A DNA stretch of 64,000 bases from Microlunatus kandeliicorticis. Lineage in GTDB: Bacteria; Actinomycetota; Actinomycetes; Propionibacteriales; Propionibacteriaceae. Below the pieces are notes generated by a model. The model saw nothing but the letters and a program-made list of their open reading frames with translations. It did not search any database and had not been told where the DNA came from. The stretch spans positions 248,001 through 312,000 of the forward strand of contig NZ_JACGWT010000001.1 of NCBI RefSeq assembly GCF_014137855.1. The letters are read 5' to 3'. The translations under genes and the position numbers were made by a program. This document shows, one piece after another, positions 1 through 64,000 of this stretch (position 1 is the stretch's first letter; every line of letters begins with the position of its first letter).

Positions 1-315
1 CCAGACGTTGGTGTTGAGCGGGCCGTTGAAGTTCTCGACGAAGTCGGCCTTCCAGCCCTTCTGCGTGCGGGGCGCACTGGGCATCCAGGTGCCGGCCTCG
101 GTGAACAGCTTGGCGGTCGCGGCGCGGGCCTTGGCCTGCGCGGCCCGGTCCGCGGCGGTGGACGCGGCGGCGGCGCTCGAGCTGGTGGTGGTCGGGGTGA
201 CGCTGGCCTCGGCGGGAGCGGTGGCGAAGCCGGCGTAGGCGGCGGTCGGGAGGGCGGCGGCCAGAGCGAGGCCGGTGAGCCGACGGGCGGCGCGGGCGGA
301 AGTCGCGTTGATCAT
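1..315 (-). CDS. Secreted GH16-like glycoside hydrolase, N-terminal part (cut by window edge)
   Basis: Only the first 105 codons are present; the gene runs off the left edge. The ATG at 315 is preceded by GTGGAG. The protein starts with a basic stretch and a hydrophobic, Ala-rich segment that looks like a signal peptide. A Ser/Thr/Ala-rich linker follows, then a segment that closely matches the neighbouring GH16 protein at 666-1637 (shared pattern LFTEAGTWMPSAP / MFTSAGSYMPKAP, then GWxADFVxNF). The GH16 catalytic motif lies outside the window, so the enzyme assignment rests on the paralogue. Leader and upstream palindrome are shared with that paralogue, so the two are probably co-regulated and arose by duplication. 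Confidence 0.8.
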   Translation of the reverse strand, partial: MINATSARAARRLTGLALAAALPTAAYAGFATAPAEASVTPTTTSSSAAAASTAADRAAQAKARAATAKLFTEAGTWMPSAPRTQKGWKADFVENFNGPLNTNVW

Positions 316-352
316 GGCGGGGGGCTCCACGGAATCGGGGTGGTGTGCAGGA

Positions 353-398
353 AGGTGGTCTTCGCCCCCGCGAATCGATGTCGCTCCCCTGAGCTGAC
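353..398 (-). ncRNA. Conserved two-hairpin leader upstream of the GH16 gene at 1-315
   Basis: Read on the minus strand, a first hairpin has arms GTC-A-GCTC and GAGC-GAC with loop AGGG. A second follows (TTCGC, loop GGGG, GCGAA), then GACCACCT. The element ends 38 nt before the ATG. Almost the same bases and spacing recur at 1674-1718 before the paralogous GH16 gene, although the flanks have diverged. A structured 5' UTR element is the simplest reading. I do not match it to a known riboswitch class. Confidence 0.5.
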
Positions 399-443
399 AC
401 CGGAAATCCTCGCAGCGGCTCCGGCGGGGGCCAAGGGCGCGGT

Positions 444-470
444 GTGCACGGCGATCGGCATTCCGTGCAC
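444..470. promoter_or_regulatory. GTGCAC-flanked palindrome, site 1
   Basis: Two GTGCAC half sites are separated by 15 bp; on the minus strand the interior contains TGCCG four bases after the first half. It lies 129 bp upstream of the GH16 start at 315. The same arrangement occurs at 1764-1790 and, with a 16-bp interior, at 50735-50762. It is probably an operator for a dimeric DNA-binding protein. Confidence 0.6.
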
Positions 471-487
471 AGCTCAGAGGGCTCCCG

Positions 488-553
488 CCGCCGGGGGTCC
501 CGGCGGACGACGGAGCCCGCGCCGCCGGCAGCTGGGCCGGTGGCGCGGGCTCC
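488..553 (-). terminator. Two strong hairpins downstream of the GH16 gene at 666-1637
   Basis: Positions 512-523 and 542-553 form a perfect 12-bp stem (GGAGCCCGCGCC with its complement). An 8-bp stem follows at 488-495/499-506 with loop GGT. They sit after the stop of the leftward GH16 gene and before the regulatory region of the next one, as expected for a GC-rich actinobacterial terminator. There is no U tract. Confidence 0.55.
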
Positions 554-579
554 GGGTCGGGCTCGCTGGGTGTGCGTTC

Positions 580-644
580 GGTTGTGGGGTTCTGTTGTGG
601 GATGCGGTTGTGGGATGCGGTTGTGGGATGCGGTTGTGGCAGCG
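580..644. repeat. 13-bp tandem repeat, about five copies
   Basis: The unit GGTTGTGGGATGC is repeated at 593, 606 and 619 (the first copy begins TG), with degenerate copies at 580 and 632. It lies in the noncoding gap just after the stop codon at 666-668. Its length may vary between strains. Confidence 0.85.
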
Positions 645-665
645 CGGTGGTGCAGGTGACCGGGG

Positions 666-1637
666 TCAGGACTGCTTGTAGTGGGCGATCCAGTCGATCG
701 AGATGGCCGAGTCCTTGGGGGTGTCGGGGGAGAGGCACTCGCCGGTGGTGATGGCGCAGTCCTTGACGCCGGACTGGACGCCGAGCCACATCGGCACCTT
801 CGGGACGTGCGGGGTGGTGACGGTGGCCCAGGTGCGGCCGTCGATCGTGTACTCGATGGTGTTGTCGCCGAGGATGACGCCGTAGGTGTGCCACTTGGTC
901 ATGTCGACGTTGTGCAGCCAGCGCTGGATCTGGTAGTTCTTCGGGTCGTAGTGGACGGTGGCCATGATCGACTTGCCGCCGGCGGTGCCCTCGGCAAAGT
1001 CGACCTCGGGCGGCCAGGCGCCACCCTTGGGGTAGAGCAGGAACGCGTAGCCGACGCCGTAGGCGCGGTCGAACTTGGCCTTGACGACCCACTTGCCGCC
1101 GGTGGCGGCGAAGCCGCGGCCCGAGGACATCCCGGCCGAGGTCCAGCGGCCGTTCTCGTACTTGGTGTGCAGCTGGAGGATGCCGCTGCCCGGGGCGCTG
1201 GGCGAGGGGGTGACGGTGGCGTTGTCGAGCATGTAGGTGGCGTGGCTGCCGTGCGGGGCGCCACCCATGTAGCGGCCCCAGGTCTTGACGTCGAGCGGGG
1301 CGTCGAAGTTGTCGACGAAGTCGGCGGTCCAGCCGCCGGTGCTCTTCGGCGCCTTGGGCATGTAGGACCCGGCGCTGGTGAACATCGCGGCGGTGCGGGC
1401 GGCCTGGGCGGCCTGGGCGGACTGGGCGCTCGAGCTGTTGGTGGTCGGGCCGGTGGCGGTCGGGCTGGTGCTGCCGCCGGCCGGGGCGTCGGCGCGGGCG
1501 GTGCCCGGGGTGAGGGTGCCGACGAGGGCCACCGGGATCAGGGTGGCGGCGGCGAGGCCGGCCAGCTTGCGGAGCCGGAACCGACGCTTCGGGTCGACGG
1601 CGGTGGGCGAGCTGGTGGTGGGGATCGAGGCGATCAT
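666..1637 (-). CDS. Secreted glycoside hydrolase family 16 protein
   Basis: A 323-aa exported protein of the GH16 family (beta-1,3/1,4-glucan or galactan hydrolases and transglycosylases). Residues 1-50 hold a basic start, a hydrophobic segment and an Ala-x-Ala end typical of a signal peptide. An Ala/Ser-rich linker runs to about residue 85 and the catalytic jelly roll follows. The catalytic signature is EVDFAEG with E211 as nucleophile, D213 and E216 as acid/base, so the active site is complete. The ATG at 1637 has GGAG seven bases upstream. It is a paralogue of the gene at 1-315 and a distant relative of the membrane-anchored GH16 at 9335-10237. Placed beside EPS genes, it may cut or remodel the EPS, but the substrate cannot be read from sequence. 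Confidence 0.9.
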   Translation of the reverse strand: MIASIPTTSSPTAVDPKRRFRLRKLAGLAAATLIPVALVGTLTPGTARADAPAGGSTSPTATGPTTNSSSAQSAQAAQAARTAAMFTSAGSYMPKAPKSTGGWTADFVDNFDAPLDVKTWGRYMGGAPHGSHATYMLDNATVTPSPSAPGSGILQLHTKYENGRWTSAGMSSGRGFAATGGKWVVKAKFDRAYGVGYAFLLYPKGGAWPPEVDFAEGTAGGKSIMATVHYDPKNYQIQRWLHNVDMTKWHTYGVILGDNTIEYTIDGRTWATVTTPHVPKVPMWLGVQSGVKDCAITTGECLSPDTPKDSAISIDWIAHYKQS

Positions 1638-1673
1638 GGGGGACTCCAGGCGAGAGACGTGCGGTCGGATGAG

Positions 1674-1718
1674 AGGTGGTCTTCGCCCCCGCGAATCTGG
1701 TCGCTCCCCAGAGCTGAC
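1674..1718 (-). ncRNA. Conserved two-hairpin leader upstream of the GH16 gene at 666-1637
   Basis: Second copy of the element at 353-398: GTC-A-GCTC/GAGC-GAC hairpin with loop TGGG, then TTCGC-GGGG-GCGAA, then GACCACCT. It ends 37 nt before the ATG. Both stems are intact while loop and linker bases differ, which is mild support for structure. Confidence 0.5.
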
Positions 1719-1763
1719 GAGAAGAACTCTGCCAGCGCACCGGAGTCCGCGCGATGGCCTCAG

Positions 1764-1790
1764 GTGCACACCGCTCGGCAATCTGTGCAC
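1764..1790. promoter_or_regulatory. GTGCAC-flanked palindrome, site 2
   Basis: GTGCAC half sites with a 15-bp interior; the minus strand reads GTGCAC-N4-TGCCG-N6-GTGCAC. It is 127 bp upstream of the GH16 start at 1637, almost the same distance as site 1 has to its gene. Confidence 0.6.
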
Positions 1791-1827
1791 TCCCTGAGCC
1801 GGCCGGTCCCACGCCCGGAACGACGAC

Positions 1828-1883
1828 GGCCCCGGCGCCGGGGCCGGGTCGGAGATGATCATGACGGGCGGCGCGGCCGCCCG
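1828..1883 (-). terminator. Tandem hairpins after the secreted protein at 1888-2949
   Basis: Positions 1865-1872 pair with 1876-1883 (CGGGCGGC, loop GCG, GCCGCCCG). An 18-bp perfect palindrome follows at 1828-1845. They lie directly after the stop of the leftward gene and are a likely terminator. Confidence 0.5.
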
Positions 1884-1887
1884 GTGA

Positions 1888-2949
1888 TCATGACGCGGGC
1901 GTGATGTTCTCGATCAGGAACATGTTGTCGTTGTAGTCGTAGTTGATCCCGTTGAGGTCCTCGGTGAAGAGGTAGCTGCCGGGGATCACGTTGCCGTCGG
2001 CGTCGCGCGCGACGAAGGCCCGGACGTGCTGGCCGCACTGGGCGGCGGTGCAGCCCGAGCTCCGGTCGATCGCGGAGTTGTTCAGCGTCGGGTCGGTGTA
2101 CTCGCTGTCCAGCTTGAGCCCTGCCGTGCCCGACAGGGTGAAGGTGGCGGTGCCACGACCCCAGGCGGAGTTGCGCGGGAGCGCCGACTGGGCGTCCTGC
2201 GGCAGGCCGGCGAAGATCTTGTAGAGCGTGTTCGGGCTGCCCTTGGCGTACTTGCTCACGGTCAGCGTGGACGGGTAGCCCCGCCAGGCGCCGAGCTGGG
2301 TGATCCGGGCCGGCTGGCTCGGGTCGCGCTGCTTCCAGTAGGGCACCAGCACCTCGTCGCTGCTGAACGCCTGGTAGGCCCCGCGGCTGTACATGCTGGT
2401 CGGGGTCACCGTGGTGTAGCCGAAGTGGTGGATCAGGTCCGGGAAGGTCGGCTCGAGGTTGTGCTCGGAGTACTTCTGCCACCAGCCGGTCAGCCGCAGC
2501 GTGCTGGTCTGGGTGCTGCCGTTGCTCCAGCCGATGCTGGCGGTGCCGTCGTGCCAGGCGCCGCCGGTGGCGGTGAAGGCCACGGTGAAGCTGACCGACG
2601 CGCCGGTGGAGAGCGTGAACGGGAGCTTCCACGGCGAGGTGATCGCGAAGTCGGTGGTGGCGGTGGCCGAGCTCACGGTGAGCGGGGCGCTGCCGGTGTT
2701 CTTGAGGGTGATCGCGACCTGGTTGTGGAAGCGCTGGTAGCTGTCCGCGGGGGTCTGGATCTTGTTGAAGACGATCGCGTCGTTGCCCGGCAGCACGTCG
2801 GGGTTGGTGATGCTGAGCTGCCCGGTACCGGCCGCGGCGGCGGTCGGCGCGGTGACGGTGGCCCCGGCGACGGCCAGCGACGAGCCGAGCAGCGCGGCCG
2901 CGGCGAGGACGCCGGTCAGCCGCCGGCGGGCGGTGTGGAGGTGGGTCAT
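1888..2949 (-). CDS. Secreted protein with Ig-like domain and DUF4114-like C-terminus (copy 1)
   Basis: A 353-aa exported protein of unknown function. Residues 1-36 form a signal peptide (basic TARRR, hydrophobic core, Ala-rich end). The middle contains a beta-rich segment with 'ITLKNTGSAPLTVSSATATTD', as in Ig-like domains of surface proteins. The C-terminus ends FTEDLNGINYDYNDNMF, resembling the Asp/Asn-rich D-Y-N-D signature of DUF4114 and choice-of-anchor domains. Four cysteines (GCTAAQCGQ and nearby) are conserved or partly conserved in the adjacent paralogue. The ATG at 2949 has GAAAGG six bases upstream, the same ribosome site as the paralogue. Location suggests an extracellular matrix or carbohydrate-binding role; that is inference. 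Confidence 0.8.
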   Translation of the reverse strand: MTHLHTARRRLTGVLAAAALLGSSLAVAGATVTAPTAAAAGTGQLSITNPDVLPGNDAIVFNKIQTPADSYQRFHNQVAITLKNTGSAPLTVSSATATTDFAITSPWKLPFTLSTGASVSFTVAFTATGGAWHDGTASIGWSNGSTQTSTLRLTGWWQKYSEHNLEPTFPDLIHHFGYTTVTPTSMYSRGAYQAFSSDEVLVPYWKQRDPSQPARITQLGAWRGYPSTLTVSKYAKGSPNTLYKIFAGLPQDAQSALPRNSAWGRGTATFTLSGTAGLKLDSEYTDPTLNNSAIDRSSGCTAAQCGQHVRAFVARDADGNVIPGSYLFTEDLNGINYDYNDNMFLIENITPAS

Positions 2950-2974
2950 GGTCTGCCTTTCGGGTGTCGCGCCA

Positions 2975-3007
2975 CCGCCCACCCGGGAACGGGTCCCGGG
3001 TGGGCGG
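2975..3007 (-). terminator. Perfect 14-bp hairpin between the two DUF4114-like genes
   Basis: Positions 2975-2988 are the exact complement of 2994-3007, with loop ACGGG. It sits between the stop at 3066 and the ribosome site of the next gene. It could terminate transcription, act as an attenuator, or protect the upstream message so that the two paralogues are made at different levels. Confidence 0.65.
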
Positions 3008-3065
3008 CGCACGTCGTGCTGGGGTGAGGGGGCTCGACGCGCCGCGGGGTGCGGTGCGGCCGGGA

Positions 3066-4094
3066 TCAGGCCGGCTTGATGCCCTGGACGAGGAACACGG
3101 CGTCGTTGAAGTCGTAGTTCACGCCGGCGAGGTCCTCGGTGAAGAGGTAGGCGTTCTTGACGACCTTGCCGTTGGCGCCGCGGACCTGGAAGACCCGGAC
3201 GTGCTGACCGCACTGCTTGGTGTCACAACCGACGGCCTTGTCCGCGCCGATGGTCTTCTGCAGCTTGGGGTCGGAGAACTCGGTCTTGAGCTTCCAGCCG
3301 AAGACGCCGGCCCGCTTGAACGAGAAGCTGCCCTTGCCCCACTTCTGGTTGCGCGGCATCGCCGACTGGGCGTCGAACCGGTTGCTGGTCTGGAGCAGCC
3401 GCAGCTTGCCCGGCTTGCCCTTGCTGTAGACGCTGATCGTCGACGTGTCGGGGTAGGTGTGCCAGGCGGCGAGCTGGGTGACCTTGACCGACTTCTTGCC
3501 GTCGGCCATCCGCCAGTACGGGCTGAGCACCTCGTCGGCGCTGAACTTCTTGTACTCGCCGCGGCTGTACATGCTCTTCGGGGTCTTCGTCTTGTAGCCG
3601 AAGTGGCTGACGAGGGCCTGGAAGGTCGGCTCCTGGTTGTGCTCGGAGTACTTCTGCCACCAGCCGGTCAGCTTGATGGTGTTGGTGTGGCTGGTGCCGT
3701 TGTTCCAGACGATCTTGGCGGCGTCGTTGTGCCAGGCACCCCCGTCGGCGGTGAAGTTCACCGTGAGGTTGACCGACTTGCCGGTGCCCAGGCTGAACGG
3801 CAGCTTCCAGGGTGAGGTGATCGAGAAGTCCGAGGTGCCGGTGGTCGCCGAGGTGACCCGGAGCGGCGACTTGCCGGTGTTCTTCAGGGTCACCGTGACC
3901 TTGTCCAGCGTCCGCTGGTTGGCGTCGGCGTGGTTCTGGATCTTGTTCATCACGATCAGGCTGTTGCTCGGGGCGCGGCCGTTGGTGATCGAGAGCTTGC
4001 CGGGCGTCGCGGCGGAGGCCGGGAGCAGCGAGGTCGTGGCGACCAGCGCGGTGCCGGCGAGGACGACGGCGCCGGCGCGGAGCGGTGTGGACAT
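3066..4094 (-). CDS. Secreted protein with Ig-like domain and DUF4114-like C-terminus (copy 2)
   Basis: A 342-aa paralogue of the protein at 1888-2949. Shared blocks include 'SITSPWKLPF', 'GWWQKYSEHN', 'SMYSRG', 'GCDTKQCGQHVR' and the C-terminal FTEDLAGVNYDFNDAVF. Residues 1-28 look like a signal peptide ending in ATS/SAA. This copy is richer in lysine than copy 1, so the two differ in charge, which may mean different partners. ATG 4094 is preceded by GAAAGG and a 7-nt spacer. No enzyme motif is visible. The two genes are in the same orientation and separated by 116 bp holding a strong hairpin. Confidence 0.8.
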   Translation of the reverse strand: MSTPLRAGAVVLAGTALVATTSLLPASAATPGKLSITNGRAPSNSLIVMNKIQNHADANQRTLDKVTVTLKNTGKSPLRVTSATTGTSDFSITSPWKLPFSLGTGKSVNLTVNFTADGGAWHNDAAKIVWNNGTSHTNTIKLTGWWQKYSEHNQEPTFQALVSHFGYKTKTPKSMYSRGEYKKFSADEVLSPYWRMADGKKSVKVTQLAAWHTYPDTSTISVYSKGKPGKLRLLQTSNRFDAQSAMPRNQKWGKGSFSFKRAGVFGWKLKTEFSDPKLQKTIGADKAVGCDTKQCGQHVRVFQVRGANGKVVKNAYLFTEDLAGVNYDFNDAVFLVQGIKPA

Positions 4095-4289
4095 CAGGGG
4101 CCCTTTCGGTGGAGGTGGGTCGTTCCGCGTCCGGCTCCGGCCAGCAGGACGCTGGACGCGGTGGTACCGGTCAGGGACGGGGTGGAACGGGACGGGTGGA
4201 ACAGGTGGAGGGAGGCGGGGCGGATCGCACGGATCCGGCCCGCGCCGTCGTGCGGCTCGAGGGACGGGGGACGCGACCGGGGAACCCGG

Positions 4290-5846
4290 TCAGTGCTCCT
4301 CGCCGGCAGCCCGGCGGGGCATCGGGCGGGACGGTCGGCGACCACCCCGCGTGCCGGGGTCGCGTCGTTGCGACCCGGTGCGCAGTTGCTTGAGCCGCAG
4401 CCACAGCCACGGCAGGCAGAGCAGCCCGGCAGCGAACCGGGCCACGTTCCAGGGGAGGGTCTGCGGCAGCAGCACGGTGGCACCGGCCACCAGGCAGACC
4501 ACGAGGCAGGCCAGCACCGTGCGCCACCCGGGCCAGCGCGGCCCGAGGTCCCGGGGCAGCGCCCGGTACTGCACGGCGGCCTGAGCGGAGACCGCGACCA
4601 GGGTGGAGGCGGCGGCGCCGGCGATCCCGAACAGCGGGATCAGGGCCAGGTTGGCCCCGAGCTTGATCACCACGCCGACCGCCGCGCTCAGCCCGAGCGG
4701 GCGCCCGCGGCGGAGCGTGATCAACATGGTCGACGACGCGCCGAGGGTGGCCATCGGGAACGAGGCCAGGGCCACCAGGTAGGTGACCAGCAGCAGGCCC
4801 TCGGGCCGGAACGACGGCGGGGCCAGCACCCGGAGCGCCACCGGCGCGGCCAGGGTGATGCCGAGCACGCACGGCATGATCAACTTGAAGACGCCCTCGC
4901 GCGAGTCGCGGACGACCTCCCAGCGCTGGCCGAGGTCGGCGATCTTGGCCAGTCGCGGGACCCAGGCGCGGTTGGTGAAGGAGAGGATCAACATCACGAC
5001 GTAGCCGAGGGTGTAGGCCACCTGGAAGCGGCCGACCTCGACGGTGCCGAGCAGCCGCTGGGTGACCAGCCGGTCGCTGACGTTGATCACGAACACGCTC
5101 AGCCCGGTGAGCATCAGCGGCAGCCCGAGCCGGAACGCGCGGCGCAGCACCTGCCGGTCGGCGATCCCGCGGAGACGCGGCCGGGCCATGGTCAGCCCGA
5201 TGGCCAGGGCGGCGAACTGGCTGATCACGCCGCCGGCGGCGTAGACCACCGCGGTGGACGCGATCAGCGCCATCCCGGCCAGCCCGAGCACCTGGCCGCC
5301 GACCGAGGCGATCACGCTCACCGTGGCGAACCCGCGGAGCCGGTCCTCGCTCTGCAGCAGCGCGAGCACCATCAGCACCGCGCCGCCGGGGGCGGTCCAG
5401 AGCAGGGCGATCCAGACCAGGTGGGCGTCGGGGAAGCCGAGCGGGGCGATCCACAGCGGCGAGGTGGCGGCGGCGAGCACGGCGACCAGCGCGGCCAGCG
5501 CGATCCCGCTGGCCAGCAGCCCGCGCGCGGCCCGGTCGTCCTCGCCCGCGGCGCGCTCCACCTGGAGGGCCTGGTCGAGCCCGAAGACCGCGACGATGAT
5601 CAGCAGCTGGTAGAGCGCGATGATCGAGGCCAGCGCGCCGAACTCGCCCGGGCCGAGGACGTGGGCGAGGACCGGGGAGACCACGGTGCTGACCACGGTC
5701 TGCATCGACCAGACGACGACGTAGAGCATCCCGCGGCCGAACAGGTCGCGGCCGTGCTGCTGCTGGGCCTTCTCCGACGCGGTCCCGGTGGGAGCGGTCC
5801 CGGCGGTGCCGGTGGCCGGGGCCTGGTCGCGGGTCGGCGTGCTCAC
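4290..5846 (-). CDS. Wzx-like oligosaccharide flippase
   Basis: A 518-aa protein of the MOP/polysaccharide transporter superfamily, which flips undecaprenyl-diphosphate-linked repeat units across the membrane. After about 35 polar residues the sequence runs as 12-14 hydrophobic segments up to residue 490, ending in a basic tail. Typical features are the first helix block 'VVSPVLAHVLGPGEFG' and a helix with VINVSDRLV halfway. The GTG start at 5846 overlaps the stop of the upstream transferase (GTGA), so the two are translationally coupled. A second Wzx-like protein is encoded at 43630-45120; they are not close paralogues, so the window may make two polymers or one with two export routes. Confidence 0.85.
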   Translation of the reverse strand: MSTPTRDQAPATGTAGTAPTGTASEKAQQQHGRDLFGRGMLYVVVWSMQTVVSTVVSPVLAHVLGPGEFGALASIIALYQLLIIVAVFGLDQALQVERAAGEDDRAARGLLASGIALAALVAVLAAATSPLWIAPLGFPDAHLVWIALLWTAPGGAVLMVLALLQSEDRLRGFATVSVIASVGGQVLGLAGMALIASTAVVYAAGGVISQFAALAIGLTMARPRLRGIADRQVLRRAFRLGLPLMLTGLSVFVINVSDRLVTQRLLGTVEVGRFQVAYTLGYVVMLILSFTNRAWVPRLAKIADLGQRWEVVRDSREGVFKLIMPCVLGITLAAPVALRVLAPPSFRPEGLLLVTYLVALASFPMATLGASSTMLITLRRGRPLGLSAAVGVVIKLGANLALIPLFGIAGAAASTLVAVSAQAAVQYRALPRDLGPRWPGWRTVLACLVVCLVAGATVLLPQTLPWNVARFAAGLLCLPWLWLRLKQLRTGSQRRDPGTRGGRRPSRPMPRRAAGEEH

Positions 5847-6796
5847 CGGACCGCCTCGGGGACGGCGGTGCGGGCCGGGTCGCGCAGCTCGGCGTCGATC
5901 CGGTCCAGCAGCGGTCCGCTCACCGTGCTCGACACCTTGCGGGCGAACAGCGCGGGGACGGTGCGCGGACGTTCGGGGTCGACGCCGCGGGCGGCGGCCT
6001 CGAGCCGGTCGAAGTGACCGGCGGTCAGGGTCGGCGGGCTCTTCTGCCGGGTGCCGTCCCAGCCGATCCACCAGGCGGCTTCGTTGATGCTCTCGTTCTC
6101 CCAGTCGACGCCGCTGATCGGGCTGCGCAGCAGGGTGGGGACGAACGTCTCGTCGGCGCACCAGCTCCGCCGCCAGAACGCCACCAGGTCGGGCCGGGCG
6201 TCGACCAGGTCGACCACCGCCCGGGCGTGCGCCCGGCTGATGATCTTCCACACGCTGGCGCCGGACGGCGACACGTCTGCCGGGATCCGGCGTGGGACGG
6301 GCAGCCGGAGCATGTGCTTGCGCCAGGCCCAGTGCCGGTAGCGCAGCCGGGCGAGCCCGCCGCTGCGCCCCCAGGCGGGGAACGGCAGCGGCCACAGCTC
6401 GGCCACCGACCGTCCGCCGGTGCCGACGATCCAGTCGGCGACCGCGGCGGCCGGGTGCAGCGGGTAGTCGGCGCCCGACAGCACCACCAGGTGGCCGGCC
6501 TCGGTGGTCTCGAGGAACCGGCGGTAGCCGGCCAGCTCGGCCTCGACCAGCCCGAAGCCGGCCCACTCGCAGACCTGGCGCGGGGTGACCACGGCGCTCG
6601 GCTCGAGCCCCTCGGTCATCGCGGCGAAGACGGCCGGGTCGGTGCGGGCGTCGCAGTGCAGCAGCACCGGCATCGGGGCCAGCGCCGACCGCAGCCGTAG
6701 CACCTGCGGGGCGTCGCCGTGGGCGAGCACCAGGCAGGCGACCCGCCCGGTGCTTGCCCCGGGCGGCGACGGGTCGTCCCGGTCGTCGGCGGTCAC
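5843..6796 (-). CDS. GT14-type (core-2/I-branching) glycosyltransferase
   Basis: A 317-aa soluble protein resembling the Branch family (beta-1,6-N-acetylglucosaminyltransferases, GT14). Visible hallmarks are 'CLVLAHGDAPQVLRL', 'LHCDART', 'VVLSGADYPLHP' and a C-terminal WCADETFVPTLL block; these match the family order. The donor is probably a UDP-HexNAc or related sugar, but this is family knowledge, not seen. The start is GTG 6796, overlapping the stop of the membrane protein by GTGA, and the stop overlaps the flippase start the same way. It therefore belongs to a three-gene unit: membrane protein, transferase, flippase. Confidence 0.8.
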   Translation of the reverse strand: MTADDRDDPSPPGASTGRVACLVLAHGDAPQVLRLRSALAPMPVLLHCDARTDPAVFAAMTEGLEPSAVVTPRQVCEWAGFGLVEAELAGYRRFLETTEAGHLVVLSGADYPLHPAAAVADWIVGTGGRSVAELWPLPFPAWGRSGGLARLRYRHWAWRKHMLRLPVPRRIPADVSPSGASVWKIISRAHARAVVDLVDARPDLVAFWRRSWCADETFVPTLLRSPISGVDWENESINEAAWWIGWDGTRQKSPPTLTAGHFDRLEAAARGVDPERPRTVPALFARKVSSTVSGPLLDRIDAELRDPARTAVPEAVR

Positions 6797-9105
6797 CGGT
6801 CGGCCTGCAGGTCGCGCTTGAGCTCGTAGAGCCGGGCGGTGTCGGACCGACCGACCTCGACCCAGTAGGGCGAGTCGGCCACCGCGGCGCGGAGCCGCTG
6901 GTAGTCGTTCCAGGTCTGCAGCCCGTAGCGGTCGTCGTAGCCGCCGATCGAGTCGGAGACGTAGAGGTAGACGTCGCCGCGGATCGGGGTGCTCTGCAGG
7001 GTGTAGGTGACCTGGTTGAGGTCGGCCACCGGGTCGTAGGCGCTGCCGGTGGTGGTCGGGAAGCCGTCCACCCGCACCCGGCTGGAGTAGTCGACCTGGT
7101 CGTAGCGGTCGGTGATCCGGGCCGGGGTGGCGTTCTTGGTGCCGAGCGAGAACAGCATTGAGCCGAAGACCGCACGCTGCTCGTAGATGCTGGTCACCTG
7201 GGCGTCGCCCGGCCGCAGGATGCGGGCCCAGTCGAGCCCGGTCTGGCCGTAGACGTTGACTGCCATCATCGCGGCGAAGCCGAGCGCGATCACCGGGGCG
7301 AGCGCGGCGGCCCCGGTGCGGACGGCCCGACGGCCGAGGCCGGCGGCCCGCTCGGCCACCAGGGAGCCGAAGCCCGTCGGGAGCGCCGCGGCGACCAGCA
7401 CGCCGAGCCACGGGGCGGCGAACAGGACGATCCGGAAGACGCCCTCCTGGCCGTAGTTGGTGCCGAAGGCGAGCCCGACCGGGCTGACGAAGGCGAAGGC
7501 CAGGCCCCAGTGCAGCCGGTCGCGGCGCTGGAGCACGGTGACCAGGGCGACGATCCCGAAGACGACCAGCGCGGCCGCGGGGACGTAGAAGGCGAGCCGG
7601 GTGACCGCCGCCACCGGGGCGGCGCTGACCGGGTGCTCGGGCGGCGCGATGTTGGCCAGCACGGCTCCGAGGTCGCCGATGTTGATGTAGCGGGCGATCA
7701 GCCGCCAGTTGAAGCCGGCCCAGCCGATCGCCGGGACGATGGCCAGCAGCGGGAGCCACCAGGGCTTGACCAGCCGGAAGGCCACCAGCGCGATCAGCGC
7801 GAAGGCGAGCATGAACGGCGAGATCTGGTGGGTGACGGTGACGGCGACCGACAGCCCCAGCGCCACCCCCCAGCGGGTCAGCCGGACCCGGCGGAGGGCC
7901 CGCTCGTCGAGGCCGTCGGTGGCGGGCGGCGCGACCAGCAGGGCGAGCACGGTGATCGCCAGCAGGAAGCCGTAGGCCTGCGGGGAGAAGTAGGTGCTGT
8001 TGACGGCGTCGCCAAGGGCGAACACCGCGGCGGCGATCCAGGCGCGCTGCGGGTCGAGGAACCGGCCGGCGAGCAGCCGGACCGCGGCGACGGTGATCGG
8101 GGTGATCACGACCGGCCACCAGGTGGCGATCCCGAGCAGACCGGACAGGCTGCCGAGCCCGGTGGAGGCGGCGATCCACGCGCCGCCGACGAAGAGCCCG
8201 GCCCAGCCCTGGTAGATGTCACCGGCCAGGTCCAGCCGGCCGAAGCCGAGGACGTACTGCTCGATCCCGATGTGCCGGGCGGCGGCCATCACCGTCGGCG
8301 CCTCGTAGAGCAGCGCCTGGGACAGGATCACCACGGTGCCGGCGGCCAGCACCGGGGCGGCGACCAGTACCCGGCGGAGCAGCGCGACCACGAACGAGAC
8401 CGCGATCAGTGCGTATCCGACGTACCAGAGCGGGCCGACGGTGCCGAGCAGGCCGGACGGCTGCGGCAGGGTCGCGTGGGTGGCGGCGTCGACCGCGGCG
8501 AGCACGGTGCCGAGACCGGCCAGCGCTCCGACGACGGCGAGGTCGCGGGTCGCCCCGGCCGGCCGGTGGTGCGCGGTGCGGGGGCGGCCCGCGGAGACCC
8601 GGCGGGCCTCGACGACGACCGCGCGGACCAGCAGGGCGGCCGCGGCGACGGCGGCGACCGCGAAGGCGACCCGCGGGTACCAGAGACCGGTCAGCGCCAT
8701 CGCGTAGCCGACCGCGCTGGTGACGGCCAGCCCGGACGCGGCGGCATAGACGACGAACCCGAGCCGGGTCAGCCGCGGCACCAGCGACACCACGGCGACG
8801 CCGAAGCCGACGGTCATGAAGACGGCGAGCAGCACACTGCCGAGCGTCCCGGCGCCGGTCGCCCGGGCCAGCAGACCGAGCGGCAGCGGCACCAGACTGA
8901 GCAGCGCCGCCAGCAGTCGGCTGGTCGGGTCCATCACGGCGTCGGTGGGGCCGTCGGCGGCGGTGCGCCGGGTCAGCGGCTCGAGCGCGCACCAGCGGTC
9001 GCGGAGCGTGCGCCGGCTGGGCAGCTGCTCGCGCACGGCCGGGCTGACCCGGGTCTCGGTCTCGCTCTCGAGGGTGTGCGGGGTCTGGTCGGAGGTGATC
9101 GTCAT
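6793..9105 (-). CDS. Large multi-pass membrane protein of the EPS locus, polymerase or GT-C candidate
   Basis: A 770-aa protein with a polar start of about 65 residues, roughly 14-16 hydrophobic segments between residues 70 and 600, and a soluble C-terminal domain of about 160 residues. I do not recognise a named family. The overall plan (many helices plus an extracytoplasmic C-terminal domain) is that of GT-C glycosyltransferases and of O-antigen ligases or polymerases. Acidic and aromatic residues in loops such as 'RLDLAGDIYQGW' are candidate active-site positions. ATG 9105 follows AGGGA. It is the first gene of the unit with the GT14-type transferase and the flippase, which makes a polymerase or lipid-linked sugar transferase most likely. 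Confidence 0.6.
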   Translation of the reverse strand: MTITSDQTPHTLESETETRVSPAVREQLPSRRTLRDRWCALEPLTRRTAADGPTDAVMDPTSRLLAALLSLVPLPLGLLARATGAGTLGSVLLAVFMTVGFGVAVVSLVPRLTRLGFVVYAAASGLAVTSAVGYAMALTGLWYPRVAFAVAAVAAAALLVRAVVVEARRVSAGRPRTAHHRPAGATRDLAVVGALAGLGTVLAAVDAATHATLPQPSGLLGTVGPLWYVGYALIAVSFVVALLRRVLVAAPVLAAGTVVILSQALLYEAPTVMAAARHIGIEQYVLGFGRLDLAGDIYQGWAGLFVGGAWIAASTGLGSLSGLLGIATWWPVVITPITVAAVRLLAGRFLDPQRAWIAAAVFALGDAVNSTYFSPQAYGFLLAITVLALLVAPPATDGLDERALRRVRLTRWGVALGLSVAVTVTHQISPFMLAFALIALVAFRLVKPWWLPLLAIVPAIGWAGFNWRLIARYINIGDLGAVLANIAPPEHPVSAAPVAAVTRLAFYVPAAALVVFGIVALVTVLQRRDRLHWGLAFAFVSPVGLAFGTNYGQEGVFRIVLFAAPWLGVLVAAALPTGFGSLVAERAAGLGRRAVRTGAAALAPVIALGFAAMMAVNVYGQTGLDWARILRPGDAQVTSIYEQRAVFGSMLFSLGTKNATPARITDRYDQVDYSSRVRVDGFPTTTGSAYDPVADLNQVTYTLQSTPIRGDVYLYVSDSIGGYDDRYGLQTWNDYQRLRAAVADSPYWVEVGRSDTARLYELKRDLQADR

Positions 9106-9334
9106 GAGTGCGTCCCTGATCGGTGGAGGTCGGCAGGTGCTCCCGGGCTGCGGACCAGCGGGCTGGCGGCAGACAAGGGGCCGGGAACACCGGACGGACG
9201 GGTGGCGCGGGCCGGGTGGTGGCGGTGCGCCGCGAGGGCGGACGGCCCGACCGGACGGGTGCGGCGGGCGCGGTCGACGTGGGCGGGGGGACCGGGGCGG
9301 GCGGCGTCGCGCGCGGACCGGGGGCCGGGGGGCG
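9106..9334. other. 229-bp GC-rich gap inside the EPS gene run
   Basis: Lies between the GH16 stop (9335) and the membrane protein start (9105). It is G/C-rich with short GGGCCGGG-like runs on the plus strand. I see no convincing promoter, terminator or small gene, so transcription may read through from the upstream unit. Confidence 0.4.
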
Positions 9335-10237
9335 TCATCGCCAGGCCTCGGCTTCGAGCCAGTCGACCTCGATGGTGGCCTTGCTGTGCAGGGCCGGCTG
9401 CCGGAGGGCGTCGGTGCCGGTCTGGAGCACCCAGTGCATGGACCGGGTCGGGACCATCGTGGTCGACTGCCCGACGATCGAGCCGTCGAGCGTGAAGGTC
9501 ACGAGGTCGGGGCTCCACTCGATGGTGGCGGTGTGCCAGCTGTTGAAACCCGCGTCGGTGTCGAACTCTTTGAACGTGCCCTTCTCGGTGGCGTAGTGCG
9601 CCACTGCCTTCATCTTGCCGTCCAACGGCCCTTCGGGAAAATCGATCTCGCCGTCGCGCGGCCACTTCTCTGAGTCCGGCCACAGCAGGAAGGCCAGTCC
9701 GTAGCCCGGGACGGCGTCGGCGCGGAACCGGACGGTGTAGCGGCCGTAGATCTGTCCGTAGGTCGGCAGGGTGGGCAGCACGGCCGCTCCGAGCGGGGTG
9801 CCGTCGGGGTTCTGCATGGTCCAGCGGAGCGACCCGTCGGCCACGCTGAGCACCTTCGACGGGGCGTAGCGGCCCTTGCCGCTGGTGTCGGACCAGCCGT
9901 CGGGATAGACGGTGAACCGCTTGGCGTAGGTGGTGCCGGGGAACTGGCCCGCGGGCACCGGGGTGTCGAAGTCCTCGCGGAAGACCTCCCGCCAGCCCTG
10001 GGCGTACACCGAGCGCATCACGACCACGGTGACCGTGCTGCTGATCGCCATGGCCAGCAGCAGCACGGCGACCGACAGCAGCGCGCGGCGCCAGCGTCGA
10101 CGCGGCCGCGGTCCGGGCGTGCTGGGGGCGGCCGGCGGTTGCGGGGGCTGCGGGGCCCGGAAGTCCGGTCCCGGGGAGCCGAGCGCGCTGTAGCGCGGCG
10201 GGCCGTCGGGGCGGGAGATCAGACCGGTGTCGGGCAC
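9335..10237 (-). CDS. Membrane-anchored GH16 family protein
   Basis: A 300-aa protein with a Pro-rich cytoplasmic start (residues 1-45), a basic cluster RPRRRWRR, one transmembrane helix (about 52-74) and an outside GH16 domain. The catalytic signature is GEIDFPEG with E197, D199 and E202 intact. The GTG start at 10237 is set by a perfect AGGAGG seven bases upstream, which places it inside the end of the upstream GT4 gene (19-bp overlap). It is the last gene of the glycosyltransferase unit starting at 17201. Such anchored GH16 proteins in EPS operons may cut or transfer nascent chains at the cell surface; the substrate is unknown. Confidence 0.88.
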   Translation of the reverse strand: MPDTGLISRPDGPPRYSALGSPGPDFRAPQPPQPPAAPSTPGPRPRRRWRRALLSVAVLLLAMAISSTVTVVVMRSVYAQGWREVFREDFDTPVPAGQFPGTTYAKRFTVYPDGWSDTSGKGRYAPSKVLSVADGSLRWTMQNPDGTPLGAAVLPTLPTYGQIYGRYTVRFRADAVPGYGLAFLLWPDSEKWPRDGEIDFPEGPLDGKMKAVAHYATEKGTFKEFDTDAGFNSWHTATIEWSPDLVTFTLDGSIVGQSTTMVPTRSMHWVLQTGTDALRQPALHSKATIEVDWLEAEAWR

Positions 10238-11568
10238 GCCAGCACCTCCTGGTCGCGGTCGCGCTCGCGGTCGCCCGGGGTCGGGGCCGCGGTCCGGCTC
10301 CCGGCGTGCGCGGCGCGCAGCGCCTGCTCGACCCGGTCGGTGGTGGCCTCGAGGCTGAAGTGCGCCTCGACGTGGGCCCGGCCCGCCGGGCCGAGGGCCG
10401 GGTCGGAACGCCGCCAGCCGAGCCGGCGGTCGATCGCGGCGGCCAGCGCGGGCACCAACGCGTCGGGGTCGGTGGCCGGGACCAGCTGGTCGGCGAACCG
10501 GCCGGTGAGGATCTCCGGGATGCCGCCGGTCGCGGTCGCCACCACCGGCACCTGGGCGGCCATCGCCTCGATGACCACCCGGCCGAACGGCTCGTGCCAC
10601 ACCGCGGGGAGCACCATCAGGTCGGCGGCGTGCAGCAGCGCGGTGACGTCGGACTGTCGCGGCAGGTGCCGGACCGGGCGCGGCGTCCCGGCGTGCGCGG
10701 CCACCCGCGCGGCCAGCACCGGGGCCACCTCCGGGGTGGGGTCGCCGACCAGCAGCAGGGTGGCCGGGCGGGTGGACGAGACCGGGTCGGCCGCCAGCCG
10801 GGCCCAGGCCTCGAGGAGCTGCGGGACGCCCTTGTCGGCGGCCAGCCGGCCGTAGTGCAGCACCACCGGGTGCTCGGGACCGCCCGCCCCCGAGCCGACG
10901 GGCGCGGCGGCGAGGTCGGGGAGCAGCCGGGCCCGGGCGGCGGCGCGTCCGGCGTCGTCGGTGGGGGTGTAGCGGGCGGGGTCGATGCCGTTGGGGACGA
11001 CCTCGACGAGCGCCGGGTCGAGCCCGGCGGCCACCCACTCCCGGGCCAGCCAGGCCGAGACCGCGAGGTAGCGGTCCGCGCGACCGGTCAGCGCACCGAC
11101 CAGCGCGCGGCCGGCGCGGCGAGGACCGAGCGGGCCGAGCCGGTAGGGGTGGTGACGCAGGTGGACGACCAGCGGCGCGTCGGTGGCGCGGGCGGCACCG
11201 AGGCCCCAGAGCAGCTGCTCGGACCGGTTGAGCCAGATCACGTCGGGTTGCAGCGCCCGGGTCGCGCGGACCGCGGGCGGCAGGTGGTGCAGGGTCCGCC
11301 AGGGCCGGGCGGCGGCGACCGTGAACCCGGGCACCCGGGTGATGCCGGCGGCGAAGGTCTCCCACTCCGGACGCAGCCCGGCGTCCGCGGCGCCCGCTCG
11401 GTGGGTGCGGTCGGCGTGCAGCAGGTCGATCCGGTGGCCGCGGGCGGCGAGCGCCCGGGACACCTGCAGCGTGCTGTGCTCCACCCCGCCGAGCGGGGAG
11501 AAGTCCTCGGTGTTGACCAGCACCCGGAGCCCGGGACCGGTCATGGGGCCGGTCATGGGGCCGGTCAT
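10219..11568 (-). CDS. GT4 family glycosyltransferase
   Basis: A 449-aa GT-B fold retaining glycosyltransferase. The N-terminal acceptor half has the glycine-rich 'FSPLGGVEHSTLQVSRALAA'. The C-terminal donor half has 'VVLHYGRLAADKGVPQLLEA' and the signature 'EPFGRVVIEAMAAQVPVVA', with the two glutamates that contact nucleotide-sugar. The start is ambiguous: three ATG codons occur 12 bp apart (11568, 11556, 11544) and encode MTGPMTGPMTGP. The first overlaps the stop of the upstream GT2 gene as ATGA and is chosen. The frame is also open upstream because of the frameshift in that gene. Confidence 0.88.
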   Translation of the reverse strand: MTGPMTGPMTGPGLRVLVNTEDFSPLGGVEHSTLQVSRALAARGHRIDLLHADRTHRAGAADAGLRPEWETFAAGITRVPGFTVAAARPWRTLHHLPPAVRATRALQPDVIWLNRSEQLLWGLGAARATDAPLVVHLRHHPYRLGPLGPRRAGRALVGALTGRADRYLAVSAWLAREWVAAGLDPALVEVVPNGIDPARYTPTDDAGRAAARARLLPDLAAAPVGSGAGGPEHPVVLHYGRLAADKGVPQLLEAWARLAADPVSSTRPATLLLVGDPTPEVAPVLAARVAAHAGTPRPVRHLPRQSDVTALLHAADLMVLPAVWHEPFGRVVIEAMAAQVPVVATATGGIPEILTGRFADQLVPATDPDALVPALAAAIDRRLGWRRSDPALGPAGRAHVEAHFSLEATTDRVEQALRAAHAGSRTAAPTPGDRERDRDQEVLACPTPV

Positions 11569-12795
11569 CGGCGGACCAGCGCGCGGGCCGGGCGGTCGGC
11601 GGCCGGGCGGCGCGCCGGGTGACGGGCGGTGCGTCGCCCCCGCAGGTAGAGGAACGGCCCGCCGGCCAGCCCGAGCAGCTCGGCCCGGGTCAGCGACCGC
11701 GGGAACCCGGCCGCCTTGCGGGCGTTCTTGGGGGAGCGGGCGCTGAACAGGTGCTGCAGCCCGGGGAGCGTCCGGCGCAGGATCCGCGCCCGGCTGGTGC
11801 GGTCGGTGACCAGCTGCTTGGTGATCATCGCCGACAGCCCCGAGCCGTAGGAGCGGACCTGGCTGCGGAGGGTGGCCACGTCGATCCGGTGGCTGTGCAG
11901 GATCAGCGCGTCGGGCTCGTAGAGCAGCACCCGGCCGGCGAGGACCAGCCGGATGAACATGTCCAGGTCCTCGCCGCCGCCGGCGGGCGAATCCGGCGCC
12001 TAGTGCCTCGTCGAACGGCCCGAGCGCGGCGAGCGCGTCGGCGGTGAAGGCCATGTTGTTGCCCGAGCCGAAGACGCCCGCGTACGGGTAGATCCGCGGT
12101 GGGTCGATGGTCCCCGCCCAGGACGTCAGCGCCGGGTCGAGCTCGACGCCCGGAGCCGCTTCGGGGAACCACCACAGCAGCCGGTCCGGGCCGCGGTTGA
12201 ACGAGCCGAAGTCCTCGAACAGCTGCTGCACCGGCGTCGGCTCGCCGTCGGGGACGGTCCGGCCGGTGACGGCGGAGAGCTGCGGGTGCAGGTCGAAGCC
12301 GCGCCGCAGCGCGGCCAGCCAGCCGGGGTCGACGACGCAGTCGTCGTCGGTGAAGGCGATCACGTCGCCGGCGGCGGCGCGGACGCCCCGGTTGCGGGCC
12401 GCGGACAGGCCGCGACGCGGCTCGGTGACCAGCCGGAGCGCGGGACCGGTGCCCGGGCCGCCGAGCCCGGCCCGGATCTCGCTGACGATCCCGGCGGCCC
12501 GGCCGACGCCGGGCGCGTTGTCGACCACGACGATCTCGAAGGCGGGGCCACGCTGGGCGAGCAGCGAGAGCAGCGTCTGCCGCAGGGTGTCGCGGCGGCC
12601 GTCGGTGCAGACGACCGCGGTGGTCAACGACGAGGCACCGGACCGTTGGTCCGGTGTCCCCACGTGGCCCGGGCGGGCCTGGTGCGCCTGAGTGGTGGCG
12701 GAGTCGGTGCGGGCGGTGGAGTGGTGCTCCCCGTGTGTCTCCCCCGAGACGAGCCCGGGCGTGGAGGACCGGGCAGGCGACACGGAAGCGTTCAT
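11565..12795 (-). pseudogene. GT2 family glycosyltransferase with a single-base frameshift
   Basis: Starts at ATG 12795, overlapping the pyruvyl transferase stop (ATGA). About 60 polar residues precede a GT2 domain: 'EIVVVDNAPG', 'GLSAARNRGVRAAAGDVIAFTDDD' and 'YAGVFGSGNNMAF'. The frame then turns into an Arg/Pro-rich string near 11990. Dropping one A of the AA pair at 11990-11991 restores GSPAGGEDLDMF in line with SGEDLDLF of the sister protein at 13960-16320, and the downstream frame continues as a normal GT2 end to the stop at 11565. As given, the N-terminal frame stays open into the GT4 gene, making an 858-codon fused frame. It is either a true broken gene or an assembly error; otherwise the gene would encode about 409 aa. 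Confidence 0.8.
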
Positions 12796-13970
12796 AGGCC
12801 CACCGCGACGGGGTCGGGCCGCGTGGCCCCGGCCACCGGACGGTCGCCGACGTGCTCGTCGAGCACTGCCTCGATCCGTGCGGTCTGCGTATCGAAGTAG
12901 GCCCGGACCCGGTCGAGAATCTCCTCGCGGCGGGCCTGGAGCCCGGCCAGATGGGCTTCGAGCGCGGCCGGGGTGAGGCCGTCGAGCGGCACCAGCAGCT
13001 CGGGCAGCCCCATCTCGGTGACGATCCCGACGATCTTGCCGTGGGTGGCGGGGTCGGTGACCACGACGGCCAGCGCGCCCTCGCTGAGCGAGAACAGGAA
13101 GCTGTGCAGCCGGTTGGTCAGCACCAGGTCGGCGCTGCTGTAGGTGCGGAAGATCCGCTCGGCGCTGACCGCGTCGCGGTCGAAGCTGACCCGGGCCACC
13201 TCAGCGTTCCCGGCCAGCACGGTGTCGCCGAAGGCGGCGTCCCGGACCACCTGCGCGCACCAGGTCAGCTCCGGGTGGTCCTCGCGGGCCAGCATCGCGG
13301 CGACGTAGTCCTGCAGGAACGCCGACAGCTGCTGGGCGTAGGCGGGCTGGACGTGACCGTCGGTGCTGCCGGCGAAGCTCAGCACGACACCGCGGCGCTG
13401 GTCGGCGGGCAGCCCGCCGACGCCGAGGGTGTAGGCGAGATCGGCCGACCGGCCGGTGGTGCGGATGCCGACCCGGCGGGCGTAGGCGACGCTGACGTCG
13501 TCGCGCGGCGCGTAGACCTGCTGGGCCCGGGACTGCAGCCGCTCGAGGTGGAGCAGCGCGCCCTGGCAGTCGTTGACCGAGAACCCGAGCCGGACCGTGG
13601 TGATCCCGCAGAGCCGGCCGAGCAGGGTGAGGCCGAGCAGGCCGACCCGGCCGAGGCTGTAGCGGAAGCCGTACCGGCCGCCGATGTGACCCGGCTTGAG
13701 GAACAGGTAGACCGGGCGCTTGCTGCGGCCGAGCCGCCGGGCCAGCCCGGCGGCCAGCAGCCGGCGCGGGAAGCCGGGCCGGTCGTCGGCGGTGTCGACG
13801 TGGACGCCGATCACCTGCCGGGCCCACTCGGGCACCCGGCTGACGTCGACCCGGACGGTGCCGCGACGCTCGAGGAAGCGGAGCAGCTGACGCAGGATGA
13901 TGTCGTCGCCCAGGTTCTCGATCTGGGTGGCGGCGTCGATGAAGATCAGCGGCGTGCGGTCAGCGGGCAT
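12792..13970 (-). CDS. Polysaccharide pyruvyl transferase family protein
   Basis: A 392-aa protein of the CsaB/WcaK family (PF04230), which adds ketal-pyruvate from phosphoenolpyruvate to sugars of cell-wall polymers or EPS. Family signs are the start 'IENLGDDIILRQLLRFL', the central 'GFSVNDCQGALLHLERL' with 'VYAPRDDVSVAYARRVGI', and the C-terminal 'YSSADLVLTNRLHSFLFSL', where the R-x-H pair is typically conserved. ATG 13970 has GGAGA nine bases upstream and lies inside the end of the preceding gene (11-bp overlap). Pyruvylation would add negative charge to the polymer. Confidence 0.85.
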   Translation of the reverse strand: MPADRTPLIFIDAATQIENLGDDIILRQLLRFLERRGTVRVDVSRVPEWARQVIGVHVDTADDRPGFPRRLLAAGLARRLGRSKRPVYLFLKPGHIGGRYGFRYSLGRVGLLGLTLLGRLCGITTVRLGFSVNDCQGALLHLERLQSRAQQVYAPRDDVSVAYARRVGIRTTGRSADLAYTLGVGGLPADQRRGVVLSFAGSTDGHVQPAYAQQLSAFLQDYVAAMLAREDHPELTWCAQVVRDAAFGDTVLAGNAEVARVSFDRDAVSAERIFRTYSSADLVLTNRLHSFLFSLSEGALAVVVTDPATHGKIVGIVTEMGLPELLVPLDGLTPAALEAHLAGLQARREEILDRVRAYFDTQTARIEAVLDEHVGDRPVAGATRPDPVAVGL

Positions 13971-16320
13971 GCTGGACCATCTCCCTGGGGGCGTCGGTGG
14001 AGTGCAGGGGGGTGGCGGGTCCGGTCGCGCTGTGCGGTGCCGGGGTGGTGGCGATCGGTGCGAGGGCGAGCGGACGCCGGCCGGAGGCGAGCGAGCCGCC
14101 GCGGCCGAGCAGCCGACCGAGGGTCAGCAGCCCGCCCTCGACCATCCCGCGCCACTCGGTCCGGCGCAGGGCGGCCGGGTAGTCCTCGGTCCGGGCCTCG
14201 TTCTTGTCCGAGTGCGGGTCGAGCAGGTGCCGGACGCCGGCGGGCACCCGGCGGGCGATCTGGACCGCCTGCTCCGGGCTGGACAGCGCCCAGCTGAGCA
14301 TCACCGCGGTCAGCCCGCGGCCGTAGTCGCGCAGCTGCTTGCCGAGCAGCGCGACGCTGTCGCGGTGGTGGTGGAACACCCAGGCCCGCGGCTGGTAGTA
14401 GATCGTCGCGCCGTCGAACATCAGGGTCAGGAACAGGTCCAGGTCCTCGCCGGACTTGACCGGGGTGCCCGGGCCCAGGGTGCGGTTGTACCCGCCGAGC
14501 CGGGCGACCAGGTCGCGGCGGTAGGCCATGTTGTTGCCCGACCCGTAGACGCCCGGGGCGTAGGGGAACAGCGGGTGGTCGGGGTGGGCGTCGGCCAGCC
14601 GGTAGCGGGCCGGGCGGAAGCCCTTGCTGAACCCGCCGAACTCCTCGAACATCTCCTGCGCCGGTGAGGCGAACCCGGCCGGCAGCACGAGGCCGGTGAC
14701 GCAGCCGACGCTCGCGTCGGCGAACGGGGCGACCAGCTCGCGCAGCCACTGCCGCGAGACCACCACGTCGTCGTCGGTCGCGGCGATGATCTCCCCGCGG
14801 GCGCCGGCGATGCCGCGGTTGCGGGCCGGGCTGACGCCGGCCACCGGCTCGTGCACCACGCTCAGTCGGGTGTCGCCGGCGTACGGCGCGAGCAGCGCGG
14901 CCACCGATCCGGCGGTGTCGTTGTTGTCGACCACGACGACGTCGAAGTCGGGGTAGTCGCTGGCCAGCACCGAGGCGACGGCGCGGCGCAGCTCGGCGGA
15001 GCGTCCGCGGGTCGGGATCACCACGGTGACCGACGGGGTGTGGCCGTCGGCCCCGGTGAACACGTCGGCCCCGACCTCGGGGACGGTCATCGCCGCGGCG
15101 GCGGCCGCGAGCTCGCGCAGCCGGGGCTCCGGCAGCGGGTGGCCGGGGGCCAGGTCGAGGGTGTCGACCGGGTTGCCGTCGCGGGTGACCAGCAGCCGGG
15201 TGCGCACCGGGTGCGCGGGCTGGTCGGGCCCGTCTCCGGACGGGGAGTCCGCCGGGGAGTCAGCCAGGGCGTCGGCCAGCGCGTCGGCGTAGCCGAGCTC
15301 CCCGACCGGACGGCCGTCGGCGTCGATCGCGAGCTCGGCGATCCGCAGCGGGGCCCAGCCACCTCCGCCGGTCTGCTCGGGAGCGCCGGCGGCGTGCGCG
15401 ACGCGGGAGACCTTGGCGCCGACGTAGCCGGTGACGGTGGCCGAGAAGCCGGCCACGATGGCGGCCGAGCGCAGCGGGAGCCCGCGGAGCACGCCGGTGG
15501 TGAGCACCGAGGCGACGTAGCCGACCTCGCTGGACAGCCCGTCGCCGCTGCCCACCCGGTCGGTGAGCACGGCCTTGGAGCGGCCCTCGTGGTAGCAGCG
15601 GGAGAGGAAGTAGGAGAGCCGGCCGCGGTCGGCGGGGACCGCGTGCCGGACCGAGGCCTCGGTGGTGCGGATGATCACGGCCCGCGGGTCGGCCTGCCGG
15701 ATCCGGATGCAGAGATCGGTCTCCTCGCAGCCGACCGGCAGCGTCCCGACCCGGCCGACCACGGCCGAGAAGCCGTCGACCAGGTCGAACGCCGAACGGC
15801 GGATCGCCATGTTGGCGCCGATCGGGTTGCGCACGACCGATCCGTCCGGCGGCAGCCCGCGGTAGTCGCAGCCGACCACCCAGCCGAACTCGTCGGGGAA
15901 CCAGGACGGTGCCCGGCCCGCTTCCCAGTTCGGGGCGACGGCTCCGCTGACCACGGTCACCTCGGGCCGGGCGAAGCTGCGTCGGTAGGCGGCCAGCCAG
16001 CCGGGCTCGGGGCAGGCGTCGTCGTCGAGGAAGATCGTCACGTCACCGGTCGCGGCGGCGACGCCGGTGTTCCGGGCGCCGGACAGCCCCCGCTCCTCGG
16101 CGTTCTCGATCACCCGGGCGCGGGTGAAGGCCGAGACGGCGCGGGCCAGCAGGTCCGGGTTGTGGTCGATGACGACGATCACCTCGTCGCCCTCGCGGGC
16201 CTGGTCCGCGGACGTCCGGTAGGCCAGCTCGAGCTGGTCCCACCGACGCTCGGTGTAGGCGCAGATGATGACCGAGCAGCTGATCGAACCGTCGAGGACC
16301 GGAGCGGCCTCGGCGATCAC
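13960..16320 (-). CDS. Two-domain GT2-GT2 glycosyltransferase
   Basis: A 786-aa protein with two complete GT2 (GT-A fold) domains in tandem. Domain 1 (about 15-300) has 'VIICAYTERRWDQL', 'GLSGARNTGVAAATGDVTIFLDDD' and 'ETDLCIR'. Domain 2 (about 425-740) has 'SVTVVIPTRGRSAEL', 'GVSPARNRGIAGARGEIIAATDDD' and 'SGEDLDLFLTLMF'. Both keep the DxD-type metal-binding acidic cluster, so two successive sugar transfers or an alternating disaccharide activity are possible. Between them is a less conserved 110-residue Asp/Ala-rich linker. The GTG start at 16320 overlaps the previous stop by GTGA. Domain 2 resembles the frameshifted GT2 at 11565-12795. Confidence 0.88.
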   Translation of the reverse strand: MIAEAAPVLDGSISCSVIICAYTERRWDQLELAYRTSADQAREGDEVIVVIDHNPDLLARAVSAFTRARVIENAEERGLSGARNTGVAAATGDVTIFLDDDACPEPGWLAAYRRSFARPEVTVVSGAVAPNWEAGRAPSWFPDEFGWVVGCDYRGLPPDGSVVRNPIGANMAIRRSAFDLVDGFSAVVGRVGTLPVGCEETDLCIRIRQADPRAVIIRTTEASVRHAVPADRGRLSYFLSRCYHEGRSKAVLTDRVGSGDGLSSEVGYVASVLTTGVLRGLPLRSAAIVAGFSATVTGYVGAKVSRVAHAAGAPEQTGGGGWAPLRIAELAIDADGRPVGELGYADALADALADSPADSPSGDGPDQPAHPVRTRLLVTRDGNPVDTLDLAPGHPLPEPRLRELAAAAAAMTVPEVGADVFTGADGHTPSVTVVIPTRGRSAELRRAVASVLASDYPDFDVVVVDNNDTAGSVAALLAPYAGDTRLSVVHEPVAGVSPARNRGIAGARGEIIAATDDDVVVSRQWLRELVAPFADASVGCVTGLVLPAGFASPAQEMFEEFGGFSKGFRPARYRLADAHPDHPLFPYAPGVYGSGNNMAYRRDLVARLGGYNRTLGPGTPVKSGEDLDLFLTLMFDGATIYYQPRAWVFHHHRDSVALLGKQLRDYGRGLTAVMLSWALSSPEQAVQIARRVPAGVRHLLDPHSDKNEARTEDYPAALRRTEWRGMVEGGLLTLGRLLGRGGSLASGRRPLALAPIATTPAPHSATGPATPLHSTDAPREMVQHAR

Positions 16321-17201
16321 GACGCTCTCTTGATCACGACGTCGTCGGCGAGGTCTGCCGGCTGACGCACGTGCGCCGTGGTCTCGCGGCGCACGGAATC
16401 CCTGCTAGCCAGGGGCTTCGTGGCCGGAGCCGCGGTCCGCCTGGTGCCGAACCGCTCGCTGAGGATGGTCCGCATCACCCGCAGGCCGTCGCTGACCGCG
16501 TTGAGGTTGCTCTCCCCGTGGATCCGCTCGGCCTCGATGCTGGCGACCTCGGCGATCTGCTTGCGGAAGGCGCGGGCGACCCGGATGTTGATCAAGGTCT
16601 CGATCTCGAAGCCGTCGCCCCACAGCTTGCTGCCGTCGGCCGGCTGCGCCAGGTCGGTGCTCGGCAGCTGGAGCACCGGCAGGACGTCGCGCCAGAAGGC
16701 GTTGTAGCCGTAGCAGAGATCGGAGAACCGGGTCCGGAACAGCACGTTCACCACGGTGTTGAGCATCAGGTTGCCCAACCGGCGGCGGAAGGTGATGTCG
16801 AGGCTGCGGCCGCCCTTGGCGAACCGGGTGCCCTTGGCGAACGCGGCCCCGCCGGTGAGCGCGGCGACGAAGTCCGGGATCTCCTTGGGGCTGGTCGATC
16901 CGTCGGCGTCGATCATGACGATGATGTCGCCGGTGCAGCGCTCGAAGCCGCAGGCCAGGGCGTTGCCCTTGCCCTTGCGGGTCTGCTGGACGACCTCGAC
17001 CCGCGGGAAGAGCGAGCGGGCCACGTCGACGGTGCCGTCGACGGAACCGCCGTCGACCAAGATCAACTGGTGCACGTCCTGCGGGATGTCGCAGAGCACG
17101 TGCGGCAGGTTGGCCGCCTCGTTGAGCGTCGGCAGAACGATGCTGATCGTCGGATCGGGGGTGGGCGTGGTGGACGGGGAGAATGCCTGAAGGGTGGTCA
17201 C
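16317..17201 (-). CDS. GT2 family glycosyltransferase, polyprenyl-phosphate hexosyltransferase-like
   Basis: A 294-aa GT2 protein resembling dolichyl/polyprenyl-phosphate mannosyl- or glucosyltransferases. Motifs: 'ISIVLPTLNEAANLP', 'LVDGGSVDGT', 'KGKGNALACGFERCTGD', DADGST (metal-binding DxD) and the late 'DGFEIETLINIR' with 'ERIHGESNLN'. No transmembrane segment is present, unlike many family members. The chosen start is GTG 17201, which has GAAGG at a good distance; an earlier GTG at 17255 has no ribosome site. It is the promoter-proximal gene of the leftward EPS run. Confidence 0.85.
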   Translation of the reverse strand: MTTLQAFSPSTTPTPDPTISIVLPTLNEAANLPHVLCDIPQDVHQLILVDGGSVDGTVDVARSLFPRVEVVQQTRKGKGNALACGFERCTGDIIVMIDADGSTSPKEIPDFVAALTGGAAFAKGTRFAKGGRSLDITFRRRLGNLMLNTVVNVLFRTRFSDLCYGYNAFWRDVLPVLQLPSTDLAQPADGSKLWGDGFEIETLINIRVARAFRKQIAEVASIEAERIHGESNLNAVSDGLRVMRTILSERFGTRRTAAPATKPLASRDSVRRETTAHVRQPADLADDVVIKRAS

Positions 17202-17287
17202 GGGTTGCCTTCGCGTTGGGGTGGAGGGAGCGGCGCCCAAGGACTTGCTGAGCACCGGCTGACAAAACGCAACTTTGCGACCACAGC

Positions 17288-17316
17288 ACCGTAGCCAGGC
17301 TCGCGTTAACGGCGAA
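17288..17316 (-). promoter_or_regulatory. Candidate promoter of the leftward EPS operon
   Basis: On the minus strand a TTCGCC element (17316-17311) and a TACGGT -10 element (17293-17288) are 17 bp apart, placing the start near 17281 with an 80-nt leader. The -35 box is weak, fitting activation by a protein bound at the repeats just upstream. Confidence 0.45.
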
Positions 17317-17325
17317 AGCCAGAAT

Positions 17326-17353
17326 GTGACAGCCAGGTTACAGTGCCGTTACA
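17326..17353. promoter_or_regulatory. Three GTKACA direct repeats, 11-bp period
   Basis: GTGACA at 17326, GTTACA at 17337 and GTTACA at 17348 are each 11 bp apart, so they face the same side of the helix. They end 10 bp before the candidate -35 box of the EPS operon. The GTnAC-n6 pattern is the shape recognised by GlnR or MtrA and other OmpR-type regulators in Actinobacteria. Confidence 0.6.
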
Positions 17354-17441
17354 TCGGGGCGACAGACTGAGCCCAGCGGGGTGTCTGGTCTGACCTGGGA
17401 GCCGGGTAAGCGCTGCAGACGTTTTGCTGCGGAGTGAGCGG

Positions 17442-17630
17442 ATGGCCGGTTATCTTGCGCTCGTGCCTGTGGTCGACTCGACGCCGTGTGGCCGCTGCGG
17501 GCACCCGTGGCGGGCCCACGAGCACTTCCGTCGCGGCACCGAGTGCTCGCTCTGCGCGCCCGGTGACTGCCCGGCGTTCCGGGGTCCGCGACTGATCGAC
17601 CGCATCCTGCGGCGTCCGTCCGGACGCTGA
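17442..17630 (+). CDS. Small Cys/His-rich conserved protein
   Basis: A 62-aa protein with 'CGRCGHPWRAHEHFRRG' followed by CSLCAPGDCPAF. The five cysteines and three histidines suggest a small zinc-binding knuckle (CxxC...CxxC). I recall such short proteins as common in Actinobacteria but know no function. ATG 17442 has GGAG seven bases upstream; an in-frame TTG at 17424 lacks a ribosome site. It is divergent from the EPS operon and convergent with the radical SAM gene. Confidence 0.7.
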   Translation: MAGYLALVPVVDSTPCGRCGHPWRAHEHFRRGTECSLCAPGDCPAFRGPRLIDRILRRPSGR

Positions 17631-17642
17631 TCCCCGGCGGGG

Positions 17643-18683
17643 TCAGAACAGGGTCGGCGCCTCGGGTGCCGTCGGGTCCGGCACCGGCGACCGGCGCGGC
17701 TGCAGGTGGCCCGACCGCGTCCAGCGCGCCTCCCGACCCTGCAGCCCGTAGCGGCGGAGCAGCGGTTCGGCGCGGCGGGCCAGGTCGTGGCGATAGGACG
17801 GCAGCACGGTCGACCCGCCGCGGTAGAGCTCGCGGTAGGCGCCGACGAGCTCCGGGTGCCGTTCGGCCAGGTAGCGACCGAACCACTCGCGCGCCCCGGG
17901 CCGCAGGTGCAGGGCGAACACCGTCGCCCCGGTGGCGCCTGCGTCGGCGACCGCGGCCAGGATCGTCTCGAGGTCCTCGTCGCGATCCGTGATCAACGGC
18001 AGCACCGGGGCCACCAGCACCTGGCAGGGCAGTCCGGTCGAGCGGATGGCCCGCACCAGGTCGAGCCGGGCCCGGGGGGTCGGCGCGCCCGGCTCGAGCG
18101 CGGCGTGCACCTCCTCGTCGGCCAGCGCGATCGAGACCGCCGTGCTGACCGGGACGTCCCCGGCCGCCGCGGCGAGCAGCCCGAGGTCGCGGCGCGCGGT
18201 GGTGCCCTTGGTCAGCACCGAGAACGGCGTCCGGCTGGCCGCCAGGGCGCCGATGATCCCCGGCATCAGCCGGTAGCGCCCCTCAGCCCGCTGGTAGGGG
18301 TCGGTGTTGGTCCCGAGGGCGACCGGCTCGCCGCGCCAGGACGCCCGGGCGAGCTCGCGCTCGAGCACCTCGACGACATTGACCTTGACCACGATCCGGC
18401 TGTCGAAGTCGTGCCCGGCGTCGAGGTCGAGGTAGGTGTGGGTCTGCCGGGCGAAGCAGTAGGTGCACCCGTGGCTGCACCCGCGGTAGGGGTTGATGGT
18501 CCAGTCGAACGGGACGCCGGAGGCCGGCGGCACCCGGTTGAGGGCCGACCGGGCCAGCACCTCGTGGAAGGTGATGCCGGCGAACTCCGGGGTCTGCACG
18601 GTCCGGACCAGACCGGCGATGCCCTCGAGACCCGGCAGTGCGCCCGGGTCGGTCGCGTCGACCTGCTGTCCCGACCACCGCAC
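17643..18683 (-). CDS. Radical SAM protein, Rv2578c/SplB-like
   Basis: A 346-aa radical SAM protein of the Rv2578c type, related to spore photoproduct lyase-like proteins. The cluster motif CSHGCTYC (CxxxCxxC) binds the 4Fe-4S cluster, after 'FDWTINPYRG'. Other family blocks are 'GLVRTVQTPEFAGITFHEV' near the start and 'LGTNTDPYQRAEGRYRL'. The physiological substrate is unknown. The start is taken as GTG 18683 (VRWSGQQV), where homologues as I recall them begin, with AGGTGG just upstream; a GTG six codons earlier is possible. Confidence 0.85.
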   Translation of the reverse strand: MRWSGQQVDATDPGALPGLEGIAGLVRTVQTPEFAGITFHEVLARSALNRVPPASGVPFDWTINPYRGCSHGCTYCFARQTHTYLDLDAGHDFDSRIVVKVNVVEVLERELARASWRGEPVALGTNTDPYQRAEGRYRLMPGIIGALAASRTPFSVLTKGTTARRDLGLLAAAAGDVPVSTAVSIALADEEVHAALEPGAPTPRARLDLVRAIRSTGLPCQVLVAPVLPLITDRDEDLETILAAVADAGATGATVFALHLRPGAREWFGRYLAERHPELVGAYRELYRGGSTVLPSYRHDLARRAEPLLRRYGLQGREARWTRSGHLQPRRSPVPDPTAPEAPTLF

Positions 18684-18754
18684 CCACCTATTCAAACACA
18701 CGTTCGGATCCGCGGACAGCGGTCGTCAGCGGTCCGGACACCACCGGGCGGGCC

Positions 18755-18760
18755 TACAGT
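18755..18760 (+). promoter_or_regulatory. -10 element for a leaderless start
   Basis: TACAGT ends six bases before the ATG at 18767, so transcription should begin at the start codon. Confidence 0.5.
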
Positions 18761-18766
18761 GCGGCC

Positions 18767-19249
18767 ATGAACCCCGCACCCCACACGGTCCGACGCAGCG
18801 GGCTCGTGCCCGCCCCGGTCGAGGACGTCTTCGAGGTCGCGCTGTCGACCCCGCTGCCGGAGCTCTACCGACGGCGGTGGGGCCCGATGCCCCCGATCGT
18901 CTCCGTCCGCGACCAGCAGGGGGAGTGGACCACTCCCGGCCAGACCCGCATCTTCCGCACCGCCGACGGCGGGGAGTTCGAGGAGCGCTGCGGAGCCGTC
19001 GACCGGCCGCACGGCTTCGCCAACCGGTTGACCGTGCTGCGCGGCCCGTTCGCCCCGCTGGTCGGCGTGGTCGAGGAGTCCTGGTCGTTCCGCCCGCAGG
19101 GGACGGGGACCGAGGCGACCTGGGAGTGGAACCTCTACCCGAAGGCGGCGCCGGCTCGGCTGGCGCTGCCCGTGGTCGGACGGCTCTGGCGCGGGTACGC
19201 CGGCGCGGTGCTGGCGCAGCTGGTCGAGGAGGTGGCCCGGCGGCGCTGA
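18767..19249 (+). CDS. SRPBCC-like small protein
   Basis: A 160-aa protein that looks like a START/Bet v1 (SRPBCC) fold: an initial 'VPAPVEDVFEVALSTPLPEL', a central run of beta-rich segments (EEWSFR-like 'VEESWSFRPQGTGTEATWEW') and a C-terminal helix 'GYAGAVLAQLVEEVA' that would close the cavity. Such proteins bind hydrophobic ligands; the ligand is unknown. The ATG is directly after a -10 hexamer and has no ribosome site, so it is probably leaderless. It is divergent from the radical SAM gene. Confidence 0.7.
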   Translation: MNPAPHTVRRSGLVPAPVEDVFEVALSTPLPELYRRRWGPMPPIVSVRDQQGEWTTPGQTRIFRTADGGEFEERCGAVDRPHGFANRLTVLRGPFAPLVGVVEESWSFRPQGTGTEATWEWNLYPKAAPARLALPVVGRLWRGYAGAVLAQLVEEVARRR

Positions 19250-19310
19250 CCACGGGCCTCGAGCGGCGGGGGTGCCCGGGAGCCCTGGACGCGGCCCCGG
19301 GCGTCGGTTC

Positions 19311-19316
19311 TAAGGT
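19311..19316 (+). promoter_or_regulatory. -10 element for a leaderless start
   Basis: TAAGGT ends five bases before ATG 19322 of the amidohydrolase gene. Confidence 0.5.
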
Positions 19317-19321
19317 TCCCT

Positions 19322-20563
19322 ATGGACTTCTCCGACCTCCGCTCCCGGGCCGGCGCGCTGGCACCCGAGCTCGTCGACTTCCGCCGCCGGATGCACGCCG
19401 ACCCCGAGGTCGGCCTGGAGCTGCCCCGCACCCAGCAGCGGGTGCTCGAGGCGATCGACGGGCTCGGGCTCGAGCTGACCACCGGGACCCGGACCACCTC
19501 GGTGGGCGCCGTGCTCCGCGGCGGCCCCGGTGCGGCCGGCTCCGATCGTCCGGTGGTGCTGCTCCGCGCCGACATGGACGCGCTGCCGGTGGCCGAGGAG
19601 GTCGACGTCGACTACCGCTCGACCAACGGCGCGATGCACGCCTGCGGGCACGACCTGCACACCGCGATGCTGGTCGGGGCGGCCCGGCTGCTGGCCGAGC
19701 AACGCGATCGGCTGCCCGGCGACGTCGTGCTGATGTTCCAGCCCGGCGAGGAGGGCATGGGCGGCGCCCGGATCATGATCGAGGAGGGGATCCTCGACCT
19801 GGCCGGCCCGCGGGCCTCGGCCGCGTTCGGGATGCACGTCTTCGCCGCGATGGCCCCGGGCGGGATCTTCCTCACCTGCCCCGGACCGATGCTCGCCGCC
19901 TCCGACGGGTTCCGGGTCGTGGTCCGCGGTCGCGGCGGGCACGGATCGGCCCCGCACCGCAGCGCCGACCCGGTGCCGGTGCTCGCCGAGATCATCACCG
20001 CCCTGCAGACCGTGGTCACCCGGCGGTTCGACGCGTTCGACCCGGCGGTCGTCACCGTCGGCTACGTCCGGGCCGGGACCAAGCGCAACGTCATCCCCGA
20101 CACCGCCGAGTTCGACGCGACCGTGCGCACCTTCAGCAGCGCGCACGCCGAGCGGATGCGCGAGGTGCTGCCCCGGGTGGCCCGCGGGATCGCCGAGGCG
20201 CACGGGCTGACCGCCGAGGTGACTTACAGCACCGAGTACCCGGTCACGGTCACCGATGCGGACGAGACCGCCCGCGCCGAGCAGCTGATCACCGGGCTGG
20301 TCGGCTCCGACCGGCACAGCCGGATGGAGCACGCACTGACCGGCTCGGAGGACTTCTCGTTCGTGCTCGACGAGGTGCCGGGCACGTTCGTCGGACTGTC
20401 CGCGGTGCCACCGGGGGTCGACCCGGCGACGTCGGACTACAACCACTCACCGCGGGCGACCTTCGACGACGCCGTGCTCGCCGACGGCACCGCGCTGTAC
20501 GCGGCCTGGGCGCTCGACCGGCTGGCCGCGCTGTCCGGCAGCGCCGAGCAGGAGGCCTCGTGA
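19322..20563 (+). CDS. M20 family amidohydrolase
   Basis: A 413-aa metallopeptidase-family enzyme of the hippurate/IAA-amino-acid hydrolase type (M20D), which releases amino acids from N-acyl amino acids. Visible are the first metal ligands in 'HACGHDLHTAML', the catalytic glutamate in 'FQPGEEGMGGA', the dimerisation-domain 'GRGGHGSAPHRSADPV', and a late 'GSEDFSFVLDEVPG'. Length is normal. The gene overlaps the following transporter by GTGA and forms a two-gene operon with it, so the transporter probably imports the conjugate or exports a product. Confidence 0.9.
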   Translation: MDFSDLRSRAGALAPELVDFRRRMHADPEVGLELPRTQQRVLEAIDGLGLELTTGTRTTSVGAVLRGGPGAAGSDRPVVLLRADMDALPVAEEVDVDYRSTNGAMHACGHDLHTAMLVGAARLLAEQRDRLPGDVVLMFQPGEEGMGGARIMIEEGILDLAGPRASAAFGMHVFAAMAPGGIFLTCPGPMLAASDGFRVVVRGRGGHGSAPHRSADPVPVLAEIITALQTVVTRRFDAFDPAVVTVGYVRAGTKRNVIPDTAEFDATVRTFSSAHAERMREVLPRVARGIAEAHGLTAEVTYSTEYPVTVTDADETARAEQLITGLVGSDRHSRMEHALTGSEDFSFVLDEVPGTFVGLSAVPPGVDPATSDYNHSPRATFDDAVLADGTALYAAWALDRLAALSGSAEQEAS

Positions 20564-21879
20564 GCACCGCCGCCGGGACCCGGACGGCCCCGGTCTCGCA
20601 GCGTCGGACGTTCGTCGCCACCGGGATCGGCAACGCGCTCGAGTGGTACGACTGGGGCATCTACGCGAGCTACGCCAAGTTCATCGCCACCCATCACTTC
20701 AACCCCGACAACCCGACCTCGGCGGTGCTCAACACCCTCGCGGTGTTCGCGGTCGGCTTCGTCGCCCGCCCGTTCGGCGGGCTGTTGCTGGGCTGGGTGG
20801 CCGACCGCAAGGGCCGCAAGTTCTCACTGATGCTCTCGGTGCTGGTCGCCTCGTTCGGCGGACTGCTGATCGCGGTCACCCCCGGGTACGCCACCCTCGG
20901 GGTCGGAGCCTCGCTGATCCTCGTGGTGGCCCGGCTGCTCCAGGGGCTGGCGCACGGCGGCGAGCTGCCCGCGGCGCAGACCTACCTGACCGAGCAGGCG
21001 CCGCGCGAACGGCGCGGGCTGTGGTCGAGCTGGATCTACTTCTCCGGGACGATCGGCAACATGGCCGGCCTGGCGGTCGGCGCGCTGCTGGCGGTGGTGC
21101 TCAGCACCGCCCAGCTCGACGACTTCGGCTGGCGGATCCCGTTCCTGATCGGCGCACTGCTCGGGCTGTACGCGCTCTACCTGCGCCGGGGGCTCGACGA
21201 GAGCACGGTGTTCACCGCCGACGTCGCGCAGGAGAAGGCGGCCCGGCGTCCGATGGCCCGCGAGATCGGCCGGCACTGGAAGCGCGCGCTGCAGGTGATC
21301 GGGATGACCATGGGCGCGACGGTCATCTACTACACCTGGGCGATCAACGCGCCGTCCTACGCGCAGACGACGCTCAAGATCGACTCCGGGGCGGCGCTGA
21401 CCGCCGGACTGGTCGGCAACCTCGTCTTCCTGGTGTTCCTGCCGCTGTGGGGACGGTTGTCCGACCGGATCGGTCGCAAGCCGTGCATGGCCATCGCCCT
21501 GTTCGGCAGCGCCGCGCTGGCTCTGCCGATGAACGCGCTGCTGCGGGACTCGGCCTGGCAGCTGGCCCTGACCATGTCGATCATGCTCGCCGTGGTGGCC
21601 GCGTTCAGCGCGGTCGGTCCGGCGGTGTTCGCGGAGATCTTCCCGACCCACATCCGGGCCGCCGGCTTCGGCATCCCCTACTCGATCGCCATCGCGCTCT
21701 TCGGTGGCACCGCGCCCTACCTGCAGGCCTACCTGGCCGACCGCTACCAGTCGACCACGGTCTTCCCGATCTACGCGGTGGTGCTGCTGGTGATCTCCGG
21801 CCTGGTCGTGCTCACGCTGCCCGAGACCCGAGCCGTCGACCTGCACGAGGAGCAGCCGGTCGCGGCCCGGCGGGCGTGA
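20560..21879 (+). CDS. MFS transporter, metabolite:H+ symporter (MHS) type
   Basis: A 439-aa, 12-helix major facilitator. The start 'RRTFVATGIGNALEWYDWGIYASYAKF' is the typical MHS-family entry (shikimate, alpha-ketoglutarate and related carriers). 'GWVADRKGRKFSL' is the loop 2-3 signature and 'GLAHGGELPAAQTYLTE' the family block in helix 4. GTG 20560 is chosen because of AGGAGG six bases upstream and the GTGA overlap with the amidohydrolase stop. The transported acid is not predictable. Confidence 0.88.
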   Translation: MSTAAGTRTAPVSQRRTFVATGIGNALEWYDWGIYASYAKFIATHHFNPDNPTSAVLNTLAVFAVGFVARPFGGLLLGWVADRKGRKFSLMLSVLVASFGGLLIAVTPGYATLGVGASLILVVARLLQGLAHGGELPAAQTYLTEQAPRERRGLWSSWIYFSGTIGNMAGLAVGALLAVVLSTAQLDDFGWRIPFLIGALLGLYALYLRRGLDESTVFTADVAQEKAARRPMAREIGRHWKRALQVIGMTMGATVIYYTWAINAPSYAQTTLKIDSGAALTAGLVGNLVFLVFLPLWGRLSDRIGRKPCMAIALFGSAALALPMNALLRDSAWQLALTMSIMLAVVAAFSAVGPAVFAEIFPTHIRAAGFGIPYSIAIALFGGTAPYLQAYLADRYQSTTVFPIYAVVLLVISGLVVLTLPETRAVDLHEEQPVAARRA

Positions 21880-21925
21880 TCACCGGCGGATGATCACCAG
21901 CGGATGATCACCAGCAGATGATCAC
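21878..21925. repeat. 14-bp tandem repeat between convergent genes
   Basis: The unit GATCACCAGCGGAT appears at 21878 (variant), 21892 and 21906 (variant), followed by GATCAC. It fills the gap between the MFS stop and the reductase stop and contains the last codons' stop sequences. Confidence 0.8.
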
Positions 21926-22458
21926 GGGGCGGGGGCGTAGACCAGCTCGACGACACCGGTGTCGAGACTGCGGCTGCCGGTGAGCGCCAGCGGGACGCGG
22001 CCGTCCTCGAACAGCCGACGACCCTGTCCCACGGCCACCGGGAAGACCAGCAGCCGCAGCTCGTCGAGCAGTCTGTGGGTGGCCAGCCAGGCCACCGTGG
22101 TGCCGCTCCCCGAGACCCCGATCACGCCGTCGGTCCGCTCCTTGAGGGCCCGGACCTGCTGCTCGGCCTCGGCACCCGGGATGATCGTGGTCGCGTTCCA
22201 GTCGGCCGTGGTGAGGCTGTCGCTGATCACGTACTTGTCCACCTGGTTGATGAACCCGCCGAACGGGTCCTCGGCGGTCGGCCAGTAGGCCGACCACTCC
22301 GCGTAGAGCTGGCGGCCCATGATCATCGCCCGGCTCTGCTCGGTCGACGCCGACACCGCGGCACCGACCTCGTCGCTGAAGTAGGGGAAGACGAACAGGT
22401 TCGGGGACTCGACGACCCCGTCGAGGCTCATGAAGAAGTTGGCGCTGATGGTGCCCAT
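21922..22458 (-). CDS. DHFR/RibD C-terminal domain reductase
   Basis: A 178-aa protein of the dihydrofolate reductase-like RibD_C family (YwjB/YyaP type). It starts 'ISANFFMSLDGVVESP', contains 'AMIMGRQLYAEWSAYWP' and 'GVIGVSGSGTTVAWLATHRLLDELRLLVFPVAVGQGRRLF', the usual NADPH-binding and C-terminal blocks. The substrate is unknown. The ATG at 22458 has GAGGA upstream; an earlier in-frame GTG adds 35 unlikely residues. Confidence 0.88.
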   Translation of the reverse strand: MGTISANFFMSLDGVVESPNLFVFPYFSDEVGAAVSASTEQSRAMIMGRQLYAEWSAYWPTAEDPFGGFINQVDKYVISDSLTTADWNATTIIPGAEAEQQVRALKERTDGVIGVSGSGTTVAWLATHRLLDELRLLVFPVAVGQGRRLFEDGRVPLALTGSRSLDTGVVELVYAPAP

Positions 22459-22590
22459 GGTGGCGTCCTCCGGTAGCTCGCTGGTGCTGTGTGGTGATCG
22501 ACCCCGCCCGTCCCGGGAACTCATCGGGTCGCACGCCACCGCTCCGAGATCATCGACGCGCACCGGGCCTGTCGACGTGCCCTGTCCTGC

Positions 22591-24270
22591 TCAGAGCAAC
22601 CGGAGCTCGGGCATCCGCAGCTCGTAGCCCACGCCGAGCCCGGTCAGCTCGTGCAGCCAGCCGTTGCCGACGGCCCCGCTCCCGAGTCCGTTCCCGACGA
22701 CACCGCCCCCGAGTCCGCCGAGCAGACCGAGGCCCGCCCGGGCGCGGGGGTCGTCGCTGTTCCGGGGCCGGCCCAATCGGGCGACCGGGGGCACTCGCAG
22801 CGCCGGACGCACCGGAGCCTCCTCGTCCAGCCCGCCCCGCAGTCGGGCGATCCGTGCGGCGTCGCGGAGCCCGCCCAGCTCGTCGACCAGCCCGGCCTCG
22901 AGGGCGTCGCGTCCGGTCCAGACCCGGCCACCGGCCACCGCGTCGATCTCGTCGACGGTGCGGCCACGGCCGACCGCCACCTTGGCCACGAAGTCGCGGT
23001 AGATGGCGTCGATCGCCGCGGCGATCCGGGCCTGCTCGGACTCGGTCCAGCGGCGCCGGGAGGAGTTGATCAGGGCCTGCTCGCCCTGGGTCACCGCGTC
23101 GGTGGTCACCCCGAACCGGTCGAGCAGCCGCGCGACGACCAGCTTCCCGCCGAAGACGCCGATCGAACCGGTCAGCGTGGCCGGGGCGGCGACGATCACG
23201 TCGGCCGGGCAGGAGACGTAGTAGCCGCCGGAGGCCGCCACCGATCCCATCGAGACCACCACCGGCTTGCCGGCCTCACGGACCCGGACCACCTCGCGCC
23301 AGATCGTCTCGGAGGCGACCGCCGAGCCGCCGGGGGAGTCGACCCGCAGCAGCAGCGCGGCGGCGCGGTCGTCCTCGGCTGCCGCCCGCAGCTGGGCGGC
23401 GACCGTGTCCGAGCCGACCTGCCGGCCCATCGGCCCGCGCCGGCTGCGGCCCGAGCCGATCCCGCCGCGGACCTCGACCAGCGCGACGTGCCGCCGGGCC
23501 GGGAGCCGCGGCAGCCGACGCGGCGACCAGCGGTCGGCGAACAGCAGCTCGGTGCCCTCCGGCAGGTCGTGCCGGGCGTGGGCGTGCACCTCGTCGCGGT
23601 AGCCGAGCCGGTCGGCCAACCCGGCCTGGACCGCCTCGGCGGCGGTCAGCGGTCCGCCGTCGGCCAGCTGTTGCACCCGGTCGCGCTCCAACCCGCGGCC
23701 CTCGGCGATCGCGGCGGCCGCGTCCTGCCAGAGGCTGGCGGTGAGCCGGGTCAGCGACTCCCGGTGCGCCTCCGTGTACGCGGTCTGGAGCAGCTGGTCG
23801 GGCGCGTTCTTGTACTCCCGGCGCCGCTCGACCTGCGGCTCGATCCCGGCCCGGTCGAGCGCGCCGCGCAGGAAGGTGGTCTCGGTGGCCACGCCGAGCG
23901 GTCCCAGCCCGCCGCCGGGTTGGAGCCAGAACGTGTCGAACCCGGCGGCCAACGCCACGGCGGCGGTCGTCCCGGGTCCCTCGAGGCTCTCCGCCCAGGC
24001 CCAGGTCGGCTTGCCCGAGGCCCGGAAGACGGCCAGGCCCGCGCGCAGCTCCTGCGCGGTCACCCAGTCCAGGCCCGGCCCGAGCCGGGCGAGCAGCCCG
24101 ACCACCCGCGGGTCGTCCCCGGCCTCGTGCAGCGCGCGCAGGGTAGGTCGCAACAGCCGTCGGCCGCGGCTGCGGAACCGCTCGAGCGGGTCCTCGCCGG
24201 GTTCGGCGGGCGGCTCGGTGAGGTCGAGCTCGAGCAGCAGGCGGGTCGTCCCGGGACGGCGCAGCTCCAT
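22591..24270 (-). CDS. sppA: Signal peptide peptidase SppA, long form
   Basis: A 559-aa S49 protease with two repeated domains, as in long-form SppA that degrades cleaved signal peptides in the membrane. The catalytic lysine is K154 in 'REYKNAPDQ' (first domain) and the serine is S347 in 'GSVAASGGYY' (second domain), the expected split dyad. Other blocks: 'RVDSPGGSAVASE' and 'TLTGSIGVFGGK'. There is no clear N-terminal transmembrane helix, unlike the E. coli protein. The ATG at 24270 follows TAGCGT by seven bases, indicating a leaderless message divergent from the aldo/keto reductase. Confidence 0.9.
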   Translation of the reverse strand: MELRRPGTTRLLLELDLTEPPAEPGEDPLERFRSRGRRLLRPTLRALHEAGDDPRVVGLLARLGPGLDWVTAQELRAGLAVFRASGKPTWAWAESLEGPGTTAAVALAAGFDTFWLQPGGGLGPLGVATETTFLRGALDRAGIEPQVERRREYKNAPDQLLQTAYTEAHRESLTRLTASLWQDAAAAIAEGRGLERDRVQQLADGGPLTAAEAVQAGLADRLGYRDEVHAHARHDLPEGTELLFADRWSPRRLPRLPARRHVALVEVRGGIGSGRSRRGPMGRQVGSDTVAAQLRAAAEDDRAAALLLRVDSPGGSAVASETIWREVVRVREAGKPVVVSMGSVAASGGYYVSCPADVIVAAPATLTGSIGVFGGKLVVARLLDRFGVTTDAVTQGEQALINSSRRRWTESEQARIAAAIDAIYRDFVAKVAVGRGRTVDEIDAVAGGRVWTGRDALEAGLVDELGGLRDAARIARLRGGLDEEAPVRPALRVPPVARLGRPRNSDDPRARAGLGLLGGLGGGVVGNGLGSGAVGNGWLHELTGLGVGYELRMPELRLL

Positions 24271-24277
24271 GACCGCC

Positions 24278-24283
24278 ACGCTA
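24278..24283 (-). promoter_or_regulatory. -10 element of sppA (leaderless)
   Basis: TAGCGT on the minus strand, seven bases before ATG 24270. Confidence 0.55.
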
Positions 24284-24362
24284 GTTTCGCCGGCCAAAGG
24301 CCCGGCCTGGCCTCGCTGCCGAGAGGGGCGGAGGGGGACCGCAGACCGTCGGCGGCCGCGAG

Positions 24363-24368
24363 TAGCGT
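24363..24368 (+). promoter_or_regulatory. -10 element of the aldo/keto reductase (leaderless)
   Basis: TAGCGT followed after seven bases by GTG 24376; identical hexamer and spacing to the divergent sppA promoter 80 bp away. Confidence 0.55.
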
Positions 24369-24375
24369 CGTGGAC

Positions 24376-25278
24376 GTGTCAGAGAACGTCTCGCAGAACG
24401 ATGACCAGCAGACCTACCCACTGGCCGGCCACCGGGTCCACCGGGTCGGCTTCGGCGCCATGCAGCTCCCCGGCCCGGGGGTGATGGGGCCGCCGCGCGA
24501 CCACGACCAGGCGATCGCCGTGCTCCGCCGCGCCGTCGAGCTCGGCGTCGACCACATCGACACCGCGCAGTTCTACGGGCCGAACGTGGCCAACAAGCTG
24601 ATCCACGAGGCGCTGCACCCCTATCCGGACGACCTGGTGCTGGTCTCGAAGGTCGGGGCGGTCCGCGACGACGCCGGCAACTGGCTCATGGCGCAGGCGC
24701 CCGACCAGCTGCGGCAGGGCGTCGAGGACAACCTGCGCACCCTCGAGGTGGAGCAGCTCGGGGCGGTCAACCTCCGGCTGCCGGACGCCGCCCACCGCGG
24801 TCCCGAGGACGCGGAGATCCCGCTCGAGGACAAGCTGGCCGCGATGGCCGCGCTGCGCGACGAGGGCAAGATCGCCGGGATCGGCATCTCCACCGCCAGC
24901 CTCGAGGAGGTCCGCACCGCGCACGAGAGCGTCGGGCTGGTCTGCGTGCAGAACGCGTTCAGCCTGGCCGACCGGAGCGACCGGCCGGTGCTCGACTACT
25001 GCCTCGAGCAGGGCATCGCCTACGTGCCGTACTTCCCGCTGGGATCGGCGTTCCCGGGGATGCCCAAGGTGAGCGAGCAGCCGCAGGCGATCGACGTGGC
25101 CCAGCGGCTCGGCCACAGCCCGGCGCAGGTCGGGCTGGCCTGGCTGCTGGCCCTCGCGCCGAACACGCTGTTGATCCCGGGCACGTCGAGCCCGGACCAC
25201 CTCGAGGAGAACCTCGCCGTCGCCGGCATCCGGCTCAGCGCCGAGGACGTCGCCGAGCTCGAGCAGATCGGCGGCTGA
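24376..25278 (+). CDS. Aldo/keto reductase
   Basis: A 300-aa AKR-superfamily TIM barrel. The catalytic Asp and Tyr are in 'HIDTAQFYGPN' and the Lys in 'VLVSKVG'. The usual active-site His is Arg here ('AVNLRLPD'), as occurs in some actinobacterial members. The NADP-binding end 'LLIPGTSSPDHLEENLA' is present. Substrate unknown. GTG 24376 is preferred over GTG 24370 because it is at the distance expected for transcription from the TAGCGT element. Confidence 0.88.
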   Translation: MSENVSQNDDQQTYPLAGHRVHRVGFGAMQLPGPGVMGPPRDHDQAIAVLRRAVELGVDHIDTAQFYGPNVANKLIHEALHPYPDDLVLVSKVGAVRDDAGNWLMAQAPDQLRQGVEDNLRTLEVEQLGAVNLRLPDAAHRGPEDAEIPLEDKLAAMAALRDEGKIAGIGISTASLEEVRTAHESVGLVCVQNAFSLADRSDRPVLDYCLEQGIAYVPYFPLGSAFPGMPKVSEQPQAIDVAQRLGHSPAQVGLAWLLALAPNTLLIPGTSSPDHLEENLAVAGIRLSAEDVAELEQIGG

Positions 25279-25306
25279 GCCGGCCGCTGAACCAGGCCTA
25301 AGGACG

Positions 25307-26323
25307 TCAGTCGCGACCGGCCGGGTCCGTCTCCCACCAGGGGCGGGTCCGGCCGTCGCCGTCCGCAGTGGCCTGCTGGCCCTGCGCGGCGGCCGCCGCG
25401 GCCCGGGCCGCCTCTTCGGCGTCGAGCCGGGCGTCCAGCTCGGCGGTCCGGGCGCGCTCGTGCCGCCACCACTCGACGAACACCGCGACCAGGAACGGCA
25501 GGGCGACCAGCTCGGCCAGGCTGAACAGCACCCCGCCGGCGATCTGCTGGTCGAGCCGGACGCTCGGTCCCCAGTCGCGCGGCTGGCGGGCGTACCAGCC
25601 GCCGGCCAGCAGCGACGAGCTGACCATGATGAAGATGCCCGGCAGCGAGTCGAACAGTCCGTCGACGAACACCAGCGGCACCCGGACGCCCGGCGTGCAC
25701 CAGGCCGGCAGCAGCTCGACCCCGCTGAGCATCGGCAGCACGAACAGCAGCCCGGTGACCAGCAGCTGCAGGTGCATCAGCTGCCAGACCGCGGGGTGGG
25801 TGAGCGCGGCCTCGAGGTAGGGCGTGAAGTAGATCGACAGCTCCGAGGCTAGTACCGCAGCCGAGCTGACCAGCGGGAACGTCCAGAACCGCAGCAGCGG
25901 CGAGGCCAGCACCGCCGCCAGCCGGGCCCGGCCCGGCGGGCCGGAGCCCTCGCGGACCAGGCCGATCGGGTCCCCGATCGCCAGCCCGAGCGGCGCGAGC
26001 AGGTCGAGCATGATGTTCGCGGTGGTCACCGGCCAGAGCAGCACCCGGGCGTAGACCGCCAGCACCGAGCAGGTCGCGATCACCACCGCGCCGAGCCCGA
26101 GCCCGTAGAACGCCGCGGTCCGGCCGGCCGACCAGCGGCCCCCGGCCCGCCGCACCCGGCGGATGCCGGCCGCGTACAGGGCCCCGGCCAGCACCACGAA
26201 GCCGAGGGCGAACGGGTCGAACCGCCAGCGTCCGAACACCGCACCGGCGGTCAGCCGGGGCAGTGCGGTCGGCACGGTGAGCGGCAGCGCCCCCAGCGGG
26301 ACGGACAGGACCAGCGCGCTCAC
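25307..26323 (-). CDS. Cytochrome c oxidase assembly protein, CtaG/Caa3 type
   Basis: A 338-aa membrane protein of the Caa3_CtaG family (PF09678), which helps insert copper into the oxidase. About seven to eight hydrophobic segments lie between residues 25 and 285. Family blocks include 'NIMLDLLAPLGLAIGDPI', 'VWQLMHLQLLVTGLLFVLPMLSGVE' and 'DQQIAGGVLFSLAELVALPF', with conserved His/Met residues. The tail is a charged Ala-rich, coiled-coil-like segment ending in Trp-rich 'RPWWETDPAG'. The start is GTG 26323. Confidence 0.88.
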   Translation of the reverse strand: MSALVLSVPLGALPLTVPTALPRLTAGAVFGRWRFDPFALGFVVLAGALYAAGIRRVRRAGGRWSAGRTAAFYGLGLGAVVIATCSVLAVYARVLLWPVTTANIMLDLLAPLGLAIGDPIGLVREGSGPPGRARLAAVLASPLLRFWTFPLVSSAAVLASELSIYFTPYLEAALTHPAVWQLMHLQLLVTGLLFVLPMLSGVELLPAWCTPGVRVPLVFVDGLFDSLPGIFIMVSSSLLAGGWYARQPRDWGPSVRLDQQIAGGVLFSLAELVALPFLVAVFVEWWRHERARTAELDARLDAEEAARAAAAAAQGQQATADGDGRTRPWWETDPAGRD

Positions 26324-26349
26324 CCGGCCACCCTGCCACGCCCGCCCCG

Positions 26350-26597
26350 CTCACCCCTCGCCACCTCGCACCCCCAGCGACCACCTCGCACCCCCAGCGA
26401 CCACCTCGCACCCCAGCGACCACCTCGCTCACCCCTCGCCACCTCGCACCCTCAGCGACCACCTCGCACCGTGTATTTGGGGTGCGACGTCGACGTAGGT
26501 GGTGCGACGTCGCGCGTGGGAGTCGACGTAGGTGGTGCGACGTCGCGCGTGCGACGTCGACGTAGGTGGTGCGACGTCGACACAGGCGGTGCGACGT
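26350..26597. repeat. Two opposed arrays of GGTGCGA-type repeats
   Basis: The left array (26350-26469) has five exact ACCTCGCACC cores and one variant at a period of about 20 bp. The right array (26478-26597) has six GTGCGACGTC cores. The reverse complement of the left core (GGTGCGAGGT) differs from the right core (GGTGCGACGT) by one base, so the block is a large imperfect inverted repeat around 26470-26477. It fills most of the 329-bp gap between the CtaG-like gene and the dehydratase; no gene is visible. Confidence 0.85.
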
Positions 26598-26652
26598 CCC
26601 GCGGGAACGACGGCGCTGGGCCCGTGCCGGGGCCGTTTGGTTAGCTGGCCGG

Positions 26653-27627
26653 GTGAGTGACGCCTCCGAGCTGCCCGTGGGGATCGCCGACGTCGAGGCG
26701 GCGGCCGTGCGGATCCGCGACCAGGCCGTCCGGACGCCGTTGCTCGGCTCGGCCGCGCTCGACGCCCGGGCCGGCGGACGGGTGCTGCTCAAGGCCGAGA
26801 CGCTGCAGCGGACCGGGTCGTTCAAGTTCCGCGGCGCCTACAACCTGATCTCCGCGCTCGACCCGGCCGAGCGCGACCGGGGTGTGGTGGCGTTCTCGTC
26901 CGGCAACCACGCGCAGGGGGTCGCGCACGCGGCCAGCCTGCTCGGGTGGGCGTCGACCGTGGTGATGCCGGCCGACGCCCCGCCGCTCAAGATCGAGCGC
27001 ACCCGGGCCTTCGGGGCGACGGTGGTCACCTACGACCGCGCCACCGAGAGCCGCGAGGAGATCGCCGCCGCGCTGGCCGCACGGACCGGGGCGGTCACCG
27101 TGCCGCCCTACGACCACTCGATGATCATGGCCGGCCAGGGCACCGTCGGGCTCGAGCTGGCCGCGCAGGCCGCCGAGCGGGAGCTGGTGCCCGACCAGGT
27201 GCTGGTGCCGTGCGGCGGCGGGGGCCTGACCGCCGGCATCGCCACCGCGCTGGCCGACCGGCTCCCACGAGCCGTGGTCCGACCGGTCGAACCGGCCGGC
27301 TACGACGACACCACCCGTTCGCTGGCCGCCGGGGAGCGGGTGGCCAACGCGGCCGGGGCGAGCTCGATCTGCGACGCGCTGCTCGCCCCCACACCGGGCG
27401 AGCTCACCTTCGCGGTCAACGCGGCGCTGGCCGGTCCCGGTCTGGTGGTCGACGACGACCAGGTGCGCGCTGCGGTGCGGTGGGCGTTCGAGGAGCTCAA
27501 GCTCGCGGTCGAGCCCGGCGGCGCGGTCGCGCTGGCCGCCGTCCTCGCGGGGGTGGCGGACACCGCCGACCGGGTCAGCGTGGTGGTGCTGTCGGGCGGC
27601 AACACCGACGCCCGCTGGCTGACCTGA
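26653..27627 (+). CDS. Threonine/serine dehydratase family PLP enzyme
   Basis: A 324-aa fold-type II PLP enzyme (threonine ammonia-lyase or serine racemase group). The PLP lysine is in 'GSFKFRGAYN', the phosphate-binding glycine loop is 'CGGGGLTAGIA', and 'SSGNHAQGVAHAA' is the conserved Ser-Gly-Asn-His block. There is no C-terminal ACT domain, so it is probably the catabolic, unregulated type. The start is GTG 26653. A weak -10-like TTAGCT lies six bases upstream, so it may be leaderless. Confidence 0.9.
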   Translation: MSDASELPVGIADVEAAAVRIRDQAVRTPLLGSAALDARAGGRVLLKAETLQRTGSFKFRGAYNLISALDPAERDRGVVAFSSGNHAQGVAHAASLLGWASTVVMPADAPPLKIERTRAFGATVVTYDRATESREEIAAALAARTGAVTVPPYDHSMIMAGQGTVGLELAAQAAERELVPDQVLVPCGGGGLTAGIATALADRLPRAVVRPVEPAGYDDTTRSLAAGERVANAAGASSICDALLAPTPGELTFAVNAALAGPGLVVDDDQVRAAVRWAFEELKLAVEPGGAVALAAVLAGVADTADRVSVVVLSGGNTDARWLT

Positions 27628-27670
27628 TCCACCCGCACGACCGGACGGCGGGACCCGAACGGCAGGACGG

Positions 27671-28942
27671 TCAGTCGGGCAGCGCGTAGCTCCGGCTGAA
27701 GTGCAACGGGTGCTCCAGGCACCGGGTGCGGGCCGACAGCAGCGCGCCGTCGACCACCGCACCGCACGGTTCGCGGACGGTCCGGACGCTCAGCGGGGAC
27801 TCGTCCTCGCGACGCGAGCCGCCGCCCACCGCGGCCGGCCAGCGCAGGCTGAGCCGTGGTTCGAGGTGCCGGCCGAGCGCGCCGAGGAAACCGCCGATCA
27901 GGACGCGCTCGGGGTCGAGCAGCGCCTGCAGGCCGTGCAGCACGGAGGTGAGTCCGTCGGCGCTCTCCTGGAGCGCGGCGTCCACGCCGGGGTCGCCCGC
28001 GTCGGCCGCGGCGTCCACCCGGGCGAGCGCGGCCCGACGGTCGGTGCGGACCAGCTCCTCGGCCTCGTCGGGGCCCATCCCGGTGCTGGTCAACAGGCCG
28101 CGCAGGTTGGCCACCGTGCACAGGCAGCCGCGGCGTCCGCACCAGCAGGGACGGCCGCGCGGGTCGACCACCCAGTGCGCGATCTCCCCGGCGCCGCCGG
28201 CGCCGCGGAGCAGGTTCGGGCCGACCAGGACGGTGCCACCGACCGCCTCCTCGCCGCCGACGTAGATCGTCACCGCGCGGTCGTCGGTGGGTCCGGCCTC
28301 GGCGACGGTGGCCAGCGCGGCGAAGTTGCAGTCGTTGTCGATCCCGACCGCGGCGTCGAAGCCGAGGCGGTCGAGGTGGTCGAGCAGCTCGTCCCCGAGC
28401 GGCCGGTCGTGCAGCCCCACCGCCTTGGCGTTGATGACCCGGCCGGTGGCGCGCCGGATCACGCCGCCCACCCCCACCTCGACGGCGAGCAGCGGCTGGT
28501 CGGGGGAGACCTCGACGAGCAGCCGACGGAGCAGGTCGGTGATCACCGTGCCGGCGTCGTCCTGGCCGGGTTCCCAGCGGCGCTCGGCCCGGCCGAGCTC
28601 GCGCCCGCCGAGGGTGGCCAGCCGGGCCTCGGACCGCGACGCGGCCAGGTGCACCGCGGCGACCAGGTAGCCGTCGCCGTCGAGCCGGAGCTGCCGGAGC
28701 GGACGGCCGACCGTCCGGGTCCGGACCGGCGCCGACTCGGTCACCAGCCGGCGGCCGCGGAGCTCGCCGACCAGCTCGCTCAGGGTGGAGGTGCCCAGGC
28801 CGCAGCGCTCGGCGATCGACGCCCGGCTGTCCGGCCCGTGTCGCTGCAGCTCACCGAGGATCGCCGCCAGGTGGCGCTCGCGCGGGTTCTCCGGACCGTG
28901 GCCGCCGACCTCCAGCGAGCCCAGGTGACGAACCCTCAGCAC
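27671..28942 (-). CDS. ROK family transcriptional regulator
   Basis: A 423-aa NagC/XylR-type regulator. Residues 12-75 form a winged helix-turn-helix ('ASIAERCGLGTSTLSELVGEL'). The rest is a ROK sugar-kinase-like domain with 'GVGVGGVI'-type glycine loop, 'GIDNDCNFAALATVAE' and the zinc motif CWCGRRGCLC. The last position of that motif is usually Glu and is Cys here. Such proteins sense sugars or sugar phosphates. GTG 28942 lies six bases after TACCCT, so the message is probably leaderless. It is next to, and in the same direction as, a GT4 gene, but 22 bp separate the start from that gene's stop. Confidence 0.88.
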   Translation of the reverse strand: MLRVRHLGSLEVGGHGPENPRERHLAAILGELQRHGPDSRASIAERCGLGTSTLSELVGELRGRRLVTESAPVRTRTVGRPLRQLRLDGDGYLVAAVHLAASRSEARLATLGGRELGRAERRWEPGQDDAGTVITDLLRRLLVEVSPDQPLLAVEVGVGGVIRRATGRVINAKAVGLHDRPLGDELLDHLDRLGFDAAVGIDNDCNFAALATVAEAGPTDDRAVTIYVGGEEAVGGTVLVGPNLLRGAGGAGEIAHWVVDPRGRPCWCGRRGCLCTVANLRGLLTSTGMGPDEAEELVRTDRRAALARVDAAADAGDPGVDAALQESADGLTSVLHGLQALLDPERVLIGGFLGALGRHLEPRLSLRWPAAVGGGSRREDESPLSVRTVREPCGAVVDGALLSARTRCLEHPLHFSRSYALPD

Positions 28943-28948
28943 GCGCCG

Positions 28949-28954
28949 AGGGTA
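28949..28954 (-). promoter_or_regulatory. -10 element of the ROK regulator (leaderless)
   Basis: TACCCT on the minus strand, six bases before GTG 28942. Confidence 0.5.
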
Positions 28955-28964
28955 GTACGGCCGC

Positions 28965-30098
28965 TCAGCCACCCAGCTGCGCGCGGACGACCGCGTCGAG
29001 CTCGGCGGCGTAGCGGGCGGGGGAGAACCGCTCGGCGGTGGGCGCCGCCTCGCGCTCCGCCGCGGCCGCGAACCGCGTCCAGTCGTCGCGGATCCGCACC
29101 ACCGCCGCGGCCAGCGCCTCCGGGTCGCCGGGCGGCACCCGGACGCACGCGGTCAGCCCCTCGACCGCCTCGGGCAGCCCACCGGTGTCGGTCACCACCT
29201 GCGGCCGGGCGGCCAGCGCCGCCTCGACCGCGACGTTGCCGAACGGCTCGTCCGCGACCGACGGCACGAGCACGACGTCGGCCTCGGCGGTGTCGGGCCA
29301 GCGGTCGGAGCGGAACCCGGCCAGCTGCACCCGATCGGCCAGCCCGGAGGTCGCGACGGTCTCGCGGAGCTGCTGCTCGAACCACTCGTACCCGGTGAAC
29401 ACCGAGCCCAGCAGCGTGAGCCGGGCGTCGAGGCCGCGGTCGCGGAGGACGCGCAGCGCGGCCACGGCGACGTCGGGCCCCTTCCGTGGTGAGAGCCGGC
29501 CGACGTAGAGCAGCCGCAGCGGCTCCGGGTGTGGGCGCGGCGGGGTCGGCGCGGGCGGTCCGGCCACCGCGTTGTAGACCACGGTCGACCTCCGGCGCAG
29601 CGCAGGAGCGGCCGCCGCGACCACGTCGAGGCTGAAGCGGCTGTTGACCACGAGGTGGTGGGCGAGGTGCAGGGGAAGGTGCAGCAGCACGGCCAGCGGT
29701 CGGGCCAGCCCGGTCTCGCCCTCGTGCACGTGGCAGACCACCCGGACGCCGCGGAGCCGACCGAGCGCCAGCCAGAGCGGGGCGACGATCGAGTTCACCA
29801 CCAGCACGTCGGGGCGGACGTCGGCCAGCAGCCGCAGCCCCGGCCGGACCGAGCCGACGGCGTCCCGGACCAGGCCGAGCAGACCGCGCGGGCGCAGCGC
29901 GGACTTGCGGACGATCGCCGTGGGTGCGGTCCGGACCGGGATCCCGGCGTCGGTGAGCAGGTCGGCCAGCGGGCCCGGACCGGGCAGCACGACGGTGACG
30001 TCGTGGCCGGCGCCCCGCAGGCCGGTGGCGGTCTCCCACGCCATCCGGTCGGCGCCGTAGAGCTCGGCGCCGAGATTGGCGATCAGGACCTTCGCCAC
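28965..30098 (-). CDS. GT4 family glycosyltransferase
   Basis: A 377-aa GT-B glycosyltransferase. N-terminal 'LGAELYGADRMAWETATGLRGAGHDVTVVLP' is the acceptor-side Rossmann start. In the donor half 'LLYVGRLSPRKGPDVAVAAL' and 'EPFGNVAVEAALAARPQVV' carry the residues that bind the nucleotide-sugar phosphate and sugar. GTG 30098 has GAGGAG five bases before it. It is divergent from the CDP-alcohol module and may act on the same surface polymer. Confidence 0.88.
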   Translation of the reverse strand: MAKVLIANLGAELYGADRMAWETATGLRGAGHDVTVVLPGPGPLADLLTDAGIPVRTAPTAIVRKSALRPRGLLGLVRDAVGSVRPGLRLLADVRPDVLVVNSIVAPLWLALGRLRGVRVVCHVHEGETGLARPLAVLLHLPLHLAHHLVVNSRFSLDVVAAAAPALRRRSTVVYNAVAGPPAPTPPRPHPEPLRLLYVGRLSPRKGPDVAVAALRVLRDRGLDARLTLLGSVFTGYEWFEQQLRETVATSGLADRVQLAGFRSDRWPDTAEADVVLVPSVADEPFGNVAVEAALAARPQVVTDTGGLPEAVEGLTACVRVPPGDPEALAAAVVRIRDDWTRFAAAAEREAAPTAERFSPARYAAELDAVVRAQLGG

Positions 30099-30246
30099 AC
30101 TGGCTCCTCGTGGGTTTCCGGACCCGAATACATCTCGGGAAGATCACGCATTGTGACGATTCGACGTCGAAGTCCTGGCGTTCGCGGCGACGCCGACGCT
30201 GTAATCGCCAGCAATCCGAGAATTGGGTAAAGAGTTCACGTCCGTG

Positions 30247-30298
30247 CGTCCGGTCTTGCCCGCGAGCACCGATCGACGCACCGACCGGACGGTAAGGT
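30247..30298 (+). promoter_or_regulatory. Promoter with flanking inverted repeat, CDP-alcohol module
   Basis: CGTCCGGTC (30247-30255) and GACCGGACG (30283-30291) are perfect 9-bp inverted repeats 27 bp apart. A TAAGGT -10 candidate follows at 30293-30298, so transcription would begin near 30305 and leave about 79 nt of leader. The repeat spans the -35 region, as an operator would. Confidence 0.45.
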
Positions 30299-30383
30299 AC
30301 CGGTCGTTCGTTCCCTCCACGAACCGGAAAGCCAGCCGGGACCCTCTGTGGTGGGCAAGAACCTCGGCCGGGGGGCTTTCACG

Positions 30384-30803
30384 ATGAATGGATATCTTTC
30401 AGCGCCGTTCGACCTGCTCAACGTCGAAGACCTCGACGTGCTCGAGCAGGCCCGCGCGCTGTCCGACCGACTGCTCGTCGGGGTCTGGTCCGACGAGCTC
30501 GTCGAGCGCGTCTACGGGCGTCCGCCGGTCGTCAGTCTGGACGAGCGGATGGCGCTGCTGCGCCGGCTGCGCGGGGTCGAGGACGTGCTGGTGCACGACG
30601 ACGTCGACCCGGTCGCGCTGACCGACGCGGACGAGGGCCTCCGGATGTTCGTGGTGGCCGACCGTCCCGCCGACGACCTCGACGCGTGGGCGGACCACGA
30701 CGTCGAGCTGCTGCCGGTCCGCCGGACGACCGCGAGCCTCGCCCTGCGGCGGGCCCTCGCCCTGCGGGTGCCCGCCGAGCTCGCCGACGCGGCCGTGGCA
30801 TGA
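30384..30803 (+). CDS. Cytidylyltransferase-like protein lacking the HxGH motif
   Basis: A 139-aa protein that aligns with TagD-type cytidylyltransferases: 'SAPFDLLNVEDLDVLEQARALSDRLLVGVWSDELV', then an ER-containing block and 'VEDVLVHDDV'. The catalytic HxGH is replaced by NVED (residues 13-16), so nucleotidyl transfer by the normal route is not expected. It lies first in a tight operon with a CDP-alcohol phosphatidyltransferase and an intact homologue (31612-32049), which suggests a regulatory or structural partner. ATG 30384 has a G-rich stretch upstream; an in-frame GTG at 30348 lacks a ribosome site. Confidence 0.75.
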   Translation: MNGYLSAPFDLLNVEDLDVLEQARALSDRLLVGVWSDELVERVYGRPPVVSLDERMALLRRLRGVEDVLVHDDVDPVALTDADEGLRMFVVADRPADDLDAWADHDVELLPVRRTTASLALRRALALRVPAELADAAVA

Positions 30804-31615
30804 CCACCGGGGTGCGCGGCCCGGACCTCGGGACGCGCGAGGAGACCGACGCCGAAGGGTTCGGCGCGGCGCTGCGCCGGCTGCGTCAGGCGCAGAAGAG
30901 TCCCAAGGGTGCGCCCTTCTACTCGCTCTGGGTGAACCGGCCGCTCGGCCGCGTGTTCGCCGCCCTGATGTACACCTGGGGCCGGACGCCGAACCAGGTG
31001 ACCGCGATCAGCGCCTGCTTCACCTTCGCCGCGCTGGTCGCCGTCGCCCTGGTCCCGCCCGGCCCGCTGGCCGGGGTGCTGATCGGCCTCGGGCTGGTGG
31101 TCGGCTACGCGCTCGACTCGGCCGACGGCCAGGTGGCCCGGCTGCGCGGTGGCGGCAGCGTCACCGGCGAGTGGCTGGACCACGTGATCGACAGCGTGAA
31201 GAACGGGTCGCTGCACCTGGCGGTGGCCATCGGGTTCTACCGGTTCGTGCTGCCCGAGCACCCGGCCCTCGACCCGTGGTGGCTGCTGGTGCCGCTCGGG
31301 TTCTCGGTGGTCGCCGGGGTCCACTTCGCCGGCATGCTGCTGACCGAGCAGCTGTCCCGGGCGCGGCGGATCAGCCTCGGGATGACCGCGGTGGCACCGG
31401 GCACCACCCCGCGCTGGATGTCGCTGGCCAAGCTGCCGACCGACTACGGCGTGCTCTGCCTGAGCTTCGTGCTGCTCGGCGCGCCGCTGGTCTTCGCCAC
31501 GGTCTACACGGTGCTGGCCGTGGCGAGCGCCGGCTACCTGGTGCTGGTGCTCGGCAAGTGGTACCGCGACCTGCGGGCGCTCGACCGGACCGCGGCCGCC
31601 GGGAGCGCGCCGTGA
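30800..31615 (+). CDS. CDP-alcohol phosphatidyltransferase
   Basis: A 271-aa membrane enzyme that joins a CDP-alcohol to a second alcohol, as in phospholipid or inositol-phosphate lipid synthesis. The family motif is complete: D106, D109, G110, A113, R114, G123, D127 and D131, with the required spacing. About six hydrophobic segments follow or flank it. The N-terminal 40 residues are polar. ATG 30800 overlaps the upstream stop as ATGA and the stop overlaps the next GTG, so the three genes are coupled. The neighbouring cytidylyltransferase probably supplies its CDP-substrate. Confidence 0.9.
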   Translation: MTTGVRGPDLGTREETDAEGFGAALRRLRQAQKSPKGAPFYSLWVNRPLGRVFAALMYTWGRTPNQVTAISACFTFAALVAVALVPPGPLAGVLIGLGLVVGYALDSADGQVARLRGGGSVTGEWLDHVIDSVKNGSLHLAVAIGFYRFVLPEHPALDPWWLLVPLGFSVVAGVHFAGMLLTEQLSRARRISLGMTAVAPGTTPRWMSLAKLPTDYGVLCLSFVLLGAPLVFATVYTVLAVASAGYLVLVLGKWYRDLRALDRTAAAGSAP

Positions 31616-32049
31616 CCGACCCCGGGGTGGACGGGCCGGTCGTCGGCTACGTGCCCGGCGCCTGGGACATGTTCCACGTCGGTCACCTCAACATCCTGCT
31701 GCGGTCGCGCGAGCAGTGCGACCGGCTGGTCGTCGGCGTGGTCACCGACGAGGTGCTGTTGGCGGCCAAGGGCAAGGCGCCGGTGGTGCCGCTGGCCGAG
31801 CGGATGGACGTCGTCGCCGCCTTCGACCTGGTCGACGAGGTGGTGGTCGACTACTCGAGCAACAAGATCGAGGCCTGGCAGCGGGTGGGTTTCGACGTGC
31901 TCTTCAAGGGCGACGACTGGCGCGGGACGCCGAAGGGTGACCGGCTCGAGCGCGAGATGGCCAGCGTCGGGGCCCGGTTGGCCTATTTCCCGTACACGGT
32001 GCACACCTCGAGCACGATCCTGCGCGAGATGATCTCGCACCGGGGCTGA
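31612..32049 (+). CDS. Glycerol-3-phosphate cytidylyltransferase-like enzyme
   Basis: A 145-aa TagD/GCT-type nucleotidyltransferase. The catalytic HVGH is at residues 22-25 ('AWDMFHVGHLN'), followed by 'DRLVVGVVTDEVL', the ER block, 'VLFKGDDWRGTPKG' and the C-terminal 'HTSSTILREM' that normally binds CTP. It would make CDP-glycerol or a CDP-alcohol of similar size. The start is GTG 31612 (GTGA overlap). It is the intact partner of the HxGH-less protein at 30384-30803. Confidence 0.85.
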   Translation: MTDPGVDGPVVGYVPGAWDMFHVGHLNILLRSREQCDRLVVGVVTDEVLLAAKGKAPVVPLAERMDVVAAFDLVDEVVVDYSSNKIEAWQRVGFDVLFKGDDWRGTPKGDRLEREMASVGARLAYFPYTVHTSSTILREMISHRG

Positions 32050-32217
32050 CCGCGCGCGAACCGGCGGCGGCGGGAAGGCGCCGACGGTGGTCGAACTCTT
32101 TCGACGAACTGGCGCGGTGTCGGACTTTCTTCCCTTAAGCTTCACCTGCGGTGTGGGCCGCGTCGGCGATGGGGATGTCGCCATCTTGGGGATTGTTTCT
32201 TTTTCGGGGGACTTCGG
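32050..32217 (+). promoter_or_regulatory. Promoter region and leader of the LamG/PKD surface protein
   Basis: TAAGCT at 32136-32141 is a possible -10, giving a leader of about 70 nt. The leader holds GGCGA-N8-TCGCC (32164-32181) and a T-rich stretch, and ends in GGGGGA nine bases before the ATG at 32218. No terminator is obvious after 32049. Confidence 0.35.
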
Positions 32218-35200
32218 ATGAATGCTCGGCCGTCCCGCCGTGCACGCGTACTCGCGCGTGCCCTGGCGGTCACCACTTCGGTTCTCGTCGCGTTGACGGC
32301 CCTGGGCAGCATCGCTCCCACCGCCTCCGCCGCCACCAGCTCGGCACCCCCGGTGATCAGCCGGCCGACCGGTGCGGTCACCGCCGACGCCTTGCCCACC
32401 GTGCAGATCGACGGCGTCGTGTGGGACCAGGCGATCGTGGGCAACACCGTCTACGCCGGTGGCCAGTTCACCACCGCCCGCCCGGCCGGTGCCGCGGCCG
32501 GCACGAACACCACCCCCCGCTCCAATCTGCTGGCCTACGACATCACCACCGGCAATCTGATCACCTCCTTCGCGCCGACGGTCAACGGACGAGTGCGGAC
32601 CGTGGCCGTGTCCCCCGACGGCTCGAAGCTCTACATCGGCGGGTCGTTCACCTCGGTGAACGGGGTCAGCCGCTATCGGATCGCCGCCTTCAACACCGCG
32701 ACCGGTGCGCTGATCAGCAGCTTCGCCCCCACCGTCGGCTCCGACGTCTTCTCGATCACCGTCACCAACAATGCCGTCTACCTCGGCGGCTGGTTCACCA
32801 CGGTCAACGGGGTCGCGCGGACCCGGCTGGCGGCTGTCGACCCCACCAGCGGTGCCCTGCTCGGCTGGGCCCCGACCGCGGACAACACGGTCTACTCGCT
32901 GGCGGCCAGCGGTGACGGCTCCAAGGTGATCGTCGGCGGCAGCTTCGCCAACGTCAACGGCTCGTTCTCCCCGGGGATCGCCTCGCTCGACGGCACGACC
33001 GGCACCTCGCTGCCGTTCGCCGCGAACAGCCTGATCCAGAACTACGGCGACAGCGCGGGCTCCTACAGCGTGCGGGTGACCGGGAACGTGGTCACCGTGA
33101 CCGGCTTCTGGTTCGGCGGCACCGGCAACTTCGAAGGGGTGTACGCCGCCGACCTGAACACCGGCACCATCCAGATGATGGCCGACTGCCACGGCGACAC
33201 CTACGACTCGACCGTGATGAACAACGTCGTCTACCTGGTGAGCCACGAGCACGACTGCAGCAACGTCGGCGGCTTCCCGGACACGAACCCGCGCAACCGC
33301 TGGCAGCGCGCGAACGCCTGGACGCTCGCCGCGGCCGGCACCGTCCAGCCGAACACCGCGGGCGGGTACTACAACTTCGCGGGTCAGCCGGCCCCGTCGC
33401 TGATCAACTGGTTCCCCGACGTCGCGTCGGGCACCTACACCGGCCAGAGCCAGGGTGGCTGGACCACCGAGTCCAACGGGTCCTACGTGATCGAGGGCGG
33501 GGAGTTCCCGACCGTCAACGGCACGGCCCAGCAGGGACTGGTCCGCTTCGCCGTCCCGTCCATCGCCCCGAACAAGCAGGGCCCGCGCGCCACGAAGGTC
33601 GAGAGCACCCCGACGCTGCGCGCCGTGGGCGACACCTCGATGCGGATCAGCTGGCTGACCAACTACGACCGGGACGACCAGGTGCTCACCTACAAGGTCT
33701 ACCGGTCCGGGACGGCGGCGCCGATCTACACCACGACCGCGACCTCGCAGTTCTGGAACCGGCCGACCCTGAACTTCACCGACACCGGCCTGACCAAGGG
33801 CAAGGCCTACACCTACTCGATCACCGCCTCGGACGCGAGCGGCAACACCTCGACCAGCAACCAGGCGACGGCGACCGCCGGCGTCAACGCGGTCGACCAG
33901 TCGCCGTACTCGCAGGCCGTGATCGCCGACGGTGCCAGCAACTACTGGCGGCTCGACGAGGCCACCGGCGTGACCACCTCGACCGACTGGGCCGGCGGCA
34001 ACGACCTGACCCTGTCCAGCGGCGTGACCAACGGCAAGGCCGGCGCCATCTCCGGGTCGACCGACACCGCCGCCGGGTTCGACGGCACCGCGAACGGGGT
34101 GGCCGTCGGCCGCAACCCGCAGACGGCTCCCGACACCTTCAGCGCCGAGGCGTGGTTCAACACCACCACGACGAGCGGCGGCAAGATCCTCGGCTTCGGC
34201 AGCAGCAGCACCACGGCGAACAGCGGCTCGTACGACCGGCACGTCTACATGGACAACGCCGGCCACCTGGTCTTCGGGGTCTACCCGGGATCGGTCCAGG
34301 TGCTCACCACCTCGAAGACGTACAACGACGGCAGCTGGCACCACGTGGTGGCCGAGCTGTCGCCGGCCGGGATGCGGCTCTACGTCGACGGGCTGGCGGC
34401 CGGCGCCAAGTCCAACGTCACCAACGGCCAGGCCTACACCGGCTACTGGCGCGTGGGCGGCGACAACCTGGGCGGCTGGCCGAACCAGCCGAGCAGCGCG
34501 AACTTCGCGGGCACGATCGACGACGTCGCGATCTACCCGAGCGCCCTCAGCCTGACCCAGGTGCGCGACCACTACCTCAAGAGCGGTCGCAGCCTCGGTG
34601 GCACGGCGCCGACCGACGGCTACGGCAAGGCGGTCTACGCCGACAACCCGGACCTGTTCTGGCGGCTCGACGAGACCTCCGGCAGCACCGCGGCCGACGC
34701 CAGCCCGAACGGCAACAGCGGCGTCCTCTCCGGCGGCTTCACCCAGGGGGTCAGCAGCCCGGTGACCACCGCCGGCAAGGCCGTCACCTTCAACGGCAGC
34801 AACGGGACGATCGGCTCGAGCCAGCAGGTCAGCGATCCGAGCGTCTACTCCGAGGAGCTGTGGTTCAACACGACCACCACCCACGGGGGCAAGCTGATCG
34901 GTTTCGGTGACCGGCAGTCGGGCACCTCGGGCAACTACGACCGGCACGTCTACATGGAGAACAGCGGTCAGCTGACCTTCGGGGTCTGGACCGGTCAGAC
35001 CAACCTGATCACCTCGCCGAAGAGCTACAACGACGGCTCGTGGCACTACCTGGTCGCCACCCAGGGCGCCGACGGGATGAAGCTCTACGTCGACGGCCAG
35101 CTGGTCGGCACCAACCCGCAGACCGACCAGCAGGCCTACGCCGGCTACTGGCGCGTCGGTGGCGACAGCGACTGGGGCGGCGACAGCCCGTTCTTCGCCG

Positions 35201-36678
35201 GCACCATCGACGAGGTCGCGGTCTACTCCGGGGTGCTCACCGCGGCGCAGATCAGCGCGCACTACGCCGCCTCGCCGGCCGGCCAGCCGGCGCCGAACCA
35301 GCCGCCGACGGCCGCTTTCAGCCAGACCTGCAGCCAGGGCGCGTGCAGCTTCGACGCCAGCGCGTCGACCGACCCCGACGGCACGGTGGCGAGCTACGCC
35401 TGGGACTTCGGGGACCAGTCGACCGGCACCGGGGCGAAGCCGAGCCACACCTACACCGCCTCCGGCACCTACACGGTCAAGCTCACGGTCACCGACGACC
35501 AGGGCGCGACCGACACCGAGACGGCGCAGGTCACCGTCACGGTGCCGGCGCCCAACCAGGCACCGACGGCGGCGTTCACCAGCAGCACGCAGAACCTGGC
35601 GGCGACCTTCGACGGCACCGGGTCGAGCGATCCCGACGGCACGGTGGCGAGCTACGCCTGGGACTTCGGTGACCAGTCGACCGGCACCGGGGCGAAGCCG
35701 AGCCACACCTACACGGCCGCGGGCACCTACACGGTCAAGCTGACGGTCACCGACGACCAGGGCGCGACCGACTCGGTGACCCACACCGTCACGGTGAGCG
35801 CCGCGAACCAGCCGCCGACGGCGTCGTTCACGGCCACGACCACCGGGCTGTCGGTGGCGGTCGACGCCTCGGCGTCGAGCGATCCGGACGGCACCGTGGC
35901 CGGGTACGCCTGGGACTTCGGTGACAACGGCACCGACACCGGGAAGACCACCAGCCACACCTATGCGGCGGCCGGCACCTACACGGTGAAGCTGACGGTG
36001 ACCGACAACCAGGGCGCCACCACCACCGTGTCCAAGTCGGTCACGGTGGCCGCGGCCAGCCCGGTCATCGCCGCCGACACGTTCACCCGCACGCAGACGA
36101 AGTGGGGGACCGCCGACACGGGCGGCAGCTGGACGCTATCGGCCGGGACGCCGTTCAGCACCGACGGCGCCTCGGGCCTGATCAACCTCGCCAGTGCGGG
36201 CACCGGGCCGAGCGCATCTCTCGGGTCGGTCTCGGCCGCCGACGTCCGCTTCGACAGCCAGTTCTCGCTGAGCAAGGTGGCGACCGGGGGCGGCGTCTAC
36301 TACTACGTCGACGCCCGCAAGACCAGCCAGGGCAACTACCGCGCCAGCGTGCAGGTCACCTCGAGCGGTGCGGCGGTGCTGAGCCTCCGCAAGGTGGTGA
36401 ACGGGACGGAGACCACGCTGAAGTCGGCCACCGTCTCCGGGCTCACCGTCTCGGCGAACACCGTGCTGGACGTCCGGTTCGAGGTGAGCGGCAGCACCCT
36501 CGGCGCCCGGGTGTGGAAGGACGGCTCGACCATGCCCGCCAGTGCTCAGGTCACGGCCACCGACACCACCCTGACCTCGCCGGGGTCCGTCGGGCTCGCC
36601 ACCTACCTCAGCGGCAGCGCCACCAACGCCCCGCTCGTCGTCAAGGTGGACAACGTCTCGGTCACCAAGCCGAACTGA
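32218..36678 (+). CDS. Secreted propeller/FN3/LamG/PKD surface protein
   Basis: A 1486-aa exported protein. Order: signal peptide 1-38; a beta-propeller-like repeat region about 45-450 (repeated pattern 'YIGGSFTSVNG', 'YLGGWFTTVNG', 'IVGGSFANVNG'); an FN3-like domain 453-557; two LamG/concanavalin-like domains (about 574-790 and 811-1019, each with 'RHVYM' and 'YNDGSWHxxVA'); three PKD domains (about 1027-1112, 1115-1194, 1195-1279, each 'DPDGTVAxYAWDFGD'); and a C-terminal sandwich domain 1284-1486. LamG and PKD are adhesion and carbohydrate-binding modules; no catalytic motif is seen. Residues 1-560 are paralogous to the protein at 39409-41829. It has no anchor motif, so it is probably released or bound to the polymer. 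Confidence 0.88.
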   Translation: MNARPSRRARVLARALAVTTSVLVALTALGSIAPTASAATSSAPPVISRPTGAVTADALPTVQIDGVVWDQAIVGNTVYAGGQFTTARPAGAAAGTNTTPRSNLLAYDITTGNLITSFAPTVNGRVRTVAVSPDGSKLYIGGSFTSVNGVSRYRIAAFNTATGALISSFAPTVGSDVFSITVTNNAVYLGGWFTTVNGVARTRLAAVDPTSGALLGWAPTADNTVYSLAASGDGSKVIVGGSFANVNGSFSPGIASLDGTTGTSLPFAANSLIQNYGDSAGSYSVRVTGNVVTVTGFWFGGTGNFEGVYAADLNTGTIQMMADCHGDTYDSTVMNNVVYLVSHEHDCSNVGGFPDTNPRNRWQRANAWTLAAAGTVQPNTAGGYYNFAGQPAPSLINWFPDVASGTYTGQSQGGWTTESNGSYVIEGGEFPTVNGTAQQGLVRFAVPSIAPNKQGPRATKVESTPTLRAVGDTSMRISWLTNYDRDDQVLTYKVYRSGTAAPIYTTTATSQFWNRPTLNFTDTGLTKGKAYTYSITASDASGNTSTSNQATATAGVNAVDQSPYSQAVIADGASNYWRLDEATGVTTSTDWAGGNDLTLSSGVTNGKAGAISGSTDTAAGFDGTANGVAVGRNPQTAPDTFSAEAWFNTTTTSGGKILGFGSSSTTANSGSYDRHVYMDNAGHLVFGVYPGSVQVLTTSKTYNDGSWHHVVAELSPAGMRLYVDGLAAGAKSNVTNGQAYTGYWRVGGDNLGGWPNQPSSANFAGTIDDVAIYPSALSLTQVRDHYLKSGRSLGGTAPTDGYGKAVYADNPDLFWRLDETSGSTAADASPNGNSGVLSGGFTQGVSSPVTTAGKAVTFNGSNGTIGSSQQVSDPSVYSEELWFNTTTTHGGKLIGFGDRQSGTSGNYDRHVYMENSGQLTFGVWTGQTNLITSPKSYNDGSWHYLVATQGADGMKLYVDGQLVGTNPQTDQQAYAGYWRVGGDSDWGGDSPFFAGTIDEVAVYSGVLTAAQISAHYAASPAGQPAPNQPPTAAFSQTCSQGACSFDASASTDPDGTVASYAWDFGDQSTGTGAKPSHTYTASGTYTVKLTVTDDQGATDTETAQVTVTVPAPNQAPTAAFTSSTQNLAATFDGTGSSDPDGTVASYAWDFGDQSTGTGAKPSHTYTAAGTYTVKLTVTDDQGATDSVTHTVTVSAANQPPTASFTATTTGLSVAVDASASSDPDGTVAGYAWDFGDNGTDTGKTTSHTYAAAGTYTVKLTVTDNQGATTTVSKSVTVAAASPVIAADTFTRTQTKWGTADTGGSWTLSAGTPFSTDGASGLINLASAGTGPSASLGSVSAADVRFDSQFSLSKVATGGGVYYYVDARKTSQGNYRASVQVTSSGAAVLSLRKVVNGTETTLKSATVSGLTVSANTVLDVRFEVSGSTLGARVWKDGSTMPASAQVTATDTTLTSPGSVGLATYLSGSATNAPLVVKVDNVSVTKPN

Positions 36679-36689
36679 TCGAGCTCTCC

Positions 36690-36726
36690 CGACGCCGGCC
36701 ATCCGCTCCGCGGGTGGCCGGCGTCG
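36690..36726 (+). terminator. Rho-independent-like hairpin after the LamG/PKD gene
   Basis: CGACGCCGGCCA (36690-36701) pairs perfectly with TGGCCGGCGTCG (36715-36726) over a 13-nt loop, followed by TCTTG. It begins 12 bp after the stop codon. Confidence 0.7.
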
Positions 36727-36860
36727 TCTTGGGGACTGACCCGAGGGATGTCATGATTCCCTTTCGGGTTGTTCTCGCGCATTCCCGTCATTCCCCAGAT
36801 TCCCGCGCACCTCGGCGAATTCTTCGCCGGGTGGGTGCTGCTCACCATCGAGGAGGTCGG

Positions 36861-36917
36861 ATGAACGTCGGTTCTGCCGAGCTCCCGCGCCGGGTGGCGG
36901 CCAGGCGGTGCCGGTGA
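36861..36917 (+). CDS. 18-codon leader ORF overlapping the beta-helix gene
   Basis: ATG 36861 has a strong GAGGAGG four bases upstream and encodes MNVGSAELPRRVAARRCR. Its TGA overlaps GTG 36914 of the next gene (GTGA), so translation of the large gene probably depends on it. The basic C-terminus (four of six residues Arg/Cys) contrasts with the downstream start. It could be a coupling peptide or a remnant of a longer start lost by frameshift. Confidence 0.5.
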   Translation: MNVGSAELPRRVAARRCR

Positions 36918-39211
36918 GCAGCCTCGGTCTCACGTCGGCCCGGGTCGACCAGACGCCCGCGCAGCGAACGGACGGTCCAGCCGCGGGCGACCCGAACCTC
37001 GACCGTGAGGTCGGGCGGGACGAACCGCCGGCGCCTCGACCCGGACGGCGGCGCGCGCTGCTGGTCGCCGCCGTCGTCGCGGTGGTGCTCGCGCTGGTGG
37101 CCGGTCTGGTCGTCCTGCTGCTGCACCGCACCGAGCCGGCGTCGTCCGCGAGCTCCGCCGCGCCCACCGAACCGCAGATCCCGGCCAACGCGGCGGCCGC
37201 CCTCGACACCGACTACCCGGTGCCGGCCGATGCGGTGGTGGTGGCGCCGAGCGGCGAGGACGGCTGGCCCGGCAGCCTCCAGCAGCCCGTCCGCACGCTC
37301 CGACAGGCCATCGCGGTGGCTCGGCCCGGAGCGACGATCGTGATGCGGGCCGGGGTCTACCGGGAGGGCTCGACCGGCTGGGTCACGAAGTCCCTGACCG
37401 TCCAGGCCTATCCGCACGAACAGGTCTGGTTGGACGGGAGCGACGTGGTCGCGCAGTGGCGGCGGGACGGCGACGGACTCTGGAGCACGCCCTGGCGCAC
37501 GCCCGGGCTCTGCGGCGGCGACTACGAGTCGACACTGCTCGGCCGGCAGACGGCCGACGGCCCCTGCAGTCATCCCGACATGGCCTCGGGCGTCGTGGGT
37601 GACCCGCAGCAGGCGTGGCTGGACGGTGCGGCCCTGACGCAGTACGCGACCCGCGCCGAGGCAGCCCGCCGTGGGGGGTTCTCCTACGACCACGCGGGTC
37701 ACCGGCTCTATCTCGGGGTCGATCCGGCCGGGCACCGGGTCGAGCTGGCCCGGCGGCCCACCGGCCTCGCCGTCTTCGGCGGCGGCACCCGCTCCTTCAC
37801 GGTGCGCGGGATCGGTTTCCGGCACTACGCGACCAACGAGTACACCAACCAGACGTCTGGCGCCCTGGTCCTCAACCGGACCCTCGGCGGCCGGATCGAG
37901 CGGGTCGCCGCGACGGCCAACTCGGGGGGCGGCGTCCTCACCTGGCAGGCGAGGAAGCTGGTGATCAGCGGCGCCTACCTCTCGGGGAACGGCTTCGACG
38001 GTCTGTGGGTCGACGGCTCGGCGCGGACCGGGGAGCGCGACGACTTCCGGCTCGAGAACTCCAGTGTCGACGGGAACAACACGGCCGGGTTCGGCGCCGA
38101 CTGCGACGAGTCGTGCGGAGCGGCCGGGGCCAAGATGTCGTTCCTCCGCGGCGCGGTCATCCGCGACAACTCGTTCTCCCACAACCGCGGGCGTGCCTCC
38201 GGGTGGTGGTGTGACACCTGGTGCTCCGACGTCACCGTCAGCGGCAACCTCGTCGTCGGCAACGGCAACTTCGGCCTCGGCTACGAGTTGTCGGAGACGG
38301 GACTGCTCGCCGACAACCTGGTGCTGCACAACGGCTGGCAGAGCAAGGCCAGCGGGATCATGGTGGGGTCGACCCGGACCGGGGTCTACAACAACTCGAT
38401 CGTCGACAACTACTCCGGCGCGCTGCTCTACGACGACCCGCGCTCCGGCACCTTCAAGGGCTACCGGCTCCCACCCGACACCCGCGAGCTGCGCTTCGTC
38501 GACAACCTGGTGAGCGGGGGAGCGGAACAGCGTCCCCAGGTCGACGTCCGAGCCGGAGGGCCGGGCGGGGCGGGGAACACCACGCCGTCGGAGTTCGTCC
38601 GACAGTCCGACGCGAACAGCTACTTCCGCCCGCCGGGGTCCTCCGCCTGGGTCTACTACTGGGAGGAGAAGATCGGCAGCCACGAGCTGTACACCGACCT
38701 CGCGGCGCTGACCGCCCGCCGCCGGGTCGAACAGCACTCCTCGCAGATCGAGGACGGCGACCGGGCACCCTTCTTCGTCGATCCCGCCACGGGTGACTAC
38801 GACCTCGACCCCGGCTACCGGGCGGCCAACCCCGGCGTGCCGGTCCCGCCCCGGGTGGCGGCGGTTCTCGGTCTGCCGACCGGCGAGGCGGTGCCGCGTG
38901 GGGCTCCCGGCGTGACCGGGGTCGGCCGGCTCGACCTCGGCGGGATCCCGGGCAGTGCCGTGCCGGCGGAGCCGGTGGCCGTCCAGGCGAACGTGGTCGG
39001 CCCGCCGCCTGCGACCCTGGTCGCACGGCTCGACGGCTCCGAGCGCAGCCTGACGCTGCCGGTCGCGCTCAACGCCGGCGGGTGGGCGGTGGAGCTCGCA
39101 CCGAAGGCCTTCACCGGTCTCGGACCGGCGACCGACGGCTACCGCCTGACCGTCAGCGCCTACGACGGCCGGGGACGGCTCCTCGCGGCCGCCGAACACC
39201 GTTTCGGCTGA
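36914..39211 (+). CDS. Membrane-anchored right-handed beta-helix protein
   Basis: A 765-aa protein with a polar 45-residue start, one transmembrane helix (about 47-71) and an outside right-handed parallel beta-helix (about 105-650). Helix turns show the usual NN and G repeats ('NNTAGFGADCDESCG', 'VSGNLVVGNGNFGLGYEL', 'VYNNSIVDNYSG'). The entry block 'PVRTLRQAIAVARPGATIVMRAGVYRE' is typical of polysaccharide lyases, epimerases and phage-tailspike-like proteins. A C-terminal Ig-like domain follows. It is a paralogue of the secreted protein at 50968-53769 ('PHEQVWLDGSDVV', 'GIGFRHYATNEYTNQTSG'). Cys pairs are conserved in both. Substrate unknown. GTG 36914 is chosen from the leader overlap; GTG 36908 is also in frame. 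Confidence 0.8.
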   Translation: MSSLGLTSARVDQTPAQRTDGPAAGDPNLDREVGRDEPPAPRPGRRRALLVAAVVAVVLALVAGLVVLLLHRTEPASSASSAAPTEPQIPANAAAALDTDYPVPADAVVVAPSGEDGWPGSLQQPVRTLRQAIAVARPGATIVMRAGVYREGSTGWVTKSLTVQAYPHEQVWLDGSDVVAQWRRDGDGLWSTPWRTPGLCGGDYESTLLGRQTADGPCSHPDMASGVVGDPQQAWLDGAALTQYATRAEAARRGGFSYDHAGHRLYLGVDPAGHRVELARRPTGLAVFGGGTRSFTVRGIGFRHYATNEYTNQTSGALVLNRTLGGRIERVAATANSGGGVLTWQARKLVISGAYLSGNGFDGLWVDGSARTGERDDFRLENSSVDGNNTAGFGADCDESCGAAGAKMSFLRGAVIRDNSFSHNRGRASGWWCDTWCSDVTVSGNLVVGNGNFGLGYELSETGLLADNLVLHNGWQSKASGIMVGSTRTGVYNNSIVDNYSGALLYDDPRSGTFKGYRLPPDTRELRFVDNLVSGGAEQRPQVDVRAGGPGGAGNTTPSEFVRQSDANSYFRPPGSSAWVYYWEEKIGSHELYTDLAALTARRRVEQHSSQIEDGDRAPFFVDPATGDYDLDPGYRAANPGVPVPPRVAAVLGLPTGEAVPRGAPGVTGVGRLDLGGIPGSAVPAEPVAVQANVVGPPPATLVARLDGSERSLTLPVALNAGGWAVELAPKAFTGLGPATDGYRLTVSAYDGRGRLLAAAEHRFG

Positions 39212-39323
39212 CCCCGCAACCCGATCGGTGACCCGTTCGAATTCCGGGCCGCACACTGAATAACTGCTGAAATTTCCCGGCATCCGGCGAGTGCACCGAA
39301 AAGCAGGGTGATCCCTTTTCGGT

Positions 39324-39408
39324 TATGATCAGGGAATTCGAGTCAGGCGCTGGGGGAGGCGCCGGTGGGCGGTGGTTCGCCCGCAGGCTCGCTGACGGGG
39401 GAACATCC
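39324..39408 (+). promoter_or_regulatory. Promoter and multi-branched leader of the second propeller gene
   Basis: TATGAT at 39324-39329 is a clear -10 box. The leader contains GTCAG ... CTGAC as a closing stem around two hairpins (GGCGC-N8-GCGCC and GGGCG-N6-CGCCC), then GGGGGAAC before ATG 39409. No -35 match is visible. Confidence 0.5.
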
Positions 39409-41829
39409 ATGACACCGGTTCGTCGTACCGCTGCGCGCGCTTCGTGGCGGAGCAGCATCGTGTTGGTCGCGCTCAGCCTGGTCGCGGCGACCCTGTCGGT
39501 TCTCGGCAGCGCCCGCCCGGCCGCCGCGGCGACGGTGCCGCCGATCCTGAGCCGCACGAGTTCGATGGTGACCGCCGACGCGCTCCCGACGGCACAGATC
39601 AACGGCGTCGTCTGGGACCAGGCGATCGTGGGCGACACCGTGTACGCGGGTGGCCAGTTCACCTCGGCACGGCCGGCCGGCTCGCCGGCCGGGACCAACG
39701 AGTCGCCGCGCAGCAACCTGATGGCCTACAGCCTCAGCACCGGCAAGATGACGAGCTTCGCTCCGACGGTCAACGGTCCGATCAAGGTGATGGCCCTCTC
39801 GCCGGACAAGAAGCGCCTCTACATCGGCGGCTCCTTCACCTCGGTGAACGGCAAGACCCGCAACCGGGTCGCCGCCTTCGACACCACGACCGGTGCGCTG
39901 GTCACCACGTTCGCCCCGAACGTCAGCTCGAACGTCTTCTCGATCGCCGTCTCGTCCTCGGCGGTCTACCTCGGCGGCTGGTTCAAGGCCGTCAACGGCG
40001 TGGCCCGCACCGACCTGGCGGCCGTGTCGCCGAGCACCGGAGCGACGCTCGGCTGGGCGCCGACGGCCGACAGCACGCCCTACTCGATGGCGCTGAGCAC
40101 GGACGGCACCCGGCTGATCGTCGGCGGCATCTTCAGCACGCTCAACGGGGTCAGCGCACCCGGCATCGGGTCGCTGAGCACGAGCACGGGGGCGTCGCTG
40201 CCGTTCGCCGCGAACAAGGTCGTCAAGAACTACGGCAACAGCGCCGGCATCTACAGCGTGCACGTCTCCGGGTCGCTGGTGCTCGCCACCGCATTCTGGT
40301 TCGGCGGCACCGGGAACTTCGAAGGCATGTTCACCGCCGACGTGGCCACCGGCACCATCAAGTCGATGGAGGACTGCCACGGCGACACCTACGACGCCAA
40401 CGTGTTCGGCGGCGCCGTCTACACCGTGAGCCACCACCACTACTGCGCCAACATCGGCTCCTTCCCCGACACCAGCCCGCGCAGCCGCTGGCAGCGGACC
40501 GACGCGGTGAGCCTCAGCCCGGTGGGCACCGTGCAGACCAACGGCCAGAACGGGTACGCGAACTTCGCCGGACAGCCGGCGGCGGCGATGTACAACTGGT
40601 TCCCCGACCTGACCATCGGCACCTTCACCGGCCAGAGCCAGGCAGCCTGGACCGTCGAGTCGAGCGGCAGCTACCTGGTCGAGGGCGGTGAGTTCCTCAC
40701 CGTCAACGGGGTCAAGCAGCAGGGCCTGGTCCGGTTCACCGTCCCGTCCCTCGCGCCCGACAAGATGGGCCCGCAGGTGTCGTCCGCGGCCAGCACGCCG
40801 ACCGCGATGGCCACCAGCGCCACCAGCGTCCAGCTGACCTGGCCGAGCACCTGGGACCGCGACGACCAGAACCTGACCTACACCGTCTACCGGTCGGACC
40901 TCAGCACCCCGCTGACCACGCTGACCGGCACCTCACAGTTCTGGAACCTGCCGACCCGGAGCTTCCAGGACACGACCGTGGCCCCGTCGACGACCTACAG
41001 CTACACGGTGAAGGCGACCGACCTCAACGGCAACTCCGTGACCAGCGGTGCGGCGACCGTCACCACGCCGGCCGACGACGGCTCGTCGCGGCAGGCCAGC
41101 CCGACCCCGACCCCGACGCCGACGCCGACGCCCACCCCGGCTCCGGCCCCCGCGCCGGCCAAGCCGGCTGCCGGCACCGTGCTGGCCCGCGACCAGTTCG
41201 GCTCCTCGGCCACCTCCGGCTGGCCGGCGGCGCAGCCGGGTGGCTCCTGGACGCTGAGCAGCTCGCGGGCGTTCTCGGTCACCCAGGGCTCCGGCCGGAC
41301 CGCCGTCAAGGCGGGCAGCACGACGAGCGCCGCCCTGCGCAAGGTCACCGCGGCGAACAGCACGACCACCGTCGACGTCACCGCGCCGGCGGTGCCCAAG
41401 AGCGGTGCGGTGGTCTACGCGGTCCAGAGCCGCGGCACCAGCTCCGGCGACTACCGCCTCCAGCTCCGGCTGCAGGCCGGGGGCACGGTGAAGCTCGTCC
41501 TCGCGTCGGTGCGGTCCGGCAAGACGACCACCCTCGCGTCGACCACGCCCAAAGGACTCACCTACAAGGCCGGCACGGTCCTCCACCTCCAGCTGGCGAC
41601 CACCACCCCGGGTTCCGGATCGGGGGCGGTCCTGGCCGGCCGGGTCTGGACCGGGTCGACGGTGCCGAGCAAGCCGCAGCTGACCAAGGGCGTCACCGGT
41701 GGCCCGGCCGCCGGCTGGTCCGGGGTGGTCGCGAGCATCGACCCGAAGTCCACGGTCAGCGTGAAGGGTCGCACCGTCGCGGCCGCGCTCACGCTGCGCT
41801 TCGACAACCTCGTCGTCAAGGCGCTCTGA
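39409..41829 (+). CDS. Secreted propeller/FN3 surface protein
   Basis: An 806-aa exported paralogue of the first half of the protein at 32218-36678. It has a signal peptide (about 1-40, ending AAAA), a propeller-like region 45-445 with the same 'YIGGSFTSVNG' and 'YLGGWFKAVNG' repeats and a conserved 'DCHGDTYD' histidine/aspartate block, an FN3-like domain about 450-555, a Pro-Thr repeat linker (563-586) and a C-terminal sandwich-like domain to 806. It lacks LamG and PKD modules. The two paralogues may thus share a target seen by the propeller and differ in adhesion parts. ATG 39409 has GGGGGA upstream. Confidence 0.88.
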   Translation: MTPVRRTAARASWRSSIVLVALSLVAATLSVLGSARPAAAATVPPILSRTSSMVTADALPTAQINGVVWDQAIVGDTVYAGGQFTSARPAGSPAGTNESPRSNLMAYSLSTGKMTSFAPTVNGPIKVMALSPDKKRLYIGGSFTSVNGKTRNRVAAFDTTTGALVTTFAPNVSSNVFSIAVSSSAVYLGGWFKAVNGVARTDLAAVSPSTGATLGWAPTADSTPYSMALSTDGTRLIVGGIFSTLNGVSAPGIGSLSTSTGASLPFAANKVVKNYGNSAGIYSVHVSGSLVLATAFWFGGTGNFEGMFTADVATGTIKSMEDCHGDTYDANVFGGAVYTVSHHHYCANIGSFPDTSPRSRWQRTDAVSLSPVGTVQTNGQNGYANFAGQPAAAMYNWFPDLTIGTFTGQSQAAWTVESSGSYLVEGGEFLTVNGVKQQGLVRFTVPSLAPDKMGPQVSSAASTPTAMATSATSVQLTWPSTWDRDDQNLTYTVYRSDLSTPLTTLTGTSQFWNLPTRSFQDTTVAPSTTYSYTVKATDLNGNSVTSGAATVTTPADDGSSRQASPTPTPTPTPTPTPAPAPAPAKPAAGTVLARDQFGSSATSGWPAAQPGGSWTLSSSRAFSVTQGSGRTAVKAGSTTSAALRKVTAANSTTTVDVTAPAVPKSGAVVYAVQSRGTSSGDYRLQLRLQAGGTVKLVLASVRSGKTTTLASTTPKGLTYKAGTVLHLQLATTTPGSGSGAVLAGRVWTGSTVPSKPQLTKGVTGGPAAGWSGVVASIDPKSTVSVKGRTVAAALTLRFDNLVVKAL

Positions 41830-41927
41830 ACGCCCGGAGCGTCCCGGCCCGCCGGCCGTGGGCGCCCCACGATCGACTCACACCCCCTCACAATGGACAC
41901 CGGTCGCGTCGAGGCGTCGGCCACCAG

Positions 41928-41946
41928 GCTCCGGACGCTCCGGAGC
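41928..41946 (+). promoter_or_regulatory. 8-bp hairpin just upstream of the lipoprotein ribosome site
   Basis: GCTCCGGA (41928-41935) pairs with TCCGGAGC (41939-41946) over CGC and ends four bases before AAAGGA (41951-41956). It could affect translation, or end the upstream transcript. Confidence 0.4.
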
Positions 41947-41963
41947 GGAGAAAGGATCCGCAC

Positions 41964-42680
41964 GTGCCGGCGTGTTCCCCGTCCCCCCTGCCCCGCGGTG
42001 GTCACCGACCGGAGTTCCCGCGACGGCTGACCGCCTGGTCGGTCGGGCTGGTCGCCGTCGGCGTCCTGCTGGCGGGCTGCAGCGGCAACACCCCGGACGC
42101 CGGCGGCACCCCGACCCCGACGAGCCCCACCAGCGGGAGCGGATCGCCGACCTCGGCTCCGACGAGCGTCACCCCGCCACCGGCCACCGGGTCCTCGGGC
42201 AGCGGGGCCACCGGGACGCCCGCCAGCACCCCGGTCGCGCCGCCCACCCCGGGCAGCGTCACCAGCACGGTGTCACCCAGCGCCGTCCCGACGAAGTCGC
42301 CGGTGGCGATCGACAAGCCCGCCACCGTGAACGCGGTCCGGGTCCAGGTGACCGGACAGAAGTCGATCACCTCGAAGGCCCAGGGCCCGGGAGAGGTGGC
42401 GGGGCCGGCGGTCGCCCTCACCTTCACGGTGACGAACACCGGGAACCGACGGGTCGGGCTCTCCACGGTGGTGATCAACGTGTCCGATGCGGCCGGCGCC
42501 CCGGCGTCACAGATGACCGCGAGCCCGGCGCGCCCGTTCTCGGGCTCGCTCGCGCCCGGTGCCAAGGCGACCGGTGTGTACGTCTACAACATCGCCCAGA
42601 GCGCGCGCGGCAAGATCAGGATCGAGGTCTCGGTCGCGCCGACCCTGCCCACCGTCGTCTTCGTCGGCCGGGCGATCTGA
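41964..42680 (+). CDS. Lipoprotein with an Ig-like C-terminal domain
   Basis: A 238-aa putative lipoprotein. The lipobox LLAGC places the modified Cys at about residue 39. A long Thr/Ser/Pro/Gly-rich linker (40-112) spans the wall, followed by a compact beta-rich domain (115-238) with 'VALTFTVTNTGNRRVGLSTVVINVSD' and 'SLAPGAKATGVYVYNI', the arrangement of DUF4352-like domains. Function unknown. GTG 41964 has AAAGGA seven bases before it. The following GT2 gene starts only 3 bp after its stop, so they are one transcript. Confidence 0.8.
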   Translation: MPACSPSPLPRGGHRPEFPRRLTAWSVGLVAVGVLLAGCSGNTPDAGGTPTPTSPTSGSGSPTSAPTSVTPPPATGSSGSGATGTPASTPVAPPTPGSVTSTVSPSAVPTKSPVAIDKPATVNAVRVQVTGQKSITSKAQGPGEVAGPAVALTFTVTNTGNRRVGLSTVVINVSDAAGAPASQMTASPARPFSGSLAPGAKATGVYVYNIAQSARGKIRIEVSVAPTLPTVVFVGRAI

Positions 42681-42683
42681 GCC

Positions 42684-43664
42684 GTGGCCCACCCTGAGGG
42701 CCGGCTCGCGGTGGTGATCGTCAACTACGGGTCGCACGCCCTGCTCGAGGAGCTCCAGCTCCCGCAGGTCCCGTGGCTGGAGGTCGTCGTCGTCGACAAC
42801 CTGCACACCCCCGCGTCGCGCGAAGCCGCTCTCGCGCTCTGTTCGGCGCGGGGCTGGACCTGTCTGCCCCAGCCGGCCAACCTCGGCTTCGGCGGTGGGG
42901 TGAACGCCGGCCTGCGGTACGCCCGCGAGCGCGGATTCGCCTGCTTCCTGCTGCTCAACCCGGACGCCCGCATGACCCCGGAGGCGTTGTCGGTGCTGCG
43001 TGACCGCTGCCTCCAGCGTCCCGACGCGCTGATCAGCCCGGTGATGGTCACCAGCACCGGGCGGCGCTACTTCCGCGGATCGCAGCTCGACCTGCGCAGC
43101 GGGCGGACGCGCGGCGGGTGGTCCGGGTCCTCGACGCCGGAAGGGTCGCGACCCGGTGGTGAGGGCGAGCCGACCGGCCGGTGGGTCGACTGGCTGACCG
43201 GTGCCTGCCTGGCCTTCCACCGCGACGTCCTCGACCACCTCGACGGGTTCGACGAGCCCTACTTCCTCTACTGGGAAGACGTCGACTTCAGCGTCCGGGC
43301 GGTGCGCGCCGGACTCTCGCTGGTACTGCTCGAGGACCTGACGGTCGTCCACGACGAGGGCGGGACCCACCGCGACGCGCACTCCGGCCGTGACCGCGAC
43401 GACGTCAAGTCGGCCGTCTACTACCGCTACAACTGCCGGAACCGACTGCTGTTCGGGGCGCGCCACCTGGACCGCGGCGGGCTCGTGCGCTGGATCGTGC
43501 TGACCCCGCGCGAGAGCTGGCAGATCCTCTGCCGCGGTGGGCGCCGACACCTGCTGACCCACCCCGCGCACCTGCGAGCCGGTGTCCGGGGATCGCTCGA
43601 GGGCATGCTGGTCGCGCTGCGGGCCCTGCTCAGTCGTCGGCGGCCGGGGCCGTCGACGGGGTGA
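42684..43664 (+). CDS. GT2 family glycosyltransferase, rhamnosyltransferase-like
   Basis: A 326-aa inverting GT2 enzyme resembling WbbL/RfbF-type transferases. 'VVIVNYGSHALLEEL' starts the nucleotide-binding fold, 'NLGFGGGVNAGL' and 'LLLNPDARMTPEAL' (metal-binding region) follow, then 'VDWLTGACLAFHRDVL', 'YWEDVDFSVRAVRAG' and a C-terminal 'RYNCRNRLLFGARHL'. These patterns are typical of rhamnosyltransferases that extend a polyprenyl-linked acceptor. The last 35 bp overlap the end of the convergent flippase gene. Confidence 0.85.
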   Translation: MAHPEGRLAVVIVNYGSHALLEELQLPQVPWLEVVVVDNLHTPASREAALALCSARGWTCLPQPANLGFGGGVNAGLRYARERGFACFLLLNPDARMTPEALSVLRDRCLQRPDALISPVMVTSTGRRYFRGSQLDLRSGRTRGGWSGSSTPEGSRPGGEGEPTGRWVDWLTGACLAFHRDVLDHLDGFDEPYFLYWEDVDFSVRAVRAGLSLVLLEDLTVVHDEGGTHRDAHSGRDRDDVKSAVYYRYNCRNRLLFGARHLDRGGLVRWIVLTPRESWQILCRGGRRHLLTHPAHLRAGVRGSLEGMLVALRALLSRRRPGPSTG

Positions 43665-45120
43665 GCGCCTGCCGGCGCGCGGTGCGACGGACGTAGAGCG
43701 CGTTGGCCAGCACCTGGAACAGGCCGACCCCGATCGCCGACCCGATCACCGGACCCATCGCCCCCAGCGGCACCGCGAGAGCGATCGACAGCCCGAGGTT
43801 GACCGGCAGCATGGCCAGGATCATGTAGGCCTGGAAGCGGAGACCGGGCGGGTCGGTCAGGAACATCCCCAGCGGGTACTTCGCCGCCTGGAAGACCATC
43901 AGCACCGCGAACGCGACCAGCAGCCCGACGGGCAGCGTGATGGCGCCACCGCTGGCCAACCGCGCCAGCAGCCCCGAGCAGAGCGCGACGACGACCGCGA
44001 CCAGCGCGGCGGTTCCCGCGAAGACCAGCGACATCCGGAATGCCGAACCGGCGTCGCGCCGGCCCCGCGCCCGGTCCTTGGCGAAGATCGGCCACAGTGC
44101 GACCCCGGCGGCGCTGGTGACGGCCCAGATGGGGGTGAACATCTGCGAGGCGAGGTTGTAGCGCGGCAGCTCGGCCAGGCGCCCGACGTGGCTGAGGACG
44201 AGGCGGTCGGTCTGCATCGCGATCGGCAGCGCGATCATCTGGATGAGCATGGGCCAGGCGGTCGAGAAGACCGGGGCCCCGCGGACCGTGCGCAGTCGGG
44301 GTGCGGCGCGCACAGCCCTGCCCAGCGTCGGCGTGATCATCCTGGCCGCCGCCAGCGTGGTGGCGATCGAGAGCACGAGGGTCGCCGCGAAGGCCACGAC
44401 AGCCACGTACCCCCCGCCCGGCAGACCGAGCGTCACCATGGCGACCAGCACCAGCAGCACGATCGGGGTCTGCAACCCGACGGTCAGCACGGTGACGTGG
44501 TTCCTGCCGAGTCCGCTGAGGATCCGTTGTCCCACGCCGAGGGGCACCGTGATCCCGATCAGGGCCAGACACCACGCGGCCGCGGCCGGCCCGGAGACCG
44601 GATCGAGCCCGCCGCCCAGCAGCAGCGGCCAGATCCCGAGCAGCGTGATGATCACGCTGACCAGCACGATCACGGCCGCGGAGAGCGTCAGCAACCGCAG
44701 CGAGGTGATCAGGGTCCGACGCAGCCGGTCGTCGTCGCGCGGGTTCTCGGACTGGGCGACCACGTTCATGATCGCGGCCGAGATGCCGAGGTCGGCGAAG
44801 GGCAGCAGCGTGCCGATGCCGACCAGCAGCCCGTACTGCCCGAAGGCGGCCGTGCCGTAGTTCTCGATCACCAGGCGCGTCACCACGATCCCCAGCAGGG
44901 CGCTCACCGGCAGCACGAGGATGCGGGCACCCGCGCTCTTGCCGACGCTCCGCCAGACAGTCCGGGCTCCCCGCCGGCCCGTCGCCGGGGCGGCGGCCGG
45001 TTCGCTCGTCGGCGGTGCCAGGCTCTCGACGGCCTCGGTCGCCACCAGGTCCTGGTCGGCGTCCGCGGTCCCGTTCACCGTCTCCTGCCCGGTCTCGGGG
45101 ATCCCGCCCGGCGGTTTCAT
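43630..45120 (-). CDS. Wzx-like oligosaccharide flippase (second)
   Basis: A 496-aa multi-pass protein of the MOP superfamily, with about 13 hydrophobic segments after a polar 55-residue start. 'GTAAFGQYGLLVGIGTLLPFADLG' is the usual helix 1-2 entry and 'SHVGRLAELPRYNLASQMF' the central loop. It is distinct from the flippase at 4290-5846. ATG 45120 overlaps the GT4 stop (ATGA). The neighbours GT4, Wzz-like and Wzy-like genes form a coupled unit 48998 to 43630. Confidence 0.88.
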   Translation of the reverse strand: MKPPGGIPETGQETVNGTADADQDLVATEAVESLAPPTSEPAAAPATGRRGARTVWRSVGKSAGARILVLPVSALLGIVVTRLVIENYGTAAFGQYGLLVGIGTLLPFADLGISAAIMNVVAQSENPRDDDRLRRTLITSLRLLTLSAAVIVLVSVIITLLGIWPLLLGGGLDPVSGPAAAAWCLALIGITVPLGVGQRILSGLGRNHVTVLTVGLQTPIVLLVLVAMVTLGLPGGGYVAVVAFAATLVLSIATTLAAARMITPTLGRAVRAAPRLRTVRGAPVFSTAWPMLIQMIALPIAMQTDRLVLSHVGRLAELPRYNLASQMFTPIWAVTSAAGVALWPIFAKDRARGRRDAGSAFRMSLVFAGTAALVAVVVALCSGLLARLASGGAITLPVGLLVAFAVLMVFQAAKYPLGMFLTDPPGLRFQAYMILAMLPVNLGLSIALAVPLGAMGPVIGSAIGVGLFQVLANALYVRRTARRQALTPSTAPAADD

Positions 45121-46271
45121 GCGTCCGCCCGGTGCTCTGCCGGCTCGTCGGGCAGCAGCCACTCGTCCGCGGTCCGTCGGCCGTCGACCGCGGGCAGGTC
45201 GCCGAGGACGTCCCCGGCGCTGCGGCCCTCGGTGAGAGCAGCCACCACGGCCTGCGCCAGCAGCTCCGGTCCGCAGTCCGGGTCGAGCACGCGGTGGCCG
45301 TGTCCGGCCAGCCAGTCGGCCAGCCCGGTCTCGGTGGAGGCGACCACGGCGCACCCGTGCGCCAGGCCCTCGACCACCGGGAGGCCGACCTGCTCCCGCC
45401 AGCGCGGAGAACGCTGCGAGAGCAGCACGGCGACGGAGGCGCTCCGCTGCGCCGCGTGGATCTCGGCCCGCGGCGGGTCGACGACGACCTCGACGCTCCC
45501 GGCGACCGCGGGCCGCGCGGCCGCGTCCCGGACCTCCGGCAGGAGGTCTCCGGCACCCAGCACCAGGAGCCGGGCCGACGGCCGGGCCGCGAGCACTCCG
45601 GGCCAGGCCGCCAGCAGCTGGGTGATGCCCTTGCGCGAATGGAGCGCTCCGACGAACAGCACGCGATCGGCGTCGCGATCCCGGGGTGGGCAGGTGCACG
45701 GCGCGGGCAGCGCCGGCAGAGTCCGCTGGGCCACGCCGCGCAGCGCCGGACCCAGGCGGCGACGATAGAGCGACTCGGCGCCGGGGGTGCCGAAGGCGAG
45801 GCGATCCAGGCTTGCCGCGAGCAGTTGGGCACCGGCGAGCTGACCGGCCAGCTTCACCCGCCGCTTCGCGGCGGTGACCGCCCCGGCCCCCCGGACGAGC
45901 TGCGCACGGGCGGCCCGGTCGAACGGGTCGCGGTTCTCGATCGCGTAGCTGACCACCTGGAGCGGTCGACCGCGCAGTTTCCGCAGCCGGGCGGCCGCGA
46001 CCACCGCCAGTGACCGGGGCAGCGCGTCGAGCTGGAGTGGTTCGTTCACCTCGACCGCGGTGACCCGCGGGTTGCGGAGCAGTGCCGTCAGCACGGCCGG
46101 CGGGCTCGTCGGGTGCAGATCGAGTCCCTCGGCCAGGCTCGGATCGAAGTCGTAACGGCGCCGTCCGTAGAGGATGCTGGCCGGACGGAAGTCGCGGGCG
46201 CGTTCCAGATGGGCGGTGCGGAGCACCGTGTAGCTGCGCGCGCGGGGGTGGCGGAGCGTGGCGGGGGGCAT
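45117..46271 (-). CDS. GT4-like glycosyltransferase
   Basis: A 384-aa GT-B-like protein. The C-terminal half has 'DADRVLFVGALHSRKGITQLLAAWPGVL' and 'WREQVGLPVVEGLAHGCAVVASTETGLADWL', the glycosyltransferase family 4 donor block; the N-terminal half is divergent, with 'VEVNEPLQLDALP' and 'SYAIENRDPF'. Donor and acceptor unknown. ATG 46271 is 10 bp after the Wzz-like stop at 46282. It overlaps the flippase start by ATGA. Confidence 0.8.
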   Translation of the reverse strand: MPPATLRHPRARSYTVLRTAHLERARDFRPASILYGRRRYDFDPSLAEGLDLHPTSPPAVLTALLRNPRVTAVEVNEPLQLDALPRSLAVVAAARLRKLRGRPLQVVSYAIENRDPFDRAARAQLVRGAGAVTAAKRRVKLAGQLAGAQLLAASLDRLAFGTPGAESLYRRRLGPALRGVAQRTLPALPAPCTCPPRDRDADRVLFVGALHSRKGITQLLAAWPGVLAARPSARLLVLGAGDLLPEVRDAAARPAVAGSVEVVVDPPRAEIHAAQRSASVAVLLSQRSPRWREQVGLPVVEGLAHGCAVVASTETGLADWLAGHGHRVLDPDCGPELLAQAVVAALTEGRSAGDVLGDLPAVDGRRTADEWLLPDEPAEHRADA

Positions 46272-46281
46272 GGACCGGTGC

Positions 46282-47655
46282 TCAGCTCGTGGAGTGCGCC
46301 GGCGCGAAGGTCGTGTCCGCTCGGGACGGCGCGAACCGGGGCTGCTTCCGGGAGGTCGTCAGCACCACCCCCGACGCCGCGACCCCGGCCAGCCCGAGGA
46401 CCTGGACCGCGCGGGACAGCTCGTCGCGCTGGGTGAGGTCCGCGTCGGCGACGACCAGCGTGGCGTCGCTGAAGGACCCGAGGACCACCGGATCGACGAC
46501 GGTGAGCACGGCGCCGGCGTCGAGGATGACCACCTCGTAACGCCGGCCGAGGTCGTCCAGCACCGCTCGGAGCGCGGACCCCTCGACTGTGTGGCGAGCG
46601 CCGTGTCGCTCGCCCGGGGCGGCATCGGCCTCTGCGGTGTGCCCGGAGCCGAGCACGTCGTAGGCCGTCCCGGGCGCCCTGACCACGGCGTCGCCGACCG
46701 GGTGCTGCCCGCTGAGCACGTCGGCCAGACCGGCCTCGGCGCGAGCGGGGAGCGGTCGCTCGTTCGCGGGACGCCGCAGCTGGGTGTCGACGACCACCAC
46801 GGGTCGGCCCTGGTCGGCCAGCACCCGCGCGATCTGGTGGGCGACCACCGAGCTCCCGCAGTCCGGGGTCGGCGCGGTGACCATCAGCCGCGTCGGGCCG
46901 TCGCCGCGGAGCAGCACCGACACCGACTCGGCCAGCCGGCTGTCGGCCGCCGAGGCGGTCGCCCGCGCGCCGGAGGCAGTCGGCGCGCTCCGACCGATCG
47001 TGGCGAGCAGCGGGACGCCGACCGTGCGGGCCACGACCCCGGGGGTCCGCACCCGGTCGTCCTGGCCGGTGAGCAGCAGCACCAGCGCCGCTCCGACGGC
47101 GAGCCCGACGACGGCGCCGAGCACCACGTCGCGGCTGGTCCGGGGCGCCGAGGGCCCGGACGGCGGCTGCGCGGTCTCGATGGTCTGGACCGAGAGCAGG
47201 CTCTGACCGGTCGTACCCCGAGGGCCGATCGCATCGATCAGGTCGACGAACTGGTCACCGACGGCGTTGGCGATCCGTGCCGCTCGTGCCGGGTCCGGGT
47301 CGGTGACCTCGAGCTGGAGCACGACGGTGCCGCGCGGAGTGGTGGCCACCACACGCTTCTGGAGCTGGCTCACGGTGTCGGTGAGGCCGAGCTGCTCGAT
47401 CACCGGTCGCAACACCCGGGCCGAGGTGGCCAGCTCGCCGAAGGACTGCATCTGGTTGGTCGTGTAGGCCGCGCCCTGCTGCAGCTGGTTGGGTGAGTTG
47501 GCGCCGTTGAAGGTCACGTACTCCTGCCGCGTCGCCGTGTACTGCTTCTGCTGGGTCAGGGTCAGCCCGAGCACGGCGACCGCTCCCAGCACGGTGCAGA
47601 CCAGCACCAGCAGGGCTCGGCGGCCCCGCGTCCGGAGCAGGGAGATCGGGGTCAT
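46282..47655 (-). CDS. Wzz/BY-kinase-like chain-length protein with degenerate P-loop
   Basis: A 457-aa protein. TM1 is about 13-34, a periplasmic-type region with Gln-rich 'TTNQMQSFGELATSARVL' follows, TM2 is about 176-196, then a cytoplasmic ATPase-like domain. In bacterial tyrosine kinases this domain has a Walker A with GKT/S. Here the equivalent (residues 260-270, TAPTPDCGSSV) has no lysine. The Walker A'-like VVVVDTQLRRP (D290) is retained, and no Tyr-rich tail exists. It probably works as a copolymerase without kinase activity. ATG 47655 overlaps the polymerase stop (ATGA). Confidence 0.8.
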   Translation of the reverse strand: MTPISLLRTRGRRALLVLVCTVLGAVAVLGLTLTQQKQYTATRQEYVTFNGANSPNQLQQGAAYTTNQMQSFGELATSARVLRPVIEQLGLTDTVSQLQKRVVATTPRGTVVLQLEVTDPDPARAARIANAVGDQFVDLIDAIGPRGTTGQSLLSVQTIETAQPPSGPSAPRTSRDVVLGAVVGLAVGAALVLLLTGQDDRVRTPGVVARTVGVPLLATIGRSAPTASGARATASAADSRLAESVSVLLRGDGPTRLMVTAPTPDCGSSVVAHQIARVLADQGRPVVVVDTQLRRPANERPLPARAEAGLADVLSGQHPVGDAVVRAPGTAYDVLGSGHTAEADAAPGERHGARHTVEGSALRAVLDDLGRRYEVVILDAGAVLTVVDPVVLGSFSDATLVVADADLTQRDELSRAVQVLGLAGVAASGVVLTTSRKQPRFAPSRADTTFAPAHSTS

Positions 47656-48998
47656 CGGCGTGCTCCTGACACTCGGGGGAACGACGGGGGTGCGGTCAGC
47701 ACCGGGGTGGCGGCGTCGCGTGCTCGGACCGGCACCGTGAACGGGATCGCCGGTCGGCGCCGCGGCGAGCGTCGTGCGCCGGTCTCGAGCTCGGTGGCCG
47801 CGAGCCCGACCACGAACCAGGCGACCAGCGCGTACTGGGTGATGAAGGCCACCGTGAAGAAGGCGGGCACCAGGGCGATCACCGCGATCGTCGCCGCGCC
47901 CGCACGCCGCTGCACGGCGCGCAGGACAGCACCGGCGAGCAGGACGAGCAGCACCAGCACCGGGACCCAGCCGTAGGTCAGGCCCGTCAGCAACGCCGCG
48001 TTGTCGATCGAGGCGAACCCGCCGTAGGACGGCGTGCCGGTCGACGACAGGGAGTACTGCGAGGTGAGGCCGAAGGGACTCATCGCCGTGACCAGGTCGA
48101 GCAGCCGACCGCGGTAGGCCGCGCTGTTCGTGGCCTCGGCACCGGACTCGACGAACACCGTGCGCAACAGCACCAGCAGGACGGCCCCACCGACGACGAG
48201 GCCACCGCCCAGGATCACCCGCAGACGTCGCCCGAGCCCGTGTCGCAGACAGACCACGCTGAGCAGGACGGCCAGGATGCAGCACACCATCCCGGTCCGC
48301 GAGAGGGTGACCGCTGCCGCCGCGGCCATCACCGCGACCAGCGCGAGGCGGACGGCCGGCCGGAACCGGCTGCTCAGGGCCAGCGCCACCCCGACGGCCA
48401 TCGACGACCCCAACGCGAGCGAGTGGCCGAAGGCACCTTCCGCGCGGGGGAGTCCGGCCCGCGTCTGGATCGTGCCCCAGACCGACAGGAGGTCGGCGTC
48501 GCCGAAGCGGAGATAGGTGGTGAACGGGTTCAGACCCGTCACGAACTCGACCACGGCGAGTGCGCCGGCGAGACCGAAGACCACGGCCACCAGTCCGTTC
48601 AGCCATCCGGCGTCGACCGAACGCCCCACCAGCCGCCCGGCCAGGTAGGCGAAGCCGTAGACCGTGACCGCGGTGAAGGCGGGCGTCAGGCCGATCATCC
48701 CGAATCCGAGCTCGACCGCGACGACGAACAGCAGGGCCACCCCGACCAGGTCCGGCAGGCTCCAGACGTGCCGGGAGCGGCGGAGCAGCAGGGCGACCAC
48801 CACGGCGCCGGCGGCGACGCTGGCCGGCTGCCAGTAGGCGATCACCGTCACACCGAGCCAGATCGGGACGAAGGCGAAGGTGACCACCAGGACCGCCGCA
48901 GCCAGTCGGGGCCACCGCCGCAGCGCCACCACTCCGAGCACGCCGAGCGCCGCCAGTGCGGCGTACGCCAGCAGGCGGTCGAGTTCGGTGGCCGACAT
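47652..48998 (-). CDS. Wzy-like O-antigen polymerase
   Basis: A 448-aa membrane protein with 11-12 hydrophobic segments and a large loop (about 200-290), the plan of Wzy/O-antigen polymerases and ligases. 'RAGLPRAEGAFGHSLALGSSMA' matches the Wzy_C-type block with its conserved Arg and His. It would join repeat units on undecaprenyl diphosphate at the outer membrane face. ATG 48998 is the first gene of the leftward unit; an upstream GTG extension lacks a ribosome site. Confidence 0.85.
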   Translation of the reverse strand: MSATELDRLLAYAALAALGVLGVVALRRWPRLAAAVLVVTFAFVPIWLGVTVIAYWQPASVAAGAVVVALLLRRSRHVWSLPDLVGVALLFVVAVELGFGMIGLTPAFTAVTVYGFAYLAGRLVGRSVDAGWLNGLVAVVFGLAGALAVVEFVTGLNPFTTYLRFGDADLLSVWGTIQTRAGLPRAEGAFGHSLALGSSMAVGVALALSSRFRPAVRLALVAVMAAAAAVTLSRTGMVCCILAVLLSVVCLRHGLGRRLRVILGGGLVVGGAVLLVLLRTVFVESGAEATNSAAYRGRLLDLVTAMSPFGLTSQYSLSSTGTPSYGGFASIDNAALLTGLTYGWVPVLVLLVLLAGAVLRAVQRRAGAATIAVIALVPAFFTVAFITQYALVAWFVVGLAATELETGARRSPRRRPAIPFTVPVRARDAATPVLTAPPSFPRVSGARR

Positions 48999-49019
48999 CT
49001 GTCTGTTCCGTCCTGCACG

Positions 49020-49042
49020 CGAGATCGTCTCGGGCGATCTTA
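49020..49042 (-). promoter_or_regulatory. Promoter of the wzy-wzz-GT4-wzx unit
   Basis: TAAGAT (minus strand, 49042-49037) is a -10 candidate 39 bp before ATG 48998. A small palindrome CGAGA-TCG-TCTCG (49020-49032) lies at the expected start point. Confidence 0.45.
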
Positions 49043-49158
49043 GACTCCGCGCCGTCGCTCGACCGCGCTCTGACGAGGCCACGGAGGAATTCCGGGAACG
49101 ATCTCAGCTTTCCCGGCCGCGCCATTCCGCTGCACCGGCATTTCGATACCGGGACCGT

Positions 49159-49164
49159 TAGAAT
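49159..49164 (+). promoter_or_regulatory. -10 element of the second Wzz/BY-kinase-like gene
   Basis: TAGAAT within CCGTTAGAATCC on the plus strand, about 95 bp before ATG 49267. No -35 match was visible. Confidence 0.4.
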
Positions 49165-49266
49165 CCCCGATCGGACTCCGGCCTTTCGCGCGCCCCGTTT
49201 CAGCGTGGACCGGCAGTGGACGGCACCCGACAACCAGCTCCCCTGGTCCCGGAAGGATCGATCGCG

Positions 49267-50655
49267 ATGGGTCTTCGCCCCTTTCTGCGGGCACTGCGGC
49301 GGCGCTGGGTCGCGCTGCTGATCGCGGTCGTGATCGGGCTGGCTGCCGGTGTGGCCGCTTTCGTCGTCGTCCCTCAGCGCTGGACCAGCACGGTGACCTT
49401 CTACGTGGCGACCACGGCCGCCAGCAGCGGCGCCGTCGACACCGGCCAGTTCGCGCAGAACCGGGTCGCTTCCTACGGCGCCATCCTCACCAGCGAACGC
49501 GTCGCCCAGCTGGTCAGCCGGCGCAGCGGTGTCCCCGTCGACTCGGTCCGCGGCCACCTGGCCTCCACCTACAACCAGAACACGGTGCTGGTCACCGGGA
49601 TCGCCACCGCAGCCGACGCGGCGACCGCGCAGCGGATGGCCACCGCGCTGGTCGAGGTGTTCCCGGGCCTGGTCGAGGGCCTGGACAACCAGAACAAGAA
49701 CGGGGTGGGGGTCGACGTCGCGCTCGTCTCCGGCCCGCAGTCGTCGACCGGGCCGGTGTTCCCGGTGCTCTGGCAGTTCGGCCTCGGCGGTCTGTTCCTC
49801 GGACTCGTCGTGGGCGTGGTGGTCGCACTGGTCCAGCAGGCCCGTCGCCCGACCATGGTCGGGGTGGCGGAGACCGAGACGAGCACCGGGCTGCCGGTGC
49901 TCGCGACGGTGCCCGAGGACCCCGTCGTCCAGAGCGGCACCTGGCAGCCGGCACCGGCGTCCGCGCGTGCCGAGGCCTACCGCCAGCTCCGGGCCCAGGT
50001 GCTCGCCCAGCGGGTCGGGTCGGCGGACGAGGCCGGACTGGTCGTCGCCGTGGTGTCGGCGACGGCCGCCGAGGGGCGCACCCAGGTCGCGCTCGGCCTG
50101 GCCGACGCCGTCGCCGAGACCGGGGCCCGGGTGGTCCTCGTCGACGCCGACCTCGATCGCGCGGCGCTGGCCCAGCTCACCGGTGCCCCGACCGAACCAG
50201 GTCTGGTCGAGCTGCTCGGCGCAGCCCGCACGCTCGAGCCGGTGGGCGCGCACGCCGTCGCCCACGACGAGGGCAGCCAGCCGCCCGTCCGCGATCTCGA
50301 GGGTTCACCGCTGAAACTGGTGACCGCCGGGGCACGCACCGAGCGAGCCGGTGACCTGCTCGCGGGCGAGGCATTCGGTGCCGTGCTCGCCGACCTCCGC
50401 CGGAGCTATCAGGTGATCGTGATCGACACCGCTCCGCTGACCACGGCCGACGGGCTCAGCGCCGCCGGCCGCGCCGACTTCGCCGTCGCCGTCGTGGCCG
50501 AGGACCGGACCCGGCGCGACGTCGCGCTCGCTGCGCTGCGCACCGCCGGCACCGCCGGCGTCCGGGTGCTCGGCGTGGTGGTCAACAGGCATCGCGCCGG
50601 CCGGACGGAGCTCCGCCGCTACGAGCGATCGGTGGCGGGCGCCGCCCGACGCTGA
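49267..50655 (+). CDS. Wzz/BY-kinase-like chain-length protein with altered P-loop
   Basis: A 462-aa protein with TM1 (about 14-35), a periplasmic-type region, TM2 (about 171-190) and a cytoplasmic ATPase-like domain. Its Walker A position reads AAEGRTQVA (residues 267-275), so the invariant Lys is Arg271. Walker A' 'VVLVDADLDRAAL' keeps two Asp residues. 'YQVIVIDTAPLTTADGLSAAGRADFAVAVV' is the Walker B-like block. The Tyr cluster of kinases is absent. ATG 49267 has GGAAGGA upstream. It is divergent from the polymerase unit and has the same domain plan as the protein at 46282-47655. Confidence 0.85.
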   Translation: MGLRPFLRALRRRWVALLIAVVIGLAAGVAAFVVVPQRWTSTVTFYVATTAASSGAVDTGQFAQNRVASYGAILTSERVAQLVSRRSGVPVDSVRGHLASTYNQNTVLVTGIATAADAATAQRMATALVEVFPGLVEGLDNQNKNGVGVDVALVSGPQSSTGPVFPVLWQFGLGGLFLGLVVGVVVALVQQARRPTMVGVAETETSTGLPVLATVPEDPVVQSGTWQPAPASARAEAYRQLRAQVLAQRVGSADEAGLVVAVVSATAAEGRTQVALGLADAVAETGARVVLVDADLDRAALAQLTGAPTEPGLVELLGAARTLEPVGAHAVAHDEGSQPPVRDLEGSPLKLVTAGARTERAGDLLAGEAFGAVLADLRRSYQVIVIDTAPLTTADGLSAAGRADFAVAVVAEDRTRRDVALAALRTAGTAGVRVLGVVVNRHRAGRTELRRYERSVAGAARR

Positions 50656-50734
50656 CCACCCGCCCGCCGGGTTCGCCGCGCGCCGCGCCGCCGGCCGCCG
50701 GCGTCGGTGGTCGTCCTCGGACGCCTTCGTCGTC

Positions 50735-50762
50735 GTGCACGTTTTGCCGCGCGATCGTGCAC
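50735..50762. promoter_or_regulatory. GTGCAC-flanked palindrome, site 3
   Basis: GTGCAC (50735-50740) and GTGCAC (50757-50762) with a 16-bp interior containing TGCCG four bases after the first half, as at the GH16 sites. It ends 9 bp before a -35 box, an activator-like position. Confidence 0.6.
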
Positions 50763-50771
50763 ACAGCGTCA

Positions 50772-50801
50772 TTGTTGGGCCGGCGGGGCCGTTGCTAGCG
50801 T
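50772..50801 (+). promoter_or_regulatory. Promoter of the secreted beta-helix protein
   Basis: TTGTTG (50772-50777) and TAGCGT (50796-50801) with an 18-bp spacer. The start would be near 50808, leaving about 160 nt of leader before GTG 50968. I see no gene in 50656-50967. Confidence 0.55.
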
Positions 50802-50967
50802 TCAGAACACCCGATCGGACGGTGTGGTGACACCACCGGCGGCGAGGAAGTCCTAGGGGAAACGGGACGGCTTCTCTCGCGATCGATGCGGGCACGGGGA
50901 TTCAGGGGATCGGGGACCGACCACGTCCGTCGGCCGAAGCTCGGCCCAATCGCGAGGAACAACTCCC

Positions 50968-53769
50968 GTGACCACCTTCCGTTCCGTTGCCGCTCTGGCC
51001 GCCGTCAGCACCGTGCTGGCCGGCTTCGGCGCCACCGCTCTGCCCGTGCTGAGCACGGCCAGCGCTGCGTCCTCCTCCTCCACGTCCTCCACCGCCGGCT
51101 CCAAGCCGACCAAGGTCGTCAAGAAGGCCAAGAAGACCACCACGAAGAAGTCGACCGCCAAGAAGGCGACCACCAAGACCACCGCCAAGACGACGGCCAA
51201 GACGACCGCCAAGACGACCGCGAAGGCGCCCGCCCCGGTGAACTGCGCCGCCATGAAGCAGCCGGTCTACCAGCGGGTCAACCCGGCCATCGGGATGCAG
51301 CTGCTCACCACGAGCGCCACCGAGGCCGCGAACGCCGGATCCCGCTACGGCTACAGCACCGACCTGTCGGTCGCCTTCAAGGCTGCGACCTCGGGCACGG
51401 GCCTGGTCCAGGTGCACCGCCTCGTGCGGGCGAAGGCGTGGGACGCCTACTGGACCGCGGACGCGACCGAGATCAAGACGCTGGTCAAGGCCGGCTACAC
51501 GGACAACGGCACCAACTTCCTCGCCAGCTCGGTCAGCGCCGCGTGCACCACGCCGGTGCTGACCTTCACCAAGGGCGGGCTGCACCGGCAGACCGCGAGC
51601 ACCGCCACCGCCACCGCCCTGCAGAAGAGCGGATGGACCAAGAAGGGCATCGGCTTCTACGCCGTCCCCGCAACCAGCGCGTCGACCGTGACCGCTCCTT
51701 CGCCGGCTCCGGGCAGCAGCCCGAGCAAGGCCCCGACCAGCGCTCCGTCGAGTGCGGCTCCGGCGAGTGCGGCTCCGTCAAGTGCGGCTCCGTCGAGTGC
51801 GGCTCCGACGAGTGCGGCTCCGGCGAGTGCGGCTCCGACGAGCGCGGCTCCGACGAGCGCGGCTCCGTCGAGTGCGGCTCCGTCGAGTGCGGCTCCGACG
51901 AGCGCGGCCCCGACGAGCGCGGCTCCGACGAGCGCGGCCCCGACGAGCGCGGCTCCGACCAGTGCGGCCCCGACCAGCGCGCCGGTTCCGGACGCGCGTC
52001 GGCTGCCCACCGGCCCGACCGACCTCGACACCTCGGGACGGACGATCCCCGACACCAACTACGCCTTCCCCGCCAACGCGATCTTCCTGTCGACCACCGG
52101 CGACGACGCGAACAACGGTTCGCAGGGCAGCCCGGTCCGCACGCTCAACCGCGCCGTCGCCCTCGCGCCGGCCGGCGGCACCATCGTCATCCGCGGCGGC
52201 GTCTACCGGGACTGGTACCACGACGCATCCGGGAACTGGGGCTTCATCGGCAAGGCGCTGACCTTCCAGAACTTCCCGCACGAGCAGGTCTGGTTCGACG
52301 GCACCGACATCGTCCCCAGCTCCTCGTTCACCGCGGACAGCCTGGGTCGGTACTCCCTGGCCTGGAGCACCCCGCAGTTCTGCCAGGGGCAGTACTACAG
52401 CCGGGCCCTCACCGACCAGTCGGTCTCGCCGAACAACGGCCCCTGCGCGCACTACGACAACGCGAACAACCCGTCGAACCCGATGGCCATGGACCCGCAA
52501 ATGGTCTTCGTCGACGGCGTCCAGCTCCGTCAGGTCGCCGACGTCTCCCAGCTGACCCCGAGCTCCTTCGTCTACGACTGGACGAACCGCAAGGTCGTGC
52601 TCGGGTTCAACCCGGCCGGTCACCAGATCGAGGTGACGAAGCGGCCCATCGCGATGATCCTGGCCAACAAGACCAGCTACACCATCCGCGGCATCGGCTT
52701 CCGCAAGTACGCCACCAACGAGTACAACAACCTGACCCAGGCGGCGGTCTACGTCGGCTCCTCGATGGCCGTCTTCGAGAACGACGTGTTCAGCCAGAAC
52801 GCGGCGGGCGGGGTGATGCTGTACAACCCGGTCGAGGGCTCCGCCCTGCGGCACAACGTGTTCGCCGACAACGGCTACACCGGGCTCTGGCAGTACAGCA
52901 GCGCCTCCAGCCCGGTGAACAATTTGGTGATCGACTCGAACGTCTTCGAGCACAACAACGCCGAGGGCTTCGGTGAGAAGTGCGCGGCGTCCTGCGGGCA
53001 GGCCGCGCTCAAGCTGACCCAGATCAAGGGCGCCACCATCACCAACAACCTGGTCGAGAACTCGGGCGGCCCGGCCAACGGCATCTGGTGCGACCTGGCC
53101 TGTGTCGACGTCAACATCACCTACAACGTCGTCCGCAACCAGAACAACCGCGGCATCTTCTACGAGGTGTCCGACCGGGGCGTGATCGCGGCCAACCTCG
53201 TGGTCAACAACAACTACGGCATCGTGGTCGGGTCGGCCCACACCCGGGTCTACAACAACACGATGATCAACAACAACAACGGGATCTGGGTCTACGACGA
53301 CACCCGCCAGTACGGGGTCGGTGGCTGGACCAACGTCGGTCCGGACACCACCGCCACCGAGCTCGTCGGCAACGTGCTCTGGGGGACCCAGAACTACAGC
53401 TTCAAGATCAGCACCCAGGTCAACGGGCAGCCGGCGTCGCCGGCCGTCGCCGCGGCCATGATCACCCGGATGGACCACAACGTGGTCTACGCCGGCGCTG
53501 CCGGCCAGACCCCGAACTACGTCTGGTGGCAGACCAGCGGGACGACGCTCTACAAGACCCTCGCCGGCTTCCAGCAGGCGACCGGCCTGGAGGGCGGGAG
53601 CGTCTGGGCGAACAACCCGGCGGCCAGCTTCGTCGACCCGAGTGCGGGTGACTACCGACTCGCCGCCGCGCCGACCGGACTCGCCGACTCGCTGCCCGGC
53701 GACATCGCCGGGCTGCTCGGTGGGATCGCCGGCCAGCTCCTCCCGGGCGCGTTCGGCCCGGGCCGCTGA
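50968..53769 (+). CDS. Secreted right-handed beta-helix protein with repeat-rich N-terminus
   Basis: A 933-aa exported protein. Order: signal peptide about 1-34; Lys/Thr/Ala-rich stretch 43-88 (TTAK repeats), likely basic and wall- or polymer-binding; a DUF5648-like region about 95-230 ('RYGYSTDL', 'GYTDNGTNFLAS', 'GLHRQTAST'); (S/T/A)SAAP linker 261-339; right-handed beta-helix 367-920. The helix begins 'PVRTLNRAVALAPAGGTIVIRGGVYRD' and shares 'FPHEQVWFDGTDIV', 'GIGFRKYATNEYNNLTQ' and Asn ladders with the protein at 36914-39211. Polysaccharide lyase or epimerase activity is possible but no catalytic residues are certain. GTG 50968 has GAGGA upstream. Confidence 0.85.
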   Translation: MTTFRSVAALAAVSTVLAGFGATALPVLSTASAASSSSTSSTAGSKPTKVVKKAKKTTTKKSTAKKATTKTTAKTTAKTTAKTTAKAPAPVNCAAMKQPVYQRVNPAIGMQLLTTSATEAANAGSRYGYSTDLSVAFKAATSGTGLVQVHRLVRAKAWDAYWTADATEIKTLVKAGYTDNGTNFLASSVSAACTTPVLTFTKGGLHRQTASTATATALQKSGWTKKGIGFYAVPATSASTVTAPSPAPGSSPSKAPTSAPSSAAPASAAPSSAAPSSAAPTSAAPASAAPTSAAPTSAAPSSAAPSSAAPTSAAPTSAAPTSAAPTSAAPTSAAPTSAPVPDARRLPTGPTDLDTSGRTIPDTNYAFPANAIFLSTTGDDANNGSQGSPVRTLNRAVALAPAGGTIVIRGGVYRDWYHDASGNWGFIGKALTFQNFPHEQVWFDGTDIVPSSSFTADSLGRYSLAWSTPQFCQGQYYSRALTDQSVSPNNGPCAHYDNANNPSNPMAMDPQMVFVDGVQLRQVADVSQLTPSSFVYDWTNRKVVLGFNPAGHQIEVTKRPIAMILANKTSYTIRGIGFRKYATNEYNNLTQAAVYVGSSMAVFENDVFSQNAAGGVMLYNPVEGSALRHNVFADNGYTGLWQYSSASSPVNNLVIDSNVFEHNNAEGFGEKCAASCGQAALKLTQIKGATITNNLVENSGGPANGIWCDLACVDVNITYNVVRNQNNRGIFYEVSDRGVIAANLVVNNNYGIVVGSAHTRVYNNTMINNNNGIWVYDDTRQYGVGGWTNVGPDTTATELVGNVLWGTQNYSFKISTQVNGQPASPAVAAAMITRMDHNVVYAGAAGQTPNYVWWQTSGTTLYKTLAGFQQATGLEGGSVWANNPAASFVDPSAGDYRLAAAPTGLADSLPGDIAGLLGGIAGQLLPGAFGPGR
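51748..51984 (+). repeat. 15-bp in-frame repeat coding for (S/T/A)SAAP
   Basis: Fifteen complete pentapeptide units plus a final TSAP (79 codons). Third positions and the first codon vary (TCG, TCA, GCG, ACG, ACC). It forms a flexible linker between the N-terminal regions and the beta-helix. Confidence 0.9.
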
Positions 53770-53883
53770 TCTCCGGACGCCGACCGGTCTGACCCGACCG
53801 GTCCGGCCCAGAGCGGCGACCGCAGGAAGGGCGGTCGCCCAGGGTCCGGGTGACAAGGGCGAGACCCGGACCCGGGGAGCACC

Positions 53884-53912
53884 GTGGGCCGCGACCTCTG
53901 GTCGCGGCCCAC
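53884..53912. terminator. Bidirectional 13-bp hairpin between convergent genes
   Basis: GTGGGCCGCGACC (53884-53896) is complementary to 53900-53912 over a TCT loop. It lies between the rightward beta-helix gene and the leftward priming transferase, so it can serve both. Confidence 0.75.
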
Positions 53913-53947
53913 AGCGCTGTCCCCGGTCGACCCGGTGAGCGACCCGA

Positions 53948-55537
53948 TCAGTAGGCCCCGCGGCGGGCGAGCACCGCGAAGACCGTCTTCCACAGGATCA
54001 ACAGGTCCAGCGTGAGCGACCAGTTCTCGACGTAGCGGAGATCGAGACGGACCGTCTCCTCCCAGCTCAGCAGCGAGCGGCCGCTGACCTGCCAGAGCCC
54101 GGTGAGTCCCGGGGTCACCAGCAGCCGGCGCCGGGCGTCGCGGGCGTAGGCGTCCACCTCGGACTGCAGCGGCGGGCGGGGCCCGACCAGCGACATCGAG
54201 CCGGCCAGCACGTTGAAGAGCTGCGGCAGCTCGTCGAGGCTGAACTTGCGGAGGAAGCGACCGACCCGGGTCACCCGCGGGTCGTCGACCATCTTGAACA
54301 GCGGGCCGGCCCCCTCGTTCTGCTCCAGCAGAGCGGCCAGCCGCTGCTCGGCGTCGACGGCCATCGAGCGGAACTTGAGCATGGTGAACGTGCGGCCGTC
54401 GAGACCGACCCGGGTCTGGCGGAACAGCACCGGGCCGCCGTCCTCGAGCTTGACCGCCACCGCGATCGCCAGCAGCACCGGGGAGATCAGCAGCAGGCCG
54501 ATCCCGGTCAGCACGATGTCGACCAGCCGCTTGAACACTCGGCGCCAGCCCGCGAAGTGCGGCTGGTCGATGTGCAGCAACGGCAGACCGACGTACGGGC
54601 GGATGTGCATGCGCGGGCCGGCCACCTCGACCAGGCCGGGGTGCACCAGCAGCTCGACCCGTTCGCCCTCGAGCGACCAGGCGAGCTCGCGCAGGTAGTT
54701 GTGCCGCGTGGCCTCACCACCCGTGACCGCGACCGCGTCGCAGCCGAACTCACGGATCACGGCGGGGACGTGGTCGAGGTCGCCGAGCACGGTGAGTCCG
54801 AGCTCGGCGGCTCGGGCCGCCTCCGCGGCGGGAACGCACACACCGACGACCTGCATGCCGTTGTGGGTGGCGTGGCCCAGCACACCGACCAGGTCGGCGG
54901 TCGACCAGAGGCTGCCGACCACGACGACACGTCGCACGCTGAGGCCGCTGCGCTGGCGGCGGTGCAGGATCTTGCGGCCGACGTAGCGGACGCCGATGCT
55001 CCCGAGCATCGCCGGCAGCGCGGTGAAGACCGCGAGCGCGAGAAACGAGCGGAGGTCGAACAGGCCGGCCGGCAGGGCCGTGAGCACCACGAGCACGATC
55101 GCCGCGCGGAGCACGGCCCGCATCTCGTCGCCACCGACGCCGACCTTGCGGCGCTCGTACCCGTGGGCCGAGGCGATGGCGACCGGCCAGGCGACGGCCC
55201 CCGCGAGCAGCGCGATCGAGACCGGCCAGAACGGACGGTCGAGCGCCTCGAGCACGTGGGTCGCGACGAGCACGGCGATCAGTCCGACGGCCACGTCGGC
55301 CAGCACGGTGGCCGCGACGTAGCGCCGGGTCCAGGTGGTGAAACGACTGGTGCGCCCGCTCGACGGAGCGGGGGCAGGCAGCAACGGCGCCGCGGTCCCG
55401 AGCATGTCCTCCCGGTCGAGCTCGGAGAGCTCGTCCAGGGCGTGGTCGGTCCGGGCAGTGATCGAGCGGTCCAGTGCGGAGGCGGTATCCCCAACCGTCT
55501 CCGGGCCTGAACGCGACTCACCGGCAAGGCTTCGCAT
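53948..55537 (-). CDS. Polyprenyl glycosylphosphotransferase (priming sugar transferase)
   Basis: A 529-aa enzyme of the WbaP/CpsE type, which transfers hexose-1-phosphate to undecaprenyl phosphate to start a repeat unit. Residues 70-210 hold four to five membrane helices. A middle Rossmann-like segment follows ('RRVVVVGSLWSTADLVGVLGHA'). The conserved catalytic core begins at about 325 with a helix ('KRLVDIVLTGIGLLLISP'), then 'GGPVLFRQTRVGLDGRTFTMLKFRSM', 'SLDELPQLFNVLAGSMSLVGPRPPL' (the Asp-Glu catalytic pair) and 'PGLTGLWQVSGRSLLSWEE'. ATG 55537 overlaps an RNA switch candidate. Hexose identity is unknown. Confidence 0.92.
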   Translation of the reverse strand: MRSLAGESRSGPETVGDTASALDRSITARTDHALDELSELDREDMLGTAAPLLPAPAPSSGRTSRFTTWTRRYVAATVLADVAVGLIAVLVATHVLEALDRPFWPVSIALLAGAVAWPVAIASAHGYERRKVGVGGDEMRAVLRAAIVLVVLTALPAGLFDLRSFLALAVFTALPAMLGSIGVRYVGRKILHRRQRSGLSVRRVVVVGSLWSTADLVGVLGHATHNGMQVVGVCVPAAEAARAAELGLTVLGDLDHVPAVIREFGCDAVAVTGGEATRHNYLRELAWSLEGERVELLVHPGLVEVAGPRMHIRPYVGLPLLHIDQPHFAGWRRVFKRLVDIVLTGIGLLLISPVLLAIAVAVKLEDGGPVLFRQTRVGLDGRTFTMLKFRSMAVDAEQRLAALLEQNEGAGPLFKMVDDPRVTRVGRFLRKFSLDELPQLFNVLAGSMSLVGPRPPLQSEVDAYARDARRRLLVTPGLTGLWQVSGRSLLSWEETVRLDLRYVENWSLTLDLLILWKTVFAVLARRGAY

Positions 55538-55591
55538 TCGACTGTTTCCCCCGTTGTCCCCCAAGTCGAATATCGGAGCAGATATTCGACT
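55536..55591 (-). promoter_or_regulatory. Three-arm hairpin switch candidate over the start codon
   Basis: Minus strand: arm 1 AGTCGAATATC (55591-55581), spacer of six, arm 2 GATATTCGACT (55574-55564), then a G-rich ribosome site, then arm 3 AGTCGAAT (55543-55536) that includes the first two bases of the ATG. Arms 1 and 2 form an 11-bp perfect stem. Arm 2 could instead pair 8 bp with arm 3 and hide the start codon. Confidence 0.5.
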
Positions 55592-56061
55592 CGTGCACGC
55601 GGAAACAGCCGCTTGAGCGGTGTCAAGAGTGTGGCCGGTGGTCCCATCCCACCGTCGAGGCCCCCAAGGCTTCGAACGTTCCCCCGTGAACGCCATGAAT
55701 ATTACCGGACAGGGGGACGACGTCCAGAGGTTGACGCGACGTTTCGTGATCGCCGCGTGTCGTTCACGGGCAGGACAGCTCGCGACAGCCGGCCCCCGGT
55801 GGTTCCGAGGTCGCAAGATCGCGCACCGGGTGGACCGGAATCGCTGTGTGCACAGAAATCCCGGCCCTCGCTGGGGTAGGGAACACGGAGCGCACCCGCG
55901 CACCGGCTCTTTCTCGGGGAACGTGGGCTGTGGCCGAGGACACACGCCCGGAGTGCCGCCGTCTGAGGAAAGGTAATTCCCGCATTCAGTGCTGCTTCAG
56001 CAAATATTCAGGAACTTTGCCCGATCGCTTTTTCGCGGCGAATGGACCGGCTCAGAGCCGG
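55592..56061. other. Long intergenic region, priming transferase upstream side
   Basis: About 470 bp with no supported gene. It contains TTGACA on the minus strand at 55626-55621 (a perfect -35 box, but no good -10 at 16-18 bp), a single GTGCAC half site at 55593-55598 and a lower-GC stretch around 55970-56040 with TGCTG-N3-CAGCA. Confidence 0.4.
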
Positions 56062-56063
56062 TC
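56045..56063 (-). terminator. 8-bp hairpin overlapping the SixA-like stop codon
   Basis: GACCGGCT (56045-56052) and AGCCGGTC (56056-56063) over loop CAG. On the minus strand the stem begins at the stop codon. There is no clear U tract. Confidence 0.45.
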
Positions 56064-56580
56064 AGCCGAAGCGCAAGAAGATCAGCTGTCCCTGATCCAG
56101 GTGCGACCAAGCGTCCTCGACGGTGATCCGGGCCAGGGTCGCGGTGGGAAAACGCCTCTCGAGCTGCCCCAGCAGCTCCGCGTCCGACCCCGGTCCCGCC
56201 AGGTCGAGCGCGAGCTGCGGGACGCCTGGGGCGTGGCCGACCACCAGGGCGGTGCGGACGTCCGCGGGCAGAGCGCGGACGAGTTCGAGCAGCGTGTCGC
56301 TGCCCGCCTCGTAGACGGCGTCGGCGAGCTCGACCCGTTCGGAGGCCGGGTCGAGCCCGGGCAGCCCGAGGCCCTCGAGGGTCTGGCGGGTGCGCAGCGA
56401 CGGGGAGCAGAGGACCCGGTCGGGGAGCAGCCCTGCGGCGCGGAGCACCTGGCCGACGGCCGCCGCCTGGCCGCGGCCGTGCGCGCTGAGCGGGCGGTCC
56501 CGGTCGCGTCCGCCACCGACCTCCTCGGCGTCGGCGTGCCGGAGCAGGAGGAGGGTGCGGGACGCGGTGGGTGCGGTCAC
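56062..56580 (-). CDS. SixA-like phosphohistidine phosphatase
   Basis: A 172-aa histidine phosphatase. The RHG-type motif is 'LLLLRHADAEE' near the start, 'RTRQTLEGL' supplies a second conserved Arg, and 'LVVGHAPGVPQLALDL' the second catalytic His. This is the short SixA form, which removes phosphate from histidine in phosphorelay proteins. GTG 56580 is six bases after TTGGAT, consistent with a leaderless message. It is divergent, 53 bp away, from a lone receiver domain protein. Confidence 0.85.
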   Translation of the reverse strand: MTAPTASRTLLLLRHADAEEVGGGRDRDRPLSAHGRGQAAAVGQVLRAAGLLPDRVLCSPSLRTRQTLEGLGLPGLDPASERVELADAVYEAGSDTLLELVRALPADVRTALVVGHAPGVPQLALDLAGPGSDAELLGQLERRFPTATLARITVEDAWSHLDQGQLIFLRFG

Positions 56581-56621
56581 CCGTCCATCCAACCCGACGG
56601 CACGGGTCCCCGTGACCCGCT

Positions 56622-56627
56622 TACCCT
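56622..56627 (+). promoter_or_regulatory. -10 element of the receiver gene (leaderless)
   Basis: TACCCT followed after six bases by GTG 56634. Confidence 0.5.
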
Positions 56628-56633
56628 CGTGCC

Positions 56634-57014
56634 GTGGACGCACCGATCCGGGTCCTGGTGGCCGACGACGACCCGCTCGCCCGGATGTTGATGGTCGGCC
56701 GGCTCGGGTCGGAGCCCGGGCTCGAGGTGGTGGCGGAGGCCGACGACGGGGCCGCGGTCGTCGCCCGCGCCGCTGCGGCCCGCCCGGACGTCGTGCTGCT
56801 CGACTTCGCGATGCCCGACCTCGACCAGCACCGGGTGATCGGCGCGCTGAGTGGCGCTGCGGACGGCCCGGCCGTCATCCTGCTGACCCAGTTCGAGTCC
56901 GACGCGGTGGTGGACGCGGCGCTCCGGGCCGGTGCCCGCGCACAGCTGGTCAAGACCGCCCGCCAGGACGAGCTGGTCCGGCTGATCGCGACGGTGGCCG
57001 CCGAGCGCCGCTGA
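56634..57014 (+). CDS. Stand-alone response regulator receiver domain
   Basis: A 126-aa CheY-like receiver with no output domain. The acidic pocket is 'VADDDPLARML', the phosphorylation Asp is in 'VVLLDFAMPDL', the Thr in 'VILLTQFES' and the Lys in 'AQLVKTARQDEL'. Length equals a single receiver, so it must act through a partner. It is adjacent to and divergent from a SixA-like phosphatase and in tandem with an esterase gene. Confidence 0.85.
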   Translation: MDAPIRVLVADDDPLARMLMVGRLGSEPGLEVVAEADDGAAVVARAAAARPDVVLLDFAMPDLDQHRVIGALSGAADGPAVILLTQFESDAVVDAALRAGARAQLVKTARQDELVRLIATVAAERR

Positions 57015-57059
57015 CCCGGCTGCCCGCTGACCCGGCTGCCCTGGCCGGACCGGCGTCGT

Positions 57060-57065
57060 TAGGCT
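57060..57065 (+). promoter_or_regulatory. -10 element of the esterase gene (leaderless)
   Basis: TAGGCT followed after seven bases by GTG 57073. Confidence 0.5.
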
Positions 57066-57072
57066 GCCGCGC

Positions 57073-58080
57073 GTGGCCCTGGTGGAACTGGATCTGGACG
57101 CCCTGCAGGAGTACCGGCCCGAGGTGGCCGAGCCCGCGGACTTCGACGCGTTCTGGGACGAGACGCTCGCGACCGTCGACCGGCTCGACCTCGATCCGAC
57201 GTTCACCCCGATCGACAACCACCTGGCGCTGATCGACAGCTACGACGTCGTCTTCACCGGCTGGGGCGGGACCCGGGTGCGCGCCTGGCTGCACGTTCCC
57301 GCCGGCACCCAGCCCGGCGCCGGGCTGCCCTGCGTGGTCCAGTTCCAGGGCTACTCAGGCAGCCGCGGGCTGCCGTACGCCGACACCGTGTACGCCCAGG
57401 CCGGCTGGGCGCACCTGATCATGGACACCCGCGGCCAGGGCTGGAGCACCGGCGGCGTCGACCCGACCCCCGACGACGCGCCCGAGGCCGGCATCCACCA
57501 CTCGCCGGGCTTCATGACCGCCGGCATCGCCGACCCGCACACCTACTACTACCGGCGGGTCTACGTCGACACCGTCCGCGCGCTGCAGACCGCGGCCACC
57601 AGCCCGCTGGTCGACCCCGGCCGGTTGCTGGTCACCGGCGCGAGCCAGGGCGGCGGCCTGTCGATCGCCGCGGCCGGCCTCGCGCCCCGGGTGGGCATCC
57701 GGCTGCTCGGCTCCGCACCGGACGTCCCGTTCCTGTGCCACTTCCGGCGCGCGGTCGCGCTGACCGACGCCCACCCCTACGGCGAGATCACCCAGTTCCT
57801 GGCGGGCTGGCGTGACCAGGTACCGGCCGCCGAACGGACGCTCTCGTACTTCGACGGCGTGAACCTGGCCCGCCGGGCGGACGCGCCGACGCTGTTCTCG
57901 GCCGCGCTGATGGACCCGGTCTGCCCGCCGTCGACGGTCTTCGCCGCCTACCACGCCTACGCCGAGCGCACCGGGCAGACCGACAAGCACATCGCGGTCT
58001 ACAGCCACAACGGGCACGAGGGCGGTGGCCCCTACCAGCTCGGCGCGCGGCTGGCCTGGATCGCCGACCGCTTCGCCTGA
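57073..58080 (+). CDS. Acetylxylan esterase / cephalosporin-C deacetylase family (AXE1)
   Basis: A 335-aa alpha/beta hydrolase of the CE7 family. The nucleophile Ser is in 'VTGASQGGGLSIAAA', the Asp in 'LMDPVCPPSTVFAAY' and the His in 'SHNGHEGG'. The start 'EYRPEVAEPADFDAFWDETL' and 'VVQFQGYSGSRG' (oxyanion region) are typical. It removes acetyl groups from small oligosaccharides, perhaps acetylated EPS fragments. There is no signal peptide, so it acts in the cytoplasm. Confidence 0.9.
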   Translation: MALVELDLDALQEYRPEVAEPADFDAFWDETLATVDRLDLDPTFTPIDNHLALIDSYDVVFTGWGGTRVRAWLHVPAGTQPGAGLPCVVQFQGYSGSRGLPYADTVYAQAGWAHLIMDTRGQGWSTGGVDPTPDDAPEAGIHHSPGFMTAGIADPHTYYYRRVYVDTVRALQTAATSPLVDPGRLLVTGASQGGGLSIAAAGLAPRVGIRLLGSAPDVPFLCHFRRAVALTDAHPYGEITQFLAGWRDQVPAAERTLSYFDGVNLARRADAPTLFSAALMDPVCPPSTVFAAYHAYAERTGQTDKHIAVYSHNGHEGGGPYQLGARLAWIADRFA

Positions 58081-58086
58081 GCCGGC

Positions 58087-59094
58087 TCAGGCCGGGCGCA
58101 CCGCCACGAAGACGTCGCGGTGGATCGAGGCGTCCACCCGGTGGGCGAACTGCAGGTACGCGTCGTCGTCCCGGGGCTCGAGACCGGCGTCGACGGCCAC
58201 CGCGCTCAGCGCCTCGCGGGTCATCCCGTAGGTGTTCCAGCTCAGCGCCAGCGCGCCGCCCTTCTTGAGCTGACCCGCCCACACCGGCAGCGCCTCGGTG
58301 AGCAGGTCGGCGGCCGACCGGCTCCGTCGCTTCCCGGTGGTGCTCCCGCTGGTGCTGCCGTGGGCGACGCCGTAGGGCGCGTCGGTGACCACCAGGTCGA
58401 ACCGGCGCCGGCCGAACAGCGCGGCCGAGTCGCGGGCGTCGCCGGTGAACACCTCGAGGTCGAGCTTCCGGCCGTCGACCGGTGAGGTGACCTCGGCCTC
58501 GAGCCGCCGGCCGAGGCTCCGGCCCTCGCGGCGGACCGGGTGCAGCTCGCAGCGGTGCTTGAGCCGCTTGCGGCGCAGGTAGGTCTTGAGGAACGCGGCA
58601 TAGGCCTCGACCGCCTTGCCGTCGGTCTCGACGCCGGCGACGTCGTACCCCTGCCGCAGCCCGGTGCTGAGCGTGGTGCCGCGGCCGCACAGCGGATCGA
58701 GCAGCACGGCGTCGTCGAGCGGGCGGGTGGCCGACGCCGCGGCGAGGCCGACCAGCAACCGGGTGAACTGCTCGTTGGTCTTGCCCGGGTACTTCGGGAT
58801 GGTGACCAGGTCGTCCTCGAAGTGGTCGAGCACCGGCCGCTCGACCGGGCGCAGGAGGTCGCCCTCGCGGACGTAGACGGCGAAGCAGACGCTCGACCGG
58901 GCGGCCAGCTCGGCGGCCCGCGGTTCGTCGAGCCCGGTCTCGACCTCGAGGTAGTCGACTCCGGCGACGGTCACCGGCGTGGCGGAGCCGACGGCGGACC
59001 CGCCGAGCACGGTCAGCTCGGCGGCGGCCAGCGCAGGGGCCTGCTGGGCGTAGACACGGTTGGCCGAGGGCTCGACCAGGATCAGCAACCGCAC
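58087..59094 (-). CDS. TRM11-like SAM-dependent methyltransferase
   Basis: A 335-aa class I methyltransferase. Motif I is 'DPLCGRGTTLSTGL', motif IV is 'VVTDAPYGVAHGST', and a THUMP-like N-terminal segment precedes them ('LVEPSANRVYA', 'PKYPGKTNEQFTRLL'). These match the TRM11/tRNA guanine N2-methyltransferase and related actinobacterial proteins; the DNA-methylase-like DAPYG motif marks a base amine substrate. Target not proven. GTG 59094 start. Confidence 0.8.
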   Translation of the reverse strand: MRLLILVEPSANRVYAQQAPALAAAELTVLGGSAVGSATPVTVAGVDYLEVETGLDEPRAAELAARSSVCFAVYVREGDLLRPVERPVLDHFEDDLVTIPKYPGKTNEQFTRLLVGLAAASATRPLDDAVLLDPLCGRGTTLSTGLRQGYDVAGVETDGKAVEAYAAFLKTYLRRKRLKHRCELHPVRREGRSLGRRLEAEVTSPVDGRKLDLEVFTGDARDSAALFGRRRFDLVVTDAPYGVAHGSTSGSTTGKRRSRSAADLLTEALPVWAGQLKKGGALALSWNTYGMTREALSAVAVDAGLEPRDDDAYLQFAHRVDASIHRDVFVAVRPA

Positions 59095-59130
59095 CGGAGA
59101 CCCCCGGTCAGCCGGTCGGCGAGGGCCGGA

Positions 59131-59676
59131 TCAGTGATGACCGGCGGCCTTCGCCCGCTCGAAGCTGGCGCGCACCTCGGCCTCGGCCTCCTCGACCCCC
59201 GTCCAGGTGGCGCCCTCGACCGACTTGCCCGGCTCGAGGTCCTTGTAGACGGTGAAGAAGTGCTCGATCTCCAGCAGCAGGTACGGCCGGACGTCGCCGA
59301 GGTCGCTGACGTGGTCGCGCCGGCTGTCGTCGGCCGGGACGCAGAGCACCTTGTCGTCGCCCCCGGCCTCGTCGGTCATCCGGAACATCGCGACCGCCCG
59401 GCACTTGATCAGGCAGCCGGGGAAGGTGGGCTCGGAGACCAGCACGAGCGCGTCGAGCGGGTCGCCGTCCTGCCCGAGCGTGCCCTCGATGAAGCCGTAG
59501 TCGGCCGGGTAGGCGGTGGAGGTGAAGAGCGTGCGGTCGAGCCGGATCCGCCCGGTCTCGTGGTCGACCTCGTACTTGTTCTTGTTGCCCTTCGGGATCT
59601 CGACGGTGACATCGAAGGTCAGACCGCTCAGCGGCTTGCTCGGCTTGGACGGTGCACCGATGTTGTGACTGCTCAC
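59131..59676 (-). CDS. ppa: Inorganic pyrophosphatase, family I
   Basis: A 181-aa soluble pyrophosphatase. The signature '[10 protein letters not shown]' (three Asp metal ligands) is intact, as are '[22 protein letters not shown]' and '[15 protein letters not shown]'. Normal length. It pulls nucleotide-sugar synthesis and other biosynthesis forward. GTG 59676 has AGAGAGG six bases upstream. It is divergent from the PBP4-type gene. Confidence 0.95.
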
Positions 59677-59824
59677 GGCTGACCTCTCTTATGATGTGCG
59701 AACCCGAGGTACCCCTCGGCTGACCTTATCGGCAGCCGCCCCCGGGAACCGAACCGAGACCGCGGCCGGCGGGACCACCTCCACAGGGAGCCGGGTCCGG
59801 TCCAGCAGCGACGGACGGAGACGA

Positions 59825-61312
59825 GTGGCCGGACCCCGGGTGCGCCGCCTCGGCATCGCCGCGGGCGTGCTGGTGGCCGTCGCCGCGCTCGTCGTCGCGG
59901 GCCTGCTGACCGGGATCGTCCCGACCGGGCGAGCGGGCGAGATCGCCGGCACCCGGCCGTCCGCGACGAGCACCGGCGCGACCGGCGGACCGTCGGCGGT
60001 CGCGTCCGGGACGCCGACCGGTGTGCCCAGCCCGGCGCTGCCGTCCGGGGGTCCGGACACGCCCGCCCCGGTGCTGGCCCCGGTCAGCGGCGACGCCGGG
60101 CTCGACGGCTCGGAGCTCGCGGACCGGATCCGGTCGGTCAGCACCAAGGGGCTCAAGGGGAAGGTCGGGATCGCGGTCGCCGACCTGGCCAGCGGCAAGG
60201 TCGCCTGGTCCCAGAACGGCCGCACCGGGTTCGCGCCCGCGTCGACCACCAAGCTGCTCACCACCACGGCGGCGCTCGACCTGCTCGGCCCCGACCACCG
60301 CTTCACCACCTCGGTCACGCTGAGCGGCAAGCGGGTGGTGCTGGTCGGCGGCGGCGACCCCTACCTGGCGGCGAAGACCGACAGCTCCAGCTATCCGGCC
60401 CGGCCGTCGCTCCAGCAGCTGGCTGCCAGCACCGCGACGGCGCTCAAGGCCCGCAAGCTGACCACGGTCAGCCTCGGCTACGACGACAGCCTGTTCAGCG
60501 GGCCGTCGTGGAACCCGAAGTGGCCGGCGACGTACAGCGACCAGGTCAGCCCGATCAGCGCATTGTGGGCCGACGAAGGACGGGTCACGGGGTACAGCCC
60601 GGGACCGCGGGTCTCCGACCCGCCGCTGGAGGCGGCCAAGGACTTCGCCGGCTATCTCGAGAAGCAGGGGATCGAGGTCACCGGCACGCCGTCGAGCGCG
60701 GACGCCCCGGGATCGGCGGCCGCGCCGACCGGGGTGATCGCCTCGATCCGGTCGCTGCCGCTGTCGATGATCGTCGAGCGGCTGTTGACCTTCAGCGACA
60801 ACGACGCCGCCGAGGTGGTGTTCCGGCAGGCCGCGCTGGCCGCCGGCCAGCCCGGCAGCTTCACCGGCGGCCAGAAGGCGGTGCACGCCACCCTGGTCAA
60901 GCTCGGGGTCTGGGTGCCGGGCACGGTGATCTGGGACGGCAGCGGGCTGACCCGGCAGACCCGGGTCGCACCCGACACGATGGTCAAGGTGATCGGGATC
61001 GCCGCGGGGGAGGGGACGCTCGCCGATCCCGCGCTCCGCCCGGTGCTCACCGGGATGCCGGTGGCCGGTGCGGCCGGCAGCCTGCTGCAGAGCCACGGCC
61101 GGTACGTGGCCAGCGGCACCGGTGCCGCCCTCGGGCTGGTCCGGGCCAAGACCGGCACGCTGACCGGGGTGCACGCGCTCGCGGGCTACGTCCGCACCCG
61201 CAGCGGAGCCACCGCCGTGTTCGACCTGGTGATCAACGACACCACCACCGACTACGCGGCCGAGGTCTACCTGCAGCGGGTCACCGCCGCGATCACCGGC
61301 TGCGGCTGCTGA
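59825..61312 (+). CDS. dacB: D-alanyl-D-alanine carboxypeptidase, PBP4 (S13) family
   Basis: A 495-aa membrane-anchored peptidoglycan enzyme. One TM helix (about 8-30) and a Pro/Ser/Thr-rich linker precede the S13 domain. Active-site motifs: SxxK in 'APASTTKLL', SxN in 'LTFSDNDAAEV' and KTG in 'VRAKTGTLTG'. It removes or transfers D-Ala. Start choice: GTG 59825 with GGAG four bases upstream gives a normal TM start. An earlier GTG at 59696 would add 43 polar residues but lies directly after TATGAT (59690-59695), a probable -10 box, so transcription would begin after it. Confidence 0.88.
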   Translation: MAGPRVRRLGIAAGVLVAVAALVVAGLLTGIVPTGRAGEIAGTRPSATSTGATGGPSAVASGTPTGVPSPALPSGGPDTPAPVLAPVSGDAGLDGSELADRIRSVSTKGLKGKVGIAVADLASGKVAWSQNGRTGFAPASTTKLLTTTAALDLLGPDHRFTTSVTLSGKRVVLVGGGDPYLAAKTDSSSYPARPSLQQLAASTATALKARKLTTVSLGYDDSLFSGPSWNPKWPATYSDQVSPISALWADEGRVTGYSPGPRVSDPPLEAAKDFAGYLEKQGIEVTGTPSSADAPGSAAAPTGVIASIRSLPLSMIVERLLTFSDNDAAEVVFRQAALAAGQPGSFTGGQKAVHATLVKLGVWVPGTVIWDGSGLTRQTRVAPDTMVKVIGIAAGEGTLADPALRPVLTGMPVAGAAGSLLQSHGRYVASGTGAALGLVRAKTGTLTGVHALAGYVRTRSGATAVFDLVINDTTTDYAAEVYLQRVTAAITGCGC

Positions 61313-61662
61313 ATCCGGTGCGGGTCGGTGCGGAGGCCCCACCCGTGAACGATCGTCTGCCGTCTGACGCGTGCCACCCGTTGTCCGGTCGGCGGCACTG
61401 CGCCTTCGGTACACTCGTGCTTCACTCGGCGGCCTTGCCGGAGTCGCCGGGTGGACCGTTCGATCCCTTTTCGACCTCCCGTCGAGGATCAAGGACGGCT
61501 CGCGAGCTTCTGTCCCCCCGCCGCGCACCGTGGCCAGCACGAGGACGTCGACGCACATGTCCGGCGCATTGGTGCGACGGTGCCACGGCACCCGCCCCGG
61601 CCCCGGGTCGGGATGCGGTGGCGTCACCGTCGGGCCGTGGAGCTGGCCAGGGGAGGACGTTC
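61313..61662 (+). promoter_or_regulatory. Intergenic region with a candidate promoter for the DUF1972-type gene
   Basis: 350 bp without a supported gene. TACACT (61410-61415) in TTCGGTACACTCGTGC is the best -10 candidate. GGTGC-CACG-GCACC (61579-61592) is a small hairpin. The ribosome site AGGGGAGGA precedes GTG 61663. Confidence 0.4.
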
Positions 61663-62892
61663 GTGCGCATCGCCATGATCGGGACGCGAGGAGTACCCGC
61701 TCGCTACGGCGGATTCGAGACATGTGTCGAGGAGGTCGGCTCACGGCTGGCCGAGGCAGGCCACCAGGTCGTGGTGTTCTGTCGGTCCGGTAACGGACAC
61801 GCAGAGGACCCGGTTGGAGAGCAGCCCGCCCGCTACCGTGGGATGGAGCTCGTCTGGCTCCCGGCGGTTCACCGACGTGCTCTCGAGACTCTGAGCCACA
61901 CAGCACGGTCAGTGCTCCACCCTGCTCTGTCAGGGAGTGATGTCGCCTTGGTCTTCAACGCGGCGAACGCCCCTCTCCTGCCTGTGCTCCGGGCGCGACG
62001 GATCCCGGTCGCCACACACGTCGACGGGCTGGAGTGGAAACGCGCCAAGTGGTCAGGCTTGGGTGCCCGCTATTACCGAGCGGCCGAGAGTCTTGCGGTG
62101 AGCTGGTCGAACGCGCTGATCGCCGACGCCGCCGGCATCGTCGAGTACTACAACTCGGAGTTCGGCGTCGAAACCCGCCTGATCGCCTACGGGGCGCCGA
62201 TCACCGACCGGAGCGATCTCGGTAGGCTCGACGACCTCGATCTGCCGGCAGGCAAGTTCCATCTCCTGGTTGCCCGCTTCGAACCTGAGAACCACGTGCT
62301 CGAGATCGTGCAGGGTTATGTTCGTAGTCGGGCCGAGCTCCCGCTCGTGGTGGTAGGTTCCGCTCCCTACTCGGCGTCTTACACCCAGGCGGTCCGCGCG
62401 GCTGCGGATCGCCGCGTCCGCTTCCTCGGCGGGATCTGGGACCAGGAGCAGCTCGATCAGCTCTATGCCGGTGCACTCACCTATCTCCACGGGCACTCGG
62501 TCGGTGGCACCAACCCGTCGCTGCTTCGGGCAGCCGGGGCAGCTGCGTACACGATCGCCTACGACGTCGGGTTCAACCGGGAGGTGCTCGAGCAGTTCGG
62601 TGACTACTTCCGAACTCCTGACGACGTCGCCGCCCTCGTCGAAGCAGCGGAGGCCCAGCCGTCTCGAGTCACGGACCGCGGCCTTCTGCTGCAGTCAGCC
62701 GCGCGACGTTACGACTGGGACGAGGTTGCTTCCGCCTACGCGCTCCTCTGTGAGGACCTGGCCGGCCGTCGAGCGCGCCTCCGTGGCTGGACCCGCGGGG
62801 TGCGGAGGGGGGCCGCCGCCGGTGCGACTTCTGGCTCGAACGTCGTGGCCGGGCTCGCGGCCCGCGGCAGAAGCACGACTCGCGGAGCGTGA
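61663..62892 (+). CDS. DUF1972/GT4 glycosyltransferase, rhamnosyltransferase-like
   Basis: A 409-aa GT-B glycosyltransferase starting 'RIAMIGTRGVPARYGGFETCVEEVG', the DUF1972 entry found in rhamnosyltransferases of S-layer and EPS pathways. The donor half has 'FHLLVARFEPENHVLEIVQGY' and the late 'HGHSVGGTNPSLLRAAG' where the glutamate of GT4 is replaced by an Asn/Pro block. GTG 61663 has AGGGGAGGA five bases upstream. Third codon positions are visibly less GC-rich than in neighbours (tct, gct, ggt, ttc mix), suggesting a different origin. Confidence 0.85.
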   Translation: MRIAMIGTRGVPARYGGFETCVEEVGSRLAEAGHQVVVFCRSGNGHAEDPVGEQPARYRGMELVWLPAVHRRALETLSHTARSVLHPALSGSDVALVFNAANAPLLPVLRARRIPVATHVDGLEWKRAKWSGLGARYYRAAESLAVSWSNALIADAAGIVEYYNSEFGVETRLIAYGAPITDRSDLGRLDDLDLPAGKFHLLVARFEPENHVLEIVQGYVRSRAELPLVVVGSAPYSASYTQAVRAAADRRVRFLGGIWDQEQLDQLYAGALTYLHGHSVGGTNPSLLRAAGAAAYTIAYDVGFNREVLEQFGDYFRTPDDVAALVEAAEAQPSRVTDRGLLLQSAARRYDWDEVASAYALLCEDLAGRRARLRGWTRGVRRGAAAGATSGSNVVAGLAARGRSTTRGA

Positions 62893-63039
62893 GAAAGCTG
62901 CGCAGCTGAGTTGTCCTAGGAGATTCTTCGTCATCCGCTTGCGCGGCGCGGATCGCTGGCACGATGTTGCCGTTACCGGACGTACTCGGGCTCCTGACGG
63001 ATTCACCATCTGCCATCGAACCCCCTAGTCGTCCGGTTT

Positions 63040-63059
63040 CCTCCGGAATCTTCCGGAGG
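63040..63059 (+). promoter_or_regulatory. Hairpin in the leader of the acyltransferase gene
   Basis: CCTCCGG (63040-63046) and CCGGAGG (63053-63059) over a six-base loop, 27 bp before ATG 63086. The remaining 62893-63039 shows nothing clear. Confidence 0.4.
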
Positions 63060-63085
63060 TCCGGGGGGACACAGGAGCGGGACAG

Positions 63086-63667
63086 ATGGCGGAGAACGCC
63101 GAGGTGTTCGTGCACGCCTTGGGAGCGTGCGAGAGCGACACAGTCGGGAGCGGGACCCGGGTGTGGGCGTTCGCCCACGTGCTCAAGGGTGCCGTGGTGG
63201 GTCGCGACTGCAACGTCTGCGACGGGGCCTACGTCGAGACCGGGGCCGTGGTCGGGGACCGGGTCACGATCAAGAATCAGGTGATGATCTTCGACGGCGT
63301 CACCGTCGAGGACGACGTCTTCCTCGGCCCCGGGGTGACCTTCACCAACGACCTGAACCCGCGGGCGCGGATCAAGCGGCACGGCGACGCGTTGCTCCCG
63401 ACGCTGGTGCGGTCCGGCGCCACCCTCGGCGCCCGGGTCACCGTGGTCTGCGGCACGACCATCGGGGCGGACGCGTTCGTCGGGGCCGGCGCGGTGGTCA
63501 CCGCCGACGTGCCCGACCGGGCGTTCGTGGTCGGCAACCCGGCCCGGCGGATCGGCTGGGCCTGCGACTGCGGCCTCCGGCTGCCCGACGCGCCCGACGG
63601 CCGGCCGGCCTGCCGCTGCGGGCGCCGCTGGGCCACGGTCGGGGATCGGCTCGAGCCCGTCGGCTGA
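63086..63667 (+). CDS. Left-handed beta-helix acyltransferase, WbpD/WlbB-like
   Basis: A 193-aa hexapeptide-repeat acyltransferase. Repeats such as 'VVGRDCNVCDGAYVETGAVVGDRVTIKNQVMI' and 'GTTIGADAFVGAGAVVTADVPDRAFVVGNPARRIGW' form the left-handed helix, and 'TFTNDLNPRA' is typical of WbpD/WlbB nucleotide-sugar N-acetyltransferases. The C-terminus has two CxC pairs (CDCG and CRCG) 20 residues apart, a small zinc ribbon. It would acetylate an amino-sugar nucleotide for EPS. ATG 63086 has AGGAG upstream. Confidence 0.88.
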   Translation: MAENAEVFVHALGACESDTVGSGTRVWAFAHVLKGAVVGRDCNVCDGAYVETGAVVGDRVTIKNQVMIFDGVTVEDDVFLGPGVTFTNDLNPRARIKRHGDALLPTLVRSGATLGARVTVVCGTTIGADAFVGAGAVVTADVPDRAFVVGNPARRIGWACDCGLRLPDAPDGRPACRCGRRWATVGDRLEPVG

Positions 63668-63669
63668 TC

Positions 63670-64000
63670 ATGTACATCACCCTGCGCGGCGTCCCGGAGA
63701 CCGAGGACGCCGGTCCCGAGGCCGACGGCGCCGCGGTCGTCGACCGTCCGGGGCGTGTCGCCACCCCACGCGCCCGGCTGCGCCGCGGAGCCGTGCCCCG
63801 CACCGTGCTGGCCCTCGGGGTGGTCAGCCTGCTCACCGACGTCTCGTCGGAGTCGGTCTCGGCGGTGCTGCCGCTCTACATCACCGCGATCATGGGGATG
63901 GGGCCGCTCGCGTACGGCTTCATCGACGCGATCTACCAGGGCACCTCGGCCGCCGTGCGGCTGCTCGGCGGCTGGTGGGCCGACCGCACCCGGCGCCCGA
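63670..64000 (+). CDS. MFS transporter, N-terminal part (cut by window edge)
   Basis: The first 110 codons of a major facilitator protein; the rest is outside. 'VLALGVVSLLTDVSSESVSAVLPLYITAIMGMGPLAYGFIDAIYQGTSAAVRLLGGWWADRTRRP' holds the first two to three helices and the loop 2-3 signature. A polar, acidic 40-residue tail precedes helix 1. ATG 63670 is 2 bp after the acyltransferase stop, so the two are co-transcribed. Confidence 0.8.
   Translation, partial: MYITLRGVPETEDAGPEADGAAVVDRPGRVATPRARLRRGAVPRTVLALGVVSLLTDVSSESVSAVLPLYITAIMGMGPLAYGFIDAIYQGTSAAVRLLGGWWADRTRRP

Follow-up and report, generated by a model that had tools for sequence, protein, structure and literature searches.

The window, the whole 64,000-nt stretch of Microlunatus kandeliicorticis DNA that was analysed, carries two genes for family 16 glycoside hydrolases (GH16-1 and GH16-2) near its first letter and, far downstream on the other strand, a gene for a protein of secreted type that combines DUF5648 with a right-handed beta-helix (Table 1). 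The palindrome GTGCAC-N4-TGCCG-N6/7-GTGCAC, which an earlier note had placed before these three genes, is matched exactly at all three positions, has no further match in the window, and is absent from all 100 dinucleotide-preserving shuffles of it. Genome-wide, this strict pattern occurs at 4 places, against 0 for a control pattern read backwards. GTGCAC alone is found 31 times in the window where 27.8 are expected, which is chance level; the signal therefore lies in the paired arrangement of the half sites and in the interior. The TGCCG element has the same orientation relative to the gene in all three cases. When the window was scored without filtering by an operator model (R2) that contains the three sites themselves, they reached the bit scores in Table 1, while the next best position scored 9.3 bits.

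The near-equal spacing between operator and GH16 start also stands, although on recomputation the distances are 128 and 126 bp and not 129 and 127 bp; the gap of 9 bp between the third site and a -35-like TTGTTG is confirmed. The longest ATG frame of GH16-2 reaches 1862 and would cover the operator, so that the start used here is a choice. More generally, the longest open frames of GH16-2, of a third hydrolase gene (GH16-3) and of a PLD-type gene cover operators, and an "intergenic" placement there depends on the chosen gene starts.

Table 1. Operators, promoter elements, leader blocks and genes in the window.
Feature	Position	Strand	Basis
Operator copy before GH16-1	444..470, 27 bp	-	strict pattern; R2 E 1.6e-6, 30.4 bits
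Operator copy before GH16-2	1764..1790, 27 bp	-	strict pattern; R2 E 3.3e-6, 29.4 bits
Operator copy before beta-helix gene	50735..50762, 28 bp	+	strict pattern; R2 E 3.9e-5, 26.0 bits
GH16-1 -10-like hexamer GAGGAT	406..411	-	inferred, 32 nt past operator; incomplete TANNNT
GH16-2 -10-like hexamer CAGAGT	1726..1731	-	putative position, 32 nt past operator
Beta-helix gene -35-like TTGTTG	50772..50777	+	sequence; 18 bp before TAGCGT
Beta-helix gene -10-like TAGCGT	50796..50801	+	33 nt past operator
GH16-1 leader block GATTCGCGGGGGCGAAGACCACC	354..376	-	identical in three GH16 leaders
GH16-2 leader block GATTCGCGGGGGCGAAGACCACC	1675..1697	-	identical in three GH16 leaders
GH16-1 gene, 5' part (remainder beyond window)	1..315	-	PF00722 E 2.3e-11
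GH16-2 gene, glycoside hydrolase family 16	666..1637	-	PF00722 E 6.4e-8
Secreted-type protein, DUF5648 and right-handed beta-helix	50968..53769	+	PF18885 E 8e-18, PF13229 E 3.9e-14

The GH16 leaders share a 23-nt block; its 21-nt core is found exactly three times genome-wide, each time behind an operator. The window gave no Rfam match at the gathering level, and 290-600 and 50700-50990 yielded sub-threshold matches only; the reading of the GH16 and beta-helix leaders as riboswitches or other known RNA families was rejected for want of an Rfam match above threshold.

Operators across the genome

Model R2 finds 13 copies of the operator in the 4.30 Mb genome, a count among the 150 of 5987 first-look candidates that were scored. 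All have E <= 2.3e-4, and the next match has E 1.12; since R2 was built from the 13 sites themselves, it is the gap to the next match, and not the low E-values, that constitutes the evidence. A second model (R1), built only from seven promoters of RNA-like loci described below, recovers GH16-2 (E 7.5e-5), GH16-1 (3e-4) and a site before a PG_binding_1 gene (9.5e-4) with noise at 0.03, again with 150 (of 8293) first-look candidates scored. The beta-helix site and both GH16-3 sites are not listed by R1 up to E 10 and are thus the weakest members of the set. The consensus, sTGCACGGAwTGCCGA...TGCAs, extends beyond the palindrome first noted and has less symmetry.

These 13 operators precede 12 transcription units: seven without a conserved gene, and five encoding secreted-type proteins, namely three GH16 glycosidases, the beta-helix protein and the PG_binding_1 protein. 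GH16-3 has two operators, the outer of which is the 13th site and is not spaced to a -10-like hexamer; the other 12 all have such a hexamer 31-33 nt downstream. In nine of the 12 promoters this is TANNNT, beginning at +31 to +33 past the operator and at no other start between +25 and +41, while in the three GH16 promoters it is xANNNT, at +32, and their -10 hexamers are poor.

The looser pattern GTGCAC-N13-17-GTGCAC occurs at 13 places genome-wide against 6 for the control; five of these are operators (L001-L004, L009) and eight are not. Two near matches to the strict pattern were rejected: C1:466306 (L008, one mismatch) reaches at most 4.9 bits at the site and C5:46195 (L048, two mismatches) at most 10.6 bits, compared to 23.5-26.0 bits for the weakest operators.

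That the palindromes are sites of one shared regulon is thus well supported. The objection that the pattern might occur at chance frequency fails, as the sites are well clear of background both genome-wide and in the window. A regulon under one regulator, as the earlier note proposed, is borne out by 13 similar sites with near-fixed spacing to the -10, but it is larger than claimed, and carbohydrate genes are not its main part, since small-RNA-like loci make up seven of its 12 units.

Seven RNA-like loci behind the operator

In each of the seven loci, the operator is followed after 31-32 nt by TANNNT, then by two or three hairpins and finally by a terminator-like end hairpin with a C-rich apex; the U-tracts behind this end hairpin are weak. 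From the operator end to GTGTCAG (or a variant) there are 43 nt in six loci and 44 in the seventh. The hairpin loop GCCCCCGA (8 nt, five C) is invariant in all 18 hairpins, a number that again refers to scored candidates of the genome scan. Without filtering, these 18 members score 33.1-39.6 bits, whereas other positions reach at most 20.9 in 11 loci of the same genome and 19.8 in the window. Covariation in the hairpin stem is 0.212, whereas shuffles give 0.123 and none of 500 comes as high, and versions slid along the alignment stay at or below 0.060; two other measures are no better than shuffles, namely pairs changed on both sides (3 vs 2.9; 431 of 500 as high) and further pair types (9 vs 7.3; 63 of 500 as high). 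At the level of sequence, the operator family, its near-fixed spacing and RNA hairpins with covarying stems are shown.

We read the seven loci as putative sibling small RNAs that would be switched together with the secreted-protein genes, and they seem to form a C-loop RNA family undescribed so far. An Rfam search with nine loci, including all seven RNA loci, returned a single tRNA at E <= 1. The 6C RNAs are defined by hairpin loops with six or more C; identity with them was rejected, as the loops here have five C and there is no Rfam match at E <= 1.

One RNA locus has a gene for a WYL-domain regulator just upstream, a second has a divergent MarR-type gene, and a third has an Lrp/AsnC-type gene nearby; among about two dozen neighbours, some regulator genes are expected by chance.

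Pairing of the loops with leaders

The 7-nt loop complement CGGGGGC is present in all three GH16 leaders, within their shared 23-nt block, and in 4.1% of random 120-nt pieces; it occurs in neither the beta-helix nor the PG_binding_1 leader. The loop alone is predicted to pair with the three GH16 leaders at -17.8 kcal/mol, a strength reached by 4.7% of random 120-nt pieces. For the whole hairpin, pairing with the five leaders does not stand out: 36-60% of 3000 random pieces, drawn from the window and eight loci (RNA loci included), pair as strongly. Pairing of the loops with GH16 leaders is thus possible but statistically weak.

Distribution in other genomes

No hairpin array was detected in 197 other genomes of the family, searched for the exact pattern, or in 390 other genomes of the order, all at least 90% complete, searched with the model at 19 scored candidates per genome. 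Of the latter, 34 hold one lone match each, which exceeds the about 4 predicted by nominal E-values, and the one in genome G344 scores 38.2 bits, as high as true members. Among 29 of these matches that were inspected, 24 lie in frames that are coding-like by threshold, and the other five are near the threshold. At one locus (L184), three copies of GCCCCCGA fall within 300 nt of one another, in a coding frame.

For the operator-promoter, 12 of 57 genomes have matches at E <= 0.01 with 77 candidates scored per genome (150 in a further scan); these include the genome itself, and the 11 others hold 13 matches (L093-L105). The relatives' matches were rejected: the best has E 3.3e-4, and by eye none resembles a working copy, the best one (G033) being a 22-bp tandem repeat that is not directly followed by any convincing gene call. 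Among 84,980 named species (the own genome perhaps left out), the operator core occurs in 21 stretches across many phyla, which by our own estimate is about chance level. No exact hairpin pair was found in viral contigs, and one RNA locus gave no match in plasmids and phages.

The conservation in relatives to which the earlier note looked is accordingly not seen, with no convincing copy of operator-promoter or hairpin array outside this genome. Searches of the scope given above support a confinement of both to it. The GH16 genes themselves are nearly missing from the genus, with a match in one of 19 other genomes (43% identity), leaving little for the operator to be conserved with. In the parts of the open-licence literature available, no mention of this operator or these RNAs was found.

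Discussion

We suggest that a single activator probably binds the palindrome and drives the five protein genes together with seven sibling RNAs, which are likely antisense. The operator (27-28 bp), ending 31-33 nt before the -10, would span roughly -71 to -44, next to a poor -35 element, and the 13 sites would drive 12 units, of which the seven untranslated RNAs would be short (about 204-329 nt). By analogy with LhrC, sX13 and 6C RNA, the C-rich loops would most likely pair with G-rich mRNA stretches, and additional sibling copies would add dose. Activation instead of repression, transcription and RNA function are all three what we infer.

The hairpin arrays might instead be protein-binding sponges following a CsrB/RsmY-like logic, a view that we find possible, if somewhat unlikely. 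Identical loops two to three times per RNA do resemble repeated binding sites, and the pairing predicted for the GH16 leaders is weak. CsrA sites contain GGA, however, and the loop GCCCCCGA does not. Antisense roles have moreover been reported, in the available parts of the sources, for C-rich loops or motifs in sX13 (PMC3771888) and LhrC (PMC4132741).

We consider it unlikely that the palindrome binds a repressor, with the 12 units silenced jointly and freed by a signal. Dimeric repressors commonly bind long palindromic operators, and the -35 of the beta-helix promoter (TTGTTG, 18 bp spacing) is fair; yet the distance between operator and -10 leaves no overlap with the core promoter, and inspection (unscored) of the remaining 11 promoters revealed no good -35, in keeping with a need for an activator.

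It is very unlikely that the seven loci are short leaderless mRNAs starting GTG TCA (MSGTEQVAPDTE...), with incidental hairpins. Leaderless starts are common in actinobacteria, the putative +1 is GTG (six) or TTG (one) in all seven loci, and three share the peptide MSGTEQVAPD. The frames from the putative +1 nonetheless differ in length (24, 49, 87, 89, 94, 113 and at least 200 codons), their GC3 is 0.67-0.79, compared to 0.80-1.00 in neighbouring gene calls (for which the caller itself required 0.80), and the invariant hairpin falls in frames 0, 1 and 2. We rejected a protein-coding reading on GC3 and hairpin frame; together with the unequal frames, these argue for conservation at the RNA level.

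Copies of a small promoter-bearing mobile or repetitive element without regulatory role are most improbable: while the loci are dispersed, lie directly behind a same-strand gene call in six of seven cases and are not found elsewhere, the viral, plasmid and phage searches gave nothing, and the copies have diverged (the better-aligned pairs are about 66-73% identical in a permissive alignment that leaves locus ends undefined), yet retain operator, -10, loops and end hairpin.

The preferred reading, an activator driving secreted proteins and RNAs, has the architecture of CiaR/csRNA or LisR/LhrC, with a shared operator before seven homologous RNA-like loci and five protein genes, at near-fixed distance from the -10. 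The comparisons that follow rest on the available parts of the cited papers. In streptococci, a CiaR site at a set distance before the -10 drives sibling csRNAs and protein genes (PMC3091779), and it is in this use of one site type that the likeness consists; the CiaR site repeats its half directly (NTTAAG-N5-TTTAAG), whereas the operator here is a palindrome of 27-28 bp whose core is asymmetric, and csRNAs carry stretches complementary to Shine-Dalgarno regions where the loci here have repeated GCCCCCGA hairpins (PMC3091779). Listeria LhrC1-5, under LisRK, are likewise multicopy siblings with several redundant C-rich motifs each, and their regulator-responsive positions, about -55 to -75, we count as a likeness to the operator (PMC4132741). 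In LhrC, a CU-rich UCCC motif occurs three times, twice in loops and once in a single-stranded stretch (PMC4132741), whereas there are seven copies here, with two or three identical hairpins each and a C-rich end hairpin, sequences having been compared via Rfam alone. Xanthomonas sX13 has three stem-loops with CCCC/CCCCC loops and represses mRNAs with G-rich motifs, but in the available part of the source it is a single RNA, with no sibling set and no operator shared with secreted hydrolases (PMC3771888). The 6C RNA resembles our loci in being actinobacterial, in its C-rich loops and in its several copies in some mycobacteria (PMC9569102, PMC6789036).

Regulons with sibling small RNAs are known in Listeria and streptococci, under two-component regulators; here we have an actinobacterial candidate with a new operator. 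According to the available part of one source, no Hfq has been identified in the actinobacterial phylum (PMC6789036), and 18 identical loops over seven putative RNAs offer a chance to ask how C-loop RNAs act there. As the circuit is seemingly confined to one lineage, it may be a clean case for the assembly of a regulon of RNAs and secreted enzymes. We can only speculate, and with considerable doubt, that the activator co-induces the hydrolases and seven C-loop RNAs that act on those same hydrolase leaders and on other G-rich mRNAs; if true, this would be a dose-amplified feed-forward circuit with its origin in a single actinobacterial lineage.

A shared operator and the genes behind it

The three GTGCAC-N4-TGCCG-N6/7-GTGCAC palindromes that an earlier note had placed at 444-470, 1764-1790 and 50735-50762 are borne out as the sole matches in the window, with none in 100 shuffled windows; GTGCAC by itself is not enriched there. 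With unfiltered scoring these sites reach 26.0-30.4 bits and the runner-up place in the window 9.3. Searching the whole genome (4,302,690 bases, 9 contigs, 98.64% complete) with the strict pattern, as the note had proposed, gave four places vs none for the control, and a looser search with the 28-bp form, mismatches tolerated, brought up a set of near-identical sites that read sTGCACGGAwTGCCGAyCrGGTsTGCAs. Two near-matches to the strict pattern, C1:466306 and C5:46195, were rejected as non-members, their site scores not exceeding 4.9 and 10.6 bits.

In the alignment of 13 operators, left TGCAC and right TGCA are invariant, and GGA and TGCCG in between are mostly near-invariant. A model built from this alignment returned the 13 sites at E-values of 5.9e-8 to 2.3e-4, with the next match at 1.12 among the 150 of 5987 first-look candidates scored; since the same 13 sites built the model, it is the gap below them that counts. 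A model built solely from the seven RNA promoters still recovers both window GH16 sites and the PG_binding_1 site above noise, and the beta-helix and GH16-3 sites are absent from its listing. The regulon suggested by the note is right in kind, and the same operator also precedes seven small-RNA-like loci.

Protein genes and small-RNA-like loci with their operators (C2-C6, contigs of the same genome)
Feature	Location	Operator
GH16-1	in window	gene lies behind operator
GH16-2	in window	gene lies behind operator
GH16-3	C2:12993-13883	C2:14168 and C2:14201
Beta-helix/DUF5648 protein	window 50968-53769	gene lies behind operator
PG_binding_1 protein, 329 residues		C2:74075
RNA locus		C2:429645
RNA locus		C2:491387
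RNA locus		C3:498771
RNA locus		C3:519065
RNA locus		C3:522027
RNA locus		C4:157875
RNA locus		C6:148627

Five protein genes lie downstream of operators (three GH16, one beta-helix/DUF5648 and one PG_binding_1), and the translations inspected, those of GH16-3, PG_binding_1 and beta-helix, all begin with a signal-like N-terminus. The operator end is 128, 126 and 128 nt from the assumed start codons of the three GH16 genes, 205 nt from that of the beta-helix gene and 118 nt from that of the PG_binding_1 gene; in three genes (GH16-2, GH16-3 and its PLD-type neighbour) the longest frame would extend over operators, and shorter starts were assumed. A fourth GH16 gene (C2:626893, 44% identical) is behind none of the 13 operators. 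A Pfam scan of 20 further gene calls in the window gave 8 that fit polysaccharide synthesis (five glycosyltransferases, a pyruvyl transferase, a Wzz/CbiA protein and a hexapeptide transferase). A short tandem repeat (ttgtgggatgcgg) lies at window 590-640, past the 3' end of the GH16-2 gene.

Promoter geometry suggests an activator

TANNNT occurs 31-33 nt past the operator in 9 of 12 promoters, with no other TANNNT start within +25 to +41, and the GH16 promoters have GAGGAT, CAGAGT and CACGAT at +32. Placing the hexamer at -12 to -7 puts the operator at about -71 to -44, and a good -35 was seen by eye (unscored) only at the beta-helix gene. From this operator position and the weak -35 we infer an activator rather than a repressor. 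One putative activator probably serves all 13 operators, and with them five secreted-type protein genes and seven sibling small-RNA-like loci; this strength allows for the capped scoring of candidates and for two flat covariation measures.

An HTH-WYL-WCX regulator gene (extracted locus L131:5124-6110, minus strand) has a call that stops just short of one RNA-locus operator. Nucleic-acid binding has been proposed for WYL proteins (PMC6789036), and this protein is a tempting but unproved candidate regulator. Near the operator of another RNA locus (about 60 bp) lies a divergent MarR-type gene (L130:4708-5211, minus strand).

Seven sibling small-RNA-like loci

No conserved gene follows the seven RNA-locus operators. 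Six of the loci lie directly behind a same-strand gene call, whereas the seventh and a MarR-type gene point away from each other. Each runs in the order operator, GCCGAG, TANNNT, GTGTC or TTGTC, two to three hairpins, ACAAC and a strong end hairpin, GGACCGGC...GCCGGTCC, whose apex is likewise C-rich; from operator to GTGTCAG or a variant is 43 nt in six loci and 44 in the remaining one. The repeated hairpin, GGYGGCCCCCGACRCC, is present in two or three copies per locus (one copy starts AGTG), and the 18 repeats form hairpins whose 8-nt loop, GCCCCCGA, never varies; C6:148627 has one extra copy of this loop sequence without the repeat stem.

The stems covary, with 13 both-side-changed cells vs 7.1 when shuffled and a covariation score of 0.212 vs 0.123 (neither value was reached in any of 500 shuffles), and slid pairings score at most 0.060. 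Pairs changed on both sides (3 vs 2.9 shuffled) and further pair types (9 vs 7.3) were no better than shuffled; the second pair from the loop occurs as U-G, U-A and C-G. The hairpins are not fully independent, 4 of 18 having much common flank. They score 33.1-39.6 bits (unfiltered), with no other match above 20.9 bits in 11 own-genome loci or 19.8 in the window.

The seven loci look untranslated: read in frame from the putative +1 they have a GC3 of 0.67-0.79, vs 0.80-1.00 for neighbouring gene calls (the gene caller itself requiring 0.80), their open frames vary in length between 24 and at least 200 codons, and the invariant hairpins fall in all three frames. In every one of them the putative +1, 43-44 nt past the operator, coincides with a GTG or TTG followed by TCA or TCG, and the putative transcripts may carry a leaderless start codon at the 5' end.

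Possible pairing of the RNAs with GH16 leaders

The three GH16 leaders have GATTCGCGGGGGCGAAGACCACC in common; its 21-nt core is exact at just these leaders, with three mismatches at two more places. Within it, CGGGGGC is a perfect complement to seven loop bases. Among 3000 random 120-nt pieces, 4.1% contain CGGGGGC and 4.7% equal or exceed the GH16 leaders in strength of loop binding; whole-hairpin pairing with the leaders is ordinary against random pieces, and CGGGGGC is absent from the beta-helix and PG_binding_1 leaders. Action of the RNAs on GH16 messages is a possible reading that these comparisons do not support.

Distribution across genomes

Exact-pattern hairpin pairs occur in 1 of 198 family genomes, our own (9 matches, control 0). 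Run on 391 order genomes at least 90% complete, with 19 candidates scored per genome, the hairpin model returned exactly the 18 known hairpins in our genome and a single match, never two, in each of 34 others. These lone matches exceed the nominal E-value expectation, and the score of one falls among those of true members; 24 of 29 inspected lie in coding-looking frames, the other 5 near the coding threshold used. Around position 1501 of L184 (genome G152), three GCCCCCGA lie within 300 nt in a coding-looking frame, one scored as a hairpin.

At E <= 1e-4 the operator-promoter model finds our genome alone among 20 of the genus, and at E <= 0.01 it gives weak matches, none convincing, in 11 of 56 other relatives. 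A 22-bp tandem repeat (GATGGCCGAACTCGTCTGCACA) in another family of the order (L093:1488-1554, genome G033) resembles part of the operator. The operator core has 21 scattered matches in 84,980 named species, which we take as chance. Neither the hairpin pair nor the core of the GH16 leaders was matched in viral contigs, and the one RNA locus queried (C6) had no match in plasmids or phages. Of the 19 other genomes of the genus, one has GH16 relatives. Given this restricted distribution, with one genome per species and part of the candidates scored, the operator, the GH16 genes it would control and the RNAs together appear specific to the lineage. GTGCAC-TTCGACAGGCTCA-GTGCAC-like palindromes around position 1501 of L006, L007 and L012 are a dispersed TTCGACAGGCTCAG-type repeat between GTGCAC flanks, copies of which come after the RNA locus in L040.

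Comparison with known systems

As described in the cited papers, the CiaR csRNAs (PMC3091779) and LhrC under LisRK (PMC4132741) have the same architecture of operator and sibling RNA loci, LhrC having LisRK-responsive positions at about -55 to -75 (PMC4132741), and the loops resemble those of sX13 (PMC3771888) and 6C RNA (PMC9569102, PMC6789036). By Rfam, which gives no match to the loci at E <= 1, they are not members of 6C RNA, and the likeness to csRNAs, LhrC and sX13 is one of architecture or loops, with sequence kinship not claimed. As far as sequence can tell, the seven loci would work like these RNAs. The larger finding beyond the palindrome trio is a seven-member small-RNA-like family sharing one operator.
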